DNA of 64,000 nucleotides from Bacteroidales bacterium CF (GTDB taxonomy: Bacteria; Bacteroidota; Bacteroidia; Bacteroidales; UBA932), in contig CP006772.1 in the NCBI GenBank assembly GCA_000473305.1, forward strand, positions 1,674,001 to 1,738,000, in the 5' to 3' direction. The notes under the pieces were generated by a model. It ran no database searches, had not been told where the DNA came from, and worked only from the letters and a program-made list of their open reading frames with translations. Positions 1 to 64,000 of this stretch are shown here, piece by piece (within the stretch, counting starts at the first letter, position 1; every line of letters starts with the position of its first letter). The translations under genes and the position numbers were made by a program.

Positions 1-618
1 GTGGCTGACCCTGCAGCGGCCGGAGTGTGCAACTCCTTCACAGACCATCAGGAGAATATAACCGGTATATCAACTATGGGTGATTATGAGGGAATGATCA
101 AAATCATCCAGCAGCTTTCGCCGGATACAAAGACGATAGGTACCATCTTCTCTCCCGGAGAGGCCAACTCTGTAAAAAACATGAATGCACTTAAAGGGTA
201 TGCTGAACAGAGCGGGATAAAGCTTTTATCCACACCGGTGAACTCCAGCTCGGAGATAGCAGATGCTGCCCTTGCTTTGGTAGAGGCAAGACCGGACATT
301 ATATGCCAGATTGTAGACAACCTCACATCCTCATCAATAGCCAATATTATCAAGGTTGCCCGTGACAATAAGATTCCGCTGTTCGGCTTCGTCAGCGACC
401 AGTCCGAAAAGGGTGCGGTGCTTGTAGTATCGAGAGATTACCAGCAGGCAGGCATAGATGCAGTAGTGCTTGCAAAGAGATATTTTGACGGTACTCCCAT
501 AAAGGATATACCTATTGAATTTGTCAGCAAGACAAACATATTGATAAACAAAGAAGCCGCTAAGGCTGCAGGAATAATTATCCCAAAAGATTTTGAGAGA
601 AAATGGACGGAAAACTGA
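1..618 (+). CDS. ABC transporter substrate-binding protein, 5' truncated by the window
   Basis: C-terminal two thirds of a periplasmic binding protein resembling the ABC_sub_bind family (PF04392; TrpX-like). It shows the type I periplasmic-binding pattern: an inter-lobe stretch GTIFSPGEANS near residue 48, then alternating helices and strands to DFERKWTEN. The reading frame is open from base 1, so the signal peptide and N-terminal lobe lie upstream of the window. It overlaps the next gene by 16 bp, and a permease and an ATPase follow, so this is the ligand-binding part of one importer operon. The ligand cannot be read from the sequence; relatives are annotated for tryptophan, sugars or unknown substrates. 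Confidence 0.85.
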   Translation: MADPAAAGVCNSFTDHQENITGISTMGDYEGMIKIIQQLSPDTKTIGTIFSPGEANSVKNMNALKGYAEQSGIKLLSTPVNSSSEIADAALALVEARPDIICQIVDNLTSSSIANIIKVARDNKIPLFGFVSDQSEKGAVLVVSRDYQQAGIDAVVLAKRYFDGTPIKDIPIEFVSKTNILINKEAAKAAGIIIPKDFERKWTEN

Positions 619-1856
619 ACATAATCCGCGAAGAGAGACCGGGCTACATCATTTTCAGGCTTGAAGGCCGTATAGATGCATACTGGTCAAAATACCTGGA
701 CGAGGCTCTCGATAATGCCTTCAGAGAGAGGGAATACAACATAGCTCTCGATATGGGCAATATTGAATATCTGAGCTCACTGGGAATCAGATCGCTCATC
801 AAGTATGCCAAGATGGCTAAAGGTGTAAACGGGATTTTCGGAATCTCAGCCCTTTCAAAAGAGGTACAGACAGTCCTCGAGATGGTGGGACTTGCCGGTA
901 TGCTGGAATGGAAAGCCCCCGCCTCAAATGAGGACAAAGCCGAAGAGAGCACTCTGGAATTCGAGAGTGATGGATTTTTATTCAAGGCTGTAGAGATCAA
1001 AGGAAAAGAAAACGGCACATTCAAATGCACGTTAAACGGAGATCCGGAAGGAATCAAAAAAGGGTTCACCCAAAAGGATTGTATTTCAGCCAAATTCGGC
1101 AGCGGAAAATATGGTCTGGGACTCGGTGCAATCGGCTCAGGTTTTGAGGATTGCCAATCCAGGTTCGGAGAGTATATTGCATTGGGCGATGCAGTTGCAT
1201 TCATGCCGTCCGGCGATGTCAACACCCCGGACTTTATGATTACAGAGGGCAACCTGATTCCTTCAATCAACATGTTGTATGGTATTTCGCTCGAGGGCAG
1301 CTTCAGCAGGTTTATAAAATTCGCACCATCCGAAAACAAAAAAAGCATCCCGTTAAGCAAAATAATAAGGGCTGTTGCAGCAAACACAGGATTCAAAGAG
1401 TTTGCAATGGTTATGATGGCTGAGAGTAAGGGAATGGTCGGGGTTGCGCTGAAGCGTTCACCTGTAACTATAGGAAACAATGAGATATTCTCTTTTCCGC
1501 AGATTAAAGACAACCTCAATCTGACAACCGAACCTGAATACACAGGCGATATATCCCTAAGTCTGAGTATAATAACATCCGGCGAAGATACTCCTCTGAA
1601 AAAGTTTACAAGAGAATCAGCCCCGGATCGTGATAACCCGGAAAAGTTAAGGCACCACACCCACTCCGCAATATTCGGATACAAACCAATTGCCAAATCA
1701 CAGATTGGTGCAGAAGAGGCAATTAAAAACCTGTTTGACGAGGAGAGACTCGGGAGCGTCATGCATCTGCTGAACGACAGGAGAGATGCAACCGGTGCCG
1801 GAGAGAGCGAATTCACTCAAGGTGTCTGCTGGATAGGAAAAATTGATAAATTTTAA
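603..1856 (+). CDS. STAS-domain protein with a large uncharacterised C-terminal region
   Basis: Residues 1-105 form a STAS (anti-sigma-factor antagonist type) domain: IIFRLEGRIDAYWSKYLDEA, then ALDMGNIEYLSSLGIRSLIK, where the SSLG loop corresponds to the phosphorylatable Ser region of SpoIIAA-like proteins. The remaining 310 residues contain glycine-rich blocks (GSGKYGLGLGAIGSGFEDC) and I do not recognise the fold. No membrane segment or signal peptide is evident, so it is probably cytosolic. ATG at 603 lies inside the end of the binding-protein gene and the permease starts 13 bp after the stop, so it is co-transcribed and probably translationally coupled. A role in regulating the transporter or a partner switch is inference only. 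Confidence 0.75.
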   Translation: MDGKLNIIREERPGYIIFRLEGRIDAYWSKYLDEALDNAFREREYNIALDMGNIEYLSSLGIRSLIKYAKMAKGVNGIFGISALSKEVQTVLEMVGLAGMLEWKAPASNEDKAEESTLEFESDGFLFKAVEIKGKENGTFKCTLNGDPEGIKKGFTQKDCISAKFGSGKYGLGLGAIGSGFEDCQSRFGEYIALGDAVAFMPSGDVNTPDFMITEGNLIPSINMLYGISLEGSFSRFIKFAPSENKKSIPLSKIIRAVAANTGFKEFAMVMMAESKGMVGVALKRSPVTIGNNEIFSFPQIKDNLNLTTEPEYTGDISLSLSIITSGEDTPLKKFTRESAPDRDNPEKLRHHTHSAIFGYKPIAKSQIGAEEAIKNLFDEERLGSVMHLLNDRRDATGAGESEFTQGVCWIGKIDKF

Positions 1857-1868
1857 TAACAGGGTACA

Positions 1869-2756
1869 ATGTCATTACTCATAGGTGCACTTACAATAGG
1901 ATTAATCTTGTCGTTGCTTGCCCTCGGCATGTTCATAAGCTTCAAGATTTACAATTTTGCGGACATTACTGCAGAGGGCTCAATCACATTGGGAGCCTCT
2001 ATCGCCGCAGCCCTGATAGTATCCGGGATGAATCCGGTCTCAGCAACATTGATTGCCATGGCCGGTGGTTTCGTTGCCGGAACCCTTACAGGCATAATCC
2101 ATACAAAATTCAACATCAACGGACTTCTCGCCGGTATATTGATGATGACCGCCCTCTACTCGGTCAATCTCCATATAATGGGAAAAAGCAACCTGCCATT
2201 GATGTCACAACAGACACTCATCTCACTGGCCGGAGACATTAGTTTTATCCCTGACAATGACACAGCAGTTCTTGTGGTAATACTTGCATTTGTTGCTTTA
2301 ATAGGAATAGCTCTCTACCTTTTCTTCAGGACAAACCTCGGCACAGCCATGAGGGCAACCGGCAACAACCCACAGATGATAAGGGCTCTGGGTGTAAACA
2401 CAGGCTTGATGATAACACTCGGCCTGGGTATGGCCAACGCACTGATAGCTCTATCCGGTGCAATTCTTGCCCAGTACCAGGGATTTGCCGACGTCCAGAT
2501 GGGAATAGGTATGATGGTATGGGGCCTTGCGAGTGTCATAATAGGTGAAGCAATCATAGGCGGAGGATCTGTCGGTATGTTGATTATCGGTTCTATTATG
2601 GGCTCTGTCATATTCCGTCTGCTTGTTGCGGTAGCCCTGAGGCTCGGTATGAATCCGAACGACCTGAAACTGATTACAGCCCTGTTCGTGTTCATAGCGC
2701 TTGTACTTCCATATGTCACCAAAAAGATGAAAAAAAGAGGAGTTGAGGTAAAATGA
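1869..2756 (+). CDS. ABC transporter permease (branched-chain amino acid/TrpY type)
   Basis: A 295-residue, very hydrophobic protein with about eight predicted membrane segments starting at the N terminus (LIGALTIGLILSLLALGMFI). It matches the BPD_transp_2 pattern (PF02653): the FADITAEGSITLGA block near residues 30-45, FFRTNLGTAMRATGNNPQM before the middle segments, and GEAIIGGGSVGMLIIGSIMG late. A single permease gene suggests a homodimeric channel. The stop overlaps the ATPase start (ATGA at 2753-2756). Inner membrane; it should work with the binding protein upstream and the ATPase downstream. Confidence 0.9.
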   Translation: MSLLIGALTIGLILSLLALGMFISFKIYNFADITAEGSITLGASIAAALIVSGMNPVSATLIAMAGGFVAGTLTGIIHTKFNINGLLAGILMMTALYSVNLHIMGKSNLPLMSQQTLISLAGDISFIPDNDTAVLVVILAFVALIGIALYLFFRTNLGTAMRATGNNPQMIRALGVNTGLMITLGLGMANALIALSGAILAQYQGFADVQMGIGMMVWGLASVIIGEAIIGGGSVGMLIIGSIMGSVIFRLLVAVALRLGMNPNDLKLITALFVFIALVLPYVTKKMKKRGVEVK

Positions 2757-3565
2757 TAGAAATAAGCAATATTACAAAGGTGTTTAATCCCGGCACTCCA
2801 AATGAGGTGTTGGCACTTGACAATGTATCGTGTACAATAGAGACCGGAAGTTTTGTCATTCTTCTCGGAACAAACGGATCGGGAAAATCCACTCTTCTTA
2901 ATGCCGTTGCGGGAACATTTCTCCCCGACAGTGGTTCCATAAAACTGAACGGAACAGATATCACAAATATGCAGGAGCACCAAAGGGCGAAATACATCGG
3001 AAGGGTTTTTCAGAATCCATGCAGTGGAACAGCACCGGACATGTCCATCGCTGAAAATCTCGCACTTGCAGTCAGACGCGGAGCTAAGCGTGGCTTGGGA
3101 GCCGCACTCAACAGAGGTGATATGGAGGAGTTCAGAAAACGGGTAAAGTCACTCAATATGGGGCTGGAGGAGAGATTGGCAAATCCAATCGGCAAACTCT
3201 CCGGGGGGCAGAGACAAGCTTTGACTCTGCTAATGTCTACATGGTTGAGACCCGACTTGTTGCTGCTTGATGAGCATACAGCTGCACTGGACCCCAAGAC
3301 AGCCGGTAAAGTGATCCAGCTTACAGAGAGCATCGTCAACAAGGACAAACTTACCACGATGATGGTGACACACTCTATGCAACAAGCCGTTAATCTCGGC
3401 GACAGAATATTGATGCTGCATAACGGAAAAATCGTCTATGACATCAAGGGTGCCGACAAGAGAGTCATCAAGGCATCTGACCTTCTGGCAATGTTCGACG
3501 ACATAAGAAAACGGGAGCAGATAGACCCGTCTGCCTCTGATATGCTTCAACAGAACTATATTTAG
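2753..3565 (+). CDS. ABC transporter ATP-binding protein
   Basis: Nucleotide-binding subunit of 270 residues. Walker A is GTNGSGKST near residue 43, the signature is KLSGGQRQALTLL near residue 147, Walker B is DLLLLDEHTAALD near residue 170, and the H-loop is MMVTHSMQQA near residue 205. The Q-loop is VFQNPCSGTAPDMS. Length and motifs fit single-domain ABC ATPases of the branched-chain/TrpZ group. It overlaps the permease by 4 bp and completes the importer operon. The stop overlaps by 4 bp the stop of the convergent dehydrogenase gene, and no clear terminator is visible between them. Confidence 0.93.
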   Translation: MIEISNITKVFNPGTPNEVLALDNVSCTIETGSFVILLGTNGSGKSTLLNAVAGTFLPDSGSIKLNGTDITNMQEHQRAKYIGRVFQNPCSGTAPDMSIAENLALAVRRGAKRGLGAALNRGDMEEFRKRVKSLNMGLEERLANPIGKLSGGQRQALTLLMSTWLRPDLLLLDEHTAALDPKTAGKVIQLTESIVNKDKLTTMMVTHSMQQAVNLGDRILMLHNGKIVYDIKGADKRVIKASDLLAMFDDIRKREQIDPSASDMLQQNYI

Positions 3566-6450
3566 CCATCAAGAACCTGACCTTTTAGAGCCTTGTAAAG
3601 TATCTCAACCGGGTGCGCTGCATTGCGGCCGGTTCCGTCTTTTATCTGTTGACGGCAAGAGACACCCGGGGCAGCTATTTCAACACCGGCAGAGGCATTG
3701 CGGATTGCCGGAAAAAGAACCTGCTCCCCGATACTCATTGAAACTTCATAATGCTCCTTTTCGTACCCGAAGGAACCGGCCATACCGCAGCAGCCTGAAG
3801 GAATAACATCAACCTTGTAATTTTTTGGCAAAGAGAGCATCCTTCTCGAAAACTCGGTAGTAACGATGGCCTTCTGATGACAATGTCCATGAAGCTTAAT
3901 CTGTAGTGGCTCTTCGGTAAAAAGGCCGGGTACAATTACACCCTTTTCTGCCTCTCTCATTATAAACTCATCATAAAGCAGGACATTCTCAGACAATTTT
4001 TTTGCCTGAGATTTGAGATCGTCCCCGACAAGATCAGGGTATTCGTCTCTGAAGGAGAGTATTGCGGATGGTTCAAGCCCGACCAGAGGAGCTTCATCTG
4101 ATATAATATCTTTGAGAAGAAGCACATTTTTTCTGGCCAGTCTCCTGGCCTTCTTCAACATCCCTTTTGAGAGGGCAGCCCTGCCACTTTCAACATGCTC
4201 GGGAATTATCACATCATAGCCGAGAGAGATAAGCAGGTCAACAAAAAAGATACCTGTCTCCCCGTCATTGTACTCGGTAAACTCATCAAGGAAAATATAT
4301 ACCTTTTTCCCTTTCCCGGGCATGGAGAGACTCCTTACATGCTTTCTTACAGAGTGTTTCATTATCTCCGGAAGTTCCCTTTGCTGAGAGAACCTCACAA
4401 AGAATTTTATGGCTGAAGATGTTATTTTATTGGTTGCAAAAAAGTTGTAGACAGATGGGACCAAAGTTCCAAATCTTTCCACCCCTGCCATGTTTGCCAC
4501 CATAAAAGACCTGAAGGGGGGCAGAATCATTGTGTCATAATGGTGCTGCATGAACTCAGCCTTATACCTGGTCATATCGACATTTGACGGGCACTCACTC
4601 TTACAGGCCTTACAGGAGAGACATAGCTCAAGGGTCTCGAGAATCTCCTTTTGTGAAAAAACCTTACTCTTATAAGGGTGAGTGAGAAGTTCCCGAAGTG
4701 TGTTTGCCCTGCCCCTTGTAACATCCTGCTCCCTGCCTGTAGCCCTGAAACTGGGACACATTGTTCCTCCGAAAACCGATGCTTTCCGGCAATCACCGGA
4801 GCCGTTGCACTGCTCGATTGCACTCAGCCAACCTCCCTGTGCGGAGTAATCAAAATAGGTCTTATATTCCGGAACCTTTGAATCAGCCTCATATCTCAGA
4901 GAGGTGTTCATCGGCGGGGTGTCAACAATCTTGTTTTTATTGAAAATGGAAGCAGGATCAAAAGTCTTCTTCAATTCTCTCATCAGCCCATATAAATAAG
5001 AGCCGTACATCAACTCAATAAACTCACCGCGCAATCTTCCGTCACCATGCTCCCCGGAGAGAGAACCCTTGTATTTTTTCACCAGCAAAGCAGTCTCCCT
5101 CGCTACAGTTCTGAAAAGAGCCACATCATCACCTTTTTTCAGATTGAGAATAGGTCTGAGGTGCAACTCTCCGGTACCTATATGTGCATGAAAAACACAT
5201 GAGAGGCCATAGGAGGCCAGCATCTTCCTGAAATCCGCCATATACTCCGGCAGCCTCTTCGGGGCAACGGCAGTATCCTCAATCACAGAGACAGGCTTTG
5301 CATCCCCGGCCATTGAGGTCAGCAATCCAAGCCCCGCCTTTCTGAGCTCCCAGACGCGTGAGATATCGGAGCCGTAAACTTTCGAACAATAGTAACTCAA
5401 CCCTGAAGCGAGAAGATCCTTTTCAACCGCATCAACAACTTTTTCAAGCTCCTCAACACTACTCTCCGCAAGTTCCACAATCAGTATTGCAGCAGGGTCC
5501 CCCTTGACAAAAAAGCGGTTTTTCTGTTGGGAAAGATTCTTCTTGCTAAGTTCAAGAATGTTGTCATCCATCATCTCCACCGCCTTTGGCGAGTGTCTGA
5601 GAGCAATAAGGTTAGCCTTGAAGATATCCTCCAGTGATGCACAATGTGCACAAACCAGACATTTATTTGATGGCGGGAGCGGTACAAGTTTCACCTTTAT
5701 CTCGGACACCATTGCCAGTGTACCCTCCGAACCTGCAAGAAGTGGTGCAAGGTTTATATATTCATCATCATTTTTGCATGAAGCGACCAGTTCATCCAGA
5801 GCATACCCTGTATTTCTCCTCCTGAGTTCAGAGTCAGGAAAATTGTCTGTTATCTCCGACAATGCTCTCTTGTTATTGAGCAGAGAATCGACAAAATTAT
5901 AAATGGCAGATTCCCGTTCACTCGATGATTTGCATTTTTCCTTAAACTCATCTTTTGACAGCTTCCTGAAAACAGAGACTGTCCCGTCAGAGAGTATGAC
6001 CTCAGCCTCAATCAGGTGATCTCTGGTGCTTCCGTATACAAGTGAGTGTGAGCCGCACGAGTTATTTCCAACCATACCTCCGATACAGCAACGGTTTGAG
6101 GTAGAGGTTTCAGGCCCGAAAAATAGTCCGGATCTGGACGCCTCTTTGTTCAGCTGATCGAGGACAACACCCGGCTCCACCCTTGCCCAACCCTCATCCG
6201 GATTAATCTCAAGAATTCTGTTCATATACCTTGAGATATCCACGACCAAACCATTTCCTACTACCTGGCCGGCTATCGAAGTTCCTCCGGCTCTGGGAAT
6301 CAGCGAGACTCCCTTCACGGCTGCATATAAAACAACATCTACAAGTTCTTTTTTGTTGCGCGGGTAAAAGACACCCTGTGGCAATTCCCTATAAGCAGAG
6401 GCGTCAGTAGCGTAGAGGACTCTGTGAAGCAGATCTTCTTTAATATCCAT
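3562..6450 (-). CDS. Fused FAD-linked dehydrogenase / Fe-S oxidoreductase (GlcD-GlcF or YdiJ type)
   Basis: A 962-residue fusion. Residues about 25-235 are a FAD_binding_4 domain (LIPRAGGTSIAGQVV; IGGMVGNNSCGSHSLVYG). Residues about 260-510 are the FAD-oxidase C domain (CVFHAHIGTGELHLRP, SLSGEHGDGRLRGEFI). Two ferredoxin-like clusters follow (CNGSGDCRK..MCPSF and CLSCKACKSECP), then a CCG domain (GHCHQKAIV, SGCCGMAGSFG). The family oxidises 2-hydroxy acids such as D-lactate, glycolate or D-2-hydroxyglutarate and passes electrons to a membrane or flavoprotein acceptor; the substrate here is not determinable. Its start lies 9 bp after the acetyltransferase stop, so the two may share a transcript. 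Confidence 0.88.
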   Translation of the reverse strand: MDIKEDLLHRVLYATDASAYRELPQGVFYPRNKKELVDVVLYAAVKGVSLIPRAGGTSIAGQVVGNGLVVDISRYMNRILEINPDEGWARVEPGVVLDQLNKEASRSGLFFGPETSTSNRCCIGGMVGNNSCGSHSLVYGSTRDHLIEAEVILSDGTVSVFRKLSKDEFKEKCKSSSERESAIYNFVDSLLNNKRALSEITDNFPDSELRRRNTGYALDELVASCKNDDEYINLAPLLAGSEGTLAMVSEIKVKLVPLPPSNKCLVCAHCASLEDIFKANLIALRHSPKAVEMMDDNILELSKKNLSQQKNRFFVKGDPAAILIVELAESSVEELEKVVDAVEKDLLASGLSYYCSKVYGSDISRVWELRKAGLGLLTSMAGDAKPVSVIEDTAVAPKRLPEYMADFRKMLASYGLSCVFHAHIGTGELHLRPILNLKKGDDVALFRTVARETALLVKKYKGSLSGEHGDGRLRGEFIELMYGSYLYGLMRELKKTFDPASIFNKNKIVDTPPMNTSLRYEADSKVPEYKTYFDYSAQGGWLSAIEQCNGSGDCRKASVFGGTMCPSFRATGREQDVTRGRANTLRELLTHPYKSKVFSQKEILETLELCLSCKACKSECPSNVDMTRYKAEFMQHHYDTMILPPFRSFMVANMAGVERFGTLVPSVYNFFATNKITSSAIKFFVRFSQQRELPEIMKHSVRKHVRSLSMPGKGKKVYIFLDEFTEYNDGETGIFFVDLLISLGYDVIIPEHVESGRAALSKGMLKKARRLARKNVLLLKDIISDEAPLVGLEPSAILSFRDEYPDLVGDDLKSQAKKLSENVLLYDEFIMREAEKGVIVPGLFTEEPLQIKLHGHCHQKAIVTTEFSRRMLSLPKNYKVDVIPSGCCGMAGSFGYEKEHYEVSMSIGEQVLFPAIRNASAGVEIAAPGVSCRQQIKDGTGRNAAHPVEILYKALKGQVLDG

Positions 6451-6459
6451 AAATATGTG

Positions 6460-7044
6460 TCAAATATTGAGCAATTTCACCTCTCCGTCCACAAGAGAAT
6501 ATCTCTCCTTTGTCTCCGGACATTCGGCTAAACCATCCTGCCCGAATACCAGCCTTTGCCCTGCGCGGCTCATCCATCCTATCTGTCTGGCAGGATTGCC
6601 TACAACAAGAGCATATGGTTTAACCTCATCAATCACAACCGCACCTGCACCAATAAAAGCATACTCTCCTATGTCATGACCACAGACAATTGTCGCATTG
6701 GCACCTATAGTCGCACCTCTCCCGACATGAGTCTTCTGATAGCTTTCTCTTCTTATAATAGCACTGCGGGGATTGATTACATTGGTGAACACGCATGAGG
6801 GACCGAGAAAAACATCATCCTCACAAATGACCCCTGTGTAGATTGATACATTGTTCTGAACCTTCACATTGTTTCCCAGTACAACTTCCGGCGAGACCAC
6901 AACATTCTGACCGATGTTGCACCCCTCTCCTATGACAGACTCGCTCATTATGTGTGTGAAGTGCCATATTTTTGTACCTTTTCCAATAGTACACCCGGGA
7001 TCAATCACAGCTGTCCCATGGGCAAAATAACCATTCTCTTGCAT
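6460..7044 (-). CDS. Left-handed beta-helix N-acetyltransferase, WbpD/WlbB-like
   Basis: A 194-residue acyltransferase with hexapeptide repeats through residues 12-150 ([61 protein letters not shown]), ending [14 protein letters not shown]. The signature best fits the WbpD/WlbB family, which N-acetylates UDP-2-acetamido-3-amino-2,3-dideoxy-glucuronate (or the related 3-amino sugar) using acetyl-CoA for surface polysaccharide. It is isolated from other sugar genes here, and the next gene on the same strand is a hydroxyacid-type dehydrogenase. ATG at 7044 fits the family N terminus. Cytosolic. Confidence 0.8.
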
Positions 7045-7066
7045 AAGTCCATCTTTTTAAACAAAT

Positions 7067-7075
7067 GCAAATATA
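7067..7075 (-). promoter_or_regulatory. Candidate Bacteroidetes -7 element for the wbpD-like gene
   Basis: On the minus strand this reads TATATTTGC, matching the TAnnTTTGC -7 consensus. A TTG triplet lies roughly 17 nt upstream in place of the -33 element, and the ATG is 23 bp downstream. Confidence 0.45.
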
Positions 7076-7097
7076 GCAATTCACACCCACAATCTTC

Positions 7098-8297
7098 CTA
7101 AAATCGGGCGTCTGTTACAGGGTTCAAACCTATAAGTCCCAGGTATGAAGCCACAACAGTTCCCTGAATATAGACCCGCTTGCCGAGATTGCCCGGATTT
7201 GTACACAAATTGAGCACTCCACGCAAATCCGTATTAGGGATACATATTGATATACAATTACTTCGGATCGTCTCACTTGCAGATGACGCAATAGCAAGGT
7301 TTGTCTCCTTTGTAAAAGGAGGAGTGAAACTTATGGCAGTAGAGGTGAGGTCCCCGCCGACTATATATCCTGTCACCCATACACCCTTTGCACCGATATT
7401 TGATGAGAGTTGCCCGGTATTAAAGGCAGTTGCCATGCTCTTTCCGTCCCCCGCTCCTACTACTATCTGTTCGAAGAGCCATCTGGCAGTAGTGTCTATA
7501 ATTACACCCGATGTTGCAGAAGATGTGTCAGAGGGGTTTGCATGAAGGTTTACCGTGAGCATATCCTTCTGAGACATCTCTCTTGAAATGACAGGGATTG
7601 TATCCTGTACTGCATCCTCCCCATAAGGAGGCAGCTCAATCAAATTGAGTGTCACAGGGCCTGGATTAAGATATGCAAATCTCGTTTCAGTAAACGGATA
7701 TGTGAGTTTTCCGGCCGTGTCAGCCAATTCTGCAGTATAACCGGGGAACTTTTTTATAAAATCTGCAGTAAAAGTAATTCTGACACCGAGATTAGTCTGC
7801 ACGGCAGTGAGAGAGATTACGCACACCTCGCCGGCTTTGACTATCACAGTCTTGTTGTCCCCGTAACAGGGGGCATCAAATTCCGGTCTGGTAAACACAC
7901 GGGATACTACCGATATCTCATAGCTCCCTGCATTAAGTTCCATCTTGGCCGGTCTGTTTCCATACAGATCATTATAGACTACGGTGCCCGAACTGTTTTT
8001 AATCGTTAACATAAATTTATTACTGTCCGGAAACTCTCTTACAACAGATTTCGTATCTACTTTCCTGTTGAATACAAATCTAATCTCGCCGGTGTTCTCC
8101 TCCTCAAATGTCAGCCCCCGGCAAGAGGATAGAAAGAATGAATAGAGAGCAATGACAATTATGCCAAAAAAGAGCGTCAGCAAGGGAATCCTTGCTCCAA
8201 AAGAGGAGAAGGATGATAGTGTCCCTGTAAAACCTTTAAGGAACGGTTCTTCATTAAGAGACCCTTCCTTTTTACCCAATAATAATTTACCCTTCAT
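7098..8297 (-). CDS. Surface lipoprotein with DUF4493-like and DUF6359-like domains
   Basis: A 399-residue protein with a late hydrophobic segment (LLTLFFGIIVIALYSFFLSSC, ending in a Cys) that works as a lipobox, so it is probably an envelope lipoprotein; the true start may be internal, just before this segment. Residues about 65-270 resemble DUF4493 (beta-rich, with NAGSYEISVVSRV). The C-terminal 120 residues resemble DUF6359, an OB-fold-like Bacteroidetes domain (GVWVTGYIVGGDL, DLRGVLNLCTNPGNLGKRVY). Function unknown. The gene is alone on this strand, between the wbpD-like gene and a divergent oxidoreductase, with a 148-bp AT-rich gap at its 5' side. Confidence 0.65.
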   Translation of the reverse strand: MKGKLLLGKKEGSLNEEPFLKGFTGTLSSFSSFGARIPLLTLFFGIIVIALYSFFLSSCRGLTFEEENTGEIRFVFNRKVDTKSVVREFPDSNKFMLTIKNSSGTVVYNDLYGNRPAKMELNAGSYEISVVSRVFTRPEFDAPCYGDNKTVIVKAGEVCVISLTAVQTNLGVRITFTADFIKKFPGYTAELADTAGKLTYPFTETRFAYLNPGPVTLNLIELPPYGEDAVQDTIPVISREMSQKDMLTVNLHANPSDTSSATSGVIIDTTARWLFEQIVVGAGDGKSMATAFNTGQLSSNIGAKGVWVTGYIVGGDLTSTAISFTPPFTKETNLAIASSASETIRSNCISICIPNTDLRGVLNLCTNPGNLGKRVYIQGTVVASYLGLIGLNPVTDARF

Positions 8298-8445
8298 ATC
8301 TCACAGATTTAATTGGTTAGTCAATCAAATCTATTACGATATATTAGAATTTAGTAACAGAATCGTCAATTTTTTGCAAAAAATATCTAAATCTAAAATC
8401 GTCAGAAGTGATTTTTATTAAATTTGTTCAAACTATTTTTAAACT

Positions 8446-11400
8446 ATGTACAAAATCACTGAACATCCTATTCTTCCGATCCCTGTGGAAGATAGAGTAG
8501 AATTTACATTCGAAGGACAAAAAGTTGTTGGTCAGAGGGGATTTACAATTGCAGCAGCCTTACATCAGGCAGGGCTCGTAGTACACAAGCACAGTCTGGA
8601 ACACAGAGAGCGTACTTTGGAGTGCGGAATCGGAAAATGTGGAGCCTGCGAAATGTTAGTTGACGGGAGGGTCCGTCGAATATGTATAACCAAGGTGGAC
8701 GAAGTAAAAGATGTAAGAAGGATTGACGAATCTTACATGCCTGAGGGAATTGAATACCCCGGCGGATTAAAACCGGCAATCAGGGTTTTCAAGACAACTG
8801 TGGCCATAATAGGTGCAGGGCCTGCAGGACTGGCGGTAAGGGAAGAGCTCTGCAAAGCAGGTGTCGACAATCTTGTCATTGACAATAACAGCAAAATCGG
8901 CGGTCAGTTTGTAATGCAGACTCACCAGTTTTTCTTTTTCGAGAAAGAGAAAAGATTCGGTGGCATGAGAGGTTTTGACATAGCATCAAATCTGGCAGGG
9001 GAAGATCATACCGGAATCATACTTGACTCGGTCATATGGGACATTGTTGAGGGCAAAAGACTTATAGCCAAGAATATTGCCACTCAGGAGGTCTTTTATA
9101 TAGATACTGAACAGATTGTTGTGGCAACAGGCGCGGTTCCATTTATGCCGGCATTTAAGAATGACGACCTTCCGGGAGTGTACACTGCAGCAGTCGTACA
9201 GAGAATGATGAACAAAGAGCTTACCCTTTTGGGGAAGAAGATTCTCACTGTCGGCGCCGGCAATATCGGATACCTCACATCTTACCAGGCGATGCAGGCA
9301 GGAGCCGGCGTAAAGGCTATCATAGAGGCAATGCCGTCAGAGGGTGGTTTTCCTGTTCAGGCAAACAGAGTAAGGAGGCTCGGGATCCCGATTCTAACAT
9401 CACACATACTTCTTGAAGCAATTCCAAACGAGGACCGTACAGGTATAACCGGTGCAATCATTGCCAAATGCGAGAATTTCAAACCAATAGCAGGAACAGA
9501 GACACTCGTGGAGGATATTGACTGTATAAATATATGTACGGGTTTAATTCCTGACAATCAGCTCTTCAGAAAAGGTATTGAGGTGTTCGGAAGGAAGTGT
9601 CACGGTGTCGGTGATTCTGTCAAGATCGGAGAGGGAACCTCTGCCGTCCTCAGAGGGCGCCAGTGCGCATACGAAGTCATGCAGGATCTCGGGATAAGAT
9701 ACAACTACGACAACTATCTCTCAATATCCAAGGAGTACATAGATTCTCAGCAGCATCCGGTCAGGATACTGGAAGAGCCGTTAAAGCCTTCTAAAGAGAG
9801 AATGGAATCGAAAGGTTTCGTCCAGATTGACTGTCTCTATGGGTTTGCTTGCAACCCGTGCTCTTTTGCATGTAAATACGGAGCTATAACCAAATCTTCA
9901 ACATCAACCGTTCCGAGGATTGATTTTGACAAGTGTATAGGTTGCATGCAATGCGTTCATCAATGTCCGGGTCTTGCTATTTTCGGTTACCAGTTCAACA
10001 AGAACTGGCTCTTCCTGCCGATTGAATACAAGGCAAACGAGGGTGTTGAGGTATATCTTGTCAACAATAACGGAGAAAAGGTCGGAGAGGGAGTTATCGA
10101 GAAGATTCTCAAAAGCGACAACAAGACAAATGTGGCCAGAGTTAAGGCGACAAATCTCGAAGGAGAGGAACTTTTGAAAGTAAGGGGCTTTATTGTCAAG
10201 GAGAACTATCCTGAACCGCTCAGGCTTCTGAAGCTTGGGCAACCTCACGATGCAAAATCATATATCTGTCACTGTGAAGACGTTACTGTTGAAAAACTTT
10301 TGTCTGTCATTGGTGACAGGAAAGTTATCTCTTCAGATGAGTTGAAACATATCTCCAGAATAGGCATGGGTGCATGCCGCGGAAACAGATGCGTCCCGAG
10401 AGCAAGGACTCTGCTCAGGGCATACGGAATAGAGGTTCTCGGAGAACCAACGCCGAGAGGTCCTATGTCCAATCTGGTTAATCTTGGAGAGATGGTCAAC
10501 AAGAACAGGGAGGAGAGGGTAATTCTTCCGGATGTTTCTCCGAATAAAGGGCAAAGAGAGGTTAAAAAGGTAGCGGCATTGATAGCAGGAGGCGGAATTG
10601 CAGGTTCGTCACTTTTCCGTTATCTTTCAGAGGCTGGTTACAAACCTTACCTTATCAATGACGGGTTAGGAAGTTCATGGCGAAACATCGCGGGAGGACG
10701 ACCGGCATTCTCACTGCCTGCTCTGGCTGATATAGCAATGCACAACCTTGAGATTTTCAGGGCACTGAATGAAAAGACTCACATCGACTTCAAACTAACC
10801 AGATATGTCAATCTGGCACATGATGAGGAGACATATAAATCTCTAGATCTCTCCCGTGCCTGGTCTGATGCCTACATGGTTGACAAAAAAGATTTCAGAA
10901 AGGAGATCTCACCATACTTCAATACATCATTGTCGACATACAGCCATGCACTGATTACAAATAACTGCTGGCAGGCAAACCCCGGACTGACAATCGATGC
11001 TGTAAGGCATATCGGCCGGAATCTTGGGGGAACAATCCTTGAGAATACCAAACTGATTGACGTATGCAGGGATGGCAAGGAATATCACGTTATTTTGCAG
11101 ACACCCGACAGAGAGTATCTGGAGTTCAGAACAGAGATATTTATAAATGCTCTTGGTGGAAATGCAGATAAATTTGCAAAGAAACTCGGCATCGAGACCG
11201 GTCTCTATCCTGTAAAACACCAGGCATTCATAACAAAGAGACTGCCTATGCTGGGTAAAGACGGTGCAAATCTTGACATGATTATCGACAGGAGGAAATA
11301 CAAGGGCTTTTCAGCTGTTTACGGCCAACAGCTTGCAGAGACAGGACAGATTATCGGTTGCGCCTCGCCTGCAATAGATGCCAAAGAGACCGGGAAGAAC

Positions 11401-11694
11401 CTGAAGATAAACACCCGGTATTTTATCGAAGTAGCAACAGAGATGTTCACAGACTGGATACCTCAGCTCTCCGGGGTCGGATTCCAGGCAATATGGTCGG
11501 GTTACTACACAGAGCCACGCTACATAATAGACCCCGAGGCAGGCTTATTCGTGGGAATGCGCGGCCACGGCTTCATGCTCTCACAATACCTTGCAAAAGT
11601 ATATGTGGACAGCCTGCTCGGAAGAGCTGTCCCGGATTACTTCAGCGAATTGCGACTCGGCGGCAAGGGGCTCAGTGAGCAAGCGTTTAAGTGA
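8446..11694 (+). CDS. Multidomain FAD/Fe-S oxidoreductase (HcnABC / sarcosine-oxidase-like fusion)
   Basis: A 1082-residue protein. Residues about 15-85 are a 2Fe-2S ferredoxin-like domain (CGIGKCGACEMLVDG). A pyridine-nucleotide-disulfide type FAD domain follows (AIIGAGPAGLAVREEL; second nucleotide site LTVGAGNIGY), then a 4Fe-4S region (CIGCMQCVHQCPG), a BFD-like 2Fe-2S domain (CHCEDVTVEK, GACRGNRCVPRARTLL), and from about residue 705 a DAO/GlpO-type FAD domain (ALIAGGGIAGSSLFRYL, VGMRGHGFMLSQYLAK). These modules equal the A, B and C chains of hydrogen cyanide synthase, proline dehydrogenase complexes or heterotetrameric sarcosine oxidase. An amine or imino-acid substrate is the best inference. 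Its TGA stop lies on the first bases of a REP copy, and a hairpin terminator follows. Confidence 0.85.
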   Translation: MYKITEHPILPIPVEDRVEFTFEGQKVVGQRGFTIAAALHQAGLVVHKHSLEHRERTLECGIGKCGACEMLVDGRVRRICITKVDEVKDVRRIDESYMPEGIEYPGGLKPAIRVFKTTVAIIGAGPAGLAVREELCKAGVDNLVIDNNSKIGGQFVMQTHQFFFFEKEKRFGGMRGFDIASNLAGEDHTGIILDSVIWDIVEGKRLIAKNIATQEVFYIDTEQIVVATGAVPFMPAFKNDDLPGVYTAAVVQRMMNKELTLLGKKILTVGAGNIGYLTSYQAMQAGAGVKAIIEAMPSEGGFPVQANRVRRLGIPILTSHILLEAIPNEDRTGITGAIIAKCENFKPIAGTETLVEDIDCINICTGLIPDNQLFRKGIEVFGRKCHGVGDSVKIGEGTSAVLRGRQCAYEVMQDLGIRYNYDNYLSISKEYIDSQQHPVRILEEPLKPSKERMESKGFVQIDCLYGFACNPCSFACKYGAITKSSTSTVPRIDFDKCIGCMQCVHQCPGLAIFGYQFNKNWLFLPIEYKANEGVEVYLVNNNGEKVGEGVIEKILKSDNKTNVARVKATNLEGEELLKVRGFIVKENYPEPLRLLKLGQPHDAKSYICHCEDVTVEKLLSVIGDRKVISSDELKHISRIGMGACRGNRCVPRARTLLRAYGIEVLGEPTPRGPMSNLVNLGEMVNKNREERVILPDVSPNKGQREVKKVAALIAGGGIAGSSLFRYLSEAGYKPYLINDGLGSSWRNIAGGRPAFSLPALADIAMHNLEIFRALNEKTHIDFKLTRYVNLAHDEETYKSLDLSRAWSDAYMVDKKDFRKEISPYFNTSLSTYSHALITNNCWQANPGLTIDAVRHIGRNLGGTILENTKLIDVCRDGKEYHVILQTPDREYLEFRTEIFINALGGNADKFAKKLGIETGLYPVKHQAFITKRLPMLGKDGANLDMIIDRRKYKGFSAVYGQQLAETGQIIGCASPAIDAKETGKNLKINTRYFIEVATEMFTDWIPQLSGVGFQAIWSGYYTEPRYIIDPEAGLFVGMRGHGFMLSQYLAKVYVDSLLGRAVPDYFSELRLGGKGLSEQAFK

Positions 11695-11786
11695 TGGCAC
11701 TGATTTTTTCTTAACAAACAATAGCTAAGCGCCTGTAAATGTAGTATTTACAGGCGCTTTATTTTTAGTGGCACTGATTTTTCTAA
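11692..11786 (+). repeat. REP-terminator-REP cassette, copy 1
   Basis: Two direct copies of the REP-like word bracket a terminator hairpin. The first (11692-11713) is degenerate and reads AGTGATGGCACTGATTTTTT, including the TGA stop of the oxidoreductase gene. The second (11768-11786) is a perfect GTGGCACTGATTTTTCTAA. A second cassette with the same layout and similar spacer lies at 39823-39915. Confidence 0.85.
11727..11766 (+). terminator. Rho-independent terminator after the oxidoreductase
   Basis: A perfect 14-bp stem, AAGCGCCTGTAAAT and its complement, around the loop GTAGT, followed by TATTTTTA. It sits between two REP copies. Confidence 0.9.
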
Positions 11787-12399
11787 TCGCTTAATATTCT
11801 AACATTTGCACTTTCGTTTGACAGATATTTATGGAAGTGATGAAATTTCGGGGATATATAAAAACTTCATGGGGCCTCACCCCTTCCGGAATAATGCCCC
11901 ATTACTTAACCTAAACTTAAACTATGAAAAACTTCGATTTAAAAAATACAAACTCTGTGCCAAAGTTTAAATTTTTGAAAATATTTTTAATTTTTTTCTG
12001 TTTTTAAAGAAATTTTTCTTATATAAAGATCTGAATTCGCTTAATAGGCTTCAATTTATTATCAAATATGTGATATTTCTATTGGTAGAAAATCTTAGCA
12101 AATGACATTATAACCGGTAAAAAATCTATACACAGGCAAAATTAATTTGACAATTATATTCTGACGGTTATAAATAATTTAATAATATTTTGTGGGGCAT
12201 AAAGTGACAATAAATTTCTGACGGTTATAAAAATTTGACAATTAAGATTTCCAAGTAGTAATTAGTATATTCCATGCAATAATTAGAGTTTCAAAAAATT
12301 CAGTCCTCTGTAATAATGTTCATACAACTAAGTTAATAAACTATGTGTTTATCTTACATGATGCGGAGTTATTCTACAATTATCTTACACGATGAGGAG
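11787..12399. other. AT-rich intergenic region, 613 bp, no gene seen
   Basis: Very AT-rich with stops in all frames. It contains two copies of TCTGACGGTTATAAA (near 12160 and 12219) and two of TTGACAATTA (near 12148 and 12236), so a segment of about 90 bp looks partly duplicated. A short GGGGC...GCCCC dyad lies near 11873-11899. No recognisable RNA gene or promoter could be assigned. Confidence 0.5.
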
Positions 12400-12410
12400 T
12401 TATTCTACAA
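12349..12410. repeat. 31-bp tandem duplication at the uvrD 3' end
   Basis: Two adjacent 31-bp units (12349-12379 and 12380-12410), each reading TTATCTTAC...GAGTTATTCTACAA, with two differences. The second unit contains the uvrD stop codon (complement of 12400-12402), so the duplication copied the gene end into the intergenic region. Confidence 0.8.
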
Positions 12411-15156
12411 CGCGGAGCTTCGCGAACTTCAAGAGTAATGTTTTTTTGCCACCTTGTTCAAAATCCACAATAGCTTTTGCATTCAGGGCATCACCCTCCA
12501 GTTCGAGCAGTGTTCCGAAACCAAATCTGTCATGTTCAACTTTCAGGCCAACTTTCAATTTTGAAATAGGGTCTGCCTTGAAATCCGGATCGGCCGGCTT
12601 CCGGAACGTAGTCGACGGGCGAAATACATTTCGCGCATCGCCGGATGAACTCTTGTCATTTGAAGGGTTACCTGCACGATCTCGATATTGAGAACCGGGG
12701 CTTCCGTTCCATGTACCGGAACCGGATCGGTCATGAGATCCTGACCCGGATCTGTTATATGACCCGAAAGCGGATCTGTCGTATGAACCGGAACTGCTTC
12801 TTTCATAATTACCGGAAGTCGTTCTGTCATCATTCCCGGAACCTGATTTATCACGAAAACGATTATCGGAGCGGGATGTTCCGCTATTGGAAAGAGAGCT
12901 CATCGATACCAGATTGTAATCATCACCGCCCATCTCACTTTTCATATCAGGCCAGTCAAGGTATTTTGGATCTATCTCTCTCAAAAACCTGCTTGTAGGA
13001 TAATTTACATGAGAGCCCCATCTGAAACGTGACTGGGCGTACGATAGCGTAACATTCAACTTTGCCCTCGTCAGTGCAACATAAAATAGTCTTCTCTCCT
13101 CCTCCAGATCTGTCTCCTTGATCCCGGACATACTGCCCGAAGGGAAAAGGTTCTCCTCCATACCTACCACATACACATAAGGGAATTCCAACCCTTTTGC
13201 CGAGTGGACAGTCATAAGGCTGATCTTGTTAGAATCCTCGGGGGCATTATTCTCGTCGATAGCACTTAGAAGCGCTATATTCTCTATATAATTTGAGAGC
13301 GAGACCAAAGGGTTTGAGTTGCTGCCCTGTCCATCCGGCACTTGCACATCTAAATCAGAATCGTCGGTGAGAGGTGAAGTGGAAGAAGTGGAAGAAGCGG
13401 GTGAAGTGGAAGAAGCGGATGAAGCGGATGAAGCGGATGAAGCGGATGAAGCGGAAGAGTTGGAAGAATTGGAAGAGATGGAAGAATTGGAAGAGTTGGA
13501 ATCTAAAGCGGGTTTTGCTGACTCAGGATCATTGTTTATTTCACCTGTCTCTTCTACCTCCTCTACAAAAGCCTTGATACTGTTCATCAACTCCTCAACG
13601 TTGTCAAGGCGGGCCTGACCTTCAACCGATGTATCGGACCTGAGATAGTCCATATAACCCGATTTCACCAGAACCTCCATGGCAATATCATAGACATTGT
13701 AGGTCGCAACTTTGGCACTGATCTCTGCAATCATCTTTGCAAACTGGAAAAGCTTGCCGGCGGCGGCCTGCTTGATGCCCATAGCACTCATCTGCCCCTC
13801 CATCATAGCTTCCCAGAGAGAGACCCCTGCCGAGTTGGCCGCCGCCGTCAGACACGAGACTGTTGTGTCACCAATTCCTCTCGGAGGAACATTGACAATC
13901 CGCCTGAAAGCCTCATCATCCTTTTTATTGAGCAGCAGCCTCAGATAAGAGATCATATCCTTAACCTCAGCCCGCTCATAAAAAGAGTGCCCCCCATAAA
14001 TCTTGTAGGGTAACGAACGTTTCCTCAAAGCCTCCTCAACAGCACGCGATTGAGCATTTGTTCTGTACAGGACAGCAAAATCACCATAAGAAGCCTTATC
14101 CTGATAAATCCTGGCCAAAACCGAAGAGGCAAGCATAAATGCCTCCTCCTGATCTGTATACGCATTCATTACAGATATCTTCTCCCCCTCAGCCGCCGAA
14201 GAGAAACACTCCTTCTTTATCTGCATCGAATTCCTTGCAATCAGACTATTAGCTGCCTTTACAATTGTCTGAGTAGAACGATAATTCTGCTCCAGACGGA
14301 ACTCCTTAGCCTCAGGGTAATCCTTCCTGAAATTCAAAATGTTCTCTATCCTCGCTCCCCGGAACGAGTATATACTTTGAGCATCATCCCCTACAACACA
14401 CAGATTTCTGTGAACAGAGGCCAGTTTCTTGACTATCAGATATTGAGAATAGTTAGTATCCTGATACTCATCTACAAGAATATATGAAAACCTTGATCTG
14501 AGCTTCTCAAGAACCTGCGGAAAATCACGAAGCAAAATATTTGTATATACAAGAATATCATCAAAATCCATTGCTCCGGCCTGTTTAAATTTCTTATGAT
14601 AAAGAGCATAAATCTCCCCTATCCTGGGCTTCTTGGCAGCAGCATCATTTTGAGCCAGAGTAGCATTGCTGAGATAAGCAGCCGGAGTAACCAGGTTGTT
14701 CTTAGCCATTGATATCCTGGAAAGCACCTCATTTGGCTTATATATCTTCTCATCCAGAGAGAGCTCTTTGACACAAGCCCTTATAGCACTTCTGGAATCA
14801 GATGTGTCATAAATAGTAAAACTCTTGGGAAAACCGAGCAATTCAGCATCTTCCCTGAGAAATTTCACAAAAACAGAGTGAAATGTACCCATCCATAAAT
14901 TTCTGGCCACATCATAACCCACAAGAGAGGCTATCCTCTCCTTCATCTCCTTAGATGCCTTGTTTGTGAATGTAAGTGCCAGCACCGAACCGGCCTTGTG
15001 TCCATGGTCCAGAATATTAGCAATCCTGCAGGTTAGCACTCTCGTTTTTCCGGATCCCGCTCCCGCCACTATCAAACAGGGGCCGTCAAATTGCTCAACT
15101 GCCTGACTTTGAGCACTATTCAGCCCTTCGTAAATTGTTGAAAAATCAGTCTTCAT
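12400..15156 (-). CDS. uvrD: UvrD/PcrA-family 3'-5' DNA helicase
   Basis: About 918 residues from the ATG at 15156 (MKTDFSTIYEGLNSAQSQAV); an upstream in-frame extension lacks similarity and crosses the nqrA promoter, so it is rejected. Motif I is VAGAGSGKTRVLTCRIANIL, Walker B is FSYILVDEYQDTNYSQY, motif III is GDDAQSIYSFRGARIENIL, motif IV QNYRSTQTIVKAAN, motif V TVHSAKGLEFPYVYVVG, motif VI RRLFYVALTRAK. It unwinds DNA in excision and mismatch repair and clears replication forks. Two oddities: a Ser/Ala-rich insert of about 45 residues encoded at 13376-13510, and a Gly/Ser/Arg/Asp repeat tail at 12560-12880. The gene is divergent from nqrA with a 52-bp gap. Confidence 0.9.
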   Translation of the reverse strand: MKTDFSTIYEGLNSAQSQAVEQFDGPCLIVAGAGSGKTRVLTCRIANILDHGHKAGSVLALTFTNKASKEMKERIASLVGYDVARNLWMGTFHSVFVKFLREDAELLGFPKSFTIYDTSDSRSAIRACVKELSLDEKIYKPNEVLSRISMAKNNLVTPAAYLSNATLAQNDAAAKKPRIGEIYALYHKKFKQAGAMDFDDILVYTNILLRDFPQVLEKLRSRFSYILVDEYQDTNYSQYLIVKKLASVHRNLCVVGDDAQSIYSFRGARIENILNFRKDYPEAKEFRLEQNYRSTQTIVKAANSLIARNSMQIKKECFSSAAEGEKISVMNAYTDQEEAFMLASSVLARIYQDKASYGDFAVLYRTNAQSRAVEEALRKRSLPYKIYGGHSFYERAEVKDMISYLRLLLNKKDDEAFRRIVNVPPRGIGDTTVSCLTAAANSAGVSLWEAMMEGQMSAMGIKQAAAGKLFQFAKMIAEISAKVATYNVYDIAMEVLVKSGYMDYLRSDTSVEGQARLDNVEELMNSIKAFVEEVEETGEINNDPESAKPALDSNSSNSSISSNSSNSSASSASSASSASSASSTSPASSTSSTSPLTDDSDLDVQVPDGQGSNSNPLVSLSNYIENIALLSAIDENNAPEDSNKISLMTVHSAKGLEFPYVYVVGMEENLFPSGSMSGIKETDLEEERRLFYVALTRAKLNVTLSYAQSRFRWGSHVNYPTSRFLREIDPKYLDWPDMKSEMGGDDYNLVSMSSLSNSGTSRSDNRFRDKSGSGNDDRTTSGNYERSSSGSYDRSAFGSYNRSGSGSHDRSGSGTWNGSPGSQYRDRAGNPSNDKSSSGDARNVFRPSTTFRKPADPDFKADPISKLKVGLKVEHDRFGFGTLLELEGDALNAKAIVDFEQGGKKTLLLKFAKLRVVE
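13376..13510 (-). repeat. 9-bp microsatellite inside uvrD encoding a Ser/Ala-rich insert
   Basis: On the plus strand GAAGCGGAT is repeated in tandem, with GAAGTGGAA and GGAAGAATT variants beside it. The units are multiples of three, so the frame stays open; on the gene strand they encode SSA, SSN and SST repeats. The insert lies between conserved helicase motifs and is not a family feature. Confidence 0.7.
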
Positions 15157-15180
15157 TGGCACAAAATTATAAATATTGTG

Positions 15181-15189
15181 TATCTTTGC
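15181..15189 (+). promoter_or_regulatory. -7 element for the nqr operon
   Basis: TATCTTTGC matches the Bacteroidetes TAnnTTTGC -7 consensus, 20 bp before the nqrA ATG at 15209. A TTGGCA-like -33 candidate starts near 15156, overlapping the start of the divergent uvrD gene. Confidence 0.6.
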
Positions 15190-15208
15190 CGCAAAATTTT
15201 TCACAATA

Positions 15209-16585
15209 ATGTCAAACCATATTCGATTAAGCAAAGGTTTGGACATTCCTTTAAAAGGAAATGCCTCAAACCAAATCACTAAAACCATCTCTTCGGATAT
15301 TCTTGCTGTGAAACCCTCTGACTTCAGGACTCTCAACCCAAAACTTCTTGTAAAAGAAGGAGATGCAGTCAAAGCCGGTTCACCAATCTTGGCAGACAAA
15401 ACTAATCTATCAATACAAATCTGCTCACCGGTGAGTGGAGTTGTTAAAGAGATAGTAAGGGGTGAAAAACGCAAACTGCTTGCAGTACTTATCCATAACG
15501 ACAAAAAGTACGAACACATTCAGTTTAACGTTCCAAACCCAAAAACTGCAATAAAAGAAGAGATTGTCAACGTTTTGTTGGAGAGCGGACTATGGCCCGT
15601 AATCAAGCAACGCCCTTACGGAATTACCCCGAATCCTGCAATTGAGCCGAAGGCTATCTACATTTCAGGATTTGACTCATCACCACTTGCTCCTGATCTT
15701 GACTTCACCCTCAAATCAGAAAAAGAGTCGCTTCAGGCGGGTATTGATGTACTCAATCTTCTTACAAAGGGTGGCATTCACCTTAGCCTGCACATAAACA
15801 ACCACGCAGGCAGTCCTTTCCACAGACTTGAAAGGGTGATATTCCACACAATAGAAGGGCCTCATCCTGCAGGAAACGTAGGCATACAGATCAACAACAT
15901 CGACCCTGTAAACAAGGGCGAGGTAGTATGGACAATTGACATGTACGGGGTTGCCGCAATAGGTAAGCTTTTCACAAAGGGAATCTACGACATCAAAAAG
16001 ACAATTGCCATAACCGGTCCGAGATGCGTTAATCCAAGTTATGTTGAATGTCTTCCCGGCATGTGCATGAGTGACATAAAAGAATATGCAGGCCACATAG
16101 CCAAAAGCGCCGGTGACGAACTACCGGTAAGGTGGATAAGCGGAAACGTTCTTACTGGTACCAATGTTGGAGCAGAAGGATTCTTAGGATTTTACCACAA
16201 TCAGATCACCCTCATATCAGAAGGAAACTACTACGAGATGTTCGGATGGATTAAGCCTTTCAGGTCAAAGAAATTCAGCATTTCGCACACATATTTCTCA
16301 TGGCTGACTCCGAAGAAGAGTTATGAGTTGGACACCAACACAAACGGCGCTGAGAGAGCCTTTGTCATGACAGGCGTTTATGAGAAAGTGCTCCCTATGG
16401 ACATTTATCCGACATACCTTCTAAAGGCAATTCTTGCAGAAGATATTGACAACATGGAGGCTCTGGGCATCTATGAAGTTATCGAGGAAGATCTGGCACT
16501 CTGTGAATTTGTATGCCCTTCCAAGATAGATGTACAAGAGATTGTATCAAAAGGAATAGATTTGATGATTAAAGAAATGTCTTAA
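15209..16585 (+). CDS. nqrA: Na+-translocating NADH:quinone reductase subunit A
   Basis: 458 residues from ATG 15209 (MSNHIRLSKGLDIPLKG), the family N terminus; a longer upstream extension is rejected because it crosses the promoter. The RnfC/NqrA pattern is present: a barrel-sandwich region with SPVSGVVKEIVRGEKRK, then the central SLBB-like part and a C-terminal helical domain without Fe-S cysteine motifs, as expected for NqrA. It is the cytosolic-face subunit linked to quinone binding in the six-subunit sodium pump. First gene of nqrABCDEF, with nqrB 10 bp downstream. Confidence 0.95.
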   Translation: MSNHIRLSKGLDIPLKGNASNQITKTISSDILAVKPSDFRTLNPKLLVKEGDAVKAGSPILADKTNLSIQICSPVSGVVKEIVRGEKRKLLAVLIHNDKKYEHIQFNVPNPKTAIKEEIVNVLLESGLWPVIKQRPYGITPNPAIEPKAIYISGFDSSPLAPDLDFTLKSEKESLQAGIDVLNLLTKGGIHLSLHINNHAGSPFHRLERVIFHTIEGPHPAGNVGIQINNIDPVNKGEVVWTIDMYGVAAIGKLFTKGIYDIKKTIAITGPRCVNPSYVECLPGMCMSDIKEYAGHIAKSAGDELPVRWISGNVLTGTNVGAEGFLGFYHNQITLISEGNYYEMFGWIKPFRSKKFSISHTYFSWLTPKKSYELDTNTNGAERAFVMTGVYEKVLPMDIYPTYLLKAILAEDIDNMEALGIYEVIEEDLALCEFVCPSKIDVQEIVSKGIDLMIKEMS

Positions 16586-16595
16586 TAAAATAGAG

Positions 16596-17765
16596 ATGAA
16601 AGCGCTAAGAAAAATTGTAGATAATATAAAGCCGACATTCAGCAAAGGCGGCAAGCTGGGATTCCTGCACTCGACCTTTGACGCGTTTGAGACATTCCTT
16701 TTTGTGCCTGACACGGTTACAAAGAACGGTGTACACATAAAAGACTCAATTGACCTGAAGAGGACAATGTCATTTGTCATAATCGCCCTCATGCCGGCAA
16801 TGCTTTTCGGAATGTGGAACACAGGATATCAGCACAACCTCTCTATAGGAGGCTCAATGGATTTCTGGGGAATGTTCTGGTTCGGATTCCTTAAAGTTCT
16901 CCCTCTTATAATCGTTTCATACGTTGTAGGACTCGGCATCGAATTCACAGCGGCACAGATAAGAGGACACGAAGTAAACGAAGGATTCCTGGTATCAGGA
17001 ATGCTGATACCATTAATCATGCCTGTAGACGTACCACTCTGGATACTCGCTCTGTCAGTTGTATTTGCCGTAATAATAGGTAAAGAGGTTTTCGGCGGTA
17101 CAGGTATGAACATCTGGAACCCGGCACTTCTTTCAAGAGCCTTCGTATTCTTCGCTTACCCTTCACAGATCTCCGGAGACAAAATCTGGATTGCAGGTCT
17201 TTCTGAAGGACAGGGAGTTGTTGACGGATTCTCTGGAGCCACACCGCTTGCAAATGCAATGGCAGGTGCTCCTATACCATCCTTTTCAGATATGTTCTTC
17301 GGTTTCATACCGGGATGCGTCGGAGAGACCTCAACACTGGCAATAATATTGGGTGCTATCATCCTGATTGTAACAGGAGTTGCAAGCTGGAAGATAATGT
17401 TCTCGACAGTAGCCGGAGCTCTTCTCACAGGACTTTTACTAAACGCAGTCGCACCTGCAGACCCGGCGTCATACCTCAACATCCCCGCATGGGATCACTT
17501 AGTGATGGGAGGTTTTGCATTCGGTGCCGTTTTCATGGCAACAGATCCCGTAACAAGTGCGCAGACAGAGACCGGAAAATGGATCTACGGATTCCTGATC
17601 GGTTTTATGGTAATCGTCATCCGCGCATTCAATCCGGGTTATCCTGAAGGAATGATGCTTGCGATACTGCTTCTCAACACGTTCGCACCTATGATTGACC
17701 ACTATGTCGTTCAGTCGAACATAAAGAAGAGACTGAAAAGAGCTACAGTAACTGTTAAAAAATAA
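16596..17765 (+). CDS. nqrB: Na+-translocating NADH:quinone reductase subunit B
   Basis: 389 residues with multiple membrane segments (for example SFVIIALMPAMLFGMWNTGY and LIIVSYVVGLGI). The SGATPLANAMAG motif near residue 215 contains the Thr that carries covalently bound FMN in this family. NqrB is the main membrane subunit, contributing to the Na+ path and quinone reduction. It ends 11 bp before nqrC. Confidence 0.95.
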   Translation: MKALRKIVDNIKPTFSKGGKLGFLHSTFDAFETFLFVPDTVTKNGVHIKDSIDLKRTMSFVIIALMPAMLFGMWNTGYQHNLSIGGSMDFWGMFWFGFLKVLPLIIVSYVVGLGIEFTAAQIRGHEVNEGFLVSGMLIPLIMPVDVPLWILALSVVFAVIIGKEVFGGTGMNIWNPALLSRAFVFFAYPSQISGDKIWIAGLSEGQGVVDGFSGATPLANAMAGAPIPSFSDMFFGFIPGCVGETSTLAIILGAIILIVTGVASWKIMFSTVAGALLTGLLLNAVAPADPASYLNIPAWDHLVMGGFAFGAVFMATDPVTSAQTETGKWIYGFLIGFMVIVIRAFNPGYPEGMMLAILLLNTFAPMIDHYVVQSNIKKRLKRATVTVKK

Positions 17766-17770
17766 GGAGG
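17764..17770 (+). promoter_or_regulatory. Strong Shine-Dalgarno for nqrC
   Basis: AAGGAGG lies 6 nt before the nqrC ATG at 17777. This is unusual in a window where most starts have no clear Shine-Dalgarno, and suggests higher initiation at nqrC than elsewhere in the operon. Confidence 0.7.
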
Positions 17771-17776
17771 ATTACA

Positions 17777-18538
17777 ATGGATACAAATAAAAACCTGTAC
17801 ACAATAATCTACTCGACAGTGCTGGTAGTATTAGTAGCAGTGGTCCTTGCACTTGCAGCATACCTGCTTAAGGATGCCCAGCAAAGGAACATCTCCATCG
17901 AGACCAAACAGATGGTTCTGAAGGCTGTTCACCTGGGCGGAGATGCAACAAAGCTTGGTGCAGACAAGGCCGGTTACATTGAAGGTGAATATGCAAAATA
18001 TATAACCGACACAACAATCACAGAGGGGGGTAAATCTCTTCCGCTCTATATATGCAGAATAGACTCAGCCCAGACATACTATATTATACCTCTTCACGGA
18101 GCAGGTCTCTGGGGCCCTATCTGGGGTTATTTAGCACTCAAGGGAGACATCAACACCGTTTATGGTGCCGTTTTCGATCACAAAGGAGAGACTCCGGGAC
18201 TCGGTGCTGAAATTGGGACACCTGAATTCCAGGCTCAGTTTGCAGACAAACAGATCTTCGAAGGAGAAGAGTTCGTATCAATCGGAGTGATGAAAGGCGG
18301 AGCAGAACAGGGAAACATACACCAGGTAGATGCTATATCAGGTGGAACAATAACCAGCAAGGCTCTCGAGAGCATGGTTAAAACCTGCGTAGGCGAATAT
18401 CTTGAATTTTTCAAGTCACTTAAGGAAGCAGCTTCTCAGAAGATTCTATTACAAAGCGACTCTTCGGCAATTGCTACTCCAATAACAGACTCTACAGCCG
18501 TTTCTGCTGCAGGAGAAGTAGTAACTCCAAAAAAATAA
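17777..18538 (+). CDS. nqrC: Na+-translocating NADH:quinone reductase subunit C
   Basis: 253 residues: an N-terminal membrane anchor (LYTIIYSTVLVVLVAVVLAL) and a soluble FMN-binding domain. The flavinylation motif appears as SGGTITSKAL near residue 190, where the family usually has SGATxTS; the FMN-accepting Thr is kept and Ala is replaced by Gly. LKGDINTVYGAVF and HKGETPGLGAEI are typical of the domain. The C terminus is extended by a Ser/Thr/Ala-rich tail. Covalent FMN attachment would require an ApbE-type transferase, which is not in this window. Confidence 0.95.
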   Translation: MDTNKNLYTIIYSTVLVVLVAVVLALAAYLLKDAQQRNISIETKQMVLKAVHLGGDATKLGADKAGYIEGEYAKYITDTTITEGGKSLPLYICRIDSAQTYYIIPLHGAGLWGPIWGYLALKGDINTVYGAVFDHKGETPGLGAEIGTPEFQAQFADKQIFEGEEFVSIGVMKGGAEQGNIHQVDAISGGTITSKALESMVKTCVGEYLEFFKSLKEAASQKILLQSDSSAIATPITDSTAVSAAGEVVTPKK

Positions 18539-18546
18539 GTTGAACG

Positions 18547-19167
18547 ATGGATAAGAAAATATATATCGATCCGCTATTCAGAAAGAACCCTGTCACAGTA
18601 CTCGTGCTCGGTATCTGTTCTTCACTGGCGGTTACAGTCAAGGTCGAACCTGCTATTGTGATGGCACTCTCTGTCACCATAGTCACAGGGTTCTCAAACC
18701 TTATAATGTCACTCCTGCGTAATACAATCCCTAACAGGATCCGTATCATTGTACAGCTTGTAGTTGTTGCAATGTTGGTAATACTTGTGGACCAGATACT
18801 GAAAGCCTATTCGTATGAGGTGAGCAAGCAACTTTCAGTCTTCGTCGGGCTGATCATCACAAACTGTATCATCATGGGACGTATTGAGGCATTTGCCCTT
18901 GGAAACAAGCCTTTCCCATCACTGATAGACGGTTTGGCCAACGGAGCAGGCTACGGATTAATTCTTGTGGTAATCTCAATAGTGAGAGAGCTTCTAGGCT
19001 CAGGCACAATCTACGGTTTACAGATAATTCCTCTCAGCTGGTATGCAAAGAACGGCGGGTTTTATTACAACAACGGATTGATGATATTACCGCCTATGGC
19101 CTTGATTCTGATTGGACTCTTCATCTGGGTACAAAGGAGTTTTGATAAAGATTTACAAGAAAAATAA
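18547..19167 (+). CDS. nqrD: Na+-translocating NADH:quinone reductase subunit D
   Basis: 206 residues, six membrane segments, RnfE/NqrD family. FRKNPVTVLVLGICSSLAVT at the N terminus and the conserved ITNCIIMGRIEAFA, which holds the membrane Cys of the Fe site shared by NqrD and NqrE, are present. The start follows nqrC by 8 bp and nqrE follows 12 bp after the stop. Confidence 0.96.
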   Translation: MDKKIYIDPLFRKNPVTVLVLGICSSLAVTVKVEPAIVMALSVTIVTGFSNLIMSLLRNTIPNRIRIIVQLVVVAMLVILVDQILKAYSYEVSKQLSVFVGLIITNCIIMGRIEAFALGNKPFPSLIDGLANGAGYGLILVVISIVRELLGSGTIYGLQIIPLSWYAKNGGFYYNNGLMILPPMALILIGLFIWVQRSFDKDLQEK

Positions 19168-19179
19168 ACACATACCAAT

Positions 19180-19797
19180 ATGCAAGATTTAATAAGTATA
19201 TTCGTCAAATCCATATTCGTAGAGAATATGGTGTTTGCCTATTTTTTGGGAATGTGTTCATTTCTGGCCGTTTCCAAAAGCGTTAAGACAGCAACAGGTC
19301 TTGGAATAGCAGTAATATTCGTGCTAGTTGTAACATTGCCTGTCAACTATATTCTGTATGAATACGTATTGAAGGCCGGTGCCCTTGCCTGGCTCGACCC
19401 CTCATATGCAAGCCTTGACCTGAGCTTTTTGAGTTTCATTATATTTATAGCTGTCGTGGCTTCAATCACCCAACTTGTTGAGATGGTTGTCGAGAAATTC
19501 ACACCGGGACTCTACTCGTCTCTGGGTATATTTCTTCCGCTGATAGCTGTAAACTGTGCCATCCTTGGAGGCTCACTATTCATGCAGGAGAGAGGTTACG
19601 AGACACTTGCGCAGGCAACAACCTATGCACTGGGTTCAGGTATCGGTTGGGCACTTGCTATTATCTCACTGGCAGCAATCAGGGAGAAGCTCAAATACTC
19701 CAATGTACCAAAACCGCTTCGCGGACTGGGAATAACATTTATTATGGTAGGTCTCATGGGCTTGGCCTTTATGAGCTTTATGGGTATTAAACTGTAA
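19180..19797 (+). CDS. nqrE: Na+-translocating NADH:quinone reductase subunit E
   Basis: 205 residues, six membrane segments, RnfA/NqrE family. [20 protein letters not shown] at the N terminus and [14 protein letters not shown] in the middle carry the two conserved Cys that, with NqrD, bind the intramembrane Fe centre in characterised complexes. It is oriented inversely to NqrD in the membrane in known structures. Thirteen base pairs separate it from nqrF. Confidence 0.96.
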
Positions 19798-19810
19798 GAG
19801 AAGAAGAATC

Positions 19811-21058
19811 ATGAATATTACAACAATAGTAACAGTTGCAGTGATTGCGATACTGGTAGTGACCTTGTTACTGGTAGCAATGCTGCTGTATGCAAAAGCA
19901 AAGCTGACACCTTCCGGCAAGGTTAAAGTTACAATCAACGGAGATAAGGAGCTTACAGTAAGTCCCGGATCATCACTTCTTTCAACACTTTCAAACGAGA
20001 AGATATTTCTTCCCTCTGCTTGCGGAGGCGGTGGAACATGCGGCATGTGTAAATGCCGTGTAACAAAAGGCGGTGGCGAGATTCTCCCTACAGAGACCGG
20101 TTTCTTCACAAGGAAGCAGCAGAACAACCAATGGCGTCTCGGTTGCCAGGTTAAGGTGAAAGAGGACATGGAGATCGTTATTCCGGAAGAGGTTCTCGGA
20201 ATCAAGAAATGGGAGTGCGAAGTTGTGAGCAACCACAACGTGGCAACCTTTATCAAAGAGTTTGTGGTTAAACTTCCTGAAGGGGAGCACCTCAAATTCA
20301 AGTCAGGCGGATATATTCAGATTGACATCCCTCCATGCGAGGTTGATTTCAAGAAGGACATCGATGTTGAGCCTGAATACCATGAAGACTGGGACAGGAT
20401 GAAGATCTGGGATCTCAAGATGGTAAACAAGGAGCAGACATTCCGTGCATACTCAATGGCCAACCACCCTGCAGAGGGCAACATCATAATGTTGAACATC
20501 CGTATCGCAACCCCGCCTTGGGATCGCAGCAAGGGCACATTTATGAATGTTAATCCGGGAGTTTGCTCGTCATACATATATTCACGCAAACCGGGCGATA
20601 AAGTGACTATTTCAGGCCCTTACGGCGAGTTCTTCATTAAAGAGACTCAGAACGAGATAATCTTCGTCGGTGGCGGTGCTGGTATGGCTCCTATGCGTTC
20701 ACACATTTTCCACCTCTTCAAGACTGAGAAGACAACCCGTAAAGTCAGCTTCTGGTATGGTGCACGCTCACTTCGTGAAGTATTCTACGAAGAGGAGTTC
20801 CGTGAAATTGAGAGAGAATTCCCTAACTTCAACTTCCACATAGCACTCAGTGAAGCAAAACCTGAAGATAACTGGACAGGTCTTACAGGATTCATCCATC
20901 AGGCACTTTATGATAATTATTTGAAGAATCATGATACACCTGAAGATGTAGAGTATTATCTTTGCGGTCCTCCTATGATGAACAGTTCTGTAGTGAAGAT
21001 GCTGGATAACCTTGGTGTCCCTGCAGATAATATAGCTTTCGATGATTTTGGCGGATAG
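19811..21058 (+). CDS. nqrF: Na+-translocating NADH:quinone reductase subunit F
   Basis: 415 residues. An N-terminal membrane anchor ([20 protein letters not shown]) is followed by a 2Fe-2S ferredoxin domain ([16 protein letters not shown], with a further Cys at RLGCQVKV), then a ferredoxin reductase domain with FAD site RAYSMANHP and NADH site [14 protein letters not shown], ending [14 protein letters not shown]. It is the NADH entry point of the pump. Last gene of the operon; a strong hairpin terminator follows 27 bp later. Confidence 0.97.
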
Positions 21059-21084
21059 TCTTTCCCGTTGCAAAATCACGTAAA

Positions 21085-21117
21085 AAGGGTTGCCTGATTC
21101 AGGCAACCTTTTTTTAT
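21085..21117 (+). terminator. Rho-independent terminator of the nqr operon
   Basis: GGTTGCCTG pairs with CAGGCAACC around a short ATT loop, followed by TTTTTTTTT. It is close behind the nqrF stop. Confidence 0.95.
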
Positions 21118-21130
21118 TAGTTTATTTTCA

Positions 21131-21261
21131 GTGGCACAGATTTTTCTAATTACAAGACATTTAGGATGTTGAAAAAACATCAATTATTTGGTGAATAATA
21201 ACCAAATAATCAATATATTATAAGCAGCATATCTATTGTTGATTAGAAAAATCTGTGCCAC
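21131..21261. repeat. 131-bp MITE-like element with REP termini, copy 1
   Basis: Bounded by inverted copies of the REP-like word: GTGGCACAGATTTTTCTAAT at 21131-21150 and its complement at 21242-21261. The interior has a 10-bp stem ATTATTTGGT / ACCAAATAAT (21183-21192 and 21201-21210) and an AATATATT palindrome. A second element of the same length lies at 22754-22884, about 87% identical by eye. Together they flank the PDZ-protein gene. Confidence 0.85.
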
Positions 21262-21266
21262 TAATA

Positions 21267-22631
21267 TTAATCCTTCAAAGTATACTTGTAATACTTCTGA
21301 TAGACCGGTTTTACCTTTACAACAAATTTAGTTTTGTCAGGTCTTTTGATTTTTATTTCTAACTGTTGATTTGAATTATACTCCGGAGTGTGAGTTGTAG
21401 AGGTATACATTCTGTTTATATACTGACTTATAATTTCATTTTCATAAGTAGTATTTGAAGAACGATACAAATTGAAATTATTAAAATTTTTATGATGTTT
21501 TTTTCCTAAGTATTGAAGTGCGTAGTCCATTTCACAAGGAAATCTTGATGATCCTGGTTTTGTGCTGACCAATTCATCTCCGATTTTTATTCCAGCTTTT
21601 TCTGCCGGAGAGCCAGGCATTACACCCACAACAAAACCTTCATTATTATTGTCAAATAATAAACCGATGCCCCAATAAGAAGATACCTCCATAAGGCCAA
21701 TACTTTTTATAGGGAAACAATTTAACATTGCGAGTCCGATAGCGTCAGTGAAAGTTTTTATATCCACCTTCACAGATGACAGAGTCTCATAGTTAGCAGC
21801 CCAAATATTTGCAGATTTATTAGGTTCTGAAGTCATTTTCTTGGCATCAAGCATGGTGATTGTCAACTTAGTCAAGAATTCAGTTTTTGTGTAATCTCCT
21901 GATTTCTGCGTTTCAACATACTGACGAGTGCCCCAGCCAGATCCAATTTCAAAACCATATTTATATCTGGTAACAATTCTCTGAGTAGGAGGAACATATT
22001 GATCACGTCTGTCAGAATAAAAATCAATAATTATTATCATTTCGGGATTAATTCTATCTCTTTTCATCCCTTTTTGTGTTAAGACAGGTTCCAAGTATGA
22101 CGCAATCTCTTTTTGTTGGAGTGTATTGCTTTCAGAAAAATCAAAATCATATGTACAATATTGATATAATGATGCTTCAGGATCAGAAAAAACCTGTATT
22201 GGATCTATATCCAAGGTTCTGATTGTAGAATAAAGAGAATATTGTCCATCACTCATTCCAATTGTAGCCCACTCCGCTTCACTAATAAGATTGCTTTTTG
22301 AAATTTTCATTCCACAAGCTTTTATTAGTGTATGAATGTTGCCCATTCTCAAGATTTCAAACTCTGCCTCAGGTGCTGAAAACAGATTCAAACTTGTATT
22401 GTTTTCATCAATCTTAACTCCATTTATTGACAATATCAGATCAAAGGGTTTTAGTCCCGCCTGATCCGCAGAAGAAGTAGGTGTAACTCCAAGTATTGCA
22501 GTATAATAACCTGTTTGGCCATCTATACAAGTACTGATTTTTCCATATCTAATTCCATAAAAATATCCATCTTGAGCTGTTAATGTGATAGTTATATGAA
22601 ACACAACAAATAAAAGCACAATTTTTTTCAT
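21267..22631 (-). CDS. Secreted protein with two PDZ-like domains
   Basis: 454 residues with an N-terminal signal peptide (MKKIVLLFVVFHITITLTAQ). A PDZ-like segment occurs near residues 45-95 (LGVTPTSSADQAGLKPFDLI) and another near residues 325-360 (VVGVMPGSPAEKAGIKIGDE). The middle resembles DUF4136-like lipoprotein sequence (EVTIIID-type strand MIIIIDFYSDRRDQYVPP). No protease catalytic triad is visible, so it may be a periplasmic or outer-membrane adaptor. The stop lies 5 bp from a REP copy, and the gene sits between two nearly identical 131-bp elements, as if on a small mobile or duplicated block. Confidence 0.6.
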   Translation of the reverse strand: MKKIVLLFVVFHITITLTAQDGYFYGIRYGKISTCIDGQTGYYTAILGVTPTSSADQAGLKPFDLILSINGVKIDENNTSLNLFSAPEAEFEILRMGNIHTLIKACGMKISKSNLISEAEWATIGMSDGQYSLYSTIRTLDIDPIQVFSDPEASLYQYCTYDFDFSESNTLQQKEIASYLEPVLTQKGMKRDRINPEMIIIIDFYSDRRDQYVPPTQRIVTRYKYGFEIGSGWGTRQYVETQKSGDYTKTEFLTKLTITMLDAKKMTSEPNKSANIWAANYETLSSVKVDIKTFTDAIGLAMLNCFPIKSIGLMEVSSYWGIGLLFDNNNEGFVVGVMPGSPAEKAGIKIGDELVSTKPGSSRFPCEMDYALQYLGKKHHKNFNNFNLYRSSNTTYENEIISQYINRMYTSTTHTPEYNSNQQLEIKIKRPDKTKFVVKVKPVYQKYYKYTLKD

Positions 22632-22678
22632 TACGTTTTATATTGATTATTAATACTATAAATATATAAAAAAATTCA

Positions 22679-22698
22679 GTGGCACAGATTTTTCTAAT
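22679..22698 (+). repeat. Solitary REP copy upstream of the PDZ gene
   Basis: GTGGCACAGATTTTTCTAAT, exact A-type REP word, 47 bp upstream of the PDZ-protein start. It is in plus orientation and is not the end of either 131-bp element. Confidence 0.85.
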
Positions 22699-22753
22699 TA
22701 TTTTTCAGCGAGGGTGTTATAAAACATTATCAATCTGCAATATGGAAAATTCA

Positions 22754-22884
22754 GTGGCACAGATTTTTCTAATTAGAAGACATTTAAGATGTTGAAAAAA
22801 ATTCAATTATTTGGAGAATAACGACCGAATAATCAACGCGTTATAAATAGCACATCTATTGTTAATTAGAAAAATCTGTGCCAC
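22754..22884. repeat. 131-bp MITE-like element with REP termini, copy 2
   Basis: Same length and termini as the element at 21131-21261. Differences include the central palindrome, AATATATT in copy 1 and AACGCGTT here, both self-complementary, and the internal stem, where one pair becomes a G-T wobble. Its right end overlaps the 3' end of rsmF and supplies the gene's last codons and stop. Confidence 0.85.
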
Positions 22885-24544
22885 TGAATTTTCTAATCCG
22901 CCAATTCATAGGATATAGATTATTAGCACGCGAGCCGAGATTCTTGACAAAACCCAGGCCGAGACCTTTGTAGGTAACCCTGAAATATCCCTTTGGAGCA
23001 TTCTTGTCCAGATTGATCGTATTTCTTGAGAGATATTTGAGGGCGTCCTCTTTGGAAAGTTCTACTGATGGCCAATCGTGCTCATACTCATAATTCACGG
23101 ATAGCGCAAGTTGATGTTCCGGAAGTTCGGGTATAGTATTGAGAGGATTTTGACTGAAATCCCGTTTTTTATCAAATTGCTTTTTCCAGTCTTTTTCTCC
23201 ATTTCTGTATTTTTCACCTCTACCCTTTTCACTTTTCACCTTTAACTTATCACTCACCCCTTTTTCCCTATTCACTCTTAACTTATCACTATTCACTTTC
23301 TCACTATTCACTTTCTCACTATTCACTCCCAAAAACCTCTCCCGTTCCGGGAAAACTGTAAATTCACCATTTTTGTCAAAAGGCTTTCTTACAACTGCAA
23401 AATAAAACCCTTCGCCCCTCACTACACCGGGAAAAAACTGAAATCCTCCCTCAGGTGTGATAACCACTCCGGAACTTTCAAGCTCTTGTGCGTTAAAAAA
23501 GGAAAATGAACATGCGCCGATTTCACTTTTCAACCAACGAAGGTTGTCATCGTTCTCATATTTGTTGAAGGTGCATGTAGAATATATCAGAATCCCGCCC
23601 GGCACTAAGGCATCCCAAATATCGGAGAGAATTCTTCTTTGGCGGGCAGCACAGAGTTTGACATTTTCCTCTGACCATTCTGATATTGCGTCGGGATCTT
23701 TTCTGAACATTCCCTCTCCGGAACAGGGGGCATCCACAAGAATCAGGTCGAAGGTGCTGCCCTCCCTTGCGAAATTTTCCGGGTCCTTGCTTGTCACATT
23801 GACTGAGTTGACTCCCCATTTTGTGACATTTTCGTTGAGGATAGCGGCCCTGCTTTTAATCACCTCGTTGCAGGTGATGCGAGGTAAATATATATCTTGA
23901 GGATTATTGACGAAAGACAGATTGTTGCCGGCAATTTCAGATAAGAGAGATGACGAGTGATCTGACAAATAATCTGACGAGTTAGCTGAAGAGTGATCTG
24001 ACGAATGAGCTGTCAAGTGATCTGACAAATGATTTGACGAGTTAGCTGAAGAGTGATCTGACAAATGATCTGACGAGTTAGCTGAAGAGTGATCTGACGA
24101 ATGAGCTGTCAAGTGAAATGATGAGTGAGATGATGAATAAACAGATGAATGCCGCATGGCCATGGAGATAATGTGGGTGCTTTTACCTCCGGGTGCGGCA
24201 CAAAGGTCAAGTATCTCCCGCGGTCTGAGATCTCTGAATATGGGTTCGAGAACTGAAAGGCTCATTGAGGATGGCTCCTGCACATAGTAGGCACCGGCAT
24301 GCAGGGCGGGATCCAGTGTGAAATTGGGTCTTTTACTCAGGTAATAGCCGTCTTTACACCAGGGAATGTGTTCGGCCAAAGGCAGGTCGAGGGCGGCCGG
24401 GTCGCTCACCTTCATCGGGTTTATTCTTATGGATACTTCAGGCGTCCCGCTCCTTATAGCTTTAAGAACAGTTGCAGCTATCCGCGACCCGGCCGCCTCA
24501 ATGAGGTAGTCTATGAACTTAGCGGGAATTTCAAAGTTTTTCAC
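22862..24544 (-). CDS. rsmF: 16S rRNA (cytosine-C5) methyltransferase, RsmF/YebU-like
   Basis: 560 residues, SAM-dependent NOL1/NOP2/Sun family. SAM motif ILDLCAAPGGKSTHI near residue 112; catalytic Cys motifs DAPCSGEGMFRKDPDA and IYSTCTFNKYEND; C-terminal RsmF-type domain. GTG at 24544 is the only plausible start and lies in an AGTGAAA heptamer. Three additions break the family pattern. A Ser/Asp/His/Asn-rich insert at residues about 132-202 follows motif I. A Lys/Ser/Glu/Val insert at about 405-445 is encoded by heptamer repeats. The tail FSGTDFSN is encoded by a REP copy. The fold motifs are intact, so the gene may be functional despite these. Confidence 0.85.
   Translation of the reverse strand: MKNFEIPAKFIDYLIEAAGSRIAATVLKAIRSGTPEVSIRINPMKVSDPAALDLPLAEHIPWCKDGYYLSKRPNFTLDPALHAGAYYVQEPSSMSLSVLEPIFRDLRPREILDLCAAPGGKSTHIISMAMRHSSVYSSSHSSFHLTAHSSDHSSANSSDHLSDHSSANSSNHLSDHLTAHSSDHSSANSSDYLSDHSSSLLSEIAGNNLSFVNNPQDIYLPRITCNEVIKSRAAILNENVTKWGVNSVNVTSKDPENFAREGSTFDLILVDAPCSGEGMFRKDPDAISEWSEENVKLCAARQRRILSDIWDALVPGGILIYSTCTFNKYENDDNLRWLKSEIGACSFSFFNAQELESSGVVITPEGGFQFFPGVVRGEGFYFAVVRKPFDKNGEFTVFPERERFLGVNSEKVNSEKVNSDKLRVNREKGVSDKLKVKSEKGRGEKYRNGEKDWKKQFDKKRDFSQNPLNTIPELPEHQLALSVNYEYEHDWPSVELSKEDALKYLSRNTINLDKNAPKGYFRVTYKGLGLGFVKNLGSRANNLYPMNWRIRKFSGTDFSN
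23213..23329 (-). repeat. AGTGANN heptamer array inside rsmF, in frame
   Basis: On the gene strand the units read AGTGAAA, AGTGAGA, AGTGATA with spacer variation. Three heptamers make 21 bp, so the array encodes VNSEK, VNSDK and VKSEK repeats without a stop. The same heptamer family fills intergenic regions at 24.5 kb and 49.6-57.7 kb. Confidence 0.8.
23935..24150 (-). repeat. 36-bp coding repeat in rsmF encoding HLSDHSSANSSD
   Basis: Units of about 36 bp on the gene strand encode variations of HLSDHSSANSSD, inserted directly after the SAM-binding motif I. The DNA contains TCACTCTTCA words related to the heptamer family, read in the opposite sense. Confidence 0.7.
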
Positions 24545-24959
24545 TATAAGGGATAATCACTTTCTAACTAATCTCATTACTCACTTTAACTCCTCACTTA
24601 TCACTTTTCACTCTTCACTCATCACTCTCCACTTTTCACTCATCACTTTTCACTCTTCACTCATCACTCTCCACTTTTCACTCATCACTCTCCACTTTTC
24701 ACTCATCACTTTTCACTCTTCACTCATCACTCTCCACTTTTCACTCATCACTCTCCACTTTTCACTCCTCACTCATCACTCTCCACTTTTCACTCTTCAC
24801 TCATCACTTTTCACTCTTCACTCATCACTTTCACTCTTCACTCATCACTCATCACTCATCACTTTTCACTCTTCACTCATCACTCATCACTTTTCACTCT
24901 TCACTCATCACTCATCACTTTTCACTCATCACTTTTCACTATTCACTATAAACTTTTAA
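24545..24959 (-). repeat. Large intergenic AGTGANN heptamer array between the GH20 gene and rsmF
   Basis: The 415-bp gap is almost entirely heptamers, reading TCACTTT, TCACTCT and TCACTCA on the plus strand, i.e. AGTGANN on the transcribed strand. It lies directly after the hexosaminidase stop and runs to the rsmF start. The long open frames on the plus strand across it are repeat artefacts. Confidence 0.9.
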
Positions 24960-26708
24960 CTACCGCGAATAATTCCCCGATTCAAAAATTTCAGTCGAGT
25001 ATTTGGCTCCCCACAAGTCATAGCGATTGAACTGCTCTACAAGTTTAAGCATGAAACGAGGCCAGTTTTTATTTTTCTTCTGAGACCAGTAAACCTCTGA
25101 TATTGCAGACATTCTCGGGAAAATACCATACTCAACAGCTTCCTTGTCAGGGAAATATTCAGTCCACATACAACCCTGACCTCCCAGAATATTCTCCTCA
25201 TAAACAGGATTAAATGATTCCGGCAGCGGTTCATAATTATAAACAGAATCTATCGGAGCATACAGGTCCTGATGACACAAAACAGTCTCGTTCTTTTTCT
25301 GGGCAGCATTCAGATAATGAGTCTGAATCGGTGTCAGAATAGCCTTATTACCCATCTCTGCAGCCTTCCAGGCATGCTTTGAATCTCTCCAGCTCATAAC
25401 AATCATATCTTTCTCAATCGGTCCCTCCATAATCTCATCCCAACCAACAAGCTGGCGACCGCGTGCCTTTACTACCTCGTGAATTCTCTTTACAAAGTAG
25501 CTCTGCAAGGCATCTTCATCCTCAAGAGCATAATTTTTCATAAAATTCTGAGTTTCATTTGACTCTTTCCACCACTTCTTCGAGCATTCATCGGCACCGA
25601 TGTGAATATACTCACCAGGAAAGACATCCATCAACTCATTGAAAACATCCTTCAAAAATTTGAAAGTCTTTTCAGACGGCACCAAAACATTGTTCTGCCT
25701 GTTGTAAATACCCCATGTAATTGCAGGTTGCTTAGGAATATCAGGAGTTGTGCTCAGCTCGGGGTAAGCAGCAATTATTGCCATTGAGTGACCCGGCACA
25801 TCTATTTCAGGAACGATAGTTATATAACGGTCAGCTGCATACTTGACAATCTCCTTCATCTGCTCAATAGTGTAAAAACCACCGTAACGAGTACTGTCAA
25901 CACCTGTACCGGGGAATATTCCCTTAATCGTACCGGCTCTCCAGGAACCAATCTCATTGAGTTTTGGATATGCCTTGCTCTCCATTCTCCATCCCTGGTC
26001 ATCTGTCAGATGCCAGTGGAAATAGTTCATCTTGTGAAGTGCAAGATAGTCGATATACTGTTTAATGTAATCAACAGAGAATATGTGCCTTACAACATCA
26101 AGATGCATTCCCCTGTATTGAAATCTCGGATAATCCACAACCTCAACAGCAGGAACAGTAATCTGAAGATACTTGTCAAAAAGTCCGAATGAAGGCATCG
26201 TCGAAGGCAGTAGCTGAATCAAAGTCTGAACAGAATAGAAGAGGCCCTGAGCATTTGCCCCGGTCAGATGAATAATCCCCTCTTTCATATCCAAAGAATA
26301 AGCCCCCACCCTTTTTAGATCGCTCGGGCTAAAGCCTGCTATCCCATACGCCAGAGGTTTTATATCCAGCACAATATGCTTAATTTCAGGATCATCATTT
26401 TTCTTAATCTTTATCTCTTTTCCCTTCTCGTCTTTTGCAGGAATAACCGGAATATCCACATTGTAACTCTTCATGATATAACTCCGCAAAAAATTTGCAG
26501 ACCTGACCTGATCCTCGCCTGAAGCGACTATCACAGTATTTTTATTTATCTGATAAAGAGCGTTGCCGGGAGTGACCCTGACCGGTTCGGGGATAACCGA
26601 AACCTTAAGATATTTGCTGTTCGACGGCACCTGCGCCAAAACTGCATTCTCGGACTGATTAATAAAAGCCATTACAACAAGAGCAAGATAACCTACAAAT
26701 TTTTTCAT
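24960..26708 (-). CDS. Beta-N-acetylhexosaminidase, glycoside hydrolase family 20
   Basis: 582 residues with a signal peptide (VGYLALVVMAFINQSENAVLA). The N-terminal GH20b-like domain (residues about 35-165) precedes the catalytic barrel: YRGMHLDVVRHIF, YFHWHLTDDQGWRMESKAYP, and the catalytic Asp-Glu pair in YIHIGADECSKKWW near residue 370. It removes terminal beta-linked GlcNAc or GalNAc from glycans or peptidoglycan fragments in the periplasm or at the surface. It starts 2 bp after the upstream SRPBCC gene and probably shares a transcript with it and pyrE. Confidence 0.92.
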   Translation of the reverse strand: MKKFVGYLALVVMAFINQSENAVLAQVPSNSKYLKVSVIPEPVRVTPGNALYQINKNTVIVASGEDQVRSANFLRSYIMKSYNVDIPVIPAKDEKGKEIKIKKNDDPEIKHIVLDIKPLAYGIAGFSPSDLKRVGAYSLDMKEGIIHLTGANAQGLFYSVQTLIQLLPSTMPSFGLFDKYLQITVPAVEVVDYPRFQYRGMHLDVVRHIFSVDYIKQYIDYLALHKMNYFHWHLTDDQGWRMESKAYPKLNEIGSWRAGTIKGIFPGTGVDSTRYGGFYTIEQMKEIVKYAADRYITIVPEIDVPGHSMAIIAAYPELSTTPDIPKQPAITWGIYNRQNNVLVPSEKTFKFLKDVFNELMDVFPGEYIHIGADECSKKWWKESNETQNFMKNYALEDEDALQSYFVKRIHEVVKARGRQLVGWDEIMEGPIEKDMIVMSWRDSKHAWKAAEMGNKAILTPIQTHYLNAAQKKNETVLCHQDLYAPIDSVYNYEPLPESFNPVYEENILGGQGCMWTEYFPDKEAVEYGIFPRMSAISEVYWSQKKNKNWPRFMLKLVEQFNRYDLWGAKYSTEIFESGNYSR

Positions 26709-26710
26709 GT

Positions 26711-27133
26711 TTAAATATTCCTTAAAAAAGCCATTTCTATCTGGTCTGTAACCTTGTCCACCAATTCCTGGAGTTTTCCGCCGACCATTGTCTTGAACAT
26801 GCCGGAAAGTTCAGTATCCATTTCAATCATAAATTCTGTCTCAGCCTCACTTTTCGAATCAAGACGGACAAAAAAAGTGTAAGGGAAAATATTTTTCCCA
26901 TACTGATCATAACGAATAAGAGAATACTCAACCCTTTCAGTAACAACTAGCCCAATTTCGAAACCCTGAACCTTGGCAATAAGCGTATCCCGCGTAGCGG
27001 TCACCTCACTGCCCTTCAGCATATCCTGCGGAAGATTCTTAGTAAAATTAGTAAGGTCTGAGAACAACTCAAACAAAGCGGGTGCGGGATATTTGACAAC
27101 AACTCTCCTTCCCTTAATCTGTGTATTTCCCAT
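26711..27133 (-). CDS. SRPBCC (START-like) family protein
   Basis: 140 residues resembling the polyketide-cyclase/START helix-grip family: VVVKYPAPALFELFSDLTNF at the N terminus, IGLVVTERVEYSLIRYDQYG in the middle sheet, and a C-terminal amphipathic helix (GGKLQELVDKVTDQIEMAFL). No enzymatic residues can be assigned; such proteins bind hydrophobic ligands. It lies 6 bp downstream of pyrE, an order common in Bacteroidetes, with the GH20 gene 2 bp further. Confidence 0.75.
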   Translation of the reverse strand: MGNTQIKGRRVVVKYPAPALFELFSDLTNFTKNLPQDMLKGSEVTATRDTLIAKVQGFEIGLVVTERVEYSLIRYDQYGKNIFPYTFFVRLDSKSEAETEFMIEMDTELSGMFKTMVGGKLQELVDKVTDQIEMAFLRNI

Positions 27134-27139
27134 AAAGCC

Positions 27140-27772
27140 CTATTTACCCCAGATTTCAGGACGATATCTCCACTGACGGAGAGTCTCCATCTCCTCCTCC
27201 TTTATATACTTGCAGGCAAGAGCCTCCTCGATAAGCTTGTCATAATTGGTAAGAGTTCTCAGCTCGCAGTTTGAGTATTCGAAGGAGCGGCGCGCCACAT
27301 CGAAATTATAAGAGAAAATAGCCACCATACCCAACACATTAGCGCCGCTCCTGTTCAGACATTCCACGGCAGAGAGTGAGCTGGCACCGGTTGAGATCAG
27401 ATCCTCAACCACAACCACCCCCGCACCCTCGGGTAAATAACCCTCAATCTGAGCTCCGGTACCATGATCCTTAGGTTTCGGACGCACATAAACAAACGGA
27501 AGACCAAGCACTTCAGCCACCAGCGCTCCCCAAGAGATTGCCCCGGTTGCCACACCTGCTATTACCTGAACATCAGCATAATTATCTTTTACGATTTTAG
27601 CCATATTTTCATATATAACCTTTCTCTGCTCAGGAAAAGAGAGAATCTTCCTATTATCACAATAAATCGGGGACTTCCATCCGGAAGCCCATGTAAACGG
27701 AGCATCAGGGCTTAAACGTACCGCTTTGATGTCCAGTAGCAGTTTAGCTACGATTTTTTCTACTAAATCCAT
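27140..27772 (-). CDS. pyrE: Orotate phosphoribosyltransferase
   Basis: About 210 residues from ATG 27772 (MDLVEKIVAKLLLDIKAVRL); an earlier in-frame start would place translation across the promoter and is rejected. The PRPP-binding motif is VVVVEDLISTGASSLSAVE near residue 124; ASGWKSPIYCDNRKILSFPE is the family N-terminal signature and KPKDHGTGAQIEGYL the flexible loop. It converts orotate and PRPP to OMP in pyrimidine synthesis. First gene of a likely pyrE-SRPBCC-GH20 transcript, divergent from a Nudix gene. Confidence 0.95.
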   Translation of the reverse strand: MDLVEKIVAKLLLDIKAVRLSPDAPFTWASGWKSPIYCDNRKILSFPEQRKVIYENMAKIVKDNYADVQVIAGVATGAISWGALVAEVLGLPFVYVRPKPKDHGTGAQIEGYLPEGAGVVVVEDLISTGASSLSAVECLNRSGANVLGMVAIFSYNFDVARRSFEYSNCELRTLTNYDKLIEEALACKYIKEEEMETLRQWRYRPEIWGK

Positions 27773-27780
27773 AATTAAAG

Positions 27781-27798
27781 TATCTTTGCACAAAGATA
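27781..27798. promoter_or_regulatory. Overlapping divergent -7 elements of pyrE and the Nudix gene
   Basis: TATCTTTGCACAAAGATA is nearly palindromic, so both strands carry a TATCTTTG -7 motif within 18 bp. The pyrE ATG is 8 bp to the left and the Nudix ATG 19 bp to the right, implying very short leaders and mutually exclusive polymerase binding. Confidence 0.6.
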
Positions 27799-27817
27799 AA
27801 AAAATCAATCTATATAA

Positions 27818-28447
27818 ATGTACAGCTTATTTTTCAACAATCGCCGCATTGCGGTATGTTCTAATAGTGACAAATACCAAAAAGAGCCTTCAGCCGTACA
27901 TTACATCCCCGGAACCGACCAAGGAATAGAAGAACTTCCCTATATCTTTGAAAAATTATCACATGTAAATTGGCTCACAGTGGTCACTTCCGATGAAGAG
28001 GCCACCTTTGATTGCCTTTGCAAAAAGCTTACCAGAATTAATGCCGGAGGCGGTGTTGTGACTAATGACGACGGAGAGGTGCTCCTCATCTATCGCAACA
28101 ACCACTGGGATCTTCCGAAAGGCAAGCAGGAGAAGGGAGAGAACATAGAAGACACTGCAGTAAGAGAGGTCGAGGAAGAGTGTGGGATTAGCAACATTCA
28201 GCTAAAAGATCTGATATGCAAGACATACCACACGTATATCAACAAAGCGGGAGATCTCACAGTCAAAAGCACCTACTGGTATCAAATGGAGTATCACGGC
28301 GTAGACAAAACCACCCGGCCGCAGACAGAGGAGAACATTGAGCAGGCAATATGGGTCAAACCCTCCTCCCTCCCCGAATATCTCAGCAACACATATCTTT
28401 CTATTCTGGATGTATTTTCAGTGGCACAGATTTTTCTAATTCATTGA
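27818..28447 (+). CDS. Nudix hydrolase
   Basis: 209 residues. The Nudix box is complete near residue 105: GKQEKGENIEDTAVREVEEE followed by CGI, matching GX5EX7REUXEEXGU. A variable N-terminal domain of about 75 residues precedes it. The substrate (a nucleoside diphosphate linked to X) is not determined. The last residues, SVAQIFLIH, are encoded by a REP copy in the frame GTG GCA CAG ATT TTT CTA ATT, so the natural C terminus was probably a little shorter. Confidence 0.88.
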   Translation: MYSLFFNNRRIAVCSNSDKYQKEPSAVHYIPGTDQGIEELPYIFEKLSHVNWLTVVTSDEEATFDCLCKKLTRINAGGGVVTNDDGEVLLIYRNNHWDLPKGKQEKGENIEDTAVREVEEECGISNIQLKDLICKTYHTYINKAGDLTVKSTYWYQMEYHGVDKTTRPQTEENIEQAIWVKPSSLPEYLSNTYLSILDVFSVAQIFLIH

Positions 28448-28727
28448 TCTCGCAATCAATTGTTATTCAACCAGATACAGACTCGTTGATTTTAGTGGCA
28501 CAGATTTTTCTATCTTCCACATTGTCAATCAAATACAACCGGCAATTATATAGGCACTTCTTAGAAAAATGTGTGGCACACATTTTTCTAAATCCCACAA
28601 TACCAGACAAATATAATTAGTTATTAAACAGACTGATAGAAAAATCTGTGCCACTAATTTTATCAAGCTCAAATCTCATTGAAAAACAACAGGTTATTGA
28701 GTCATGAATTAGAAAAATCTGTGCCAC
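28421..28727. repeat. Symmetric REP cluster between the Nudix and lolA-like genes
   Basis: Five sites: plus copies at 28421-28440 and 28495-28512, a near-perfect palindrome TTAGAAAAATGTGTGGCACA.. at 28561-28591, and minus copies at 28637-28654 and 28708-28727. The arrangement is mirror-symmetric about the central palindrome. The outermost copies touch the 3' ends of the two convergent genes. The cluster fills the 284-bp gap and could fold into nested hairpins. Confidence 0.85.
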
Positions 28728-28731
28728 TAAA

Positions 28732-29418
28732 TTATCTCATATCATTTATCCTCAAACCTTTATGCTTGCCGGAATCAAATTTGAAATGATCTTTACCCCA
28801 GGGTTTTTGCTCAGCAAACTTTGTGATATTAACAGCCAGACTCTCACCGTTTTTCATAACATAAACGATTCGGACAGGTGCTTCGTTTCTCTTATCAATC
28901 AGCAACGAAATTTTAGTGTATCCCTGCCGTTTGTTTATCGGAAATAGATCAACCACCCATACAGGTATGTTATTGTAATTAGAGGATTTAGCCTTATCGG
29001 CATAAGTATACCCTTTACTTAACGAAGTAAAGAAAGCCATCGGATTTTCAACAAGGTCAACCTGCGTAAGATCATTCTTCAGAATAATAACCTCATTATT
29101 ACCGCGATTGTGTATCCACTTCGTCTGACCATCACAGAAAAGATCCATCTCCTTATTCTCCAGCCTGTATGAATCCTTCTCAGCCTGGACTGTACCAACA
29201 ATACTCTGTCCATCCATCATTATCGAAAAGCCCATCTCAAAAGCGGGAAGAGTCATAAGCTTAGTTGAGAACTGAGATATTATAACTTCCGTTTTATCTT
29301 TATCTCCCTGATTTCCTTTGCCTTTCCCTTTACTCTGTCCTCTCAGCTCAATCCCTGACAATGTCAGAAACAGAGTCAAGACAGCTAAAAATGCAATGTT
29401 TATTATCCTTCTCTTCAT
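28732..29418 (-). CDS. LolA-like outer-membrane lipoprotein carrier
   Basis: 228 residues with a signal peptide (IINIAFLAVLTLFLTLSGIE). The body has the LolA-type strand pattern: LPAFEMGFSIMMDGQSIVGT, DLFCDGQTKWIHN, FFTSLSKGYTY and ISLLIDKRNEAPVRIVYVMK. In Bacteroidetes such a gene commonly follows ftsK; here an IS4-family element lies between them. It would ferry lipoproteins across the periplasm. A REP copy starts four bases beyond its stop. Confidence 0.78.
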   Translation of the reverse strand: MKRRIINIAFLAVLTLFLTLSGIELRGQSKGKGKGNQGDKDKTEVIISQFSTKLMTLPAFEMGFSIMMDGQSIVGTVQAEKDSYRLENKEMDLFCDGQTKWIHNRGNNEVIILKNDLTQVDLVENPMAFFTSLSKGYTYADKAKSSNYNNIPVWVVDLFPINKRQGYTKISLLIDKRNEAPVRIVYVMKNGESLAVNITKFAEQKPWGKDHFKFDSGKHKGLRINDMR

Positions 29419-29492
29419 ATCACTTAAATTTAATAATTACAGCATTATTCAATGCAATCTTCGTTCCAGAAAGAAATTTTAGTGAAATTTTA

Positions 29493-29507
29493 GTGGCACA
29501 GATTTTT
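29493..29507 (+). repeat. Truncated REP copy left of the IS4 element
   Basis: GTGGCACAGATTTTT, lacking the CTAA end. It is A-type and lies between the lolA-like gene and the insertion sequence. Confidence 0.7.
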
Positions 29508-29691
29508 GCAGTTGTCTGTTATTGTGCGTTTTATCATAATTAGGGTATTAAAGTCGTTAAAATAATCAATTAATAAAAAATCACAAACACAATAAGCTGT
29601 ATAATTAAACACATTGAAGACTACTATTATTAATCACATATAAGGAATCCTTGCTATTAATAATGTAAAAGTCAGCTTTATTAATCACATA

Positions 29692-31016
29692 TACTAATGA
29701 TGCGTTAAGCGACGCATTTGCGCTTGTAACTTATTAATATCATATAATTTATATCAGTTCTTTGACAACTTCGATTTGAAATGAGTTCGTAATTTCGCGG
29801 GCTAAACCCCGCTGATTATGAATGAAGGCAAGTATATCTTAACTCAAGTCACCAATCTCATTCCCAGGCAGATCTTCTTGCGACTTATCAAGAAGTATAA
29901 CGGAGACTATCGTGTAAGGGAGTTCAACTGCACAAACCAACTGCAACATCTTCTTTTCGGTCAGCTGACATCCTGCGAATCGTTAAGAGACATCTGCTTG
30001 TGCTTAAAGCAGCACAAGGATATCCTTTACGGGCTTGGAATCAAGAACTCGGTCAACGAGTCCTCTTTATCCAGAGCCAATGAGAGCAGAGACTGCCGCA
30101 TTTATGAGGGACTTGGGCTGACACTCATCAAGATCGTTCGCCCATTGTATGCCAAAATGCGTCTTGAGTATCTTGTGCCTCAGGATCATGAAATCTTTGC
30201 CCTTGATTCTACGACCATATCCTGCAGCATCAAGTTGATGGAATGGGCTATGGGCAAGTATAGTAAAGGTGCGGTTAAAATGCATACTCTCATAGACTTA
30301 AGAGGGAGTATCCCTGTCTTCATCTATATCAGTGATGGACGCTGTCACGACAGTAATGTGCTCGACCTGTTGGATATTGTTCCCAACGCCATCTATACGA
30401 TGGATAAAGCCTATGTGGACTTTGAAGCACTTGCCCGCATTAATGAAAACGGCGGCTTCTTTGTTACCAGAGCCAAGGACAACATGAAGTACGAGATTGT
30501 ATCTAGTAACCACAATATTGACCAGTCCACTGGGCTGATGGAGGATCTCCTAATACGCCTTACAGGCAATAAATCCAGCAAACTTTACCCGAAAGAACTT
30601 CGCCTCATAAAGTATTGTGACTTAGAGACAGGTGAAGGGCTTTCATTCATCACCAACGTGACCGACCAACTGGATCTCAATGGATTAGAGATATCCAATA
30701 TCTACCGTCATCGATGGGATATTGAGTGCTTCTTCAAACTCATAAAGCAGAACCTCACAATCAAGCACCTCTGGGGATGCTCCGAGAATGCTGTCAGGAC
30801 CCATTTGTGGGTTGCGATATGTTCCTATCTTCTGTTAGCAAGAGTCAAGGCAATATACAACAGCCCTTACTCAATCACAGAAATCGCAACATTGGTCAGA
30901 GTGTCTGCTCTTGCTAAAAAGGACCTGAAGGAACTTGTGACAGAGCCACAACCACTCATTCAAAATCAAGATGTCAATGAACTTACTTTGTTTTAAAAAT
31001 TAACGCATCAGTAGTA
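29692..31016 (+). mobile_element. Complete IS4-family insertion sequence, 1325 bp
   Basis: Terminal inverted repeats TACTAATGATGCGTTAA (29692-29708) and the complement of TACTACTGATGCGTTAA (31000-31016) differ at one base in 17. Both ends are flanked by the direct repeat AATCACATA (29683-29691 and 31017-31025), a 9-bp target duplication. One intact transposase gene is inside. A GCGGG/CCCGC stem at 29797-29811, just before the transposase start, could limit translation of read-through transcripts. The host site is the ftsK to lolA intergenic region. Confidence 0.88.
29818..30996 (+). CDS. IS4-family DDE transposase
   Basis: 392 residues. An N-terminal DUF4372-like region (residues 10-80) precedes the RNase-H-like DDE core. 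First Asp in IFALDSTTISCS, second in IYTMDKAYVDFEAL, and the Glu in YRHRWDIECFFKLIKQN, which fits the IS4 signature Y-x2-R-x3-E-x6-K exactly. The frame is intact, so the element is potentially active. Cut-and-paste transposition would use the 17-bp ends. Confidence 0.93.
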   Translation: MNEGKYILTQVTNLIPRQIFLRLIKKYNGDYRVREFNCTNQLQHLLFGQLTSCESLRDICLCLKQHKDILYGLGIKNSVNESSLSRANESRDCRIYEGLGLTLIKIVRPLYAKMRLEYLVPQDHEIFALDSTTISCSIKLMEWAMGKYSKGAVKMHTLIDLRGSIPVFIYISDGRCHDSNVLDLLDIVPNAIYTMDKAYVDFEALARINENGGFFVTRAKDNMKYEIVSSNHNIDQSTGLMEDLLIRLTGNKSSKLYPKELRLIKYCDLETGEGLSFITNVTDQLDLNGLEISNIYRHRWDIECFFKLIKQNLTIKHLWGCSENAVRTHLWVAICSYLLLARVKAIYNSPYSITEIATLVRVSALAKKDLKELVTEPQPLIQNQDVNELTLF

Positions 31017-31159
31017 AATCACATACATTAAATTAATTGATTACCTCATAGATAACAGCTTGCAGATTTCACTCAATTAAGTTGTTGTTGGAAAACTTTA
31101 GATTAAAAATAATAAGCTGACATCGAGATGTTTATAAAGTATTAAAAATCATATAAATG

Positions 31160-31333
31160 CAAAAATCAGTGCCACTAAAATCAATCACGAATCATTAAAA
31201 GATTGATTAATAGACAGATATAAAAATCAGTGCCACTAAAAGTAAATAAAACAAACAAAAAATGAAATATTGCTCTGAAAATTAGCTATTTATAAAATCC
31301 TAAAAGTCAGACAAATGCAAAAATCAGTGCCAC
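31160..31333 (-). repeat. Three truncated REP copies before the ftsK stop
   Basis: Minus-orientation copies at 31160-31175, 31221-31236 and 31318-31333, each reading AAAAATCAGTGCCAC without the terminal TTAG. The last one overlaps the TAG stop of ftsK. All are T-type, whereas copies on the other side of the IS are A-type. Together with the IS end they fill the 336-bp gap after the transposase gene. Confidence 0.8.
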
Positions 31334-33798
31334 TAATTAAGCGAATTGAGGATGCGATCGAGCGAGTCATAATCGGTAATCAGGACCTGGCGGGCCTTTG
31401 AGCCCTCGGAAGGGCCTACGATGCCGGCAGCCTCAAGTTGATCCATGATCCGGCCCGCCCTGTTGTAACCAAGGTTGAGCCTGCGTTGTATTAGAGAGGT
31501 AGAACCCTGCTGATATTGAACAATCATCTTCGCAGCCTCCTCAAACATCTTATCACGTTTTGAAAGATCAACATCCCCGGCGTTGCTCCCCTCACTATCC
31601 TCTCCAACATATTCAGGCAGCAGATGCGCGGTAGAATAACCCTGCTGACCACTTATAAAATCAACAACCCTGTCAATCTCTTTAGTATCAATAAAGGCGC
31701 ACTGTACACGAGTTATCTCGATGTTCGACAAGAAAAGCATGTCCCCACGTCCAATCAGCTGATTGGCGCCGGTAGTATCAAGAATAGTACGCGAATCAAT
31801 ACTTGAAATAACCTTAAACGCCATCCTTGCCGGGAAGTTTGACTTAATCAGACCCGTAATCACATTTACCGAAGGACGCTGAGTGGCAATAACCAGATGA
31901 ATCCCGATTGCACGCGCCTTCTGAGCCAGCCTTGTAATAGGATCCTCCACCTCACGCCCTGCAGTCATCAGCATATCAGCAAACTCATCAATCAACACAA
32001 CAATAAACGGAAGGAAACGATGACCCTTCAGCGGATTCAGCTTCCTCGAAAGGAATTTTTCATTATACTCTTTAATAGAGCGCACCCTCGCCATGGTCAG
32101 GAGGTCATAACGACTCTCCATCTCAATCAACAGAGACTTAAGAGTATATATAACCTTTTGTGTATCAGTAATAATAGCCTCCTCACCCTCAGGCAACTTC
32201 GCGAGGAAATGGTGTTCCAGCTTCTCATAGAGAGAGAGCTCAACCTTCTTAGGGTCAACCAGAACAAACTTCAGTTCTGAAGGATGCTTTGTATATAGAA
32301 GAGATGTGATAATGGCGTTCAGCCCGACAGACTTACCCTGACCTGTAGCTCCCGCAACAAGAAGGTGGGGCATCTTTGCCAAATCCAGAGTAAGAACCTC
32401 ATTGGAAATTGTACGCCCAATCGCAACAGGCAAGTCATAATTGGCAGAGTTAGCCTTAAACTTAGCGTCGTCCAGGACCGAGCGCATTGAAACAATGCTA
32501 GGCTTGTTATTTGCAACCTCAATACCAACATAATTTGTCCCCGGAATCGGAGCAATAATCCTGACACCCTTTGCAGCAAGCTGCAAAGCTATATCATCTT
32601 CCAGCCTCTTAATCTGAGAGATCCTGACACCGGCCTGAGGCACAATCTCATAAAGAGTTACAGTAGGACCCGGACGTGCAAAGATACGCTCAATACCAAT
32701 CTTGTAGTCACTAAGAGTCTTTACAATCTTTTTATTGTTAAGCTCAAGCTCCTCACGAGACACATCATATATCTTATCCTTGTACTCTTCTAGCAAAGTA
32801 AGTGAAGGAGACTTATAATGAGACAGATCCAGACGAGGATCAAACAAAGTATCCAATGAGCCCTTAGGTAAATTCTTCAGAAAATCCTCCTCGCCGGGCT
32901 CTTCGTTAATCACCTCAAAAGGCATATCATCCTGACCGTCAACATCAGAAGAAACCGGCACACCGTCAGAAACCGACAACGGTTTATTCTCTCTTTCAGC
33001 AACTTCAAAAATCGTCTCCTTCTGTTTGAACTTAGAATTCAGGTCAGCCGCCTCGGCATCCTCTCCCGCTGCAGCATAAGTCGCTGCAAGAACAGAGGCA
33101 GACTCGGCCTCGGCAGAAGCCTCATCATCAATATCGGCCTCATCATCACGCCTCTCCGGGTGAAAAGCATTAGCAATAACCTTATTGAACCACTTCACAA
33201 CACCGAAGCTAACCAAAGCAAGCCAGAACACCATAAGGACAATAATCAGCGCACCGGCGCCGGAGGCGCCCAGCATGTCAATAAGCCACAAGTTTACATA
33301 ATAGCCGTATGAGCCCCCCACTCCATTTCCGAACCAGGTGTCGAACTTTGTAAAGCCGAACACATACGAGAAAAATATCGAGAAAATAATAGCTCCGAAA
33401 ACAGTAATAAAAAAGAGTTTCAGCAAGCTCGTCCGCTTAATCTTGAGACAATACAAAGCAATACCCAAAAAGAAGAAAGGAATCACAAAAGCCCCGAGGC
33501 CAAACAAATCCGAAAGAAGAAAGTTTGCCCAGAAAAAGCCCAGTTTTCCTCCGCCATTCTCAACCGGTACAAGAGTAGACCACACATCATTCCTTGAAAG
33601 CAAAGACTGATCCTCAGCCCAGGTAAACAGATACGAACCGAGTGAGATGAACGTATAAATAGCAAAAGCCAGGAAAAAAAGACCTGAAATCAGTTTAAAC
33701 GCCTCCATCCCTTTTGGGGGCGGAGCAGATTCACCGGTTTTAGTTTTTGATCCTGATTTACTCTCCTCCTTACTCTTTGACTTACCCTTGCTCGCCAT
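31333..33798 (-). CDS. ftsK: DNA translocase FtsK
   Basis: 821 residues: an N-terminal region with four membrane segments (FKLISGLFFLAFAIYTFISL; LGAFVIPFFFLGIALYCLKI), an acidic linker at residues about 215-310, then the FtsK alpha/beta motor (Walker A GATGQGKSVGLNAI, Walker B FIVVLIDEFADMLM) and a C-terminal gamma winged helix (SLIQRRLNLGYNRAGRIMDQ) that reads polar DNA sequences. It pumps chromosome termini at the division septum. The TAG stop is shared with the TTAGTGGCAC start of a REP copy on the coding strand. Confidence 0.95.
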   Translation of the reverse strand: MASKGKSKSKEESKSGSKTKTGESAPPPKGMEAFKLISGLFFLAFAIYTFISLGSYLFTWAEDQSLLSRNDVWSTLVPVENGGGKLGFFWANFLLSDLFGLGAFVIPFFFLGIALYCLKIKRTSLLKLFFITVFGAIIFSIFFSYVFGFTKFDTWFGNGVGGSYGYYVNLWLIDMLGASGAGALIIVLMVFWLALVSFGVVKWFNKVIANAFHPERRDDEADIDDEASAEAESASVLAATYAAAGEDAEAADLNSKFKQKETIFEVAERENKPLSVSDGVPVSSDVDGQDDMPFEVINEEPGEEDFLKNLPKGSLDTLFDPRLDLSHYKSPSLTLLEEYKDKIYDVSREELELNNKKIVKTLSDYKIGIERIFARPGPTVTLYEIVPQAGVRISQIKRLEDDIALQLAAKGVRIIAPIPGTNYVGIEVANNKPSIVSMRSVLDDAKFKANSANYDLPVAIGRTISNEVLTLDLAKMPHLLVAGATGQGKSVGLNAIITSLLYTKHPSELKFVLVDPKKVELSLYEKLEHHFLAKLPEGEEAIITDTQKVIYTLKSLLIEMESRYDLLTMARVRSIKEYNEKFLSRKLNPLKGHRFLPFIVVLIDEFADMLMTAGREVEDPITRLAQKARAIGIHLVIATQRPSVNVITGLIKSNFPARMAFKVISSIDSRTILDTTGANQLIGRGDMLFLSNIEITRVQCAFIDTKEIDRVVDFISGQQGYSTAHLLPEYVGEDSEGSNAGDVDLSKRDKMFEEAAKMIVQYQQGSTSLIQRRLNLGYNRAGRIMDQLEAAGIVGPSEGSKARQVLITDYDSLDRILNSLN

Positions 33799-33860
33799 TT
33801 ACAACTTTGTATAAATATTTAAAAAAACTAGAAAAAAATTAAATTCGCAAATGTCTAGAA

Positions 33861-35186
33861 TCAGAAACGCTCAATTCTTGCACCGATAGCATTAAGACGG
33901 CCGTCCACATTCTGGTATCCCCTGTCTATCTGCTCAATATTCTCGATAACACTTGTCCCCTTTGCACTCATTGCAGCAATCAGCAATGCAATACCCGCAC
34001 GAATATCAGGTGAGGACATCCGCGTTCCCCTTAGGTCAAACTCGCGATTGTGCCCTATTACTACAGCTCTGTGCGGATCACACAAAATAATCTGCGCCCC
34101 CATGTCTATCAGCTTGTCAACGAAAAATAGACGGCTCTCGAACATCTTCTGGTGAATAAGCACAGAGCCCTTCGCCTGAGCAGCAACCACCAGAAAGACA
34201 CTCAAAAGGTCAGGAGTAAGTCCCGGCCACGGAGCATCAGCGATAGTCATTATTGAACCATCCATAAAACTCTCAATCTCATAGTGTTCATGAGAAGGAA
34301 TAAAAATATCATCCCCCCTTCTCTCGACAGTAATCCCAAGTCTTCTGAATTGAGCAGGAATAATACCCAACTCGTCATAAGCAGTATCCTTAATTGTAAT
34401 CTCACTGGCAGTCATTGCCGCCAGCCCTATGAAACTACCAATCTCAACCATATCCGGAAGAATCGTGTGCTCAGTACCGTTCAAAGAGGTGACACCCTCT
34501 ATCGTAAGCAGATTCGAGCCTATTCCCGAAATCTTCGCCCCCATACGGTTCAGCATCTTACAAAGCTGTTGCAGATAAGGTTCACAGGCAGCATTGTAAA
34601 TAGTGGTCTGACCCTCAGCCAAAACAGCAGCCATTACAATATTTGCCGTGCCTGTCACAGAAGCCTCATCAAGGAGCATGTAACAACCCTTCAACCCATT
34701 AGTTTTCAGCTCAAAAAAGCTGCCGACCTGTTCAAAGTCAAGCTTAGCCCCGAGTTTCTCAAGACCAATCAAGTGAGTATCAAGGCGTCTTCGCCCGATC
34801 TTATCACCACCCGGTTTAGGCATATATGCAAAGCCAAAACGTGCGAGCAGCGGGCCAACAAGCATAACCGAGCCCCTCAATGCCGCAGATAGTTTGCAGA
34901 ACTCCGCAGACCTTGCAAAGTCCAGATTTATGTTTTTGGCACAAAACGCATAGCTGCACGAAATTGCACCATGAAGTGAAGCAGGAAGCTTTTCAACCTC
35001 AACACCAAGATCAATCAACAAACCTATCAACTTGTTTACATCGAGAATGTCAGGAAGATTGTGTACTACAACCCTTTTCTCTGTTAACAATACCGCAGAA
35101 AGAATCTGTAATGCCTCATTCTTGGCACCTTGCGGAACAAGCTCACCTTTGAGGCGATGTCCGCCCTCTACCTTAAATACAGCCAT
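33861..35186 (-). CDS. murA: UDP-N-acetylglucosamine 1-carboxyvinyltransferase
   Basis: 441 residues, EPT/RTPC fold, the first committed step of peptidoglycan synthesis. QGAKNEALQILSAVLLTEKR holds the conserved Lys-Asn substrate residues. The active-site loop is PGGDKIGRRRLDTHL with Asp128 where the E. coli enzyme has Cys115. The Asp form is known in other bacteria and is associated with insensitivity to fosfomycin; that phenotype is inferred. ATG at 35186 fits the family. It lies between DUF4290 and ftsK, a Bacteroidetes arrangement. Confidence 0.95.
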   Translation of the reverse strand: MAVFKVEGGHRLKGELVPQGAKNEALQILSAVLLTEKRVVVHNLPDILDVNKLIGLLIDLGVEVEKLPASLHGAISCSYAFCAKNINLDFARSAEFCKLSAALRGSVMLVGPLLARFGFAYMPKPGGDKIGRRRLDTHLIGLEKLGAKLDFEQVGSFFELKTNGLKGCYMLLDEASVTGTANIVMAAVLAEGQTTIYNAACEPYLQQLCKMLNRMGAKISGIGSNLLTIEGVTSLNGTEHTILPDMVEIGSFIGLAAMTASEITIKDTAYDELGIIPAQFRRLGITVERRGDDIFIPSHEHYEIESFMDGSIMTIADAPWPGLTPDLLSVFLVVAAQAKGSVLIHQKMFESRLFFVDKLIDMGAQIILCDPHRAVVIGHNREFDLRGTRMSSPDIRAGIALLIAAMSAKGTSVIENIEQIDRGYQNVDGRLNAIGARIERF

Positions 35187-35295
35187 GATAAGTCAAGATT
35201 ATTATTAGTTTTTTCTCTTGATGTGAATTTTAATTTATCTTGATGATAATTTTTAATTTTTCTTGATAATAATAAATAATTTCAGTTGATTTTAA

Positions 35296-35949
35296 TTATT
35301 TATTCCTCTTTATAATATTCCCCTTCTTCTTTCCGGGCCTGAAATTACGATGCATGTTACGCGATGAGGTATGTCCGGCATTGTGAATATTTCCGCTGTT
35401 TCCCTGAGGAACAGATGTGCTCAGGTGCATTTCCGCAGGAATTGAAAGCCTTCCGCCGGAAAGAGCGACAATATCTTTAAAAATAGTCTCTTCCGTAACA
35501 GTGTCCTTATTCCAGATAAGATACTGCTGACGCATATAATTGGCAAGAACATGAATCATGCCGTCTCTGACCTCTCCCTCTTCCTTTTCCGCAACTAAAT
35601 CAATCATATTCTGAATATTACGGCCATAATGAGCAGCTTTCAGCGGAGTCTTTTCCAATGGAATCGGATTGGGTTTATTCACAAAGGTCTCTCTTGTAGG
35701 AGTCGGATAAGGAGAATCTATATCTATCTGAAAATCCGATATTATCTGAACGTGATCCCAGAGCTTGTGCTTGAAATCGTTGATGTCCCTGAGCTGAGGA
35801 TTAAGAATACCCATCACCCCCACAACCGCGCGGATCTGCTCGTTCCTCTTTTCTCTGTCCTTTATGTTCATGACATGGTCTATCATCTTCTGTACATGCC
35901 TTCCGTACTCCGGCATTATCAGTTTAGACCTCTGAGTATTGTAATCCAT
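35296..35949 (-). CDS. DUF4290 family protein
   Basis: 217 residues. The N terminus MDYNTQRSKLIMPEYGRHVQ and the block RAVVGVMGILNPQLRDINDF are characteristic of this Bacteroidetes family, usually next to murA. The C terminus is basic (RPGKKKGNIIKRNK), suggesting contact with nucleic acid or membrane phosphate, but the function is unknown. It starts 1 bp after the stop of the antiterminator gene and is probably co-transcribed with it. Confidence 0.85.
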   Translation of the reverse strand: MDYNTQRSKLIMPEYGRHVQKMIDHVMNIKDREKRNEQIRAVVGVMGILNPQLRDINDFKHKLWDHVQIISDFQIDIDSPYPTPTRETFVNKPNPIPLEKTPLKAAHYGRNIQNMIDLVAEKEEGEVRDGMIHVLANYMRQQYLIWNKDTVTEETIFKDIVALSGGRLSIPAEMHLSTSVPQGNSGNIHNAGHTSSRNMHRNFRPGKKKGNIIKRNK

Positions 35950-35950
35950 A

Positions 35951-36469
35951 TTAATCTTTATTCAATTTGTTTACCTCTGACAAAGATACATAAATTTTAG
36001 CACCAAGTTCCTCTAAAAATAGTGTTACTCTGTTCTTGTCAACTTTAAGCACCTTGCCGCTTTTATCTTTTAAAGCACCCCCAATTATCTCAACCTGGTC
36101 ACCCTCATAAATAATATCCTTATCCTCGGCGATCTTCAGGAACTCCTTGACAGCCTCAATCTCCTCATCCCTCACGACGGCAGGACGTTGCAGATAGTAG
36201 ACAATACGTGTCACTCCATAAACCAGCAGAAGCTTTCTCAGTTGATGTTCAGGACACCTGACAAAAACATATGAGTTAAACAACGGAAGGTCAACAACTT
36301 TCATCCGGTCGCTCCACTTCCGCCTGATTCTGTGTATTGGAAGGTAAGTCTCTACGCCCATCTCGCGCAGCCGCGCCTCGACCTTTTTCTCGGCGCGCGC
36401 GGCGGTGTATAGTACGAACCAATTTAGTGGCACTGATTTTTCTAAATTACTCTTTATCAAGGCGCACAT
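35951..36469 (-). CDS. NusG-like transcription antiterminator, UpxY type
   Basis: About 172 residues from ATG 36469. The NGN domain begins at WFVLYTAARAEKKVEARLRE and a KOW domain follows (YEGDQVEIIGGALKDKSGKV). UpxY proteins load on nascent polysaccharide-operon transcripts to suppress termination. A REP copy lies in the 5' coding end: residues NLEKSVPLN just before the NGN domain are encoded by it, on the opposite orientation to the 3'-end copies. A start further upstream (36559) would add another REP-encoded stretch and is rejected. It sits after wecB, 8 kb from the capsule locus. Confidence 0.85.
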   Translation of the reverse strand: MCALIKSNLEKSVPLNWFVLYTAARAEKKVEARLREMGVETYLPIHRIRRKWSDRMKVVDLPLFNSYVFVRCPEHQLRKLLLVYGVTRIVYYLQRPAVVRDEEIEAVKEFLKIAEDKDIIYEGDQVEIIGGALKDKSGKVLKVDKNRVTLFLEELGAKIYVSLSEVNKLNKD

Positions 36470-36547
36470 ATTATTCCTAATTTTTATATAGTTATCTGTA
36501 ATTTTTTTGAGGTTTGATTTTCTGCTATTTAGAAAAATCAGTGCCAC
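36427..36547. repeat. Inverted REP pair between wecB and the antiterminator gene
   Basis: GTGGCACTGATTTTTCTAA at 36427-36445 and its complement at 36529-36547. The left arm is in the coding region of the antiterminator, the right arm encodes the last residues of WecB. The 121-bp layout resembles the 131-bp elements but the interior is not obviously related. Confidence 0.85.
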
Positions 36548-37799
36548 AAATAATACCAAGAATTTTCTCGGCGGCGCGGCCGTCGCCGAATATTTCCGGA
36601 TAAATAACTCTCTTGTTTAAGAAATCAGAATATCCGTCAATTATTGAATCATAATCAGCATCAACCAGTCTGGCCGCGCCGCATTCCACAATTTCAACCC
36701 ATTCAGTCTCACGACGTAGAATCAGACACGGTTTATTGAAAAAGAAAGCCTCCTTTTGAACACCCCCTGAATCAGTTATAACCATCCGAGCACCCTTTTC
36801 AAGAGAGATCATCTCAAAAAAAGATGCAGGCGGCAACAATAAAATTCCGGGATTATCAGACAAAGCACCGCTCAGAAAATCACCGGAGTCAATTCTGTCC
36901 CTGAGTCTCACCACCCGCTCGTAAAGCATCGGTTCCAGTATCTTCTCCAGCATCTTTTCGGTACGTGGATGCAGAGGAACAACAACTGTAACACCCTCTG
37001 CAATATCGGACAGAGCCCTGAAAATTGAATTCAGTCTCTCCGCGTTGTCAGTATTGTTGTCACGATGGATCGTAGCTAAAATGTATTCGCCCTTTTTCAA
37101 ATGCCACTCGCCGGCCCTGTCCGCAGCAGAAAGCTTTTTATAGCCCTCTTCAAAAACCTTTCTGAGAATTCCGCTCAGAGGGGCCTTTTCATCTGCCACA
37201 TCAGAGAAAAACAGAGAGTTGTCGTACATAACATCTCCTGTATGGTAAACACCAGGATTGTCAATATTAACTTTTTTCTCTGCTATTCTAGAATCGTCAA
37301 AGCCCTCTCTTTTTAGATTTGTCAAACCTGCTATAGTTGGTACAAACAACCAAGTAGATGCATGATCGCACATTATTCTGTTTATCTCCTCCGGCATTGC
37401 CTTGTTGAAAGAGCGAAGCCCTGCCTCTATATGAGCTACAGGCACATGAAGTTTTGAAGCCGCCACTGCTCCTGCCAAAGTAGAATTTGTATCTCCAAAA
37501 AGAATAAGTAAATCAGGTTTTTCTGCAATGAGCACCTTTTCTATACCTGAAATCATAAGAGCTGTCTGGCTTCCGTGTGTGCCCGAACCGACATTCAGAT
37601 TAAAGTCAGGTGCGGGAATTCCAAGCTCAGAAAAAAAGACCTCAGACATATTGGCATCATAATGCTGCCCCGTATGTAGTATCTTTTCTGAAATTTTTCC
37701 GAAAAACGAGGATTTTATAGCCCTTGATATGGCTGCAGCCTTTATAATCTGCGGACGTGCCCCGACAACAGTCAGTATTTTTAATTTTTTCTCTTCCAT
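36525..37799 (-). CDS. wecB: UDP-N-acetylglucosamine 2-epimerase, non-hydrolysing
   Basis: About 424 residues from ATG 37799 (MEEKKLKILTVVGARPQIIK). Family signatures: GARPQIIKAAAISRAI, HTGQHYDANMSEVFF, FGDTNSTLAGAVAASKL, HIEAGLRSFNKAMPEEINR, and TDSGGVQKEAFFFNKPCLIL. It interconverts UDP-GlcNAc and UDP-ManNAc for surface polysaccharide. The C-terminal tail CGTDFSK is encoded by a REP copy and the stop TAG follows it. Distinct from the capG-type paralogue at 57677. Confidence 0.92.
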   Translation of the reverse strand: MEEKKLKILTVVGARPQIIKAAAISRAIKSSFFGKISEKILHTGQHYDANMSEVFFSELGIPAPDFNLNVGSGTHGSQTALMISGIEKVLIAEKPDLLILFGDTNSTLAGAVAASKLHVPVAHIEAGLRSFNKAMPEEINRIMCDHASTWLFVPTIAGLTNLKREGFDDSRIAEKKVNIDNPGVYHTGDVMYDNSLFFSDVADEKAPLSGILRKVFEEGYKKLSAADRAGEWHLKKGEYILATIHRDNNTDNAERLNSIFRALSDIAEGVTVVVPLHPRTEKMLEKILEPMLYERVVRLRDRIDSGDFLSGALSDNPGILLLPPASFFEMISLEKGARMVITDSGGVQKEAFFFNKPCLILRRETEWVEIVECGAARLVDADYDSIIDGYSDFLNKRVIYPEIFGDGRAAEKILGIICGTDFSK

Positions 37800-37803
37800 T
37801 TGT

Positions 37804-37812
37804 GCAAAGATA
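37804..37812 (-). promoter_or_regulatory. -7 element for wecB
   Basis: TATCTTTGC on the minus strand, 4 bp upstream of the wecB ATG, predicts a very short or absent leader. Confidence 0.45.
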
Positions 37813-37909
37813 AAAAAACCGAACAAAATTGTCCGGTTTTATTAGTATTGTGCTTTTTAAAAGTGCACATCCAAGTGCCCGTAAAAGAGCACGTTCAATC
37901 TTAAAATCC

Positions 37910-38188
37910 TTATGCCTGAGCGTTTACCTCTGCAGCTTTTGGCAATACAGAGACAAATGATTTATTGTCAGCTTTCTTTCTGAAAGTAACAACACCGTCT
38001 ATAAGAGCATATAGAGTGTGGTCCTTACCGATACCGACATTCAAACCCGGATTGTGAACAGTTCCCCTCTGGCGTACAAGGATGTTGCCTGCTTTTGCTG
38101 TCTGTCCACCGAATAATTTTACGCCTAATCGTTTACTGTGTGATTCGCGGCCGTTCTTCGAACTACCGACACCTTTTTTGTGTGCCAT
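37910..38188 (-). CDS. rpmA: Ribosomal protein bL27
   Basis: 92 residues. [20 protein letters not shown] is the classic bL27 N terminus, followed by [20 protein letters not shown] and the [15 protein letters not shown] block. Component of the large subunit near the peptidyl-transferase centre. It lies 25 bp after rplU; the order rplU-rpmA is standard. Confidence 0.97.
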
Positions 38189-38213
38189 AATCTAAAATTT
38201 TCTTTTTTGTTAA

Positions 38214-38522
38214 TTAAGCGATCTCTTCGATTAAAATTTGAGTCAAGTACTGGCGATGACCATTTTTCTTGTCAAAACCTTTGCGGCGTATCTTCTTGAA
38301 AACGATAACTTTGTCACCTTTAAGATGTTCAAGTACTTTAGCCTTAACCGAAGCACCCTCCACATAAGGAGAACCAATTTTTACCTTTCCATCTTCATCG
38401 ATAAGTAAAACCTTGTCAAAGGACAAAGAAGCCCCTTGCTCTGCCTTAAGGCGGTTAACAAAGATTTTATTATCTTTCTCAACTTTAAATTGCTGTCCTG
38501 CAATGTCTACAATTGCGTACAT
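38214..38522 (-). CDS. rplU: Ribosomal protein bL21
   Basis: 102 residues. MYAIVDIAGQQFKVEKDNKI and the C-terminal FKKIRRKGFDKKNGHRQYLT are diagnostic for bL21. First gene of rplU-rpmA, with a well-formed Bacteroidetes promoter about 95 bp upstream; the intervening leader is long enough to hold an autoregulatory structure, but none was confirmed. Confidence 0.97.
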   Translation of the reverse strand: MYAIVDIAGQQFKVEKDNKIFVNRLKAEQGASLSFDKVLLIDEDGKVKIGSPYVEGASVKAKVLEHLKGDKVIVFKKIRRKGFDKKNGHRQYLTQILIEEIA

Positions 38523-38615
38523 ATAAAAAATATAATTATATTTTTGACCGTAAGCGGCTAACTAAATAGCTCTTTTTCAATAGCTTAACAATCTTTTTAC
38601 ATTTCAATCAGGAAC

Positions 38616-38648
38616 GCAAAGATATTATTATTTATTAATTAATCAAAA
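38616..38648 (-). promoter_or_regulatory. Promoter of rplU-rpmA
   Basis: On the minus strand TTTTG (38648-38644) and TATCTTTGC (38624-38616) are separated by 19 nt, matching the Bacteroidetes TTTG-N19-TAnnTTTG promoter. It leaves a leader of about 90 nt. Confidence 0.75.
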
Positions 38649-38755
38649 CATTTTTATTTTTGTATATACGAAAAGTAAGCCTACACTTGATTTTAGAATT
38701 AGATATCCAATCTTAGAAATATAGTATTAGATACCAAACCTACTTAAACAAAAAA

Positions 38756-39823
38756 ATGGAATCACCCTTCGTTTTTAACAAACCTGTAGCTGTTGCAGAC
38801 GCGATCCCCAGGATCAATGAAGTAAATGCAATTACAGAACGACTGACCAAAAACAAACACGTATTGGTTTACGAGCCGCCAAAAAGTGGAAAGAACTCAC
38901 TGATGCAGCAAGTATTCAACAAATTGAAGCAGGATCGTTATTCTTTCAAAGTCTGCAATGTCGATCTTTTCAACGTTCGTTCAGAAGCTGATTTGTTAAA
39001 AGCAATAAGGACGTCATTGGTAGAGTGTTTTGCTAAGAACGACAACGAAAAAGAGAAGTTGGAGGACGAACTGATGATCTCATATATACATGAGATGAAC
39101 GAATACAGGGATTTGGTTCTCAACCTTTCAGAAGCTCTTGCAAGTAAGTTTAATACAAACATAATTATATACTTTGCTGAATTTCAGGAAATTCTAAATT
39201 TCGAAAATCCTGACAAGACCCTAAAGCTCCTTGAGAGAGTCTGGAGAGATCATACTGGTACCACTTATCTGATTACTGGGTCTGAGTTGAATGCTATGAA
39301 GCAGATATTTGAAATAGACAAATACCTGTATAGGTATGCCGAAAGGGTTAAAATGCAGCAGATTCCGGAACTTCTTTTTTCCGAATTTATAATTAAGAAT
39401 TTTCTGAAAGCAGGAAGGGTTGTATCAAGGGAGTTAGTAACTCAAATCTACGAGTTTACAGAGGGGCATCCATATTACACACAACAGCTCGCAGAGATAT
39501 CTTTCTATAAGACAAAAGGTTTCATGACAGAACCAATACTACTTGAGTCTTTTGACGACCTCATTCAATGCCACGTTCACGAATTCAAGGCAAAAACAAG
39601 TCGATTGAGTAACTACCAGCTCTATTTGCTAAAAGCGATCATTGATGGAGTGACCAGATTCAGCGAGACTCAGGTTATGATTGACTACCACTTCAACTCC
39701 TCAGCAAATATTGTCCGCCTGAAGGAGGCAACGTTGAAAAAAGAGATACTTTGCAATGAAGGAGCAAAGTTGACCTTCCAGGATCCGATTTACAAGAAGT
39801 GGCTCAAGGATTTTTATTTTTAG
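38756..39823 (+). CDS. AAA-family ATPase, STAND/ORC-like, function unknown
   Basis: 355 residues. Walker A-like EPPKSGKNSLMQQVFNKL near residue 43 has PPKSGKNS in place of the usual GxxGxGK[ST]; the Walker B candidate is IIIYFAEFQEIL, and an arginine-rich helix and winged-helix-like C terminus (SNYQLYLLKAIIDGVTRF) follow. Such stand-alone ATPases are abundant in Bacteroidetes and some are linked to chromosomal mobile content. Its TAG stop is the TAGTGGCAC head of a REP copy. The neighbouring RAYT gene lies 180 bp away on the other strand. Confidence 0.7.
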   Translation: MESPFVFNKPVAVADAIPRINEVNAITERLTKNKHVLVYEPPKSGKNSLMQQVFNKLKQDRYSFKVCNVDLFNVRSEADLLKAIRTSLVECFAKNDNEKEKLEDELMISYIHEMNEYRDLVLNLSEALASKFNTNIIIYFAEFQEILNFENPDKTLKLLERVWRDHTGTTYLITGSELNAMKQIFEIDKYLYRYAERVKMQQIPELLFSEFIIKNFLKAGRVVSRELVTQIYEFTEGHPYYTQQLAEISFYKTKGFMTEPILLESFDDLIQCHVHEFKAKTSRLSNYQLYLLKAIIDGVTRFSETQVMIDYHFNSSANIVRLKEATLKKEILCNEGAKLTFQDPIYKKWLKDFYF

Positions 39824-39942
39824 TGGCACTGATTTTTTCTGAACAAATAATAGGCAAGCACCTGCATATCATGTATTTGCAGGTGCTTTATTTTTAGTGG
39901 CACTGATTTTTCTAACCAAAAAATTAGAAAAATCAGTGCCAC
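39823..39942. repeat. REP-terminator-REP cassette copy 2 plus inverted REP pair
   Basis: A plus REP (39823-39840), a terminator, a second plus REP (39897-39915) and an inverted copy (39924-39942) with an 8-bp spacer. The last two form a 19-bp perfect hairpin, the clearest BIME-like unit in the window. It lies 64 bp from the end of the RAYT gene. Confidence 0.9.
39856..39896 (+). terminator. Rho-independent terminator after the AAA-ATPase gene
   Basis: Stem AAGCACCTGCA / TGCAGGTGCTT followed by TATTTTTA. Compared with the cassette at 11727, paired bases have changed on both sides (GC to AT, TA to CG), so the stem is kept. Confidence 0.9.
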
Positions 39943-40005
39943 CAATAATTCTTAATAATTGAATTTCAGAGTTATAAGGCTTAAATAATATTCTACACAG
40001 GCCTA

Positions 40006-40803
40006 CTAGAAGGTCATGTCTTTTGATATCTGATATTTAGAAAAATCAGTGCCACACACCTTCCTGACAAAAGAGTACTCTTCATGAACATTCATAGCAA
40101 TCTGCTTGAATGTGGCGTTGGTATATTGGTTAAGAAATAGGATGAGCTTTTTGATACTTGTTTTGTCCAAATCATAAATCGAACGACCATCAAGAATTTT
40201 TCCGATTATAGAAATTAACTCTGGATTAGTAATTCTTGGATTTGTACTATCCCGGGTAAAACGATGATCTACCACCGGCATTTTGTAATCCGCAATTGCT
40301 GACAACAGTGATTTTTCATCTTTATAACACATATCCAATGCACTGGTATCTACCAATATATGTTTAGATAAATCAGTTTTTCCATTATGGTGAAAGCTGA
40401 ATGAATTCCATTGGTACTGATTTGGTTTCGAACAGATGCCGGCAACTACAGGATTGTTCAAAATATAAAAACAGTTTTCGATAATAAAATTTAGATTTCG
40501 CTTTGGGGCTGATTCAAAAGGCTTTGTAAACTGCTTTCCATGAATCTGATATGATTTATTATAATATCTTGAAAAGTCCATTAGTGCTCTTCTCATGAAT
40601 TCAGACAAACTACAACTCTCGACCTGTAAATGGAAATGGTTTGGCATCAGGCAAAACTCCAATATTTTAGTATTATGGGTAATAGCAGAGTTATTGATAC
40701 ACTCAAGAAATCTAATGTTGTCTTCCGGCTTTAGGAAAATCGTAGTTCTGTAATTACTAATGTTATAAACGTGAAATACCCCCTCCTGTAATCTCTTTCT
40801 CAT
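40006..40803 (-). CDS. REP-associated tyrosine transposase (RAYT), Y1_Tnp family
   Basis: About 265 residues from ATG 40803. The Y1_Tnp (PF01797) HUH motif is clear: LEFCLMPNHFHLQVE with HFH. FMRRALMDFSRYYNKSYQIHGKQF is the helix that carries the catalytic Tyr in relatives; which Tyr is used is not certain. IENCFYILNNPVVAGICSKP is the typical end of the core, and a C-terminal extension (TNATFKQIAMNVHEEYSF) resembles the DNA-binding tail. RAYTs process single-stranded DNA at REP hairpins. REP copies surround and invade the gene: the 3' end encodes CGTDFSK. The frame looks intact. Confidence 0.85.
   Translation of the reverse strand: MRKRLQEGVFHVYNISNYRTTIFLKPEDNIRFLECINNSAITHNTKILEFCLMPNHFHLQVESCSLSEFMRRALMDFSRYYNKSYQIHGKQFTKPFESAPKRNLNFIIENCFYILNNPVVAGICSKPNQYQWNSFSFHHNGKTDLSKHILVDTSALDMCYKDEKSLLSAIADYKMPVVDHRFTRDSTNPRITNPELISIIGKILDGRSIYDLDKTSIKKLILFLNQYTNATFKQIAMNVHEEYSFVRKVCGTDFSKYQISKDMTF
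40037..40055 (-). repeat. REP copy inside the RAYT gene 3' end
   Basis: TTAGAAAAATCAGTGCCAC on the plus strand; on the gene strand it encodes GTDFSK-type residues and translation continues for nine more codons before a stop at 40006. Confidence 0.85.
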
Positions 40804-40983
40804 AATCAACCCCGTTATTAGTAGAAAACCAATCTATTAAGTAACCTGAATTTATATAGTTAATACAACTTACAATGCAAATTGAGTTTTACCTGAAATA
40901 GAATTTATACTGCTAATCTAGTCGAAATGATTTGGCTGGATGATTAAGATCAGATAAACAAATTCAATAATTGGATATTTTTA

Positions 40984-41168
40984 TGGCACTGATTTTTCTA
41001 TATCATTGATTTTAAAATCATTGTGCCAACAAACTGTTTTACAACATCTTATCATTCATCTGAATCATTGTACTTTAGAAAAATCAGTGCCACACATATT
41101 TATTATTACTTGCTAACCAATAACTTCCAAACTATTATCAATGAGCAAATTAGAAAAATCAGTGCCAC
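40984..41168. repeat. REP triplet left of ubiX
   Basis: A plus copy (40984-41000, first base lost), and minus copies at 41075-41093 and 41150-41168. The segment between the two minus copies begins ACATATTTATTATTA and ends ATGAGC, as in the triplet at 41745-41930. The last copy provides the codons Trp-His and the TGA stop of ubiX. Confidence 0.85.
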
Positions 41169-41734
41169 TCATTCATCCACTTATTAGATGGATTTATGTC
41201 GGAGATTCCTGCGATAGCGATGATCCTGTCGGCAAATTGGTCTGTCAAATCATCCAAACTCGAAGGATTTGAATAGAAAGACGGGGAGGCAGGAGCGATG
41301 ATCGCGCCGGCTTCAGTCAATGTTTGTAAATTTCTTAAATGAATCAGAGAATAAGGTGTTTCCCTCGGCACTATTACGAGTCGCCGGCGCTCCTTGAGCT
41401 GAACCTCAGCAATTCTTGATATAAGATCAGATGTCGTGCCATTTGCTATGCGGCCGACAGTTCCCATTGTGCATGGAACAACAATCATCACGTCGGCTGC
41501 ATTCGACCCTGATGCATTCCTATTATAATATCCATGATTATCAAGGATTTTAACATTAGAGAATGTCCTGAATACTTCTATATTACCACCCGTTTCATCC
41601 ATGAAAACCTGCATACCGGTATCAGTAAAGGCTATATCCAATTCCATTTCCGGCATTTTTGCAACTTTCTCTATTACTTTCTTTGCATAAACCTGGCCAC
41701 TGGCCCCGGTTACGCCAATTACGATTCTTTTCAT
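41159..41734 (-). CDS. ubiX: Flavin prenyltransferase UbiX
   Basis: 191 residues. The flavoprotein fold signature RIVIGVTGASGQVYAKKVIE starts at residue 3, and VIVVPCTMGTVGRIANGTTS and RRLVIVPRETPYSLIHLRNL are family hallmarks. It makes prenylated FMN for UbiD-type decarboxylases. The last residues WH and the stop TGA are read from a REP copy (TGG CAC TGA). The gene is flanked by two related REP triplets, which may reflect duplication or transfer of the block. Confidence 0.95.
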   Translation of the reverse strand: MKRIVIGVTGASGQVYAKKVIEKVAKMPEMELDIAFTDTGMQVFMDETGGNIEVFRTFSNVKILDNHGYYNRNASGSNAADVMIVVPCTMGTVGRIANGTTSDLISRIAEVQLKERRRLVIVPRETPYSLIHLRNLQTLTEAGAIIAPASPSFYSNPSSLDDLTDQFADRIIAIAGISDINPSNKWMNEWH

Positions 41735-41744
41735 GATATTTTTA

Positions 41745-41930
41745 GTGGCACTGATTTTTCTAAAATTCTGATTTTAATAATATTATACTAATATATTGAA
41801 TTACATTGCTTTACCAATTGTTTAAACCATAGTATTTTAGAAAAATCAGTGCCACACATATTTATTATTAATTATCAATCAACAACTTACAAACATCTAT
41901 CAATGAGCTAATTAGAAAAATCAGTGCCAC
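41745..41930. repeat. REP triplet right of ubiX
   Basis: A plus copy (41745-41763) and minus copies at 41837-41855 and 41912-41930; same layout and length as the triplet at 40984-41168. The last copy encodes the C terminus SGTDFSN and supplies the stop of the next gene. Confidence 0.85.
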
Positions 41931-44205
41931 TAATAATTCCTACTTTGCCATCCATGGAGCTGACGAGGAGGCGGTGGCGGCCGAGCGGCTGGATGTAGTT
42001 AATCAGGGCTATTGAGAAGTTGTAGCTCCAGACAACCTTGCCGTCACTTTCACGCAAAGCAAAGATATTCCCCTTATCCGTCGGGATAAAGAGCAAACCA
42101 TCCTGAGTCGTGATAGGCGAAGGGGCTATCTCATAACCATAACCCGCAAACGAAGACCATACTCTTTTGGCCACATCCGAAACAGCAGACCAGGCAAAGA
42201 CAGAATCCTGCATCGTCTTAATATATATCGCCTTACCATCAGACGAAAGACCAATAGCCTCCCTCCCGCCGTTGGCACTCCACAACTCCTTACCGTCAGC
42301 AGCATTCAGCGCATACACAACCCTTTCAGGAGTCACAATAAACACCTTGCCATGAGACTTCACCGGCCATACAGCCGCAGGAGAAAGCATCCTGTTCAAC
42401 TTTTTGTTCGTCCAGGTCCAGAGAAGCGCTCCTGTCTTAGGGTTAAACGCATAGAAAGTGTTTTTCCAGTCGCCAACATAAACACCCTCATTGTCAACAT
42501 ACGCCTTCGCCTCAACAAAACCCTTGATACCGCTGTAACGCCACACCTCTGAACCGTCCTTGAGCCTCAGCGCGCGGAAAACTCCGTCAGATGCGCCAAT
42601 ATAAACTATACCTTTATATATTGAAGGTGCCGGCAAAACACTTTTCTCAGCCTTCACCTTCCAAAGAAGTTTTCCGCGATAAGTGATTGTTTTTGGCCTT
42701 TGGTTTTTGTAAATGTTAACCACCTTTTCTCCTTTGGCATCGAGGCAATATATGTAACCGTCAGTACAACCGATCACCAGTTTACCGTCAGAGATTGCCG
42801 GGGTGGAAAAAATCTTGCCGCCGGCTTTGTAGCTCCAGATCAGATTGCCGTTCCTGGCATCGAGCGCTTTGACAACACCGGCTGTGTTAGCGTAATATAC
42901 AACACCACCCGAGTATGTTGCACCCGCTCCTATGTCGGTGTTATCCTGAATAATCCAGAGAGGTTTGAGTTTTGCAGATGAAGAAGTCGCAGGAGAATTG
43001 ACCGCTGTATTCGCAGATGTTGATGCAGTTGCGGTGACTGACCCCTCGGCCTGTTGGGCTTGAGCTATTATATTATAGGTGTTCCATGGGGAAAGAGTGG
43101 TGCCGTTCATCCTTTCGGAGAGTGTAATTATTCCATCGGCTATTGTAATGATGTTATAACCGGAACCTGCACGGCCGGCACGCAGGTTTGAACGACCCAT
43201 CGCCGCCCGTATTTCAAAAGGAGCTTGCGAAGAAGATGAGCTTTGCGAAAAATTGACAGCAGTGGATTGAACGTTAGAAGTGGCATTTTGTGATTCAGAA
43301 AGAGCGGGGTTTACTTGAGCGGAAATGGCAACAGCCGGAACAGTGTACGACATCTTGCGATTGTTGTGGCCGTGGCCGCAGAGGGCGAGCTGAATGTTGG
43401 TCCTTGAGAGATAGGTCAAGACATCCTTGTAGTTAAGCATTTCGTCTGTAAGCGGATAGTGGTTGACAAAAATCACAGGGGTGCCGCGCGGAATGGCCTT
43501 TGTGAGCGAATCCAGCCATACCATGCTCTCGCGCGGCACCAGCGCCGGAGCCATCCTCATATTCGGGCCTGAATTACACCCAATAAAACGCACTCCACCC
43601 GCCTCGAAATCAAAAGATTCGTATCCAAAAACCTTGGCAAAAGTGTTACATCCGCTTTCACTCCACTTTGAGTCATGGTTACCTGCAAGAATATAATATG
43701 GGCAAGAGAGTTTGTCGAGAACAGATTTCGCCAGGAGAATCTCGGCGTCGCTCCCGAACTCGGTTATATCGCCTCCGAAGATTACGAAGTCAATATCTCC
43801 CAGGGAGTTGATGTCCTTGACAGAATTTTCGAGATCTTCGACATTCGGTGTGCCTACTGATATGTGTAAGTCTGTGAGATACGCGAATTTCACATCTTTG
43901 GGAAAAGATTCCCGGGAAGTTGCTAGGGAAGCTGTCTGAGCAGAAACTTGTGAAAAATTCTGAACAGAAGTTAGAAAAAATGCCTGAGCATAAGCTGGGG
44001 AAATTGTCTGAGAGGTTGCTGGGGAAAATGCCTGAGCGGAGGTTGGTGGAGCGATCCGGGGAGAGGCTGGTGGAGCGGGATGGGCGAAAGAGACCGCAAC
44101 CGCAGGGGAAGTTTGTTTGGGATTAAAGTTTTGGCTTTCAGCAAAACAATAAATCGAAATAAAAAAGAGGGAAATAGTTACAAAAAGTTCACGTTTAGTC
44201 ATCAT
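41908..44205 (-). CDS. Metallophosphoesterase / PQQ-like beta-propeller fusion
   Basis: 765 residues with a signal peptide (LFVTISLFFISIYCFAESQ). A calcineurin-like phosphoesterase domain spans about residues 105-330: YLTDLHISVG, IFGGDITEFG, ILAGNHDSKW, FVNHYPLT, LCGHGHNNRK, giving the metal ligands. The C-terminal half is a PQQ-type propeller with repeats such as VKALDARNGNLIWSYKAGGK. The N terminus has 8-residue Ser/Ala/Gln repeats (encoded near 43920-44100) and the linker is Ser-rich. Substrate unknown; likely periplasmic. The tail SGTDFSN is REP-encoded. Confidence 0.85.
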   Translation of the reverse strand: MMTKRELFVTISLFFISIYCFAESQNFNPKQTSPAVAVSFAHPAPPASPRIAPPTSAQAFSPATSQTISPAYAQAFFLTSVQNFSQVSAQTASLATSRESFPKDVKFAYLTDLHISVGTPNVEDLENSVKDINSLGDIDFVIFGGDITEFGSDAEILLAKSVLDKLSCPYYILAGNHDSKWSESGCNTFAKVFGYESFDFEAGGVRFIGCNSGPNMRMAPALVPRESMVWLDSLTKAIPRGTPVIFVNHYPLTDEMLNYKDVLTYLSRTNIQLALCGHGHNNRKMSYTVPAVAISAQVNPALSESQNATSNVQSTAVNFSQSSSSSQAPFEIRAAMGRSNLRAGRAGSGYNIITIADGIITLSERMNGTTLSPWNTYNIIAQAQQAEGSVTATASTSANTAVNSPATSSSAKLKPLWIIQDNTDIGAGATYSGGVVYYANTAGVVKALDARNGNLIWSYKAGGKIFSTPAISDGKLVIGCTDGYIYCLDAKGEKVVNIYKNQRPKTITYRGKLLWKVKAEKSVLPAPSIYKGIVYIGASDGVFRALRLKDGSEVWRYSGIKGFVEAKAYVDNEGVYVGDWKNTFYAFNPKTGALLWTWTNKKLNRMLSPAAVWPVKSHGKVFIVTPERVVYALNAADGKELWSANGGREAIGLSSDGKAIYIKTMQDSVFAWSAVSDVAKRVWSSFAGYGYEIAPSPITTQDGLLFIPTDKGNIFALRESDGKVVWSYNFSIALINYIQPLGRHRLLVSSMDGKVGIISGTDFSN

Positions 44206-44293
44206 TTCGAAATTGAATTTAAATACTTACTAAGTGGTTCAAATTTAGCATAAAATAATTAAAAAAAAAGGATGGAATAGAGGGATAATTTAT

Positions 44294-44301
44294 TAACTTT
44301 G
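44294..44301 (+). promoter_or_regulatory. Weak -7 candidate before the polysaccharide locus
   Basis: TAACTTTG fits the TAnnTTTG pattern 70 bp before the dehydratase start. No convincing -33 element. Confidence 0.3.
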
Positions 44302-44370
44302 TAGCTACTGAACTTAAACAGTGAGCACTACACCAAATGTGACTCACCGGCATCTCTGCGCCTACCCTCT

Positions 44371-46383
44371 ATGAGAAAACTTCTACAAAAAATTCGTCTC
44401 AGAATAAAGCTCCTCTTACGTAACTACATGCCAAGGTGGTCAATTCTTATACTCGACACCGCAATCGTAGTCATGTGCTTCACTGTGTTCTGGCTCTTCA
44501 GAGGGACACTGTCACCCCACGGTTATACACATTTCTCCCTGAAAATATTAACCCTAACAGGGATATACATTTTCAGCTCAATAGTATTCCACACCCACCA
44601 CGGAGTAGTAAGGTTCTCCACATGGAAAGACCTGTACAGAGTAGTGCTGTCCAACATTACTGCCATTATCATCTTTACGATTGTTGGCATTATGGTAAAC
44701 AACGCAACAGATGAGATGGTGTACCCGATAACATTCCAACTGTGGTTCGGCCCGATGGTGGGACTCATAATATTAGCCATGCAGCTACTTATGAGATTCA
44801 CAGTCAGGTCGGTATTCTCATACATTGAGAGCAACATACCTAAAGAGAAGAAGAACATATTCATTTTAGGAAGCGAGCACGATTCTGTACTCCTTTCACA
44901 ATCAATCAAAGACGAGAATCAAAACCCCTATAAACCGGTAGCCTTCATAGCACTCAAAGAGGCACACGTAGGCAAATCCCTTGCGGGACTCCCTGTACTT
45001 TCGGCAAAATCCGGAATAAAAAAACATATGGAGCACTACAACGTACAATCAATGCTGCTCTATAAGAACCAGATAGACATAATGCCAAAGGAGTTCTACG
45101 ACCTGTGCATCGTAGACGGGCTGGAACTTCTCGCAGTAACATCATTCAGCAAATTCAGGGGAAAAGAGAGTGAGACAAGCGAGGCAGTAGTCCAGACAGC
45201 ACCACAGATAAACAAGATAAAGATTGAAGACCTGTTGGGAAGAAACGCAATAGAGATAAACAAAGACCTTCTTGCTCCATATTTTGAAGGAAAAAGCATA
45301 CTGGTAACAGGAGCTGCCGGATCTATCGGCAGTGAGATCTGCACACAACTCACAAACTTCAAATGCAAGAGACTCACCCTGCTGGACCAGGCAGAGACAC
45401 CCCTGAACGACCTCTTTCTTACCCTTTCTCCCATTAAGGGCGACATAAAGATCAAAAGTGTCATAGGCTCCGTGAGCAACGAGGCAAAAATGCGCCAGGT
45501 ATTTGAATGCGCGCAGCCGGATATCGTATTCCACGCGGCCGCATACAAGCACGTCCCGATGATGGAGCGCCACCCTTCGGCCGCCGTAATCACAAATGTA
45601 CTCGGGACAAAAGTTGTGGCCGACCTCTCGGTGGAATTCTAAGTTGAGAGATTTGTAATGATATCCACAGACAAGGCAGTCAACCCCACAAACGTTATGG
45701 GGGCAACAAAAAGGGCAGCCGAGATATACATACAGTCCCTGTTCCAACACCTGAAGGAGACCAGACCTGATATCAAGACACACTTTGTGACCACAAGATT
45801 CGGAAACGTACTCGGCTCCAACGGATCAGTCGTACCACTCTTCAAAAGACAAATCGAGGAGGGAGGCCCTGTAACAGTCACACACAGAGACATAGTCAGA
45901 TATTTCATGACAATACCCGAGGCATGCAGCCTTGTCCTCGAGGCCGGATGTATCGGAAACGGCGGCCAGATATATATCTTTGATATGGGAGAGGCCGTCA
46001 AGATATACGATCTGGCGGAGAAAATGATAAGACTGGCAGGCAAGACCCCCGGAAAAGACATCGAGATAGTGGAGACAGGCCTTCGCCCGGGCGAGAAGCT
46101 CTACGAAGAGCTCCTCGCAAACGACGAGAACACCCTTCCTACCCCTCACCGCAAACTGCGAATAGCTAAAGTCCGCGATTACCGCTTCGAATTTGTCCGT
46201 CCCCGCATCCACAAGCTCATTACTACAGCAGCCGGGTGGACCCAACCACTCGAAGTTGTAAAACTTCTGAAAAACCTTATACCCGAATTTGTCAGCCAGT
46301 GCTCACCAGAATACGAGAGACTCGATCTGGAAAACGGCTTCAAAGAACAATTACCGAATGAACAAAAATTTATAGATAAATGA
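44371..46383 (+). pseudogene. WbpM/CapD-like nucleotide-sugar 4,6-dehydratase interrupted by one in-frame stop
   Basis: Four N-terminal membrane segments (WSILILDTAIVVMCFTVFWL), a regulatory CoA-binding-like domain, then the SDR domain: VTGAAGSIGSEICTQLTNF, IVFHAAAYKHVPMMERH, and [20 protein letters not shown] with the MxxxK catalytic pair. Reading stops at TAA 45640-45642, between VVADLSVEF and [13 protein letters not shown], and resumes in the same frame without loss to 46383, giving 670 codons overall. The next in-frame ATG (45658) would make only a C-terminal fragment. The enzyme would start synthesis of 6-deoxy-hexosamines. Either a recent nonsense mutation or a sequencing error. Confidence 0.85.
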
Positions 46384-47198
46384 AACTCAAACATCTAATC
46401 ACAGCGGCCGCAGGAATAATGATCCTGTCCGCCTGCGGCTCCGGCAGACACATCCCCTACATGAAGGATGCCGACAACATAAGCCAGTACGACCTTGAGA
46501 AGACAGCCAAAATATACGAGGCTAAGATAATGCCAAAAGATGTACTCACCATCTCGGTGAACACAACCATCCCCGAAGCTGCAGCCCCGTTCAACCTCGG
46601 CTCGACAGCAGGAAGCGGCATAACATCTGCAACAGGTGGTGCAATACAGGGTGCAGAACTACAGACCTATGTTGTAGACAACCAGGGCTTCATAGAGTAT
46701 CCGGTTATAGGCAGACTGAAGGTGTTAGGGCTGACAAGAGTTCAGCTGCAGGATCTTATCAAAAACAAGATACACCCCGGCTACATTACCGAGGTACCCG
46801 TGATAAATGTAAGGTTCAAGAACTATAAGATTTCCGTACTGGGAGAGGTTGCAAGACCGGGCTCCTACACCCTCATGAACGAGCAGTGCACAATATTTGA
46901 CGCACTCGCAATGGCCGGCGACCTCACAATATACGGAAAGAGGGAGAACGTACTCCTGATAAGAGAAGATGCCACAGGCAAGAAGAGCATCTCGAGAATC
47001 AACCTCCAGAGCGCATCACTGCTTACAAATCTGGACCTCTACTACCTCCAGCAAAACGACGTTCTTTATATAGAGCCAAACAAGACAAGGGCAAAAGCTG
47101 CCGGCATTGGTGCATCCGAGACCATCACAATCTCAATCGTCTCTACACTCGTCTCCGTAGCAACATTAATATTCACAGTATTCAAATTTAACCAGTAA
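46380..47198 (+). CDS. Polysaccharide export lipoprotein, Wza/BexD family
   Basis: 272 residues with a lipoprotein signal ([14 protein letters not shown]). A Poly_export domain (PF02563) runs through [20 protein letters not shown] and [20 protein letters not shown], followed by a SLBB-type domain ([20 protein letters not shown]). A hydrophobic C-terminal helix ([20 protein letters not shown]) probably crosses the outer membrane. It should form the export channel together with the Wzc-like kinase. The start overlaps the dehydratase stop (ATGA). Confidence 0.92.
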
Positions 47199-47208
47199 GC
47201 AGACTGCC

Positions 47209-49587
47209 ATGCAAGATAACCAGAATCCGAACCAGGTTGTCAATACCGAAGAGACACCCGAAATCGACATCAAACAGTTAGTTTTCATATTTCTCAGCAA
47301 ATGGTACCTTTTTGCAATATCCACCGCCATATTGCTTGCATTAGGCTTTATATACCTTAAAATCCAGACCCCTGCATACGAGGTAAAGACCTCTGTGCTG
47401 ATTAAAGAGGATCAGAACAACATGCAGGAGAGCTTCCTGCTTGAGGACATGGGTATGAAAGGTTTTGCCAAGAGTAATATTGACAACGAGATAGGGACAT
47501 TCAAATCTCCGGATATGATTTGTAAGATTGTAACAGACCTTGAGCTTTACACCTCATACAGATATGTCCACAGGACCCGTTTCTACGAGCCGGATCTCTA
47601 CAAGCAGACCCCGCTCTATGTGAGGTGGGAAGATATGGAGCCCGAGAAGATACCTTGCACCGTGAATCTCACATTCACTCAGAAAAGCGGAGGAAAGCTA
47701 AAGCTGGAGGCAGAGTTCCGCAATGAGTCAAAGACACTGACCATAGACAAACTTCCTTCGATAGTGTCACTGCCTATAGGTAAGTTCTATATTGCAGCAC
47801 ACGAGGGTTACACTATGGAGAACCGCCCTCTCGAAGTGACCATAATAAATGCAATGTCAAAGGCCAGAATGATAATCGGCAATATGAGCATCGCCACTAC
47901 CAGCAAGCAGTCAACCCAACTTGACATCTCATACAAGGCAGAGGTGAAGGAGAAGGGAGAGGATTTTCTGGCAGCACTCGTTGAGGAGTATAACAGGCAG
48001 GCTGCAGAGGATAAGAACAAAGTTGCATTTAATACAGCGGTATTTATAGAGGAGCGTTTGAAAAACATAGCCATGGAGCTGGGAGATGTTGAATATCAGG
48101 TGGAGGCATTCCGTAAACAGAACCAGGTTACAGACCTTCCAACCCAGGTCACCTCATATTTCACAAAAAGTTCCAGTTTTGACGCTGAGTCCCTAAAAAT
48201 AGAGACTCAGCTCAATCTGATAACATATATTCAGAACTTCATTTCCAACCCGGAAAACAAAAACAAGCTCATACCTAACCTCGGCATCACTGACCCGGGA
48301 CTGATTGCTGTAATCAAGAGCTACAACGACCTGCTGATGCAGAGAGAGAGAGTTCAATCCTCAGCATCCGAGATGAACCCTGCATCAAGACAGCTCAACA
48401 GCCAGATTGCAACAATGCACGAGAGCATCCGGACATCACTCGCAAACGAGAAAAATGCATCAGAGATTGCACTCAGGGACCTTCAGCGCGAAAACACCAT
48501 CACCTCCTCTAAGATTCACAGCATACCAACTGTGTCACGCCAATACACAGACATACTCAGACAGCAGGAGGTAAAATCTGCACTATATACATATCTGCTC
48601 CAGAAAAGGGAGGAGACCAACCTGACACAGGCTGGCGTAGCACCAAAGGCAAAACTTATTGCAAGGGCATACTCCTCTTCAGGTCCTGTGTCTCCAAGAA
48701 GAGTAATTGTTATGTTTGTGTTCCTTCTTATCGGACTGGCAATCCCCGCAATCATTCTTTTCCTTATTGACTACTTCCAGACCAAGATTACCGGTATGGG
48801 AGACATGGCAAACCTGAAGGAGATAAATGTAATCGGTGATATAATAAAGATTGAGGAGATGCCGGACCACGGTAAACTTGTGGTAAAACCAAATGACACC
48901 TCAGTGGTAAATGAGATGTTCAGGACCATGAGGAACAACCTGCTCTTCATGCTCAGCGAAAAGGATCAGAACGTAATACTTGTCACCTCCACAATTGCAA
49001 AAGAGGGAAAATCGTTCCTCGCTGCCAACCTTGCAAGAAGCCTCTCGCTTATGGACAAGAAGACGGTGCTTGTCGGAGCCGACATCCGTAACCCTAAACT
49101 CTCCCATGTAATCGGAATTCATAAGAGAGATATCGGTTTCACATCATATCTTGCCGGACAGATACAAGATTACAGGGAGATAATAGAACAGGTAGAGAGC
49201 AACTTCTTTGTTCTGCAGAGCGGCCCAATACCTCCTAACCCGAATGAGCTTCTCTCAAAGAGAAGGGCCGGGGAACTCATACACGAGCTCAAGAAGGAGT
49301 TTGACTATGTAGTAATAGACTCTGCGCCTGTAGGCGTTGTATCTGATACATTCATGATCTCCAAATATGCAGATGCATGCATATATGTAGTGAGAGAGAA
49401 CTACTCGGAGAAAGATACTGTAAGCTTCATAAACAACCTTGTTCATGACAAGAGACTCAGGAATGTTGCAGTTGTGCTCAATATGGCTGTAACGCCTAAG
49501 ACTCAGGGAAGGTATAAGTACGGGTACAAGTACTCATATAGATACAGATACGGATACGCACAAGGGTATGAGAGCGGGGGAGAGTGA
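47209..49587 (+). CDS. Wzc-like tyrosine autokinase / chain-length determinant
   Basis: 792 residues. An N-terminal Wzz domain with a membrane segment (WYLFAISTAILLALGFIYLK), a long coiled-coil periplasmic part, a second membrane segment (VIVMFVFLLIGLAIPAIILF) and a cytosolic BY-kinase: Walker A TSTIAKEGKSFLAANLA, Walker A' VLVGADIRNP, Walker B VVIDSAPVG. The C terminus is a Tyr cluster (YKYGYKYSYRYRYGYAQGY), the autophosphorylation tail. It controls polymer length and export with the Wza-type protein, 10 bp upstream. The last codons merge into a heptamer array. Confidence 0.93.
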   Translation: MQDNQNPNQVVNTEETPEIDIKQLVFIFLSKWYLFAISTAILLALGFIYLKIQTPAYEVKTSVLIKEDQNNMQESFLLEDMGMKGFAKSNIDNEIGTFKSPDMICKIVTDLELYTSYRYVHRTRFYEPDLYKQTPLYVRWEDMEPEKIPCTVNLTFTQKSGGKLKLEAEFRNESKTLTIDKLPSIVSLPIGKFYIAAHEGYTMENRPLEVTIINAMSKARMIIGNMSIATTSKQSTQLDISYKAEVKEKGEDFLAALVEEYNRQAAEDKNKVAFNTAVFIEERLKNIAMELGDVEYQVEAFRKQNQVTDLPTQVTSYFTKSSSFDAESLKIETQLNLITYIQNFISNPENKNKLIPNLGITDPGLIAVIKSYNDLLMQRERVQSSASEMNPASRQLNSQIATMHESIRTSLANEKNASEIALRDLQRENTITSSKIHSIPTVSRQYTDILRQQEVKSALYTYLLQKREETNLTQAGVAPKAKLIARAYSSSGPVSPRRVIVMFVFLLIGLAIPAIILFLIDYFQTKITGMGDMANLKEINVIGDIIKIEEMPDHGKLVVKPNDTSVVNEMFRTMRNNLLFMLSEKDQNVILVTSTIAKEGKSFLAANLARSLSLMDKKTVLVGADIRNPKLSHVIGIHKRDIGFTSYLAGQIQDYREIIEQVESNFFVLQSGPIPPNPNELLSKRRAGELIHELKKEFDYVVIDSAPVGVVSDTFMISKYADACIYVVRENYSEKDTVSFINNLVHDKRLRNVAVVLNMAVTPKTQGRYKYGYKYSYRYRYGYAQGYESGGE

Positions 49588-49776
49588 ATAGTGAGAGAGT
49601 GATTAGTGAAAAGTGAAGAGTGAGAAGTGAAGAGTGAGAAAGTTAGGAGTGAGAAGTGAAGAGTGAAAAAGTGAAGAGTGAGAAAGTGAAGAGTGAGAAA
49701 GTGAAGAGTGAGAAAGTGAAAAGTGAAGAGTGAAGAGTGAATAGTGAGAAAGTGAAAAGTGATATAGTGAAAAGTT
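49582..49776 (+). repeat. AGTGANN heptamer array after wzc
   Basis: About 27 units such as AGTGAAG, AGTGAGA and AGTGAAA, with occasional 8-bp units. The Wzc-type gene's stop is the TGA of the first unit. All units read AGTGANN on the coding strand. The last unit is followed by a short GATCGGGTCTGATC dyad before capE. Confidence 0.9.
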
Positions 49777-49830
49777 TTCCCCGATCGGGTCTGATCTTTT
49801 TAGATCTATCGAAGATTTATTTAAAATATT

Positions 49831-50886
49831 ATGACAATTTTTAAGGATAAAACGCTTCTTATAACTGGTGGCACAGGTTCATTTGGGAATGCTGTATTAC
49901 GCCGCTTCCTTGATACAGACATCAAGGAGATCAGAGTTTTCAGCCGTGACGAGAAAAAGCAGGATGACATGAGGCATCGTCTGCAGAATCCTAAGGTAAA
50001 ATTTTATATCGGCGATGTACGCAGTCGTCAGTCCGTTGACGGTGCAATGAAAGGTGTTGATTACATCTTCTCTGCAGCGGCTCTCAAACAGGTGCCGAGT
50101 TGCGAGTTTTTCCCGATGGAGGCTGTTCACACAAATGTAGAAGGAACAAATAATGTTATAGAGTCTGCTATAGCCCACGGAGTGAAAAATGTAGTCATAC
50201 TCTCCACCGACAAAGCCGCCTACCCCATCAATGCAATGGGCATAAGCAAGGCGATGATGGAGAAGGTGGCAATCGCAAAGGGGCGCCAGCTTGGCAAAGA
50301 TGCCGCCACAACTATCTGCTGTACCAGATACGGCAATGTTATGGGTTCACGCGGGTCCGTCATACCTCTCTGGGTAGACCAGATAAAGAACAACAACCCT
50401 ATAACAATCACTGACCCCAATATGACAAGGTTTATGATGACTCTTGACGATGCTGTCGACCTTGTACTTTATGCTTTCGAACACGGAGAGAACGGAGATC
50501 TCTTTGTACAGAAGGCTCCGTCAGCAACTCTCGAAACACTGGCTACAGCGCTTAAAGAGCTATACAAGTCAGATGTGGAGATCAAAGTTATCGGCACACG
50601 TCATGGTGAAAAGCTATATGAGACACTAGTAACCCGTGAGGAGATGGTAAAATCCACAGATCTGGGCGGATATTTCAGAATTCCGTGCGACACAAGAGAT
50701 CTGAATTATGATAAATTCTTTGTCGAAGGAGATGAAAGCTTGTCAAAAATAGAAGACTATCACTCTCATAACACCTCCCGCCTCGAAGTTGAAGGGATGA
50801 AGGAACTTCTTTTAAAACTTCGCTTTATAAGAGAGGATTTAGGGCTTCAAAAGAGGGCAAAAAATAAAGATATAAGGAGTGAGTAG
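49831..50886 (+). CDS. capE: UDP-GlcNAc 4,6-dehydratase/5-epimerase, CapE/FnlA
   Basis: 351 residues, SDR fold. NAD site LLITGGTGSFGNAVLRRFLD, YIFSAAALKQVPSCEFFPME, and STDKAAYPINAMGISKAMME, with MxxxK in place of YxxxK as in CapE/FnlA. First enzyme of UDP-N-acetyl-L-fucosamine synthesis, making a 4-keto-6-deoxy intermediate from UDP-GlcNAc. The last residues IRSE and the stop are read from the heptamer array that follows. Its pathway partners capF and capG are displaced 2.5 and 6.8 kb downstream. Confidence 0.92.
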   Translation: MTIFKDKTLLITGGTGSFGNAVLRRFLDTDIKEIRVFSRDEKKQDDMRHRLQNPKVKFYIGDVRSRQSVDGAMKGVDYIFSAAALKQVPSCEFFPMEAVHTNVEGTNNVIESAIAHGVKNVVILSTDKAAYPINAMGISKAMMEKVAIAKGRQLGKDAATTICCTRYGNVMGSRGSVIPLWVDQIKNNNPITITDPNMTRFMMTLDDAVDLVLYAFEHGENGDLFVQKAPSATLETLATALKELYKSDVEIKVIGTRHGEKLYETLVTREEMVKSTDLGGYFRIPCDTRDLNYDKFFVEGDESLSKIEDYHSHNTSRLEVEGMKELLLKLRFIREDLGLQKRAKNKDIRSE

Positions 50887-51077
50887 GGATTAGTGAAGAG
50901 TGAGAAGTGAAAAGTGAGAAGTGAGAAGTGATAAGTGAGAAGTGAAAAGTGAAGAGTGAAAAGTGAGATAGTGAGGAGTGAGATAGTGAGAAGTGAAGAG
51001 TGAAGAGTGAAAAGTGAGATAGTGAGGAGTGAGATAGTGAGAAGTGAGATAGTGAGGAGTGAAAAGTGAATAGTGAT
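50876..51077 (+). repeat. AGTGANN heptamer array after capE
   Basis: About 200 bp of AGTGAGA, AGTGAAA, AGTGAAG, AGTGATA and AGTGAGG units on the coding strand, starting in the last codons of capE. Confidence 0.9.
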
Positions 51078-51153
51078 ACTTAGAGGGAGCATTATTTAGG
51101 TAAATATGCTATTTACATAAAACATTTTTATATCTTTACTGTGAATTATTTTT

Positions 51154-52341
51154 ATGGAAAGGTTGGTAAACATTTATCTTAGATTATTGCAGGAAACAGA
51201 TGCAAAAATGTTTCGATACCTCTATAAAAGTATTGATTGGGATGAGCGATGCATTGCCATTATTGGAGCGAAGGGTGTTGGAAAAACCACGATGTTGCTT
51301 CAACATATTAAAACAACATTCGCCAATAAAGACGAGGCACTTTTTGCGAGTTTAGACAATACCTGGTTTGCCAATCATACTATTTTTGATTTGGCCGATG
51401 AGTTCTATAAGAATGGCGGAACACACCTGTTTTTAGACGAAATTCACCACTACCCCAATTGGGCAATAGAAATCAAAAATATTTATGATAGTTTTCCAAA
51501 ACTAAAAATTGTATTTACAGGTTCATCGCTTTTGCAAATTTATAAATCAACGGCAGATTTATCGCGGAGGGTTGTTTATGAAACGCTGGAAGGACTGTCG
51601 TTTAGAGAATTTTTAAAATTTGAGAATATCGGTGATTTTCCTGTTATTACATTAGAAGAAATTGTCGAAAATCATCAAAATGTTGCAATGGAAATTACTA
51701 ATGGCATAAAAATAATGCCATTGTTCAAAAAATATCTGAGAAACGGCTACTATTTATTTTACAAAGAAGGAGTCCAGAAATACGAAAGTAAATTGCAAGA
51801 AGCGATAAACAATGTAATTGATGTTGATATTCCGGCTGTCGAGAATATTGAATTTGCTTCACGGCATAAATTGAAAAAGTTGTTGGCGATACTTTCCTCT
51901 TTAGTTCCCTATACACCAAACATAAAAGAGTTGAGTGATGCGATTGACACTAACAGAAACCTCACTGTCAAATATTTATCATTGCTTGCTAATGCAAAAC
52001 TTCTAAATCTCGTATCTTCCAAGAACAAAACCATAGGAGATTTGACAAAACCGGATAAAGTGCTGCTCAATAACACAAATTTGTCATATATTTTTGGTGA
52101 CGACACAAATATCGGAAGTGCAAGAGAAACTTTTTTTGTTAACCAGTTGAATGCTGTCTCTAAAGTTTCGTTAGCAAATCAGGGCGACTTTATTGTAGAT
52201 AAATATACTTTTGAAGTGGGAGGAAAACGAAAAACTTTTGACCAGATAAAAAATGTTCCAAACAGTTTTGTGGTTTCCGATGATCTCGAAGTTGGGCACA
52301 AAAATAAAATTCCGCTTTGGCTATTCGGAATGATTTATTAA
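51154..52341 (+). CDS. AAA ATPase with DUF4143-type C terminus (AAA_14)
   Basis: 395 residues. Walker A IAIIGAKGVGKTTMLLQHIK near residue 33, Walker B THLFLDEIHHYPNWAIE near residue 90, sensor FTGSSLLQIYKS, and RRVVYETLEGLSFREFLKF, all typical of the AAA_14/DUF4143 family. The C terminus resembles a restriction-endonuclease-like segment. Cellular role unknown; the family is spread among accessory regions. It has no evident part in sugar metabolism but separates capE from capF. A TATCTTTA motif at 51131 may be its own -7 element. Confidence 0.85.
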   Translation: MERLVNIYLRLLQETDAKMFRYLYKSIDWDERCIAIIGAKGVGKTTMLLQHIKTTFANKDEALFASLDNTWFANHTIFDLADEFYKNGGTHLFLDEIHHYPNWAIEIKNIYDSFPKLKIVFTGSSLLQIYKSTADLSRRVVYETLEGLSFREFLKFENIGDFPVITLEEIVENHQNVAMEITNGIKIMPLFKKYLRNGYYLFYKEGVQKYESKLQEAINNVIDVDIPAVENIEFASRHKLKKLLAILSSLVPYTPNIKELSDAIDTNRNLTVKYLSLLANAKLLNLVSSKNKTIGDLTKPDKVLLNNTNLSYIFGDDTNIGSARETFFVNQLNAVSKVSLANQGDFIVDKYTFEVGGKRKTFDQIKNVPNSFVVSDDLEVGHKNKIPLWLFGMIY

Positions 52342-52420
52342 AGTGAAAAGGGAAGAGTGATAAGTGAAAAGGGAAGAGTGAAGAGTTAAGAGTGAGAAGT
52401 GAAAAGAGAAAAGTGGGGAG
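52342..52420 (+). repeat. Short AGTGANN heptamer array after the AAA_14 gene
   Basis: AGTGAAAAGGGAAGAGTGAT-type units run from directly after the stop to just before the next gene. Confidence 0.85.
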
Positions 52421-52428
52421 GGATTGTG

Positions 52429-52782
52429 ATGGAGAGTGTGTTGAGGGATAGGTGTTTTTCATATGCGCTGAGGGTTATAGGGGTTTATAAACAGATTGTT
52501 GTTGAATTTAAGGAGTTTGTTTTATCCAGACAATTTTTGAAGGCGGGTACTGCAATTGGGGCTTTGGTTTTTGAAGCTGAATTTGCTCAATCGAAACCCG
52601 ATTTCGTTTCTAAAATGAGTATCGCGCTGAAAGAGGCGAATGAGTGCAGATACTGGATTTCTTTGCTGAGGGATTCTGATTATATCAAAATTAATACAGC
52701 CAAAGAGTTGCTCTCTGAAAACGAAGAAATAATCAAGATGCTTGTTGCGAGTATCAAGACGGCGAAAAGAATAAATAAATAA
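52429..52782 (+). CDS. Four-helix-bundle protein (23S rRNA intervening-sequence family)
   Basis: About 117 residues from ATG 52429 (MESVLRDRCFSYALRVIGVY). An earlier start at 52399 would read repeat sequence and is rejected. FSYALRVIGVYKQIVVEFKE, GTAIGALVFEAEFAQSKPDF and RYWISLLRDSDYI are diagnostic of the TIGR02436 four-helix bundle family, first found in 23S rRNA intervening sequences but now mostly stand-alone in Bacteroidota. Function unknown. Isolated between two heptamer arrays. Confidence 0.88.
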   Translation: MESVLRDRCFSYALRVIGVYKQIVVEFKEFVLSRQFLKAGTAIGALVFEAEFAQSKPDFVSKMSIALKEANECRYWISLLRDSDYIKINTAKELLSENEEIIKMLVASIKTAKRINK

Positions 52783-52783
52783 G

Positions 52784-52962
52784 GGAAGAGTTAGAAAGTG
52801 AGGAGTGAGGAGTGATAAGTGAAAAGTGGGGAAGTGAGGAGTGATAAGTGAAAAGTGGGGAAGTGAGAAGTGAATAGTGAGGAGTGAGGAGTGAGAAGTG
52901 AATAGTGAGGAGTGAGGAGTGAGGAGTGAATAGTGAGGAGTGAAAAGTGATAAGTGAAAAGT
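52784..52962 (+). repeat. AGTGANN heptamer array after the four-helix-bundle gene
   Basis: About 180 bp of AGTGAGG, AGTGATA, AGTGAAA, AGTGGGG and AGTGAAT units on the coding strand, ending at a large hairpin. Confidence 0.9.
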
Positions 52963-53055
52963 TATTCTCGCACCGCGGGTTATTCTCGCGGGGGGCAAGC
53001 AAAAAAAAGCTTGCAAATGAGCGGGAAATAACCCGGTCAGGTGCGGGAAATAACT
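52960..53055. repeat. 96-bp imperfect palindrome (hairpin) between heptamer arrays
   Basis: Arms GTTATTCTCGCACC / GGTGCGGGAAATAAC, GGGTTATTCTCGC / GCGGGAAATAACCC and GCAAGC / GCTTGC pair around a run of eight A. It looks like a small inverted-repeat element or strong structured RNA, unrelated to the REP word. It lies in the 572-bp gap between the four-helix-bundle gene and capF. Confidence 0.8.
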
Positions 53056-53082
53056 TAAAAAGAAAAGCCTTAGTAAAGGGAA

Positions 53083-53150
53083 GAGTGAAATTAGTGATAA
53101 GTGAAAAGTGAGGGAGTGATTAGTGAAAAATGAAAAGTGAAGAGTGAGAT
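53083..53150 (+). repeat. Heptamer array, plus polarity, before capF
   Basis: AGTGAAA, AGTGATT and AGTGAGG units, partly decayed. Confidence 0.8.
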
Positions 53151-53227
53151 TTACAACTTTTATTTATTTGCATATCAACTACTTGGACTAATTACATCTT
53201 TATTAGATTATAACCCCAAATTTTAAC

Positions 53228-53340
53228 AATTCACTAATAGTTATTCACTAATTTATAACTTTTCACTATTAACTTTTAGTTATTCACTAAATAAACTATT
53301 CACTTTTCACTATACGTTATTCACTAATTAAAACTATACG
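53228..53340 (-). repeat. Heptamer array, opposite polarity, before capF
   Basis: ATTCACTAAT, TTCACTTTTCACTAT and related units: the only intergenic array in the capsule locus reading TCACT on the coding strand. It faces the array at 53083-53150, so the two could pair in the capF leader. Confidence 0.75.
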
Positions 53341-53356
53341 TTTTTAACTAAATAAA

Positions 53357-54505
53357 ATGAGAATACTGGTGACCGGGGCAAAGGGTTTTGTGGGAAGGAA
53401 TCTTTGTGCGGAACTTGGAAATATCAGGGACGGGAAGGATAGGTCGTTCGGAGATTTGAAGATCGATGAGATCCTTGAATTTGATGTTGACTCCAATCCG
53501 GAATTGCTTGACGAATATTGTCAGAGAGCGGATTTTGTCTTCAATCTGGCGGGTGTGAACAGGCCTAAGGAGCAGAGTGAGTTTATGGAGGGGAATTTCG
53601 GGTTTGCTGAGGTACTGCTTGACACTCTGAAAAAATATAAAAACAGCGCTCCTGTTATGATAAGCTCTTCTACACAGGTAGAGCTTGACAACCCCTACGG
53701 GCAGTCAAAGAGAGCCGGAGAGGAGTTAATGTTCCGTTACTCTCAGGAGAGTGGGGCCAAAGTGCTTGTTTATCGTTTCCCGAATCTATTCGGCAAGTGG
53801 TGCAGGCCAAACTACAACAGCGCTGTCGCAACCTTCTGCCACAATATAGCAAACGATTTGCCCGTTACAATCAGCAACCGAGATAACAGGCTCTCTCTTG
53901 TATATATTGACGACCTTATAAATGAGATGGTTGCTACTCTCAAGGGGCAGGAGCATCGTGAAGGAGATTATTGTTTTGTCCCGGAGGTCTATAGTGTCAC
54001 TTTAGGAGAGATTGTTGACCTGCTCCAATTATTTAAGGAGGGCCGTAAAACGCTTGAGGTCCCGGATATGGGCAATCTGTTTACAAAGAAGTTATACGCA
54101 ACCTACCTCTCATACCTTCCGGAAGATCAGTTCTCCTACCCTCTCAGGATGAACGTTGACGAAAGAGGCAGCTTCACCGAGATTATTCGCACACCTGAGC
54201 GCGGTCAGTTTTCGGTTAACATAAGCAAGCCTCACATAACCAAAGGGAACCACTGGCATCATACGAAGTGTGAAAAGTTTATAGTTATAAGCGGAAAGGG
54301 GGCAATCAGATTCAGAAAAATCGGGGAGCCGGAAGCGGAGGTGATTGAGTACATTGTTTCGGGTGAGAAGATTGAGGTGGTTGATATTCCTGCCGGATAT
54401 ACTCATAATATCGAGAATCTGGGGGATTCGGATATGGTTACATTGATGTGGGCGAATGAGAAGTTTGATCCGGAGAGGCCGGATACTTTCTTTGAGAGTG
54501 TATAG
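53357..54505 (+). CDS. capF: UDP-2-acetamido-2,6-dideoxy-hexulose reductase with cupin domain, CapF/WbjC
   Basis: 382 residues. The N-terminal SDR domain has ILVTGAKGFVGRNLCAELGN and SKRAGEELMFRYSQESGAKV; the Tyr is in NPYGQSKRAGEE. The C-terminal cupin domain (residues about 255-380) has ISKPHITKGNHWHHTKCEKF, with the metal-binding His, and GYTHNIENLGDSDMVTLMWA. This two-domain layout is specific for CapF. It epimerises and reduces the CapE product to UDP-6-deoxy-L-talosamine type sugar. A degraded second copy lies at 58865-59317. Confidence 0.93.
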   Translation: MRILVTGAKGFVGRNLCAELGNIRDGKDRSFGDLKIDEILEFDVDSNPELLDEYCQRADFVFNLAGVNRPKEQSEFMEGNFGFAEVLLDTLKKYKNSAPVMISSSTQVELDNPYGQSKRAGEELMFRYSQESGAKVLVYRFPNLFGKWCRPNYNSAVATFCHNIANDLPVTISNRDNRLSLVYIDDLINEMVATLKGQEHREGDYCFVPEVYSVTLGEIVDLLQLFKEGRKTLEVPDMGNLFTKKLYATYLSYLPEDQFSYPLRMNVDERGSFTEIIRTPERGQFSVNISKPHITKGNHWHHTKCEKFIVISGKGAIRFRKIGEPEAEVIEYIVSGEKIEVVDIPAGYTHNIENLGDSDMVTLMWANEKFDPERPDTFFESV

Positions 54506-54506
54506 G

Positions 54507-54572
54507 GAGAGAGTGAGGAGTGAGGAGTGAGGAGTGAGGAGTGAAGAGTGATAAGTGAAAAGTGAAAATAAA
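54507..54572 (+). repeat. AGTGANN heptamer array after capF
   Basis: AGTGAGG x4, AGTGAAG, AGTGATA and AGTGAAA units, ending 28 bp before the AlbA-domain gene start. Confidence 0.88.
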
Positions 54573-54599
54573 AACTTTGGCAAGGTAATACTTTACGGA

Positions 54600-56096
54600 A
54601 TGGATTTTAATATTGAGAGAATTACAAACTTGATAAGTCAGGGAGAAGGGATTTCGCTAGAATTCAAAAAGGCGAAAAACAACCTTCCGGAATCTCTTTT
54701 TGAGACCATTTGTGCCTTCCTTAATCGCAATGGCGGGGTTGTTCTATTGGGTGTAAACGATGATGGAACAGTAGAAGGAATCGATCCCGCACAAGCATCT
54801 ATAATGTTGAAGGAGCTGGCCAATCTGAGTAATAACCCCCAGAAGTTATTCCCGACTTTTCTTCTCAATGCCGAGAAAATTGAGTATCACGAAAAAACTC
54901 TCATCTATTTATTTGTACCTGTTTCATCGCAGGTCCATCGCTGCAATTCAAAAGTCTATGACCGAAGTGAAGATGGAGATTTCGAGCTAAAGACGCACGA
55001 GCAAATCAAAAACTGTTATATTCGAAAAAATAATAGCTATTCTGAAAACATTATCTATCCATTTCTCTCTGAAACAGATTTTGAGCCGGGTATCGTAGAA
55101 AGAGTAAGACGAATTATTCGGCTTAACCGTGCGGACCATCCATGGAATGACTTAAGTGACGCAGATTTTTTTCGTGTGGCCGGTTTGTATAGAAAAGATT
55201 ATGTTACAGAACAAGAGGGCTTCACAATGTCTGCTCTATTGCTTTTCGGGAAAGAAGAGGCAATTCAGAGTGCCATCCCACATTACAAGGTAGATGCTCT
55301 GTTACGTAAAATAGATACAGATCGTTATGACGACCGCGAAAATATACGTTGCAATCTAGTGTTGACTTACGACAAACTGATGGCATTTGTCGCCAAACAT
55401 TTACCCGATAAATTTTATATGCAGGGAGATCAACGCATCTCTCTTAGAGACAAAATATTTCGCGAAATAGTAGCCAACATGCTGATTCATCGTGAATATA
55501 CCAATGCATACCCTTCGACTTTCATTATCTATAAACACAAAGTTGAAACAAAGAATGCCAATCGTCCGCATTTGTACGGACAGTTGTTACCCGAGACCTT
55601 CGTACCGTTCCCCAAAAATCCGCATATCGCCCAAATATTTACCCAAATGGGACGATCTGAAGAATTGGGTACCGGATTGCGAAACGTATATAAATATTCC
55701 AAAGCATACTCAGGGAGCGAAGACATTCTGTTTAAGGAAGAAGACATTTTTATGGTTGTTGTCCCATTGGACAATGAAAAAGAACCCGACAAAACTGTCG
55801 TAGATAACACCTTTAAGGGGACAGAAAAGGGGACAGAAAAGGGGACAGAAAAGGGGACAAAAAAGGGGACAGAAAAGGGGACAAAAAAACTCACAGAGAA
55901 TCAAGGGGCTATATTGAGAAATATCGAAGCGAACTCCAATATAACCATTGAAGAATTATCAAGGATTGTTGGTATTGCAACGAGTAAGATTAAAGAAAAT
56001 ATATCAAAGCTAAAGGCTAAAGGGTTAATTAGACGTGTCGGCCCTGCAAAGGGTGGGCATTGGGAGGTAATCGGGGAAGTGAAGAGTGAGGAGTGA
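54600..56096 (+). CDS. AlbA_2-domain (Schlafen-like) ATP-binding protein with HTH
   Basis: About 498 residues from ATG 54600. An earlier start at 54555 is a heptamer-derived GTG and is rejected. The AlbA_2 (AAA_4) domain opens with GISLEFKKAKNNLPESLFET and GGVVLLGVNDDGTVEGID. A HATPase-like region has VANMLIHREYTNAYPSTFII and GLRNVYKYSKAYSG. A 12-bp repeat tract encodes GTEK/GTKK units before a C-terminal winged helix (NITIEELSRIVGIATSKIKE). The last residues VKSEE and the stop are heptamer-encoded. Role unknown; it separates capF from capG. Confidence 0.83.
   Translation: MDFNIERITNLISQGEGISLEFKKAKNNLPESLFETICAFLNRNGGVVLLGVNDDGTVEGIDPAQASIMLKELANLSNNPQKLFPTFLLNAEKIEYHEKTLIYLFVPVSSQVHRCNSKVYDRSEDGDFELKTHEQIKNCYIRKNNSYSENIIYPFLSETDFEPGIVERVRRIIRLNRADHPWNDLSDADFFRVAGLYRKDYVTEQEGFTMSALLLFGKEEAIQSAIPHYKVDALLRKIDTDRYDDRENIRCNLVLTYDKLMAFVAKHLPDKFYMQGDQRISLRDKIFREIVANMLIHREYTNAYPSTFIIYKHKVETKNANRPHLYGQLLPETFVPFPKNPHIAQIFTQMGRSEELGTGLRNVYKYSKAYSGSEDILFKEEDIFMVVVPLDNEKEPDKTVVDNTFKGTEKGTEKGTEKGTKKGTEKGTKKLTENQGAILRNIEANSNITIEELSRIVGIATSKIKENISKLKAKGLIRRVGPAKGGHWEVIGEVKSEE
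55815..55888 (+). repeat. 12-bp tandem repeat encoding GTEK
   Basis: About six units of GGGACAGAAAAG or GGGACAAAAAAG. Units are multiples of three, so copy-number change would lengthen the linker without frameshift. Confidence 0.85.
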
Positions 56097-56157
56097 AGAG
56101 TGAAAAAGTGAAGAGTGAAAAAGTGAAGAGTGAAAAAGTGAAGAGTGAGAAGTGAAA
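56076..56157 (+). repeat. AGTGANN heptamer array after the AlbA gene
   Basis: Starts in the last codons of the preceding gene; AGTGAAG and AGTGAAAA units dominate. Confidence 0.88.
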
Positions 56158-56249
56158 ATGAAAACCTTGACAAGGTTCAATTGTAACCGTCATTACCGTA
56201 ACGTAGGTTGCAATTAATTTCTTATGTTTGCAGAAAAATACATTGGATA

Positions 56250-57566
56250 ATGCAGAAATTTTATAACCGCGAAAAGGAGATAGCTCTTTTGTCAAACACT
56301 GAACAAAAATCTCTGGAAACTGCACAGATGACGTTTGTTGTCGGGCGGCGGCGTATTGGAAAGACTGCTTTACTTACGCAAACATTTCGGGGAAAACAGA
56401 CTCTCTATTTTTTTGTACAAAAAAAGAACGAGGCTTTACTATGTGAAGAATTTATAACCGAAATTCGTGAAAAACTAGGCACAAATATTTTTGGCGAATT
56501 CCGCTCTTTCAAAGATGTATTCGGGTATTTAATGGAACTTTCTCAAAGCAAGCATTTTACGCTGATAATAGATGAGTTTCAGGAGTTTCGCAACATCAAT
56601 CCATCCATTTATAGCGAAATGCAAAATATTTGGGATACGAATAAAAACAGTAGCAAACTCAATTTAATTCTTTGCGGTTCTGTTTATTCCTTGATGAAAA
56701 AGATCTTTGAAAATTCCAATGAACCTCTTTTTGGCAGGGCTACAGCAAGAATGCAGGTCAAATCATTTGACATTAAGACCATTAAAGAGATAATTAGTGA
56801 TTATCGCCCCGATTTTTCCAACGAAGACTTGCTGGCATTTTATCTTTTTACAGGTGGAGTTGCAAAATATGTCGAATTGTTGGCAGATGCAAAAGCCTTT
56901 ACCTTGGAGAGCATTATAAACGAGGTTTTTTCTGACAACTCTCTTTTCCTCGACGAAGGAAAAAATGTGTTGATAGATGAGTTTGGCAAAGACTATGGAA
57001 ACTATTTCTCTATACTTTCGCTTATTGCCTTGTCCAAAACCTCACGTCCGGAAATAGAATCAGTCTTGAACATGAATATCGGAGGTTTTCTGGATAAATT
57101 GGAGAGTGAATACGGTCTTATAACTAAGATTCGTCCCATTTTGTCGAAACCTGCAGGGAAAAATGTGAAATATCGACTAAACGACAATTTTCTGAATTTC
57201 TGGTTTCGGTTCATTTACAAATATAGCGGTGCGGTGGAAACAGAAAGCTTTGATTATCTGAAAGGTATAGTCAATCGTGATTACACGACATACAGTGGAC
57301 AAATACTGGAGCGCTATTTCAGAGAAAAAATAATGAAAGAAGAAAATCTTTCGGCTATTGGCTCGTATTGGGAAAGTGGAAATAAGAATGAGATAGATAT
57401 TGTAGCAATTAACGAATACGAAAAGAGAGCAATCATTGCCGAGGTTAAACGGCAAAAAAACAAGATAAGTTTGGACAATTTGCGAGAAAAAGCAAGAAGC
57501 CTTGTAAATAAAGAACTTGTGGGATATAAAATTGAGTATCGTGCATTATCGATTGAAGATATGTAA
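56250..57566 (+). CDS. ArchATPase/DUF234-type ATP-binding protein
   Basis: About 438 residues from ATG 56250 (MQKFYNREKEIALLSN). Walker A VVGRRRIGKTALLTQTFRG near residue 26, Walker B HFTLIIDEFQEFRNINP near residue 105, sensor NLILCGSVYSLMKKIFE, then the DUF234 nuclease-like C terminus with GSYWESGNKNEIDIVAINEY and IIAEVKRQKNKISLDNL. This Glu/Asp-ExK arrangement resembles a PD-(D/E)XK nuclease, so it may cut DNA. It has no evident role in capsule synthesis and separates the AlbA gene from capG. Confidence 0.85.
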   Translation: MQKFYNREKEIALLSNTEQKSLETAQMTFVVGRRRIGKTALLTQTFRGKQTLYFFVQKKNEALLCEEFITEIREKLGTNIFGEFRSFKDVFGYLMELSQSKHFTLIIDEFQEFRNINPSIYSEMQNIWDTNKNSSKLNLILCGSVYSLMKKIFENSNEPLFGRATARMQVKSFDIKTIKEIISDYRPDFSNEDLLAFYLFTGGVAKYVELLADAKAFTLESIINEVFSDNSLFLDEGKNVLIDEFGKDYGNYFSILSLIALSKTSRPEIESVLNMNIGGFLDKLESEYGLITKIRPILSKPAGKNVKYRLNDNFLNFWFRFIYKYSGAVETESFDYLKGIVNRDYTTYSGQILERYFREKIMKEENLSAIGSYWESGNKNEIDIVAINEYEKRAIIAEVKRQKNKISLDNLREKARSLVNKELVGYKIEYRALSIEDM

Positions 57567-57571
57567 GGTTA

Positions 57572-57676
57572 GGGGGGATAGTGAAGAGTGAGAAGTGAAA
57601 AGTGAATAGTGATTAGTGAATAGTGATTAGTGAATAGTGATTAGTGAATAGTGATTAGTGAAAAGTGAATAGTGAT
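57572..57676 (+). repeat. AGTGANN heptamer array before capG
   Basis: AGTGAAT and AGTGATT units alternate, giving a 14-bp period AGTGAATAGTGATT. The array reaches the capG start codon. Confidence 0.9.
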
Positions 57677-58855
57677 ATGAAAACGGATTATTCTGATATT
57701 AGGTTCGGGGATGGTGGCAAGATTAAGCTGCTGATTATTGTTGGGACGAGGCCGGAGATCATACGGTTATCTGCGGTGATCAATAAGTGCAGGCTTTATT
57801 TCGACACGATTCTTGCTCATACGGGGCAAAATTATGATTACAACCTCAACGGGGTCTTTTTCAAGGATCTCAAAATAGATGCCCCTGAGGTATATATGGA
57901 TGCTGTGGGTGATGATCTTGGAGCAACTGTTGGTAATATAATCAATTGCAGCTACAAGCTGATGGTTCAGACAGAGCCTGATGCACTTCTTATTCTCGGT
58001 GATACAAATAGTTGCCTCTCTGCCATTGCCGCAAAGAGACTGCATATTCCGATATTCCACATGGAGGCGGGGAACAGGTGCAAGGATGAGTGTCTGCCGG
58101 AAGAGACCAACCGCAGGATTGTGGACATAATCTCGGATGTGAATATGTGCTACAGCGAGCATGCACGCCGTTACCTTGCTGAGAATGGCCTGCCTAAAGA
58201 GCGGACATACGTGACCGGCTCTCCTATGGCTGAAGTGCTGCATGCAAATATTGAAGAAATTAGCTCATCGGATATTCAGAAACGTCTCGGGCTTGAGAAG
58301 GGTAAATATATATTACTGTCGGCTCACCGTGAAGAGAATATCGATACTGAAAAGAATTTTCTCTCTCTTTTCAATGCAATAAATGCAATGGCTGAAAAGT
58401 ATGATATGCCTATCATCTACTCCTGCCACCCTCGCTCCAGAAACCGTCTTGAATCAAGCGGGTTTAAACTGGACAAGAGGGTAATCCAGCATGAACCCCT
58501 CGGCTTTCACGATTACAATTCTTTGCAGATGAATGCCTTCGCCGTGGTGTCTGACAGCGGAACACTCCCGGAAGAGAGCAGTTACTTCATATCGACCGGA
58601 CACCCCTTCCCTGCCGTATGTATCCGTACCAGCACCGAGCGCCCCGAAGCACTGGACAAAGGGTGCTTCATCCTTGCCGGAATCGACGAAAAGTCACTTT
58701 TGCAAGCAGTTGAAACAGCAGTTCAGATCAATCTGAATGGTGATTACGGGATACCGGTTCCCGACTATACAGACGAGAATGTTTCAAGTAAGGTTGTGAA
58801 GATTATACAGAGTTATGTGGGTATTATCAACAAGATTGTATGGCGTAAGAAATAA
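57677..58855 (+). CDS. capG: UDP-N-acetyl-L-talosamine 2-epimerase, CapG/FnlC/WbjD
   Basis: About 392 residues from ATG 57677 (MKTDYSDIRFGDGGKIKLLI); a GTG at 57665 is in the heptamer array and is rejected. Epimerase-2 motifs: IIVGTRPEIIRLSAVINKCR, HTGQNYDYNLNGVFF, LGDTNSCLSAIAAKRL, HMEAGNRCKDECLPEETNRR, SAHREENIDTEKNFLSLFNA and SDSGTLPEESSYF. The RCKDECLPEE block separates this group from WecB. It completes synthesis of UDP-L-FucNAc. Confidence 0.92.
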   Translation: MKTDYSDIRFGDGGKIKLLIIVGTRPEIIRLSAVINKCRLYFDTILAHTGQNYDYNLNGVFFKDLKIDAPEVYMDAVGDDLGATVGNIINCSYKLMVQTEPDALLILGDTNSCLSAIAAKRLHIPIFHMEAGNRCKDECLPEETNRRIVDIISDVNMCYSEHARRYLAENGLPKERTYVTGSPMAEVLHANIEEISSSDIQKRLGLEKGKYILLSAHREENIDTEKNFLSLFNAINAMAEKYDMPIIYSCHPRSRNRLESSGFKLDKRVIQHEPLGFHDYNSLQMNAFAVVSDSGTLPEESSYFISTGHPFPAVCIRTSTERPEALDKGCFILAGIDEKSLLQAVETAVQINLNGDYGIPVPDYTDENVSSKVVKIIQSYVGIINKIVWRKK

Positions 58856-58864
58856 ATACCCGCA

Positions 58865-59317
58865 ATGAAGATATTAGTAACCGACACAATAGGCTTTGTG
58901 GAAGAAAATTTTTATACCTCACTAACGAAATATAAAAAGAGGAAAAGCTCGCGTTTATGGTGAACTTACTATATACGAGTCTTTCATTTCTAATAGACTA
59001 AACACCCTAAACTATGGTCAGAACAGCATCAATTTCCACAAGATCGGTATCACCAATGGCCAGCACTGGTATAACACTAAGTGGGAGTTCTTCATGTAGT
59101 CTCTGCTCAAAGCCTTATTCTTGGAACGAAAATCGGGATAGATAAAGTGCTAAATTTCGAAGTCATCGGGGATCATATTCGGGCAGCCCACATGCTTACA
59201 GGATATACACATAACATAGTCAACCTCTCAAAAATTGATCACTTGGTTAAGATTATGTGCTGTAAAAAAACATCCGGCATCAATAGATATCACACTTATT
59301 ATGAACATGTTGCGTAG
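58865..59317 (+). pseudogene. Decayed capF copy (start and cupin-domain remnants)
   Basis: ATGAAGATATTAGTAACCG at 58865 begins like capF (MKILVT..GFVEENFYTSL) but stops after 31 codons. Further on, ITNGQHWYNTKWEFF (near 59050) matches ITKGNHWHHTKCEKF of the capF cupin, and GYTHNIVNLSKIDHLVKIM (near 59200) matches GYTHNIENLGDSDMVTLMW, in different frames. Most of the SDR domain is deleted. The remnant lies directly after capG, where capF relatives are often found, so it may be the original copy. Confidence 0.75.
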
Positions 59318-59352
59318 ATAATGCTACTAATATTTAGTAATTTTGTATACAA

Positions 59353-60903
59353 ATGTTAGATACGATTCAATCTAGTGGCTCTTCAGTTAACAACCGCCTT
59401 ATTGCGAAGAATACCTTAATGCTTTACATCCGCATGGTTTTCACCATGGCGGTGTCGCTATATACGTCTCGTATTATTCTTAATACGTTAGGTGTAGAAG
59501 ACTTTGGTATTTTCAATGTTATTGGTGGCATAATAACTATGTTCGCATTCATTAATGGAGGCATGGTGTCGGCAACGCAACGCTTTATTACTTTTGAACT
59601 TGGCAAAAGAAATAAAGAACAACTCAATAAGGTTTTTAGTACCTCACTTCAGATACATGCTCTTATTTCGCTTATTATCGTTATACTTGGAGAGACAGTT
59701 GGATTATTACTACTTAATGAAAAGTTGGTAATACCAGATGAACGTATGACTGCCGCTTTCTGGGTTTACCAGTGTTCTATTGTTGTATGTGTAGTAAATA
59801 TTATGTCGATACCATACAATGCTGACATAATAGCTCATGAGAAGATGCAGGCATTTGCCTACATCTCAGTGCTGGAAGTAGGATTAAAACTTCTAATTGT
59901 ATATTTGCTCGTGGTTCTATCGTGGGATAAATTGATTGTTTATGCAATTTTGTTGCTCATCGTTCAACTGATTATACAATGTGTATATGCGCTATATTGC
60001 AGGAAACACTTTGAAGAGACGAAATACCATCATCAAATAGATAAATTATTGTTTAAAGAAATGGTGGGTTTTGCCGGTTGGAGCTTTTGGGGTAATTTGG
60101 CTGGTGCCCTCTATACTCAGGGTCTGAACATGATGCTTAATATTTTCTTCGGGCCAATCGTCAATGCTGCTCGTGGAATAGCAGTTCAGGTTCAGACTGC
60201 AGTGCAACAGTTTGTTACCAATTTTCAAATGGCATTAAATCCACAGATTACAAAGACTTTTGCTGCCTCAAAACTTGATGAGATGCATAGCCTCATGTTT
60301 CGTAGTGCACGCTTCTCGTTCTTTCTTCTTTTCTTCATAACACTCCCCGTTTTATTAGAAACAAAATTTCTTTTGGTCATCTGGTTGAAGATAGTACCTG
60401 AAAACACAGTGTTATTTACACAGCTTATGATTGCTATTTCTCTGATTTACACTACAGCAAACCCTTGTGTTATCGCTAATCAAGCAACTGGTAAAGTAAA
60501 AAATTATCAGGCTGTTGTAGGTGGCATTCTTTTGATGATACTTCCTATATCTTATATAGTTCTTAAGCTCGGTGCACCGCCTTATTCTGTGTTTATTGTA
60601 CATTTCTGTGTGGAGTCTGTCGCTCAAGTCTCACGCATGTATATGTTACGTAAGCTGATTAATCTTTCCATGTTGATGTATTTAAAGAATATATACCTTC
60701 CTATTGTTCTTGTGGTGACCATCTCCATCATTCTTCCAATATTTGTTCATTCTTGTCTTGATGAAAGTATCTGGCGATTATTAATTGTAGGAACTACTTG
60801 TGCCTTCTCAGTCGGACTCTCTGTTTATCTTCTAGGTCTGACAAAAAACGAAAGATTTTTTTTTCGAGATAAAGCTTTACTAAGACTTCATCTGAAAAAA
60901 TGA
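59353..60903 (+). CDS. wzx: Polysaccharide flippase, Wzx/MOP superfamily
   Basis: 516 residues with about 12-14 membrane segments. The N-terminal block IAKNTLMLYIRMVFTMAVSL and TSRIILNTLGVEDFGIFNVI fits Polysacc_synt/Wzx of Bacteroidetes. MVGFAGWSFWGNLAGALYTQ and FGPIVNAARGIAVQVQTAVQ mark the second half. It would flip lipid-linked repeat units across the inner membrane. From here on base composition is clearly more AT-rich than upstream, a sign of transfer. Confidence 0.9.
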   Translation: MLDTIQSSGSSVNNRLIAKNTLMLYIRMVFTMAVSLYTSRIILNTLGVEDFGIFNVIGGIITMFAFINGGMVSATQRFITFELGKRNKEQLNKVFSTSLQIHALISLIIVILGETVGLLLLNEKLVIPDERMTAAFWVYQCSIVVCVVNIMSIPYNADIIAHEKMQAFAYISVLEVGLKLLIVYLLVVLSWDKLIVYAILLLIVQLIIQCVYALYCRKHFEETKYHHQIDKLLFKEMVGFAGWSFWGNLAGALYTQGLNMMLNIFFGPIVNAARGIAVQVQTAVQQFVTNFQMALNPQITKTFAASKLDEMHSLMFRSARFSFFLLFFITLPVLLETKFLLVIWLKIVPENTVLFTQLMIAISLIYTTANPCVIANQATGKVKNYQAVVGGILLMILPISYIVLKLGAPPYSVFIVHFCVESVAQVSRMYMLRKLINLSMLMYLKNIYLPIVLVVTISIILPIFVHSCLDESIWRLLIVGTTCAFSVGLSVYLLGLTKNERFFFRDKALLRLHLKK

Positions 60904-61117
60904 CATAAAATATTTAATGTTTTATTTTCTTCGAGAAGTTGCAATAATTAGGATGGTGATAATTCATACATATTTTGTTCATAATGGAGGATTCGTTAAT
61001 TAATGATAGACATGTTTAAATTGAGCTGCTTTATTCTTTGCCATTCTTGATTTTTCTTTATAATTGTATTAGTATGCAAATGTGTTTTATCGCAATATGT
61101 AAAATAATAAAATTTAG

Positions 61118-62368
61118 ATGATAAATATTCGGGATAAATATAGTTGCTGTGGTTGTGCCGCCTGTGTGCAGGCTTGTCCTAAGGACTGCATATCATTTGA
61201 AGAAGACGAACAAGGATTTCGCTATCCATTTGTAGATAAGATTCGTTGCATCGATTGTGGATTATGTGAGAAGGTTTGTCCTTTTATTAATCAATCAGAA
61301 CCACTTAAGCCGCAGAAGGTCTATGCCGCAAAAAATCCTAATGATGAGATACGGCTGAAAAGTTCTTCTGGCGGGATTTTCACGATGCTGGCAGAATTTA
61401 TAATTGATGAAGGTGGAGTGGTATTTGGTGCTAGGTTTGATAAAAATTGGGAGGTTGAACATGGTTATACTCAAATAAAAGAAGGAATTGAAGCATTTCG
61501 TGGCTCAAAATATCTACAGAGCAGAATTGGCAACACATATGTCCAAGTAAGAGATTTTCTTATAGAAGGTCGTAAAGTCTTGTTTTCTGGGACATCATGT
61601 CAGATTGCAGGGCTTAAGCTTTTCCTTAGAAAAGATTATGATAACCTATTAACGATAGATATAGTATGCCATGGTGTACCAAGTCCGTTAATTTGGCGCA
61701 CATATTTAAATGATATAAAATCTCGTTCGAAAGGTCTCAATGAAAAAAAATCGGTTTCTAATCCTCTAATCGAAGTTCCAGTGATAACTGGAATCTCTTT
61801 TAGAGATAAATTATATGGTTGGAAAAAATATAGTATTGTCATACGTGCAGAATCCACATGTAAGGAGAACAAAAATATTCTTTTATCATCCATGAACACT
61901 CATGAGGATATTCTTCTAAACGAGACACTTGACAAGAATCTATTTCTGCAAGTGTTTCTTAATAATCTTTGTCTCCGTCCATCCTGTGCAGCCTGTCCTG
62001 CCAAAAGTGGTAAATGTGGAAGTGACTTGACCATTGCTGATTATTGGGGTGTTGCCAGTCATCATCCAGAGTGGGACGATGATAAGGGTACATCCCTTGT
62101 TTTAGTTAACACTATACGTGGATGTCGTTTCTTTGACAACTTACATCCCATATATACTGAGACTACTTATTTTGAAGGATTCTTTGGTAACCCTTCCATA
62201 GAAAACAGTATAACTGAGAATCGGTATGTTTCTGTCTTTTGGAGTTCGTTTCGAAAAGAAGGATTTAAGTATGCCAATAAAATATTGAGGAAGAGTTCTC
62301 CATTATTAAGTAGATTTTTATTTAAAATCAACAGAATTTATATTGGTATAAAAAGATTTTTAACATAA
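61118..62368 (+). CDS. Coenzyme F420 hydrogenase/dehydrogenase beta-subunit family Fe-S protein
   Basis: 416 residues. Two 4Fe-4S motifs at the N terminus: CCGCAACVQACPKDCI and CIDCGLCEKVCPF. The FrhB_FdhB domains follow (KSSSGGIFTMLAEFIIDEGG, SGTSCQIAGLKLFLRKDYDN, DIVCHGVPSPLIW and CPAKSGKCGSDLTIADYWGV). Homologues are very common in Bacteroidetes polysaccharide loci, often next to pyruvyl transferases, with unknown reaction. The gap of 214 bp before it is AT-rich with no feature I can assign. Confidence 0.88.
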   Translation: MINIRDKYSCCGCAACVQACPKDCISFEEDEQGFRYPFVDKIRCIDCGLCEKVCPFINQSEPLKPQKVYAAKNPNDEIRLKSSSGGIFTMLAEFIIDEGGVVFGARFDKNWEVEHGYTQIKEGIEAFRGSKYLQSRIGNTYVQVRDFLIEGRKVLFSGTSCQIAGLKLFLRKDYDNLLTIDIVCHGVPSPLIWRTYLNDIKSRSKGLNEKKSVSNPLIEVPVITGISFRDKLYGWKKYSIVIRAESTCKENKNILLSSMNTHEDILLNETLDKNLFLQVFLNNLCLRPSCAACPAKSGKCGSDLTIADYWGVASHHPEWDDDKGTSLVLVNTIRGCRFFDNLHPIYTETTYFEGFFGNPSIENSITENRYVSVFWSSFRKEGFKYANKILRKSSPLLSRFLFKINRIYIGIKRFLT

Positions 62369-62548
62369 ACATGCAATATACAAGACTATTGTAAAGACAG
62401 CAACGCAACCCCACTCATGTGTTAAAAAGAGAAACAGTTAATAGTAGAGTCAGAAGACTTATTGTTACAAAGTTGTCCCATTACAATACTTCTATAAACC
62501 CAGACCACTTGCGGAGCAAATAATTAGTATTTAATTTTACGCAAAAGG

Positions 62549-63016
62549 AAAAGTTACGGGAAAAAGAGAACCTTATTCAGCCTTATTCAAAGCCAGGGTG
62601 GCAATCGAGGCAATAAAAGAAAAAAAGACATTACGGGAGTTGTCGGAGAGGTTCAATGTAAGCATAATGACAATAAGCAAATTGAAGGGCAATTTTTTGG
62701 AGAACAGTACAAAGGTTTTAAGAACGGACAGTCGGCAACTGATGACAAAGAGAAGGAAATAGAGCATATGCACACCAAGATCGGACAATTGACAATAGAA
62801 CGCATTTTTTCGTAAACGCCTGTATGAAAACCAGTTTAAATTAGGTTTAAGACAACATCTGGATTGAGCGATTCTGGAAAACTATCAAACAGGAGCACTT
62901 CTATCTAAATCCGGCTAATGACGGTATGAAACTCTACGTTGGAATAAAAGACTATGTCAATTTCTATAATCACAAAAGTGCCCATCAGGGAATCGGTAGG
63001 GTAAGGCTAGTGTAAA
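62549..63016 (+). pseudogene. IS3-family transposase remnants (orfA and orfB end)
   Basis: Frame 1 reads YSALFKARVAIEAIKEKKTL and RELSERFNVSIMTISKLKGN, the IS3 orfA helix-turn-helix. After a frameshift EKEIEHMHTKIGQLTIER continues the orfA leucine-zipper end. Near 62860 IERFWKTIKQEHFYLNPAND and YVNFYNHKSAHQGIG match the C terminus of IS3 orfB. The DDE core between them is deleted. No terminal repeats were recognised. Bases 62369-62548 carry nothing I can assign. Confidence 0.8.
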
Positions 63017-63019
63017 AAT

Positions 63020-63265
63020 ATGAAAAAGCAGCTTAGAAATAAAAATATTCAAAACAGTTCAATTAACTTAAACTCCTCAAGGTGGTTTAAATTAATGGAA
63101 TATTATTTCTTGGCCGGAGAGAAAGGTGAAGATCTCGATTTTATAATATATATAACTGATAGAGCCTGTTATAACCTTCGCTATTCCGTTGATTCCTCAA
63201 AAGTACAGAAAGTATTGGTTTGGGAATCTGATCAGCAATTTGAAGAAGGAATTATAATATTGTGA
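63020..63265 (+). CDS. Small hypothetical protein
   Basis: 81 codons (MKKQLRNKNIQNSSINLNSS...). It starts 4 bp after the IS3 relic. No family recognised and no membrane segment; it may be a spurious frame in AT-rich DNA. Confidence 0.25.
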   Translation: MKKQLRNKNIQNSSINLNSSRWFKLMEYYFLAGEKGEDLDFIIYITDRACYNLRYSVDSSKVQKVLVWESDQQFEEGIIIL

Positions 63266-63358
63266 GGTTCTATCTTGAGAATCATACTTAGAAGGAGAAT
63301 ATTACTTGTGGAGAGTATGAAAAATATTACAAATTAATATACATAAACAGATAGCCTT

Positions 63359-63769
63359 ATGACTATAGCCGAATGTAAATTAATAGATCTTCCAAAATTC
63401 TTGGATTCAAGAGGAAATCTATCTTTTGTTGAGAACTACACTCATGTCCCTTTTGAAATTATAAGGGCCTATTGGATATACGATGTTCCTGGTGGAGAAA
63501 AGCGAGATGGTCATGCATATAAAGAAAATCAAGAATTCATTATTGCTTTGTCTGGGGCTTTCGATGTTACTGTGGATGATGGAAAAAATAAAAAAACCTT
63601 CTCACTCAATCGTTCATACAATGGCCTATATATACCAAAGGGCCTTTGGCGTGAGTTGGATAATTTCTCCACAAATGCCTTTGCTATGATACTATCATCG
63701 ACTAAGTTTGATTTGAATGATTACATATTAGATTATCAAGTATTTAAAGCATTACAAAATTATGAGTAA
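63359..63769 (+). CDS. FdtA/QdtA-like sugar 3,4-ketoisomerase (cupin), first copy
   Basis: 136 residues, WxcM-like cupin. SRGNLSFVENYTHVPFEIIR, WIYDVPGGEKRDGHAYKENQ and EFIIALSGAFDVTVDDGKNK match the family. FdtA-type enzymes isomerise dTDP-4-keto-6-deoxy-glucose to the 3-keto sugar. The usual AHAHK motif reads GHAYK here, so the second catalytic His is a Tyr; activity may be altered. The stop overlaps the start of a second, related cupin gene by 8 bp. Confidence 0.85.
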   Translation: MTIAECKLIDLPKFLDSRGNLSFVENYTHVPFEIIRAYWIYDVPGGEKRDGHAYKENQEFIIALSGAFDVTVDDGKNKKTFSLNRSYNGLYIPKGLWRELDNFSTNAFAMILSSTKFDLNDYILDYQVFKALQNYE

Positions 63770-64000
63770 GTTTAATGTGTTCGACTGCTCAATAATTGAG
63801 TTAGACAAACATCATAGCATAAGGAAAGGGAACTTAACAGTGATTGAAAATGGTGTAACATTGCCGTTTGATGTAAAGCGGGTTTATTACATATACGATG
63901 TTCCTGGTGGTGAGAGTCGTGGTGCCCATGCGCATAAGGATCTCAGCCAGTTTGTGGTAGCAGCTTCCGGTTCTTTCCGGGTTACGCTAGATGACGGCAA
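63762..64000 (+). CDS. FdtA/QdtA-like sugar 3,4-ketoisomerase, second copy, 3' truncated by the window
   Basis: Begins MSKFNVFDCSIIELDKHHSI at ATG 63762 and shows VYYIYDVPGGESRGAHAHKD and QFVVAASGSFRVTLDDG up to the window end. Here the AHAHK motif is complete, unlike the first copy. Tandem cupins may act as a pair or on two sugars; a downstream aminotransferase would be expected outside the window. Confidence 0.85.
   Translation, partial: MSKFNVFDCSIIELDKHHSIRKGNLTVIENGVTLPFDVKRVYYIYDVPGGESRGAHAHKDLSQFVVAASGSFRVTLDDG

Follow-up and report, generated by a model that had tools for sequence, protein, structure and literature searches.

The closest described systems are the REPINs of Pseudomonas, the TIRYT/TIRtron families and the TnpA-REP groups. 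In the sections of Bertels and Rainey (2011; PMC3116915) used here, REPINs are inverted doublets with preferred inter-end distances of 71 and 110 bp that go with RAYT genes; their spacer is less conserved than their ends, with length and hairpin kept and with compensatory changes. According to the portions of Di Nocera et al. (2013; PMC3733652) considered, TIRYTs/TIRtrons are RAYT-like genes bordered by terminal inverted repeats; some of these repeats make up dispersed families, many of them dimeric. In the same portions, ORFs next to GTAG REPs often take a TAG stop from the REP terminus, the main location of REPs is between co-directional or convergent genes, and Bacteroidetes appear only for CGTC repeats. 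In the excerpted parts of Quentin et al. (2018; PMC6006769), group 2.6 is found in Bacteroidetes and has atypical flanking secondary structures with copies elsewhere, group 2.4 has a double foot (GT[AG]G, with the complement at the opposite end) together with NH[IFV]H and YIxNNP motifs, and group 2.1 has a C-terminal HTH and terminal inverted repeats. The titles and abstract openings of the open-access RAYT/REPIN literature searched contained no such words in Bacteroidales. The repeat analysed here is of this known kind, REPIN or terminal inverted repeats with a RAYT, and what is new is the Bacteroidales variant.

The window is a 64,000-nucleotide stretch of the 2.66-Mb genome (G000), for which a first-pass annotation had reported about 29 copies of a REP-like word, GTGGCACWGATTTTTCTAA. 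We found 28 matches with up to three mismatches and none in 100 shuffles; a few of the 28 are self-overlaps of the palindromic GTG-G-CAC head. Words with two mismatches are largely such self-overlaps and are unsuited to decay classes. The exact 15-mer occurs 93 times in the genome (45 forward, 48 reverse), of which 25 copies lie in the window, and the sister species (G018) has 57 words; the word is absent from 23 of the 25 genomes of the genus, and no Rfam family matched the window at gathering score. The word is thus a real repeat. Sixty-six of the 93 exact words form 33 convergent pairs with a modal length of about 120 bp (119–122 bp in 15 of 33), and all 33 fold as hairpins, at −20 to −85 kcal/mol. 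This makes the word the outer terminus of a palindromic, hairpin-forming family of elements, with GTGGCAC at both element ends. The interiors of the 15 pairs in the 119–122-bp class have a mean identity of 62% compared with 64% when shuffled, and the arms covary, against shuffled partners, at positions 16 and 19–22 in G000 and at positions 16 and 19 only in G018. The ends are kept, the interiors are saturated and the arms covary, as expected of a REPIN spacer that varies in sequence under constrained length with compensatory hairpin changes. Among the 18 pairs outside the modal class, lengths gave an approximate P of 0.003–0.008 for periods of 9.5–10 bp, a lead only, as the period was picked post hoc and copies may share descent.

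The inverted doublets, preferred distance, drifting spacer, covariation and RAYT are common to these elements and to Pseudomonas REPINs as described in the sections cited (PMC3116915), with which they nevertheless contrast in several respects. G000 belongs to another phylum, it has 93 exact ends compared with about 1000, many of its ends lie in coding tails, and the word, which begins with GTGG, seems to have no self-contained hairpin beyond GTG-G-CAC, the sole inner palindrome seen by eye. As in TIRYTs/TIRtrons, going by the same portions of PMC3733652, the RAYT is flanked by inverted repeats, the family is dispersed and the ends supply stops. The GGGGWSAS motif of TIRYTs given there was in no perfect arm at 30 RAYT loci of the genus nor in the window word, although one arm (L126) is close by eye.

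The gene that would serve the elements lies in the window (40006–40800, minus strand). It encodes a 264-residue RAYT-type Y1/HUH transposase, whose last codons run through the word CGTDFSKYQISKDMTF. The protein matches Pfam Y1_Tnp at 39.8 bits (cut-off 23), which places it among Y1 HUH enzymes, and NCBIfam REP_Tyr_transpos at 43 bits, under the curated cut-off of 80; seven relatives from the genus score 34–56 bits with the latter model. The alignment shows NHFH and YILNNP motifs, with FT, by eye, in place of the expected WQ, and the protein fits none of the 2.1, 2.4 and 2.6 signatures fully, as these are given in the excerpted parts of PMC6006769. A search for the C-terminal HTH of group 2.1 gave sub-threshold hits in two of the seven relatives and none in the window protein. 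No solved structure was related to it by sequence, and the contig search confirmed no close relatives. It is flanked by its own repeat: a 46-bp minimal hairpin of two words lies at 39897–39942, a minus-strand word within its last codons at 40037–40055, and, upstream of its start, a 111-bp pair (40983–41093) of which one end is degenerate (ATGGCAC). Within 30 kb of the gene lie 25 of the 93 words, about 2 being expected by length. A second RAYT, at 425489, has a repeat of its own with only 6 copies. Inverted pairing, hairpin, copy number and a RAYT in the densest cluster thus bear out the description of the word as REP-like.

RAYT homologues are present in 22 of the 25 genomes of the genus. Some inverted repeat of at least 12 bp was found at 26 of 30 RAYT loci (the misses being L115, L127, L128 and L134), such short arms possibly arising by chance; arms of at least 15 bp occur on both sides at 11 loci, and arms of at least 20 bp spanning 105–150 bp at 16, leaving 14 without a long-armed repeat of that span. 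The repeat sequence tracks the RAYT tree when the two are set side by side by eye. Three other words were counted, at 1 to 74 copies per genome bearing them; among these, CCTCAGAGG is present in 7 of 25 genomes (1–33 copies), whereas four genomes contain 48, 70, 74 and 51 copies of CTCCGCGCC, and G000 contains 1. G011 has the 74 copies of CTCCGCGCC, yet its RAYT (L121) sits in another clade.

We then consider where the words lie relative to genes. The eleven genes that the first-pass annotation had listed with a word at the stop all check out, with all three frames in use. Counted from the last base of the stop to the word's first G, with negative values where the stop overlaps or falls within the word or element, the offsets are +5 (PDZ), −23 (rsmF), −27 (Nudix), +4 (LolA), −1 (ftsK), −23 (wecB), −1 (AAA ATPase), −50 (RAYT), −10 (ubiX) and −23 (phosphoesterase), and the TGA of the FAD/NAD oxidoreductase gene (8446–11694) overlaps a one-mismatch word, ATGGCACTGATTTTT, by one base. 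This last word opens a plus-strand composite (11694–11786) in which an intrinsic-terminator-like hairpin is followed by an exact word 74 bp on. Another composite (39823–39915, plus strand) has a word at the AAA ATPase TAG stop, a terminator-like hairpin and a second word 74 bp on; the two arrangements match. A 131-bp pair (21131–21261; −49.1 kcal/mol) lies between the convergent oxidoreductase and PDZ genes, and the right ends of a second 131-bp pair (22754–22884) and of a 121-bp pair (36427–36547) form the C-termini of rsmF (SGTDFSN) and wecB (CGTDFSK). The Nudix and LolA genes both end at the edges of nested pairs (28421–28727; outer words 28421/28727, inner 28495/28654, 160 bp) that enclose a palindrome with a variant word near 28561–28591. 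The last of three same-strand words (31175, 31236 and 31333; 31157–31333, minus strand) gives the G of the ftsK TAG stop, a minus-strand word (41150–41168) gives the ubiX end (WH-TGA), and another (41912–41930) lies in the final phosphoesterase codons, 75 bp from the word at 41855.

Ten of the 25 exact window words, plus the one-mismatch word, are at a stop and 15 are not. Four outermost window words (22679, 29493, 36427 and 41745) face called starts, which are uncertain; the gene calls come from a hexamer script rather than an annotation pipeline. The first (22679–22697, plus strand), whose distance to the following word on its strand is 75 bp, points towards the called PDZ start; the second (29493–29511, plus strand), with a variant inner end (GCAG), lies 74 bp before the LolA start; and the fourth is the left head of a 111-bp pair (41745–41855), 10 bp from the ubiX start codon. 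The constant orientation of the word had been taken as a signal that random insertion would not give. This reading is ruled out, because in inverted pairs, with GTGGCAC at both ends, the head faces outward by construction and each copy shows the same head to the gene.

The bias towards stops itself holds across all 93 copies. Among the 85 outermost words, 53 face a stop and 32 a start, and 23 stops compared with 2 starts lie within 10 bp of the word. Word-bearing gaps have a word near a stop in 29 of 45 cases, compared with 19.4 ± 2.0 in simulation (none of 5000 runs as high), so the tight placement exceeds the uniform null, whereas starts are not depleted against it (4 compared with 3.8). These numbers, together with the finding that 37 of the 53 stop-facing ends are no more than 12 bp from the stop, with the range from 13 to 46 bp empty, lend some weight to stop-proximal targeting, by which the machinery would integrate preferentially at or just before stops or transcript 3′ ends, for example via a TAA-containing AT-rich target or terminators. 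Insertions in the three genes compared with relatives (UbiX, RsmF and WecB) sit no more than about three codons from the point at which the relatives end. Among 15 genomes whose rsmF tail could be read, a different RAYT word directly follows the stop in 3 (G011, G022 and, as a degenerate copy, G007); for the ubiX stop this is so in 1 of 18 (G011). Furthermore, a terminator-like T-tract immediately precedes 7 of 93 words, compared with 48 of 4000 random points and 72 of 3000 AT-rich intergenic points.

Against targeting, the excess is partly built in. The stop overlaps or sits inside the element in 25 of the 53 stop-facing ends. One reading frame through the element and its AT-rich outer flank (its consensus is TAATTTTA, with 96% T at −3) contains TAA at −8, TAG at −2 and TGA at +8, and a copy entering the final codons will therefore tend to provide the stop itself. 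Convergent gaps without a word are already short (15 of 22 being 28 bp or less). Much of the stop tightness is therefore geometry. Insertions that are not tolerated would be lost before they could be observed, and 32 of the 85 outer ends face starts. A second word family seldom abuts stops: of its 28 stop-facing ends in G016 and a portion of G010, the element contains the stop at 2, and the other 26 lie at least 16 bp from the pattern, although the true edge may sit a few bp further out. Thus we hold targeting to be possible but doubtful, bearing in mind that, with stop-abutting words above the uniform null, tolerance alone may not suffice.

We consider it probable that a family of short non-autonomous inverted-repeat elements, REPIN- or TIR-like and spread by the RAYT at 40006–40800, has the word as its terminal repeat, and that the placement of the word at stops is mostly tolerated insertion plus element-borne stops. 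That this RAYT binds, cleaves and transposes the elements is our inference, as is any RNA role. The RAYT, in the densest cluster, would recognise the element ends and spread copies, whose landing sites seem to be AT-rich or T-rich (flank TAATTTTA). In a compact genome such DNA would be the last codons with the stop, convergent gaps and the T-tract behind a terminator; selection would remove insertions deep within genes, and a copy landing in the last codons would add a short tail and its own stop. Because element and flank bring stops, the word looks fixed to stop codons. The distribution over gaps fits this reading, with 14 convergent, 26 tandem and 5 divergent gaps bearing words (22, 135 and 25 without words), as does the single word of 93 that is placed well within a called gene.

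The elements were also compared with those of the sister species. Ten of the 33 pairs were comparable (16 of the others being without both flanks and seven, numbers 1, 2, 3, 4, 6, 51 and 53, dropped); here interiors are 79.8% and flanks 88.6% identical, and the words are identical at 297 of 300 positions, a value inflated because a pair could enter only if its words were recognisable in G000 and G018 alike. G018 is without the full element at the sites of the G000 pairs 136660, 146931 and 323704; two of these sites keep a short remnant and the third has other DNA. In the reverse direction, 22 of 36 G018 items were placed in the word-bearing G000 pieces searched, 20 with an exact and 2 with a degenerate word. 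Between 23.5 and 43.4 kb the window gave 52 short matches to G018, many of them the words themselves; an orthologue of the window RAYT was not found in that assembly, which is uninformative as it is also without close ubiX, rsmF and wecB matches. The two species thus differ in their elements, but no difference amounts to a clean gain or loss and no clean empty site was found, so we call the family REPIN-like rather than a proven REPIN.

A function of the transcribed hairpin at 3′ ends, protecting mRNA or ending transcription and held there by selection, seems unlikely to us. The stable hairpins with covarying arms, the kept ends with drifting interiors and the 3′-end excess are all consistent with it, as are the two terminator-like-hairpin composites, whose stems differ, by eye, by paired changes. 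However, the element is not an intrinsic terminator, in which a GC-rich stem is followed by a T-run: behind the closing end the flank TAATTTTA reads TAAAATTA, the T-run is absent, and a separate terminator-like hairpin lies just outside the element in 7 of 93 cases. Words also lie before starts, and 5 of the 45 gaps that bear them separate divergent genes; covariation with constant length is equally expected of a DNA hairpin in transposition. We give similarly little credence to the idea that selection holds the two ends as a recognition-site pair at helically phased distances (about 82, 101, 111, 120 and 131 bp), placed at stops to define gene ends by DNA bridges or 3′ hairpins; the interior would drift to saturation, the element would no longer be mainly selfish, and RAYT lineages genus-wide would run a like arrangement in parallel, each with different words.

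It is highly improbable that the elements are MITEs of a DDE transposon. The terminal inverted repeats and preferred length would fit, a DDE_Tnp_1/DUF4372 transposase gene lies between the words at 29493 and 31175, and identical flanks of at least 4 bp occur in 2 of 33 pairs compared with 0.27 in shuffles (one of 8 bp, palindromic). We reject this reading in view of the 20-nt ends that the insertion sequence itself has (29689–29708 and 31000–31019) and of the lack of target-site duplications of at least 4 bp at 31 of 33 pairs; in addition, the transposase gene was found once in the G000 pieces searched, with a 35% relative in G018, and the comparable repeats of other genomes in the genus border RAYTs. 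The SGTDFSN/CGTDFSK tails recur across unrelated proteins, but a conserved protein tail or chance repetition has a negligible probability, the former being ruled out by the relatives' UbiX, RsmF and WecB, which are without it, and both being contradicted by the narrow distribution of the word in the genus, its absence from shuffles and its copies outside genes.

Taken together, these results bring a little-known Bacteroidales genus into the range of REPIN/TIR-type families and their cognate Y1 transposases; several word families exist there in parallel and follow RAYT clades. They also illustrate a general pitfall, as symmetric, stop-carrying mobile elements mimic stop-codon signals when genes are read one by one. 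The word families of the genus are a natural set for the RAYT recognition code and for the question of repeat persistence.

The 19-bp word with its GTGGCAC head occurs in the window as the first-pass annotation had described it, with 28 matches at up to three mismatches against none in 100 shuffles. In the genome holding the window (G000), a single contig of 2,657,245 bp of which the window is bases 1,674,001–1,738,000, we found 54 exact 19-mers, 27 per strand, and 93 copies of the exact 15-mer GTGGCACWGATTTTT (45 forward, 48 reverse) together with six one-mismatch copies. The 15-mer was present in two of the 25 genus genomes, G000 and its sister species G018 (57 copies), and, in a 199-genome family sample drawn without G018, in G000 and as a single copy in each of two others. 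The top matches of the G000 FtsK were uncultivated Bacteroidetes assemblies (66–71% in the best segment), in a searched set from which the G000 genome or a near relative may be absent. Within 30 kb of the REP-associated Y1 transposase (RAYT) gene of the window lay 25 of the 93 words, compared with approximately 2 expected by length.

Analysis of the G000 words in genome order revealed that the word forms one of the two ends of an element. Convergent pairs, 33 in all, accounted for 66 of the 93 words, leaving 27 unpaired, some of which had a degenerate partner 82 or 111 bp away. The pair lengths were 46, 81, 82 (two pairs), 86, 96, 101, 111 (four), 119–122 (15), 131 (two), 132, 151, 160 (two) and 165 bp. 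Because GTGGCAC faces outward at both ends, the same head is shown to any gene whose 3′ end adjoins the element. Among same-strand neighbouring words a spacing of 73–75 bp was recurrent (7 of 14 neighbours within 320 bp), with a further case at 11694/11768 in which one word carries one mismatch. The lengths of 82, 101, 111, 120 and 131 bp place the ends in steps of ~10 bp. At 11694–11786 and 39823–39915, a word, a terminator-like hairpin and a second word follow immediately after a stop with 74-bp spacing, and the stems of the two hairpins show, by eye, paired changes between them. The word cluster also contains an insertion sequence at 29689–31019, which encodes a DUF4372/DDE_Tnp_1 transposase and is bounded by 20-nt ends of its own.

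The 15 elements of 119–122 bp had matching ends and kept their length despite unlike interiors, whose likeness (0.62) was no greater than that of shuffled sequence (0.64). In the arms just inside the word, agreement within an element exceeded that between elements at positions 16 and 19–22 in G000 and at 16 and 19 in G018, and position 26 tended to retain a mismatch. Between the two species the word was identical at 297 of 300 positions, compared with 79.8% for interiors and 88.6% for flanks, in the 10 of 33 pairs that were comparable, which were ascertained on the word. The full element was absent from G018 at three G000 pairs, with a remnant at two and other DNA at one. One orthologous element (G000 2136731–2136850; G018 locus L142, 13048–13167) has an interior that appears inverted between the two species, as judged by eye. 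For window positions 23500–43400 (rsmF, wecB, RAYT and ubiX) the G018 assembly gave short matches only, reflecting either absent data or a true difference. In ends, interiors, length and arms, the G000 elements resemble Pseudomonas REPINs, for which Bertels and Rainey (2011; PMC3116915) describe a conservation pattern of the same kind.

The gene at 40006–40800 (minus strand) encodes a Y1 transposase, an outlying representative of the REP-associated type, with homologues in 22 of the 25 genus genomes. An inverted repeat of at least 12 bp was found at 26 of the 30 RAYT loci examined and none at four; 16 of the 30 had arms of at least 20 bp spanning 105–150 bp, and 11 had arms of at least 15 bp on both sides. 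By eye, the repeat sequence tracked the RAYT tree, with GCCTCAGAGG marking one clade and CCCCAGGGG, ACCTTGCCACAG, TCTCCGCGCC and CACTTTGGCGC others. Two more RAYT-like matches lie in G000 (contig C1) at 1769054–1769701 and 425489–426232, the latter with its own CACTTTGGCGC repeat; this has only six copies in G000, five in G018 and one in G017. A RAYT match within ~1.5 kb of ubiX was also seen in G002, G007, G021 and G022, and RAYT near ubiX in several genus members suggests a long-resident locus. Of the other families, CCTCAGAGG occurred in seven of the 25 genomes (1 to 33 copies) and CTCCGCGCC in 48, 70, 74 and 51 copies in four genomes and once in G000; the RAYT examined from G011, the genome with 74 copies, falls in a clade other than that of CTCCGCGCC. 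Pair length was near-constant within both families, 23 of 25 CCTCAGAGG pairs being of 104 bp and 20 of 22 CTCCGCGCC pairs of 124–125 or 135–136 bp, counted in partly overlapping loci. The two CTCCGCGCC length classes are ~11 bp apart.

The first-pass annotation had placed the word at the stops of eleven genes in one polarity and read this as stop targeting or a 3′-end RNA role. Using a simple hexamer script on 307,926 bp of fragments picked around words, we called 254 genes, with starts less certain than stops and the RAYT start placed by hand. Among the 93 words, 85 were outermost, seven lay behind another word and one was well inside a gene. The outermost words faced a stop in 53 cases and a start in 32; 23 were within 10 bp of a stop versus two of a start, and 15 versus none within 5 bp. 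Word-bearing gaps (n=45) were convergent in 14, tandem in 26 and divergent in five cases, and word-free gaps in 22, 135 and 25. Under uniform placement over the gap and the adjoining 30 bp of each gene end, 19.4±2.0 stop-near gaps were expected and 29 observed, a number reached in 0 of 5000 simulated runs, although read-through was allowed to 60 bp in the observed class and 30 bp in the simulation; start-near gaps numbered four against 3.8 expected. Stop-near gaps thus exceed a crude null and start-near gaps approximate to expectation, so stops are favoured and starts are neither favoured nor depleted.

Offsets from the end of the stop to the first G of the word clustered at −23 (five), −10 (five), −1 (seven) and +3 to +8 (11), with 13 to 46 empty. 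One frame of the element and flank consensus carries TAA at −8, TAG at −2 and, in its T form, TGA at +8, and another has a stop ~20 bases inside the element. The peaks are compatible with stops borne by element and flank, and at 25 of the 53 stop-facing ends the stop overlapped or lay within the element. In the CCTCAGAGG family, counted in G016 and nine pieces of G010, the stop was inside the element at two of 28 stop-facing ends and at least 16 bp away at 26.

Relatives of UbiX, RsmF and WecB end no more than about three codons from the position of the word. The word of another RAYT clade, TCTCCGCGCC, follows the rsmF stop at once or after one base in three of the 15 genomes with a readable tail (G011, G022 and G007, the G007 copy being degenerate) and the ubiX stop likewise at one of 18 loci (G011). 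Words followed a terminator-like T-tract in seven of 93 cases, compared with 48 of 4000 random and 72 of 3000 AT-rich intergenic control points. In our reading, word placement combines a bias towards AT- or T-rich DNA with purifying selection within genes, the split between the two being inferred.

The stop-codon pattern is real, but in our reading it follows mostly from the symmetry of the elements, the stops that they bring, the compactness of the gaps and selection. It is not new in kind, because a repeat edge serving as a TAG stop has been reported for GTAG REPs (PMC3733652). The word family behaves as a REPIN or TIR family served by a cognate Y1 transposase would. Its mobility is putative and its membership incomplete: no self-contained REP hairpin was seen by eye in the word, and the window RAYT, at 43 bits, misses the curated RAYT cut-off of 80. 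These are RAYT-linked inverted-repeat elements of which the Bacteroidales form is new, ordinary in principle and rich in detail.
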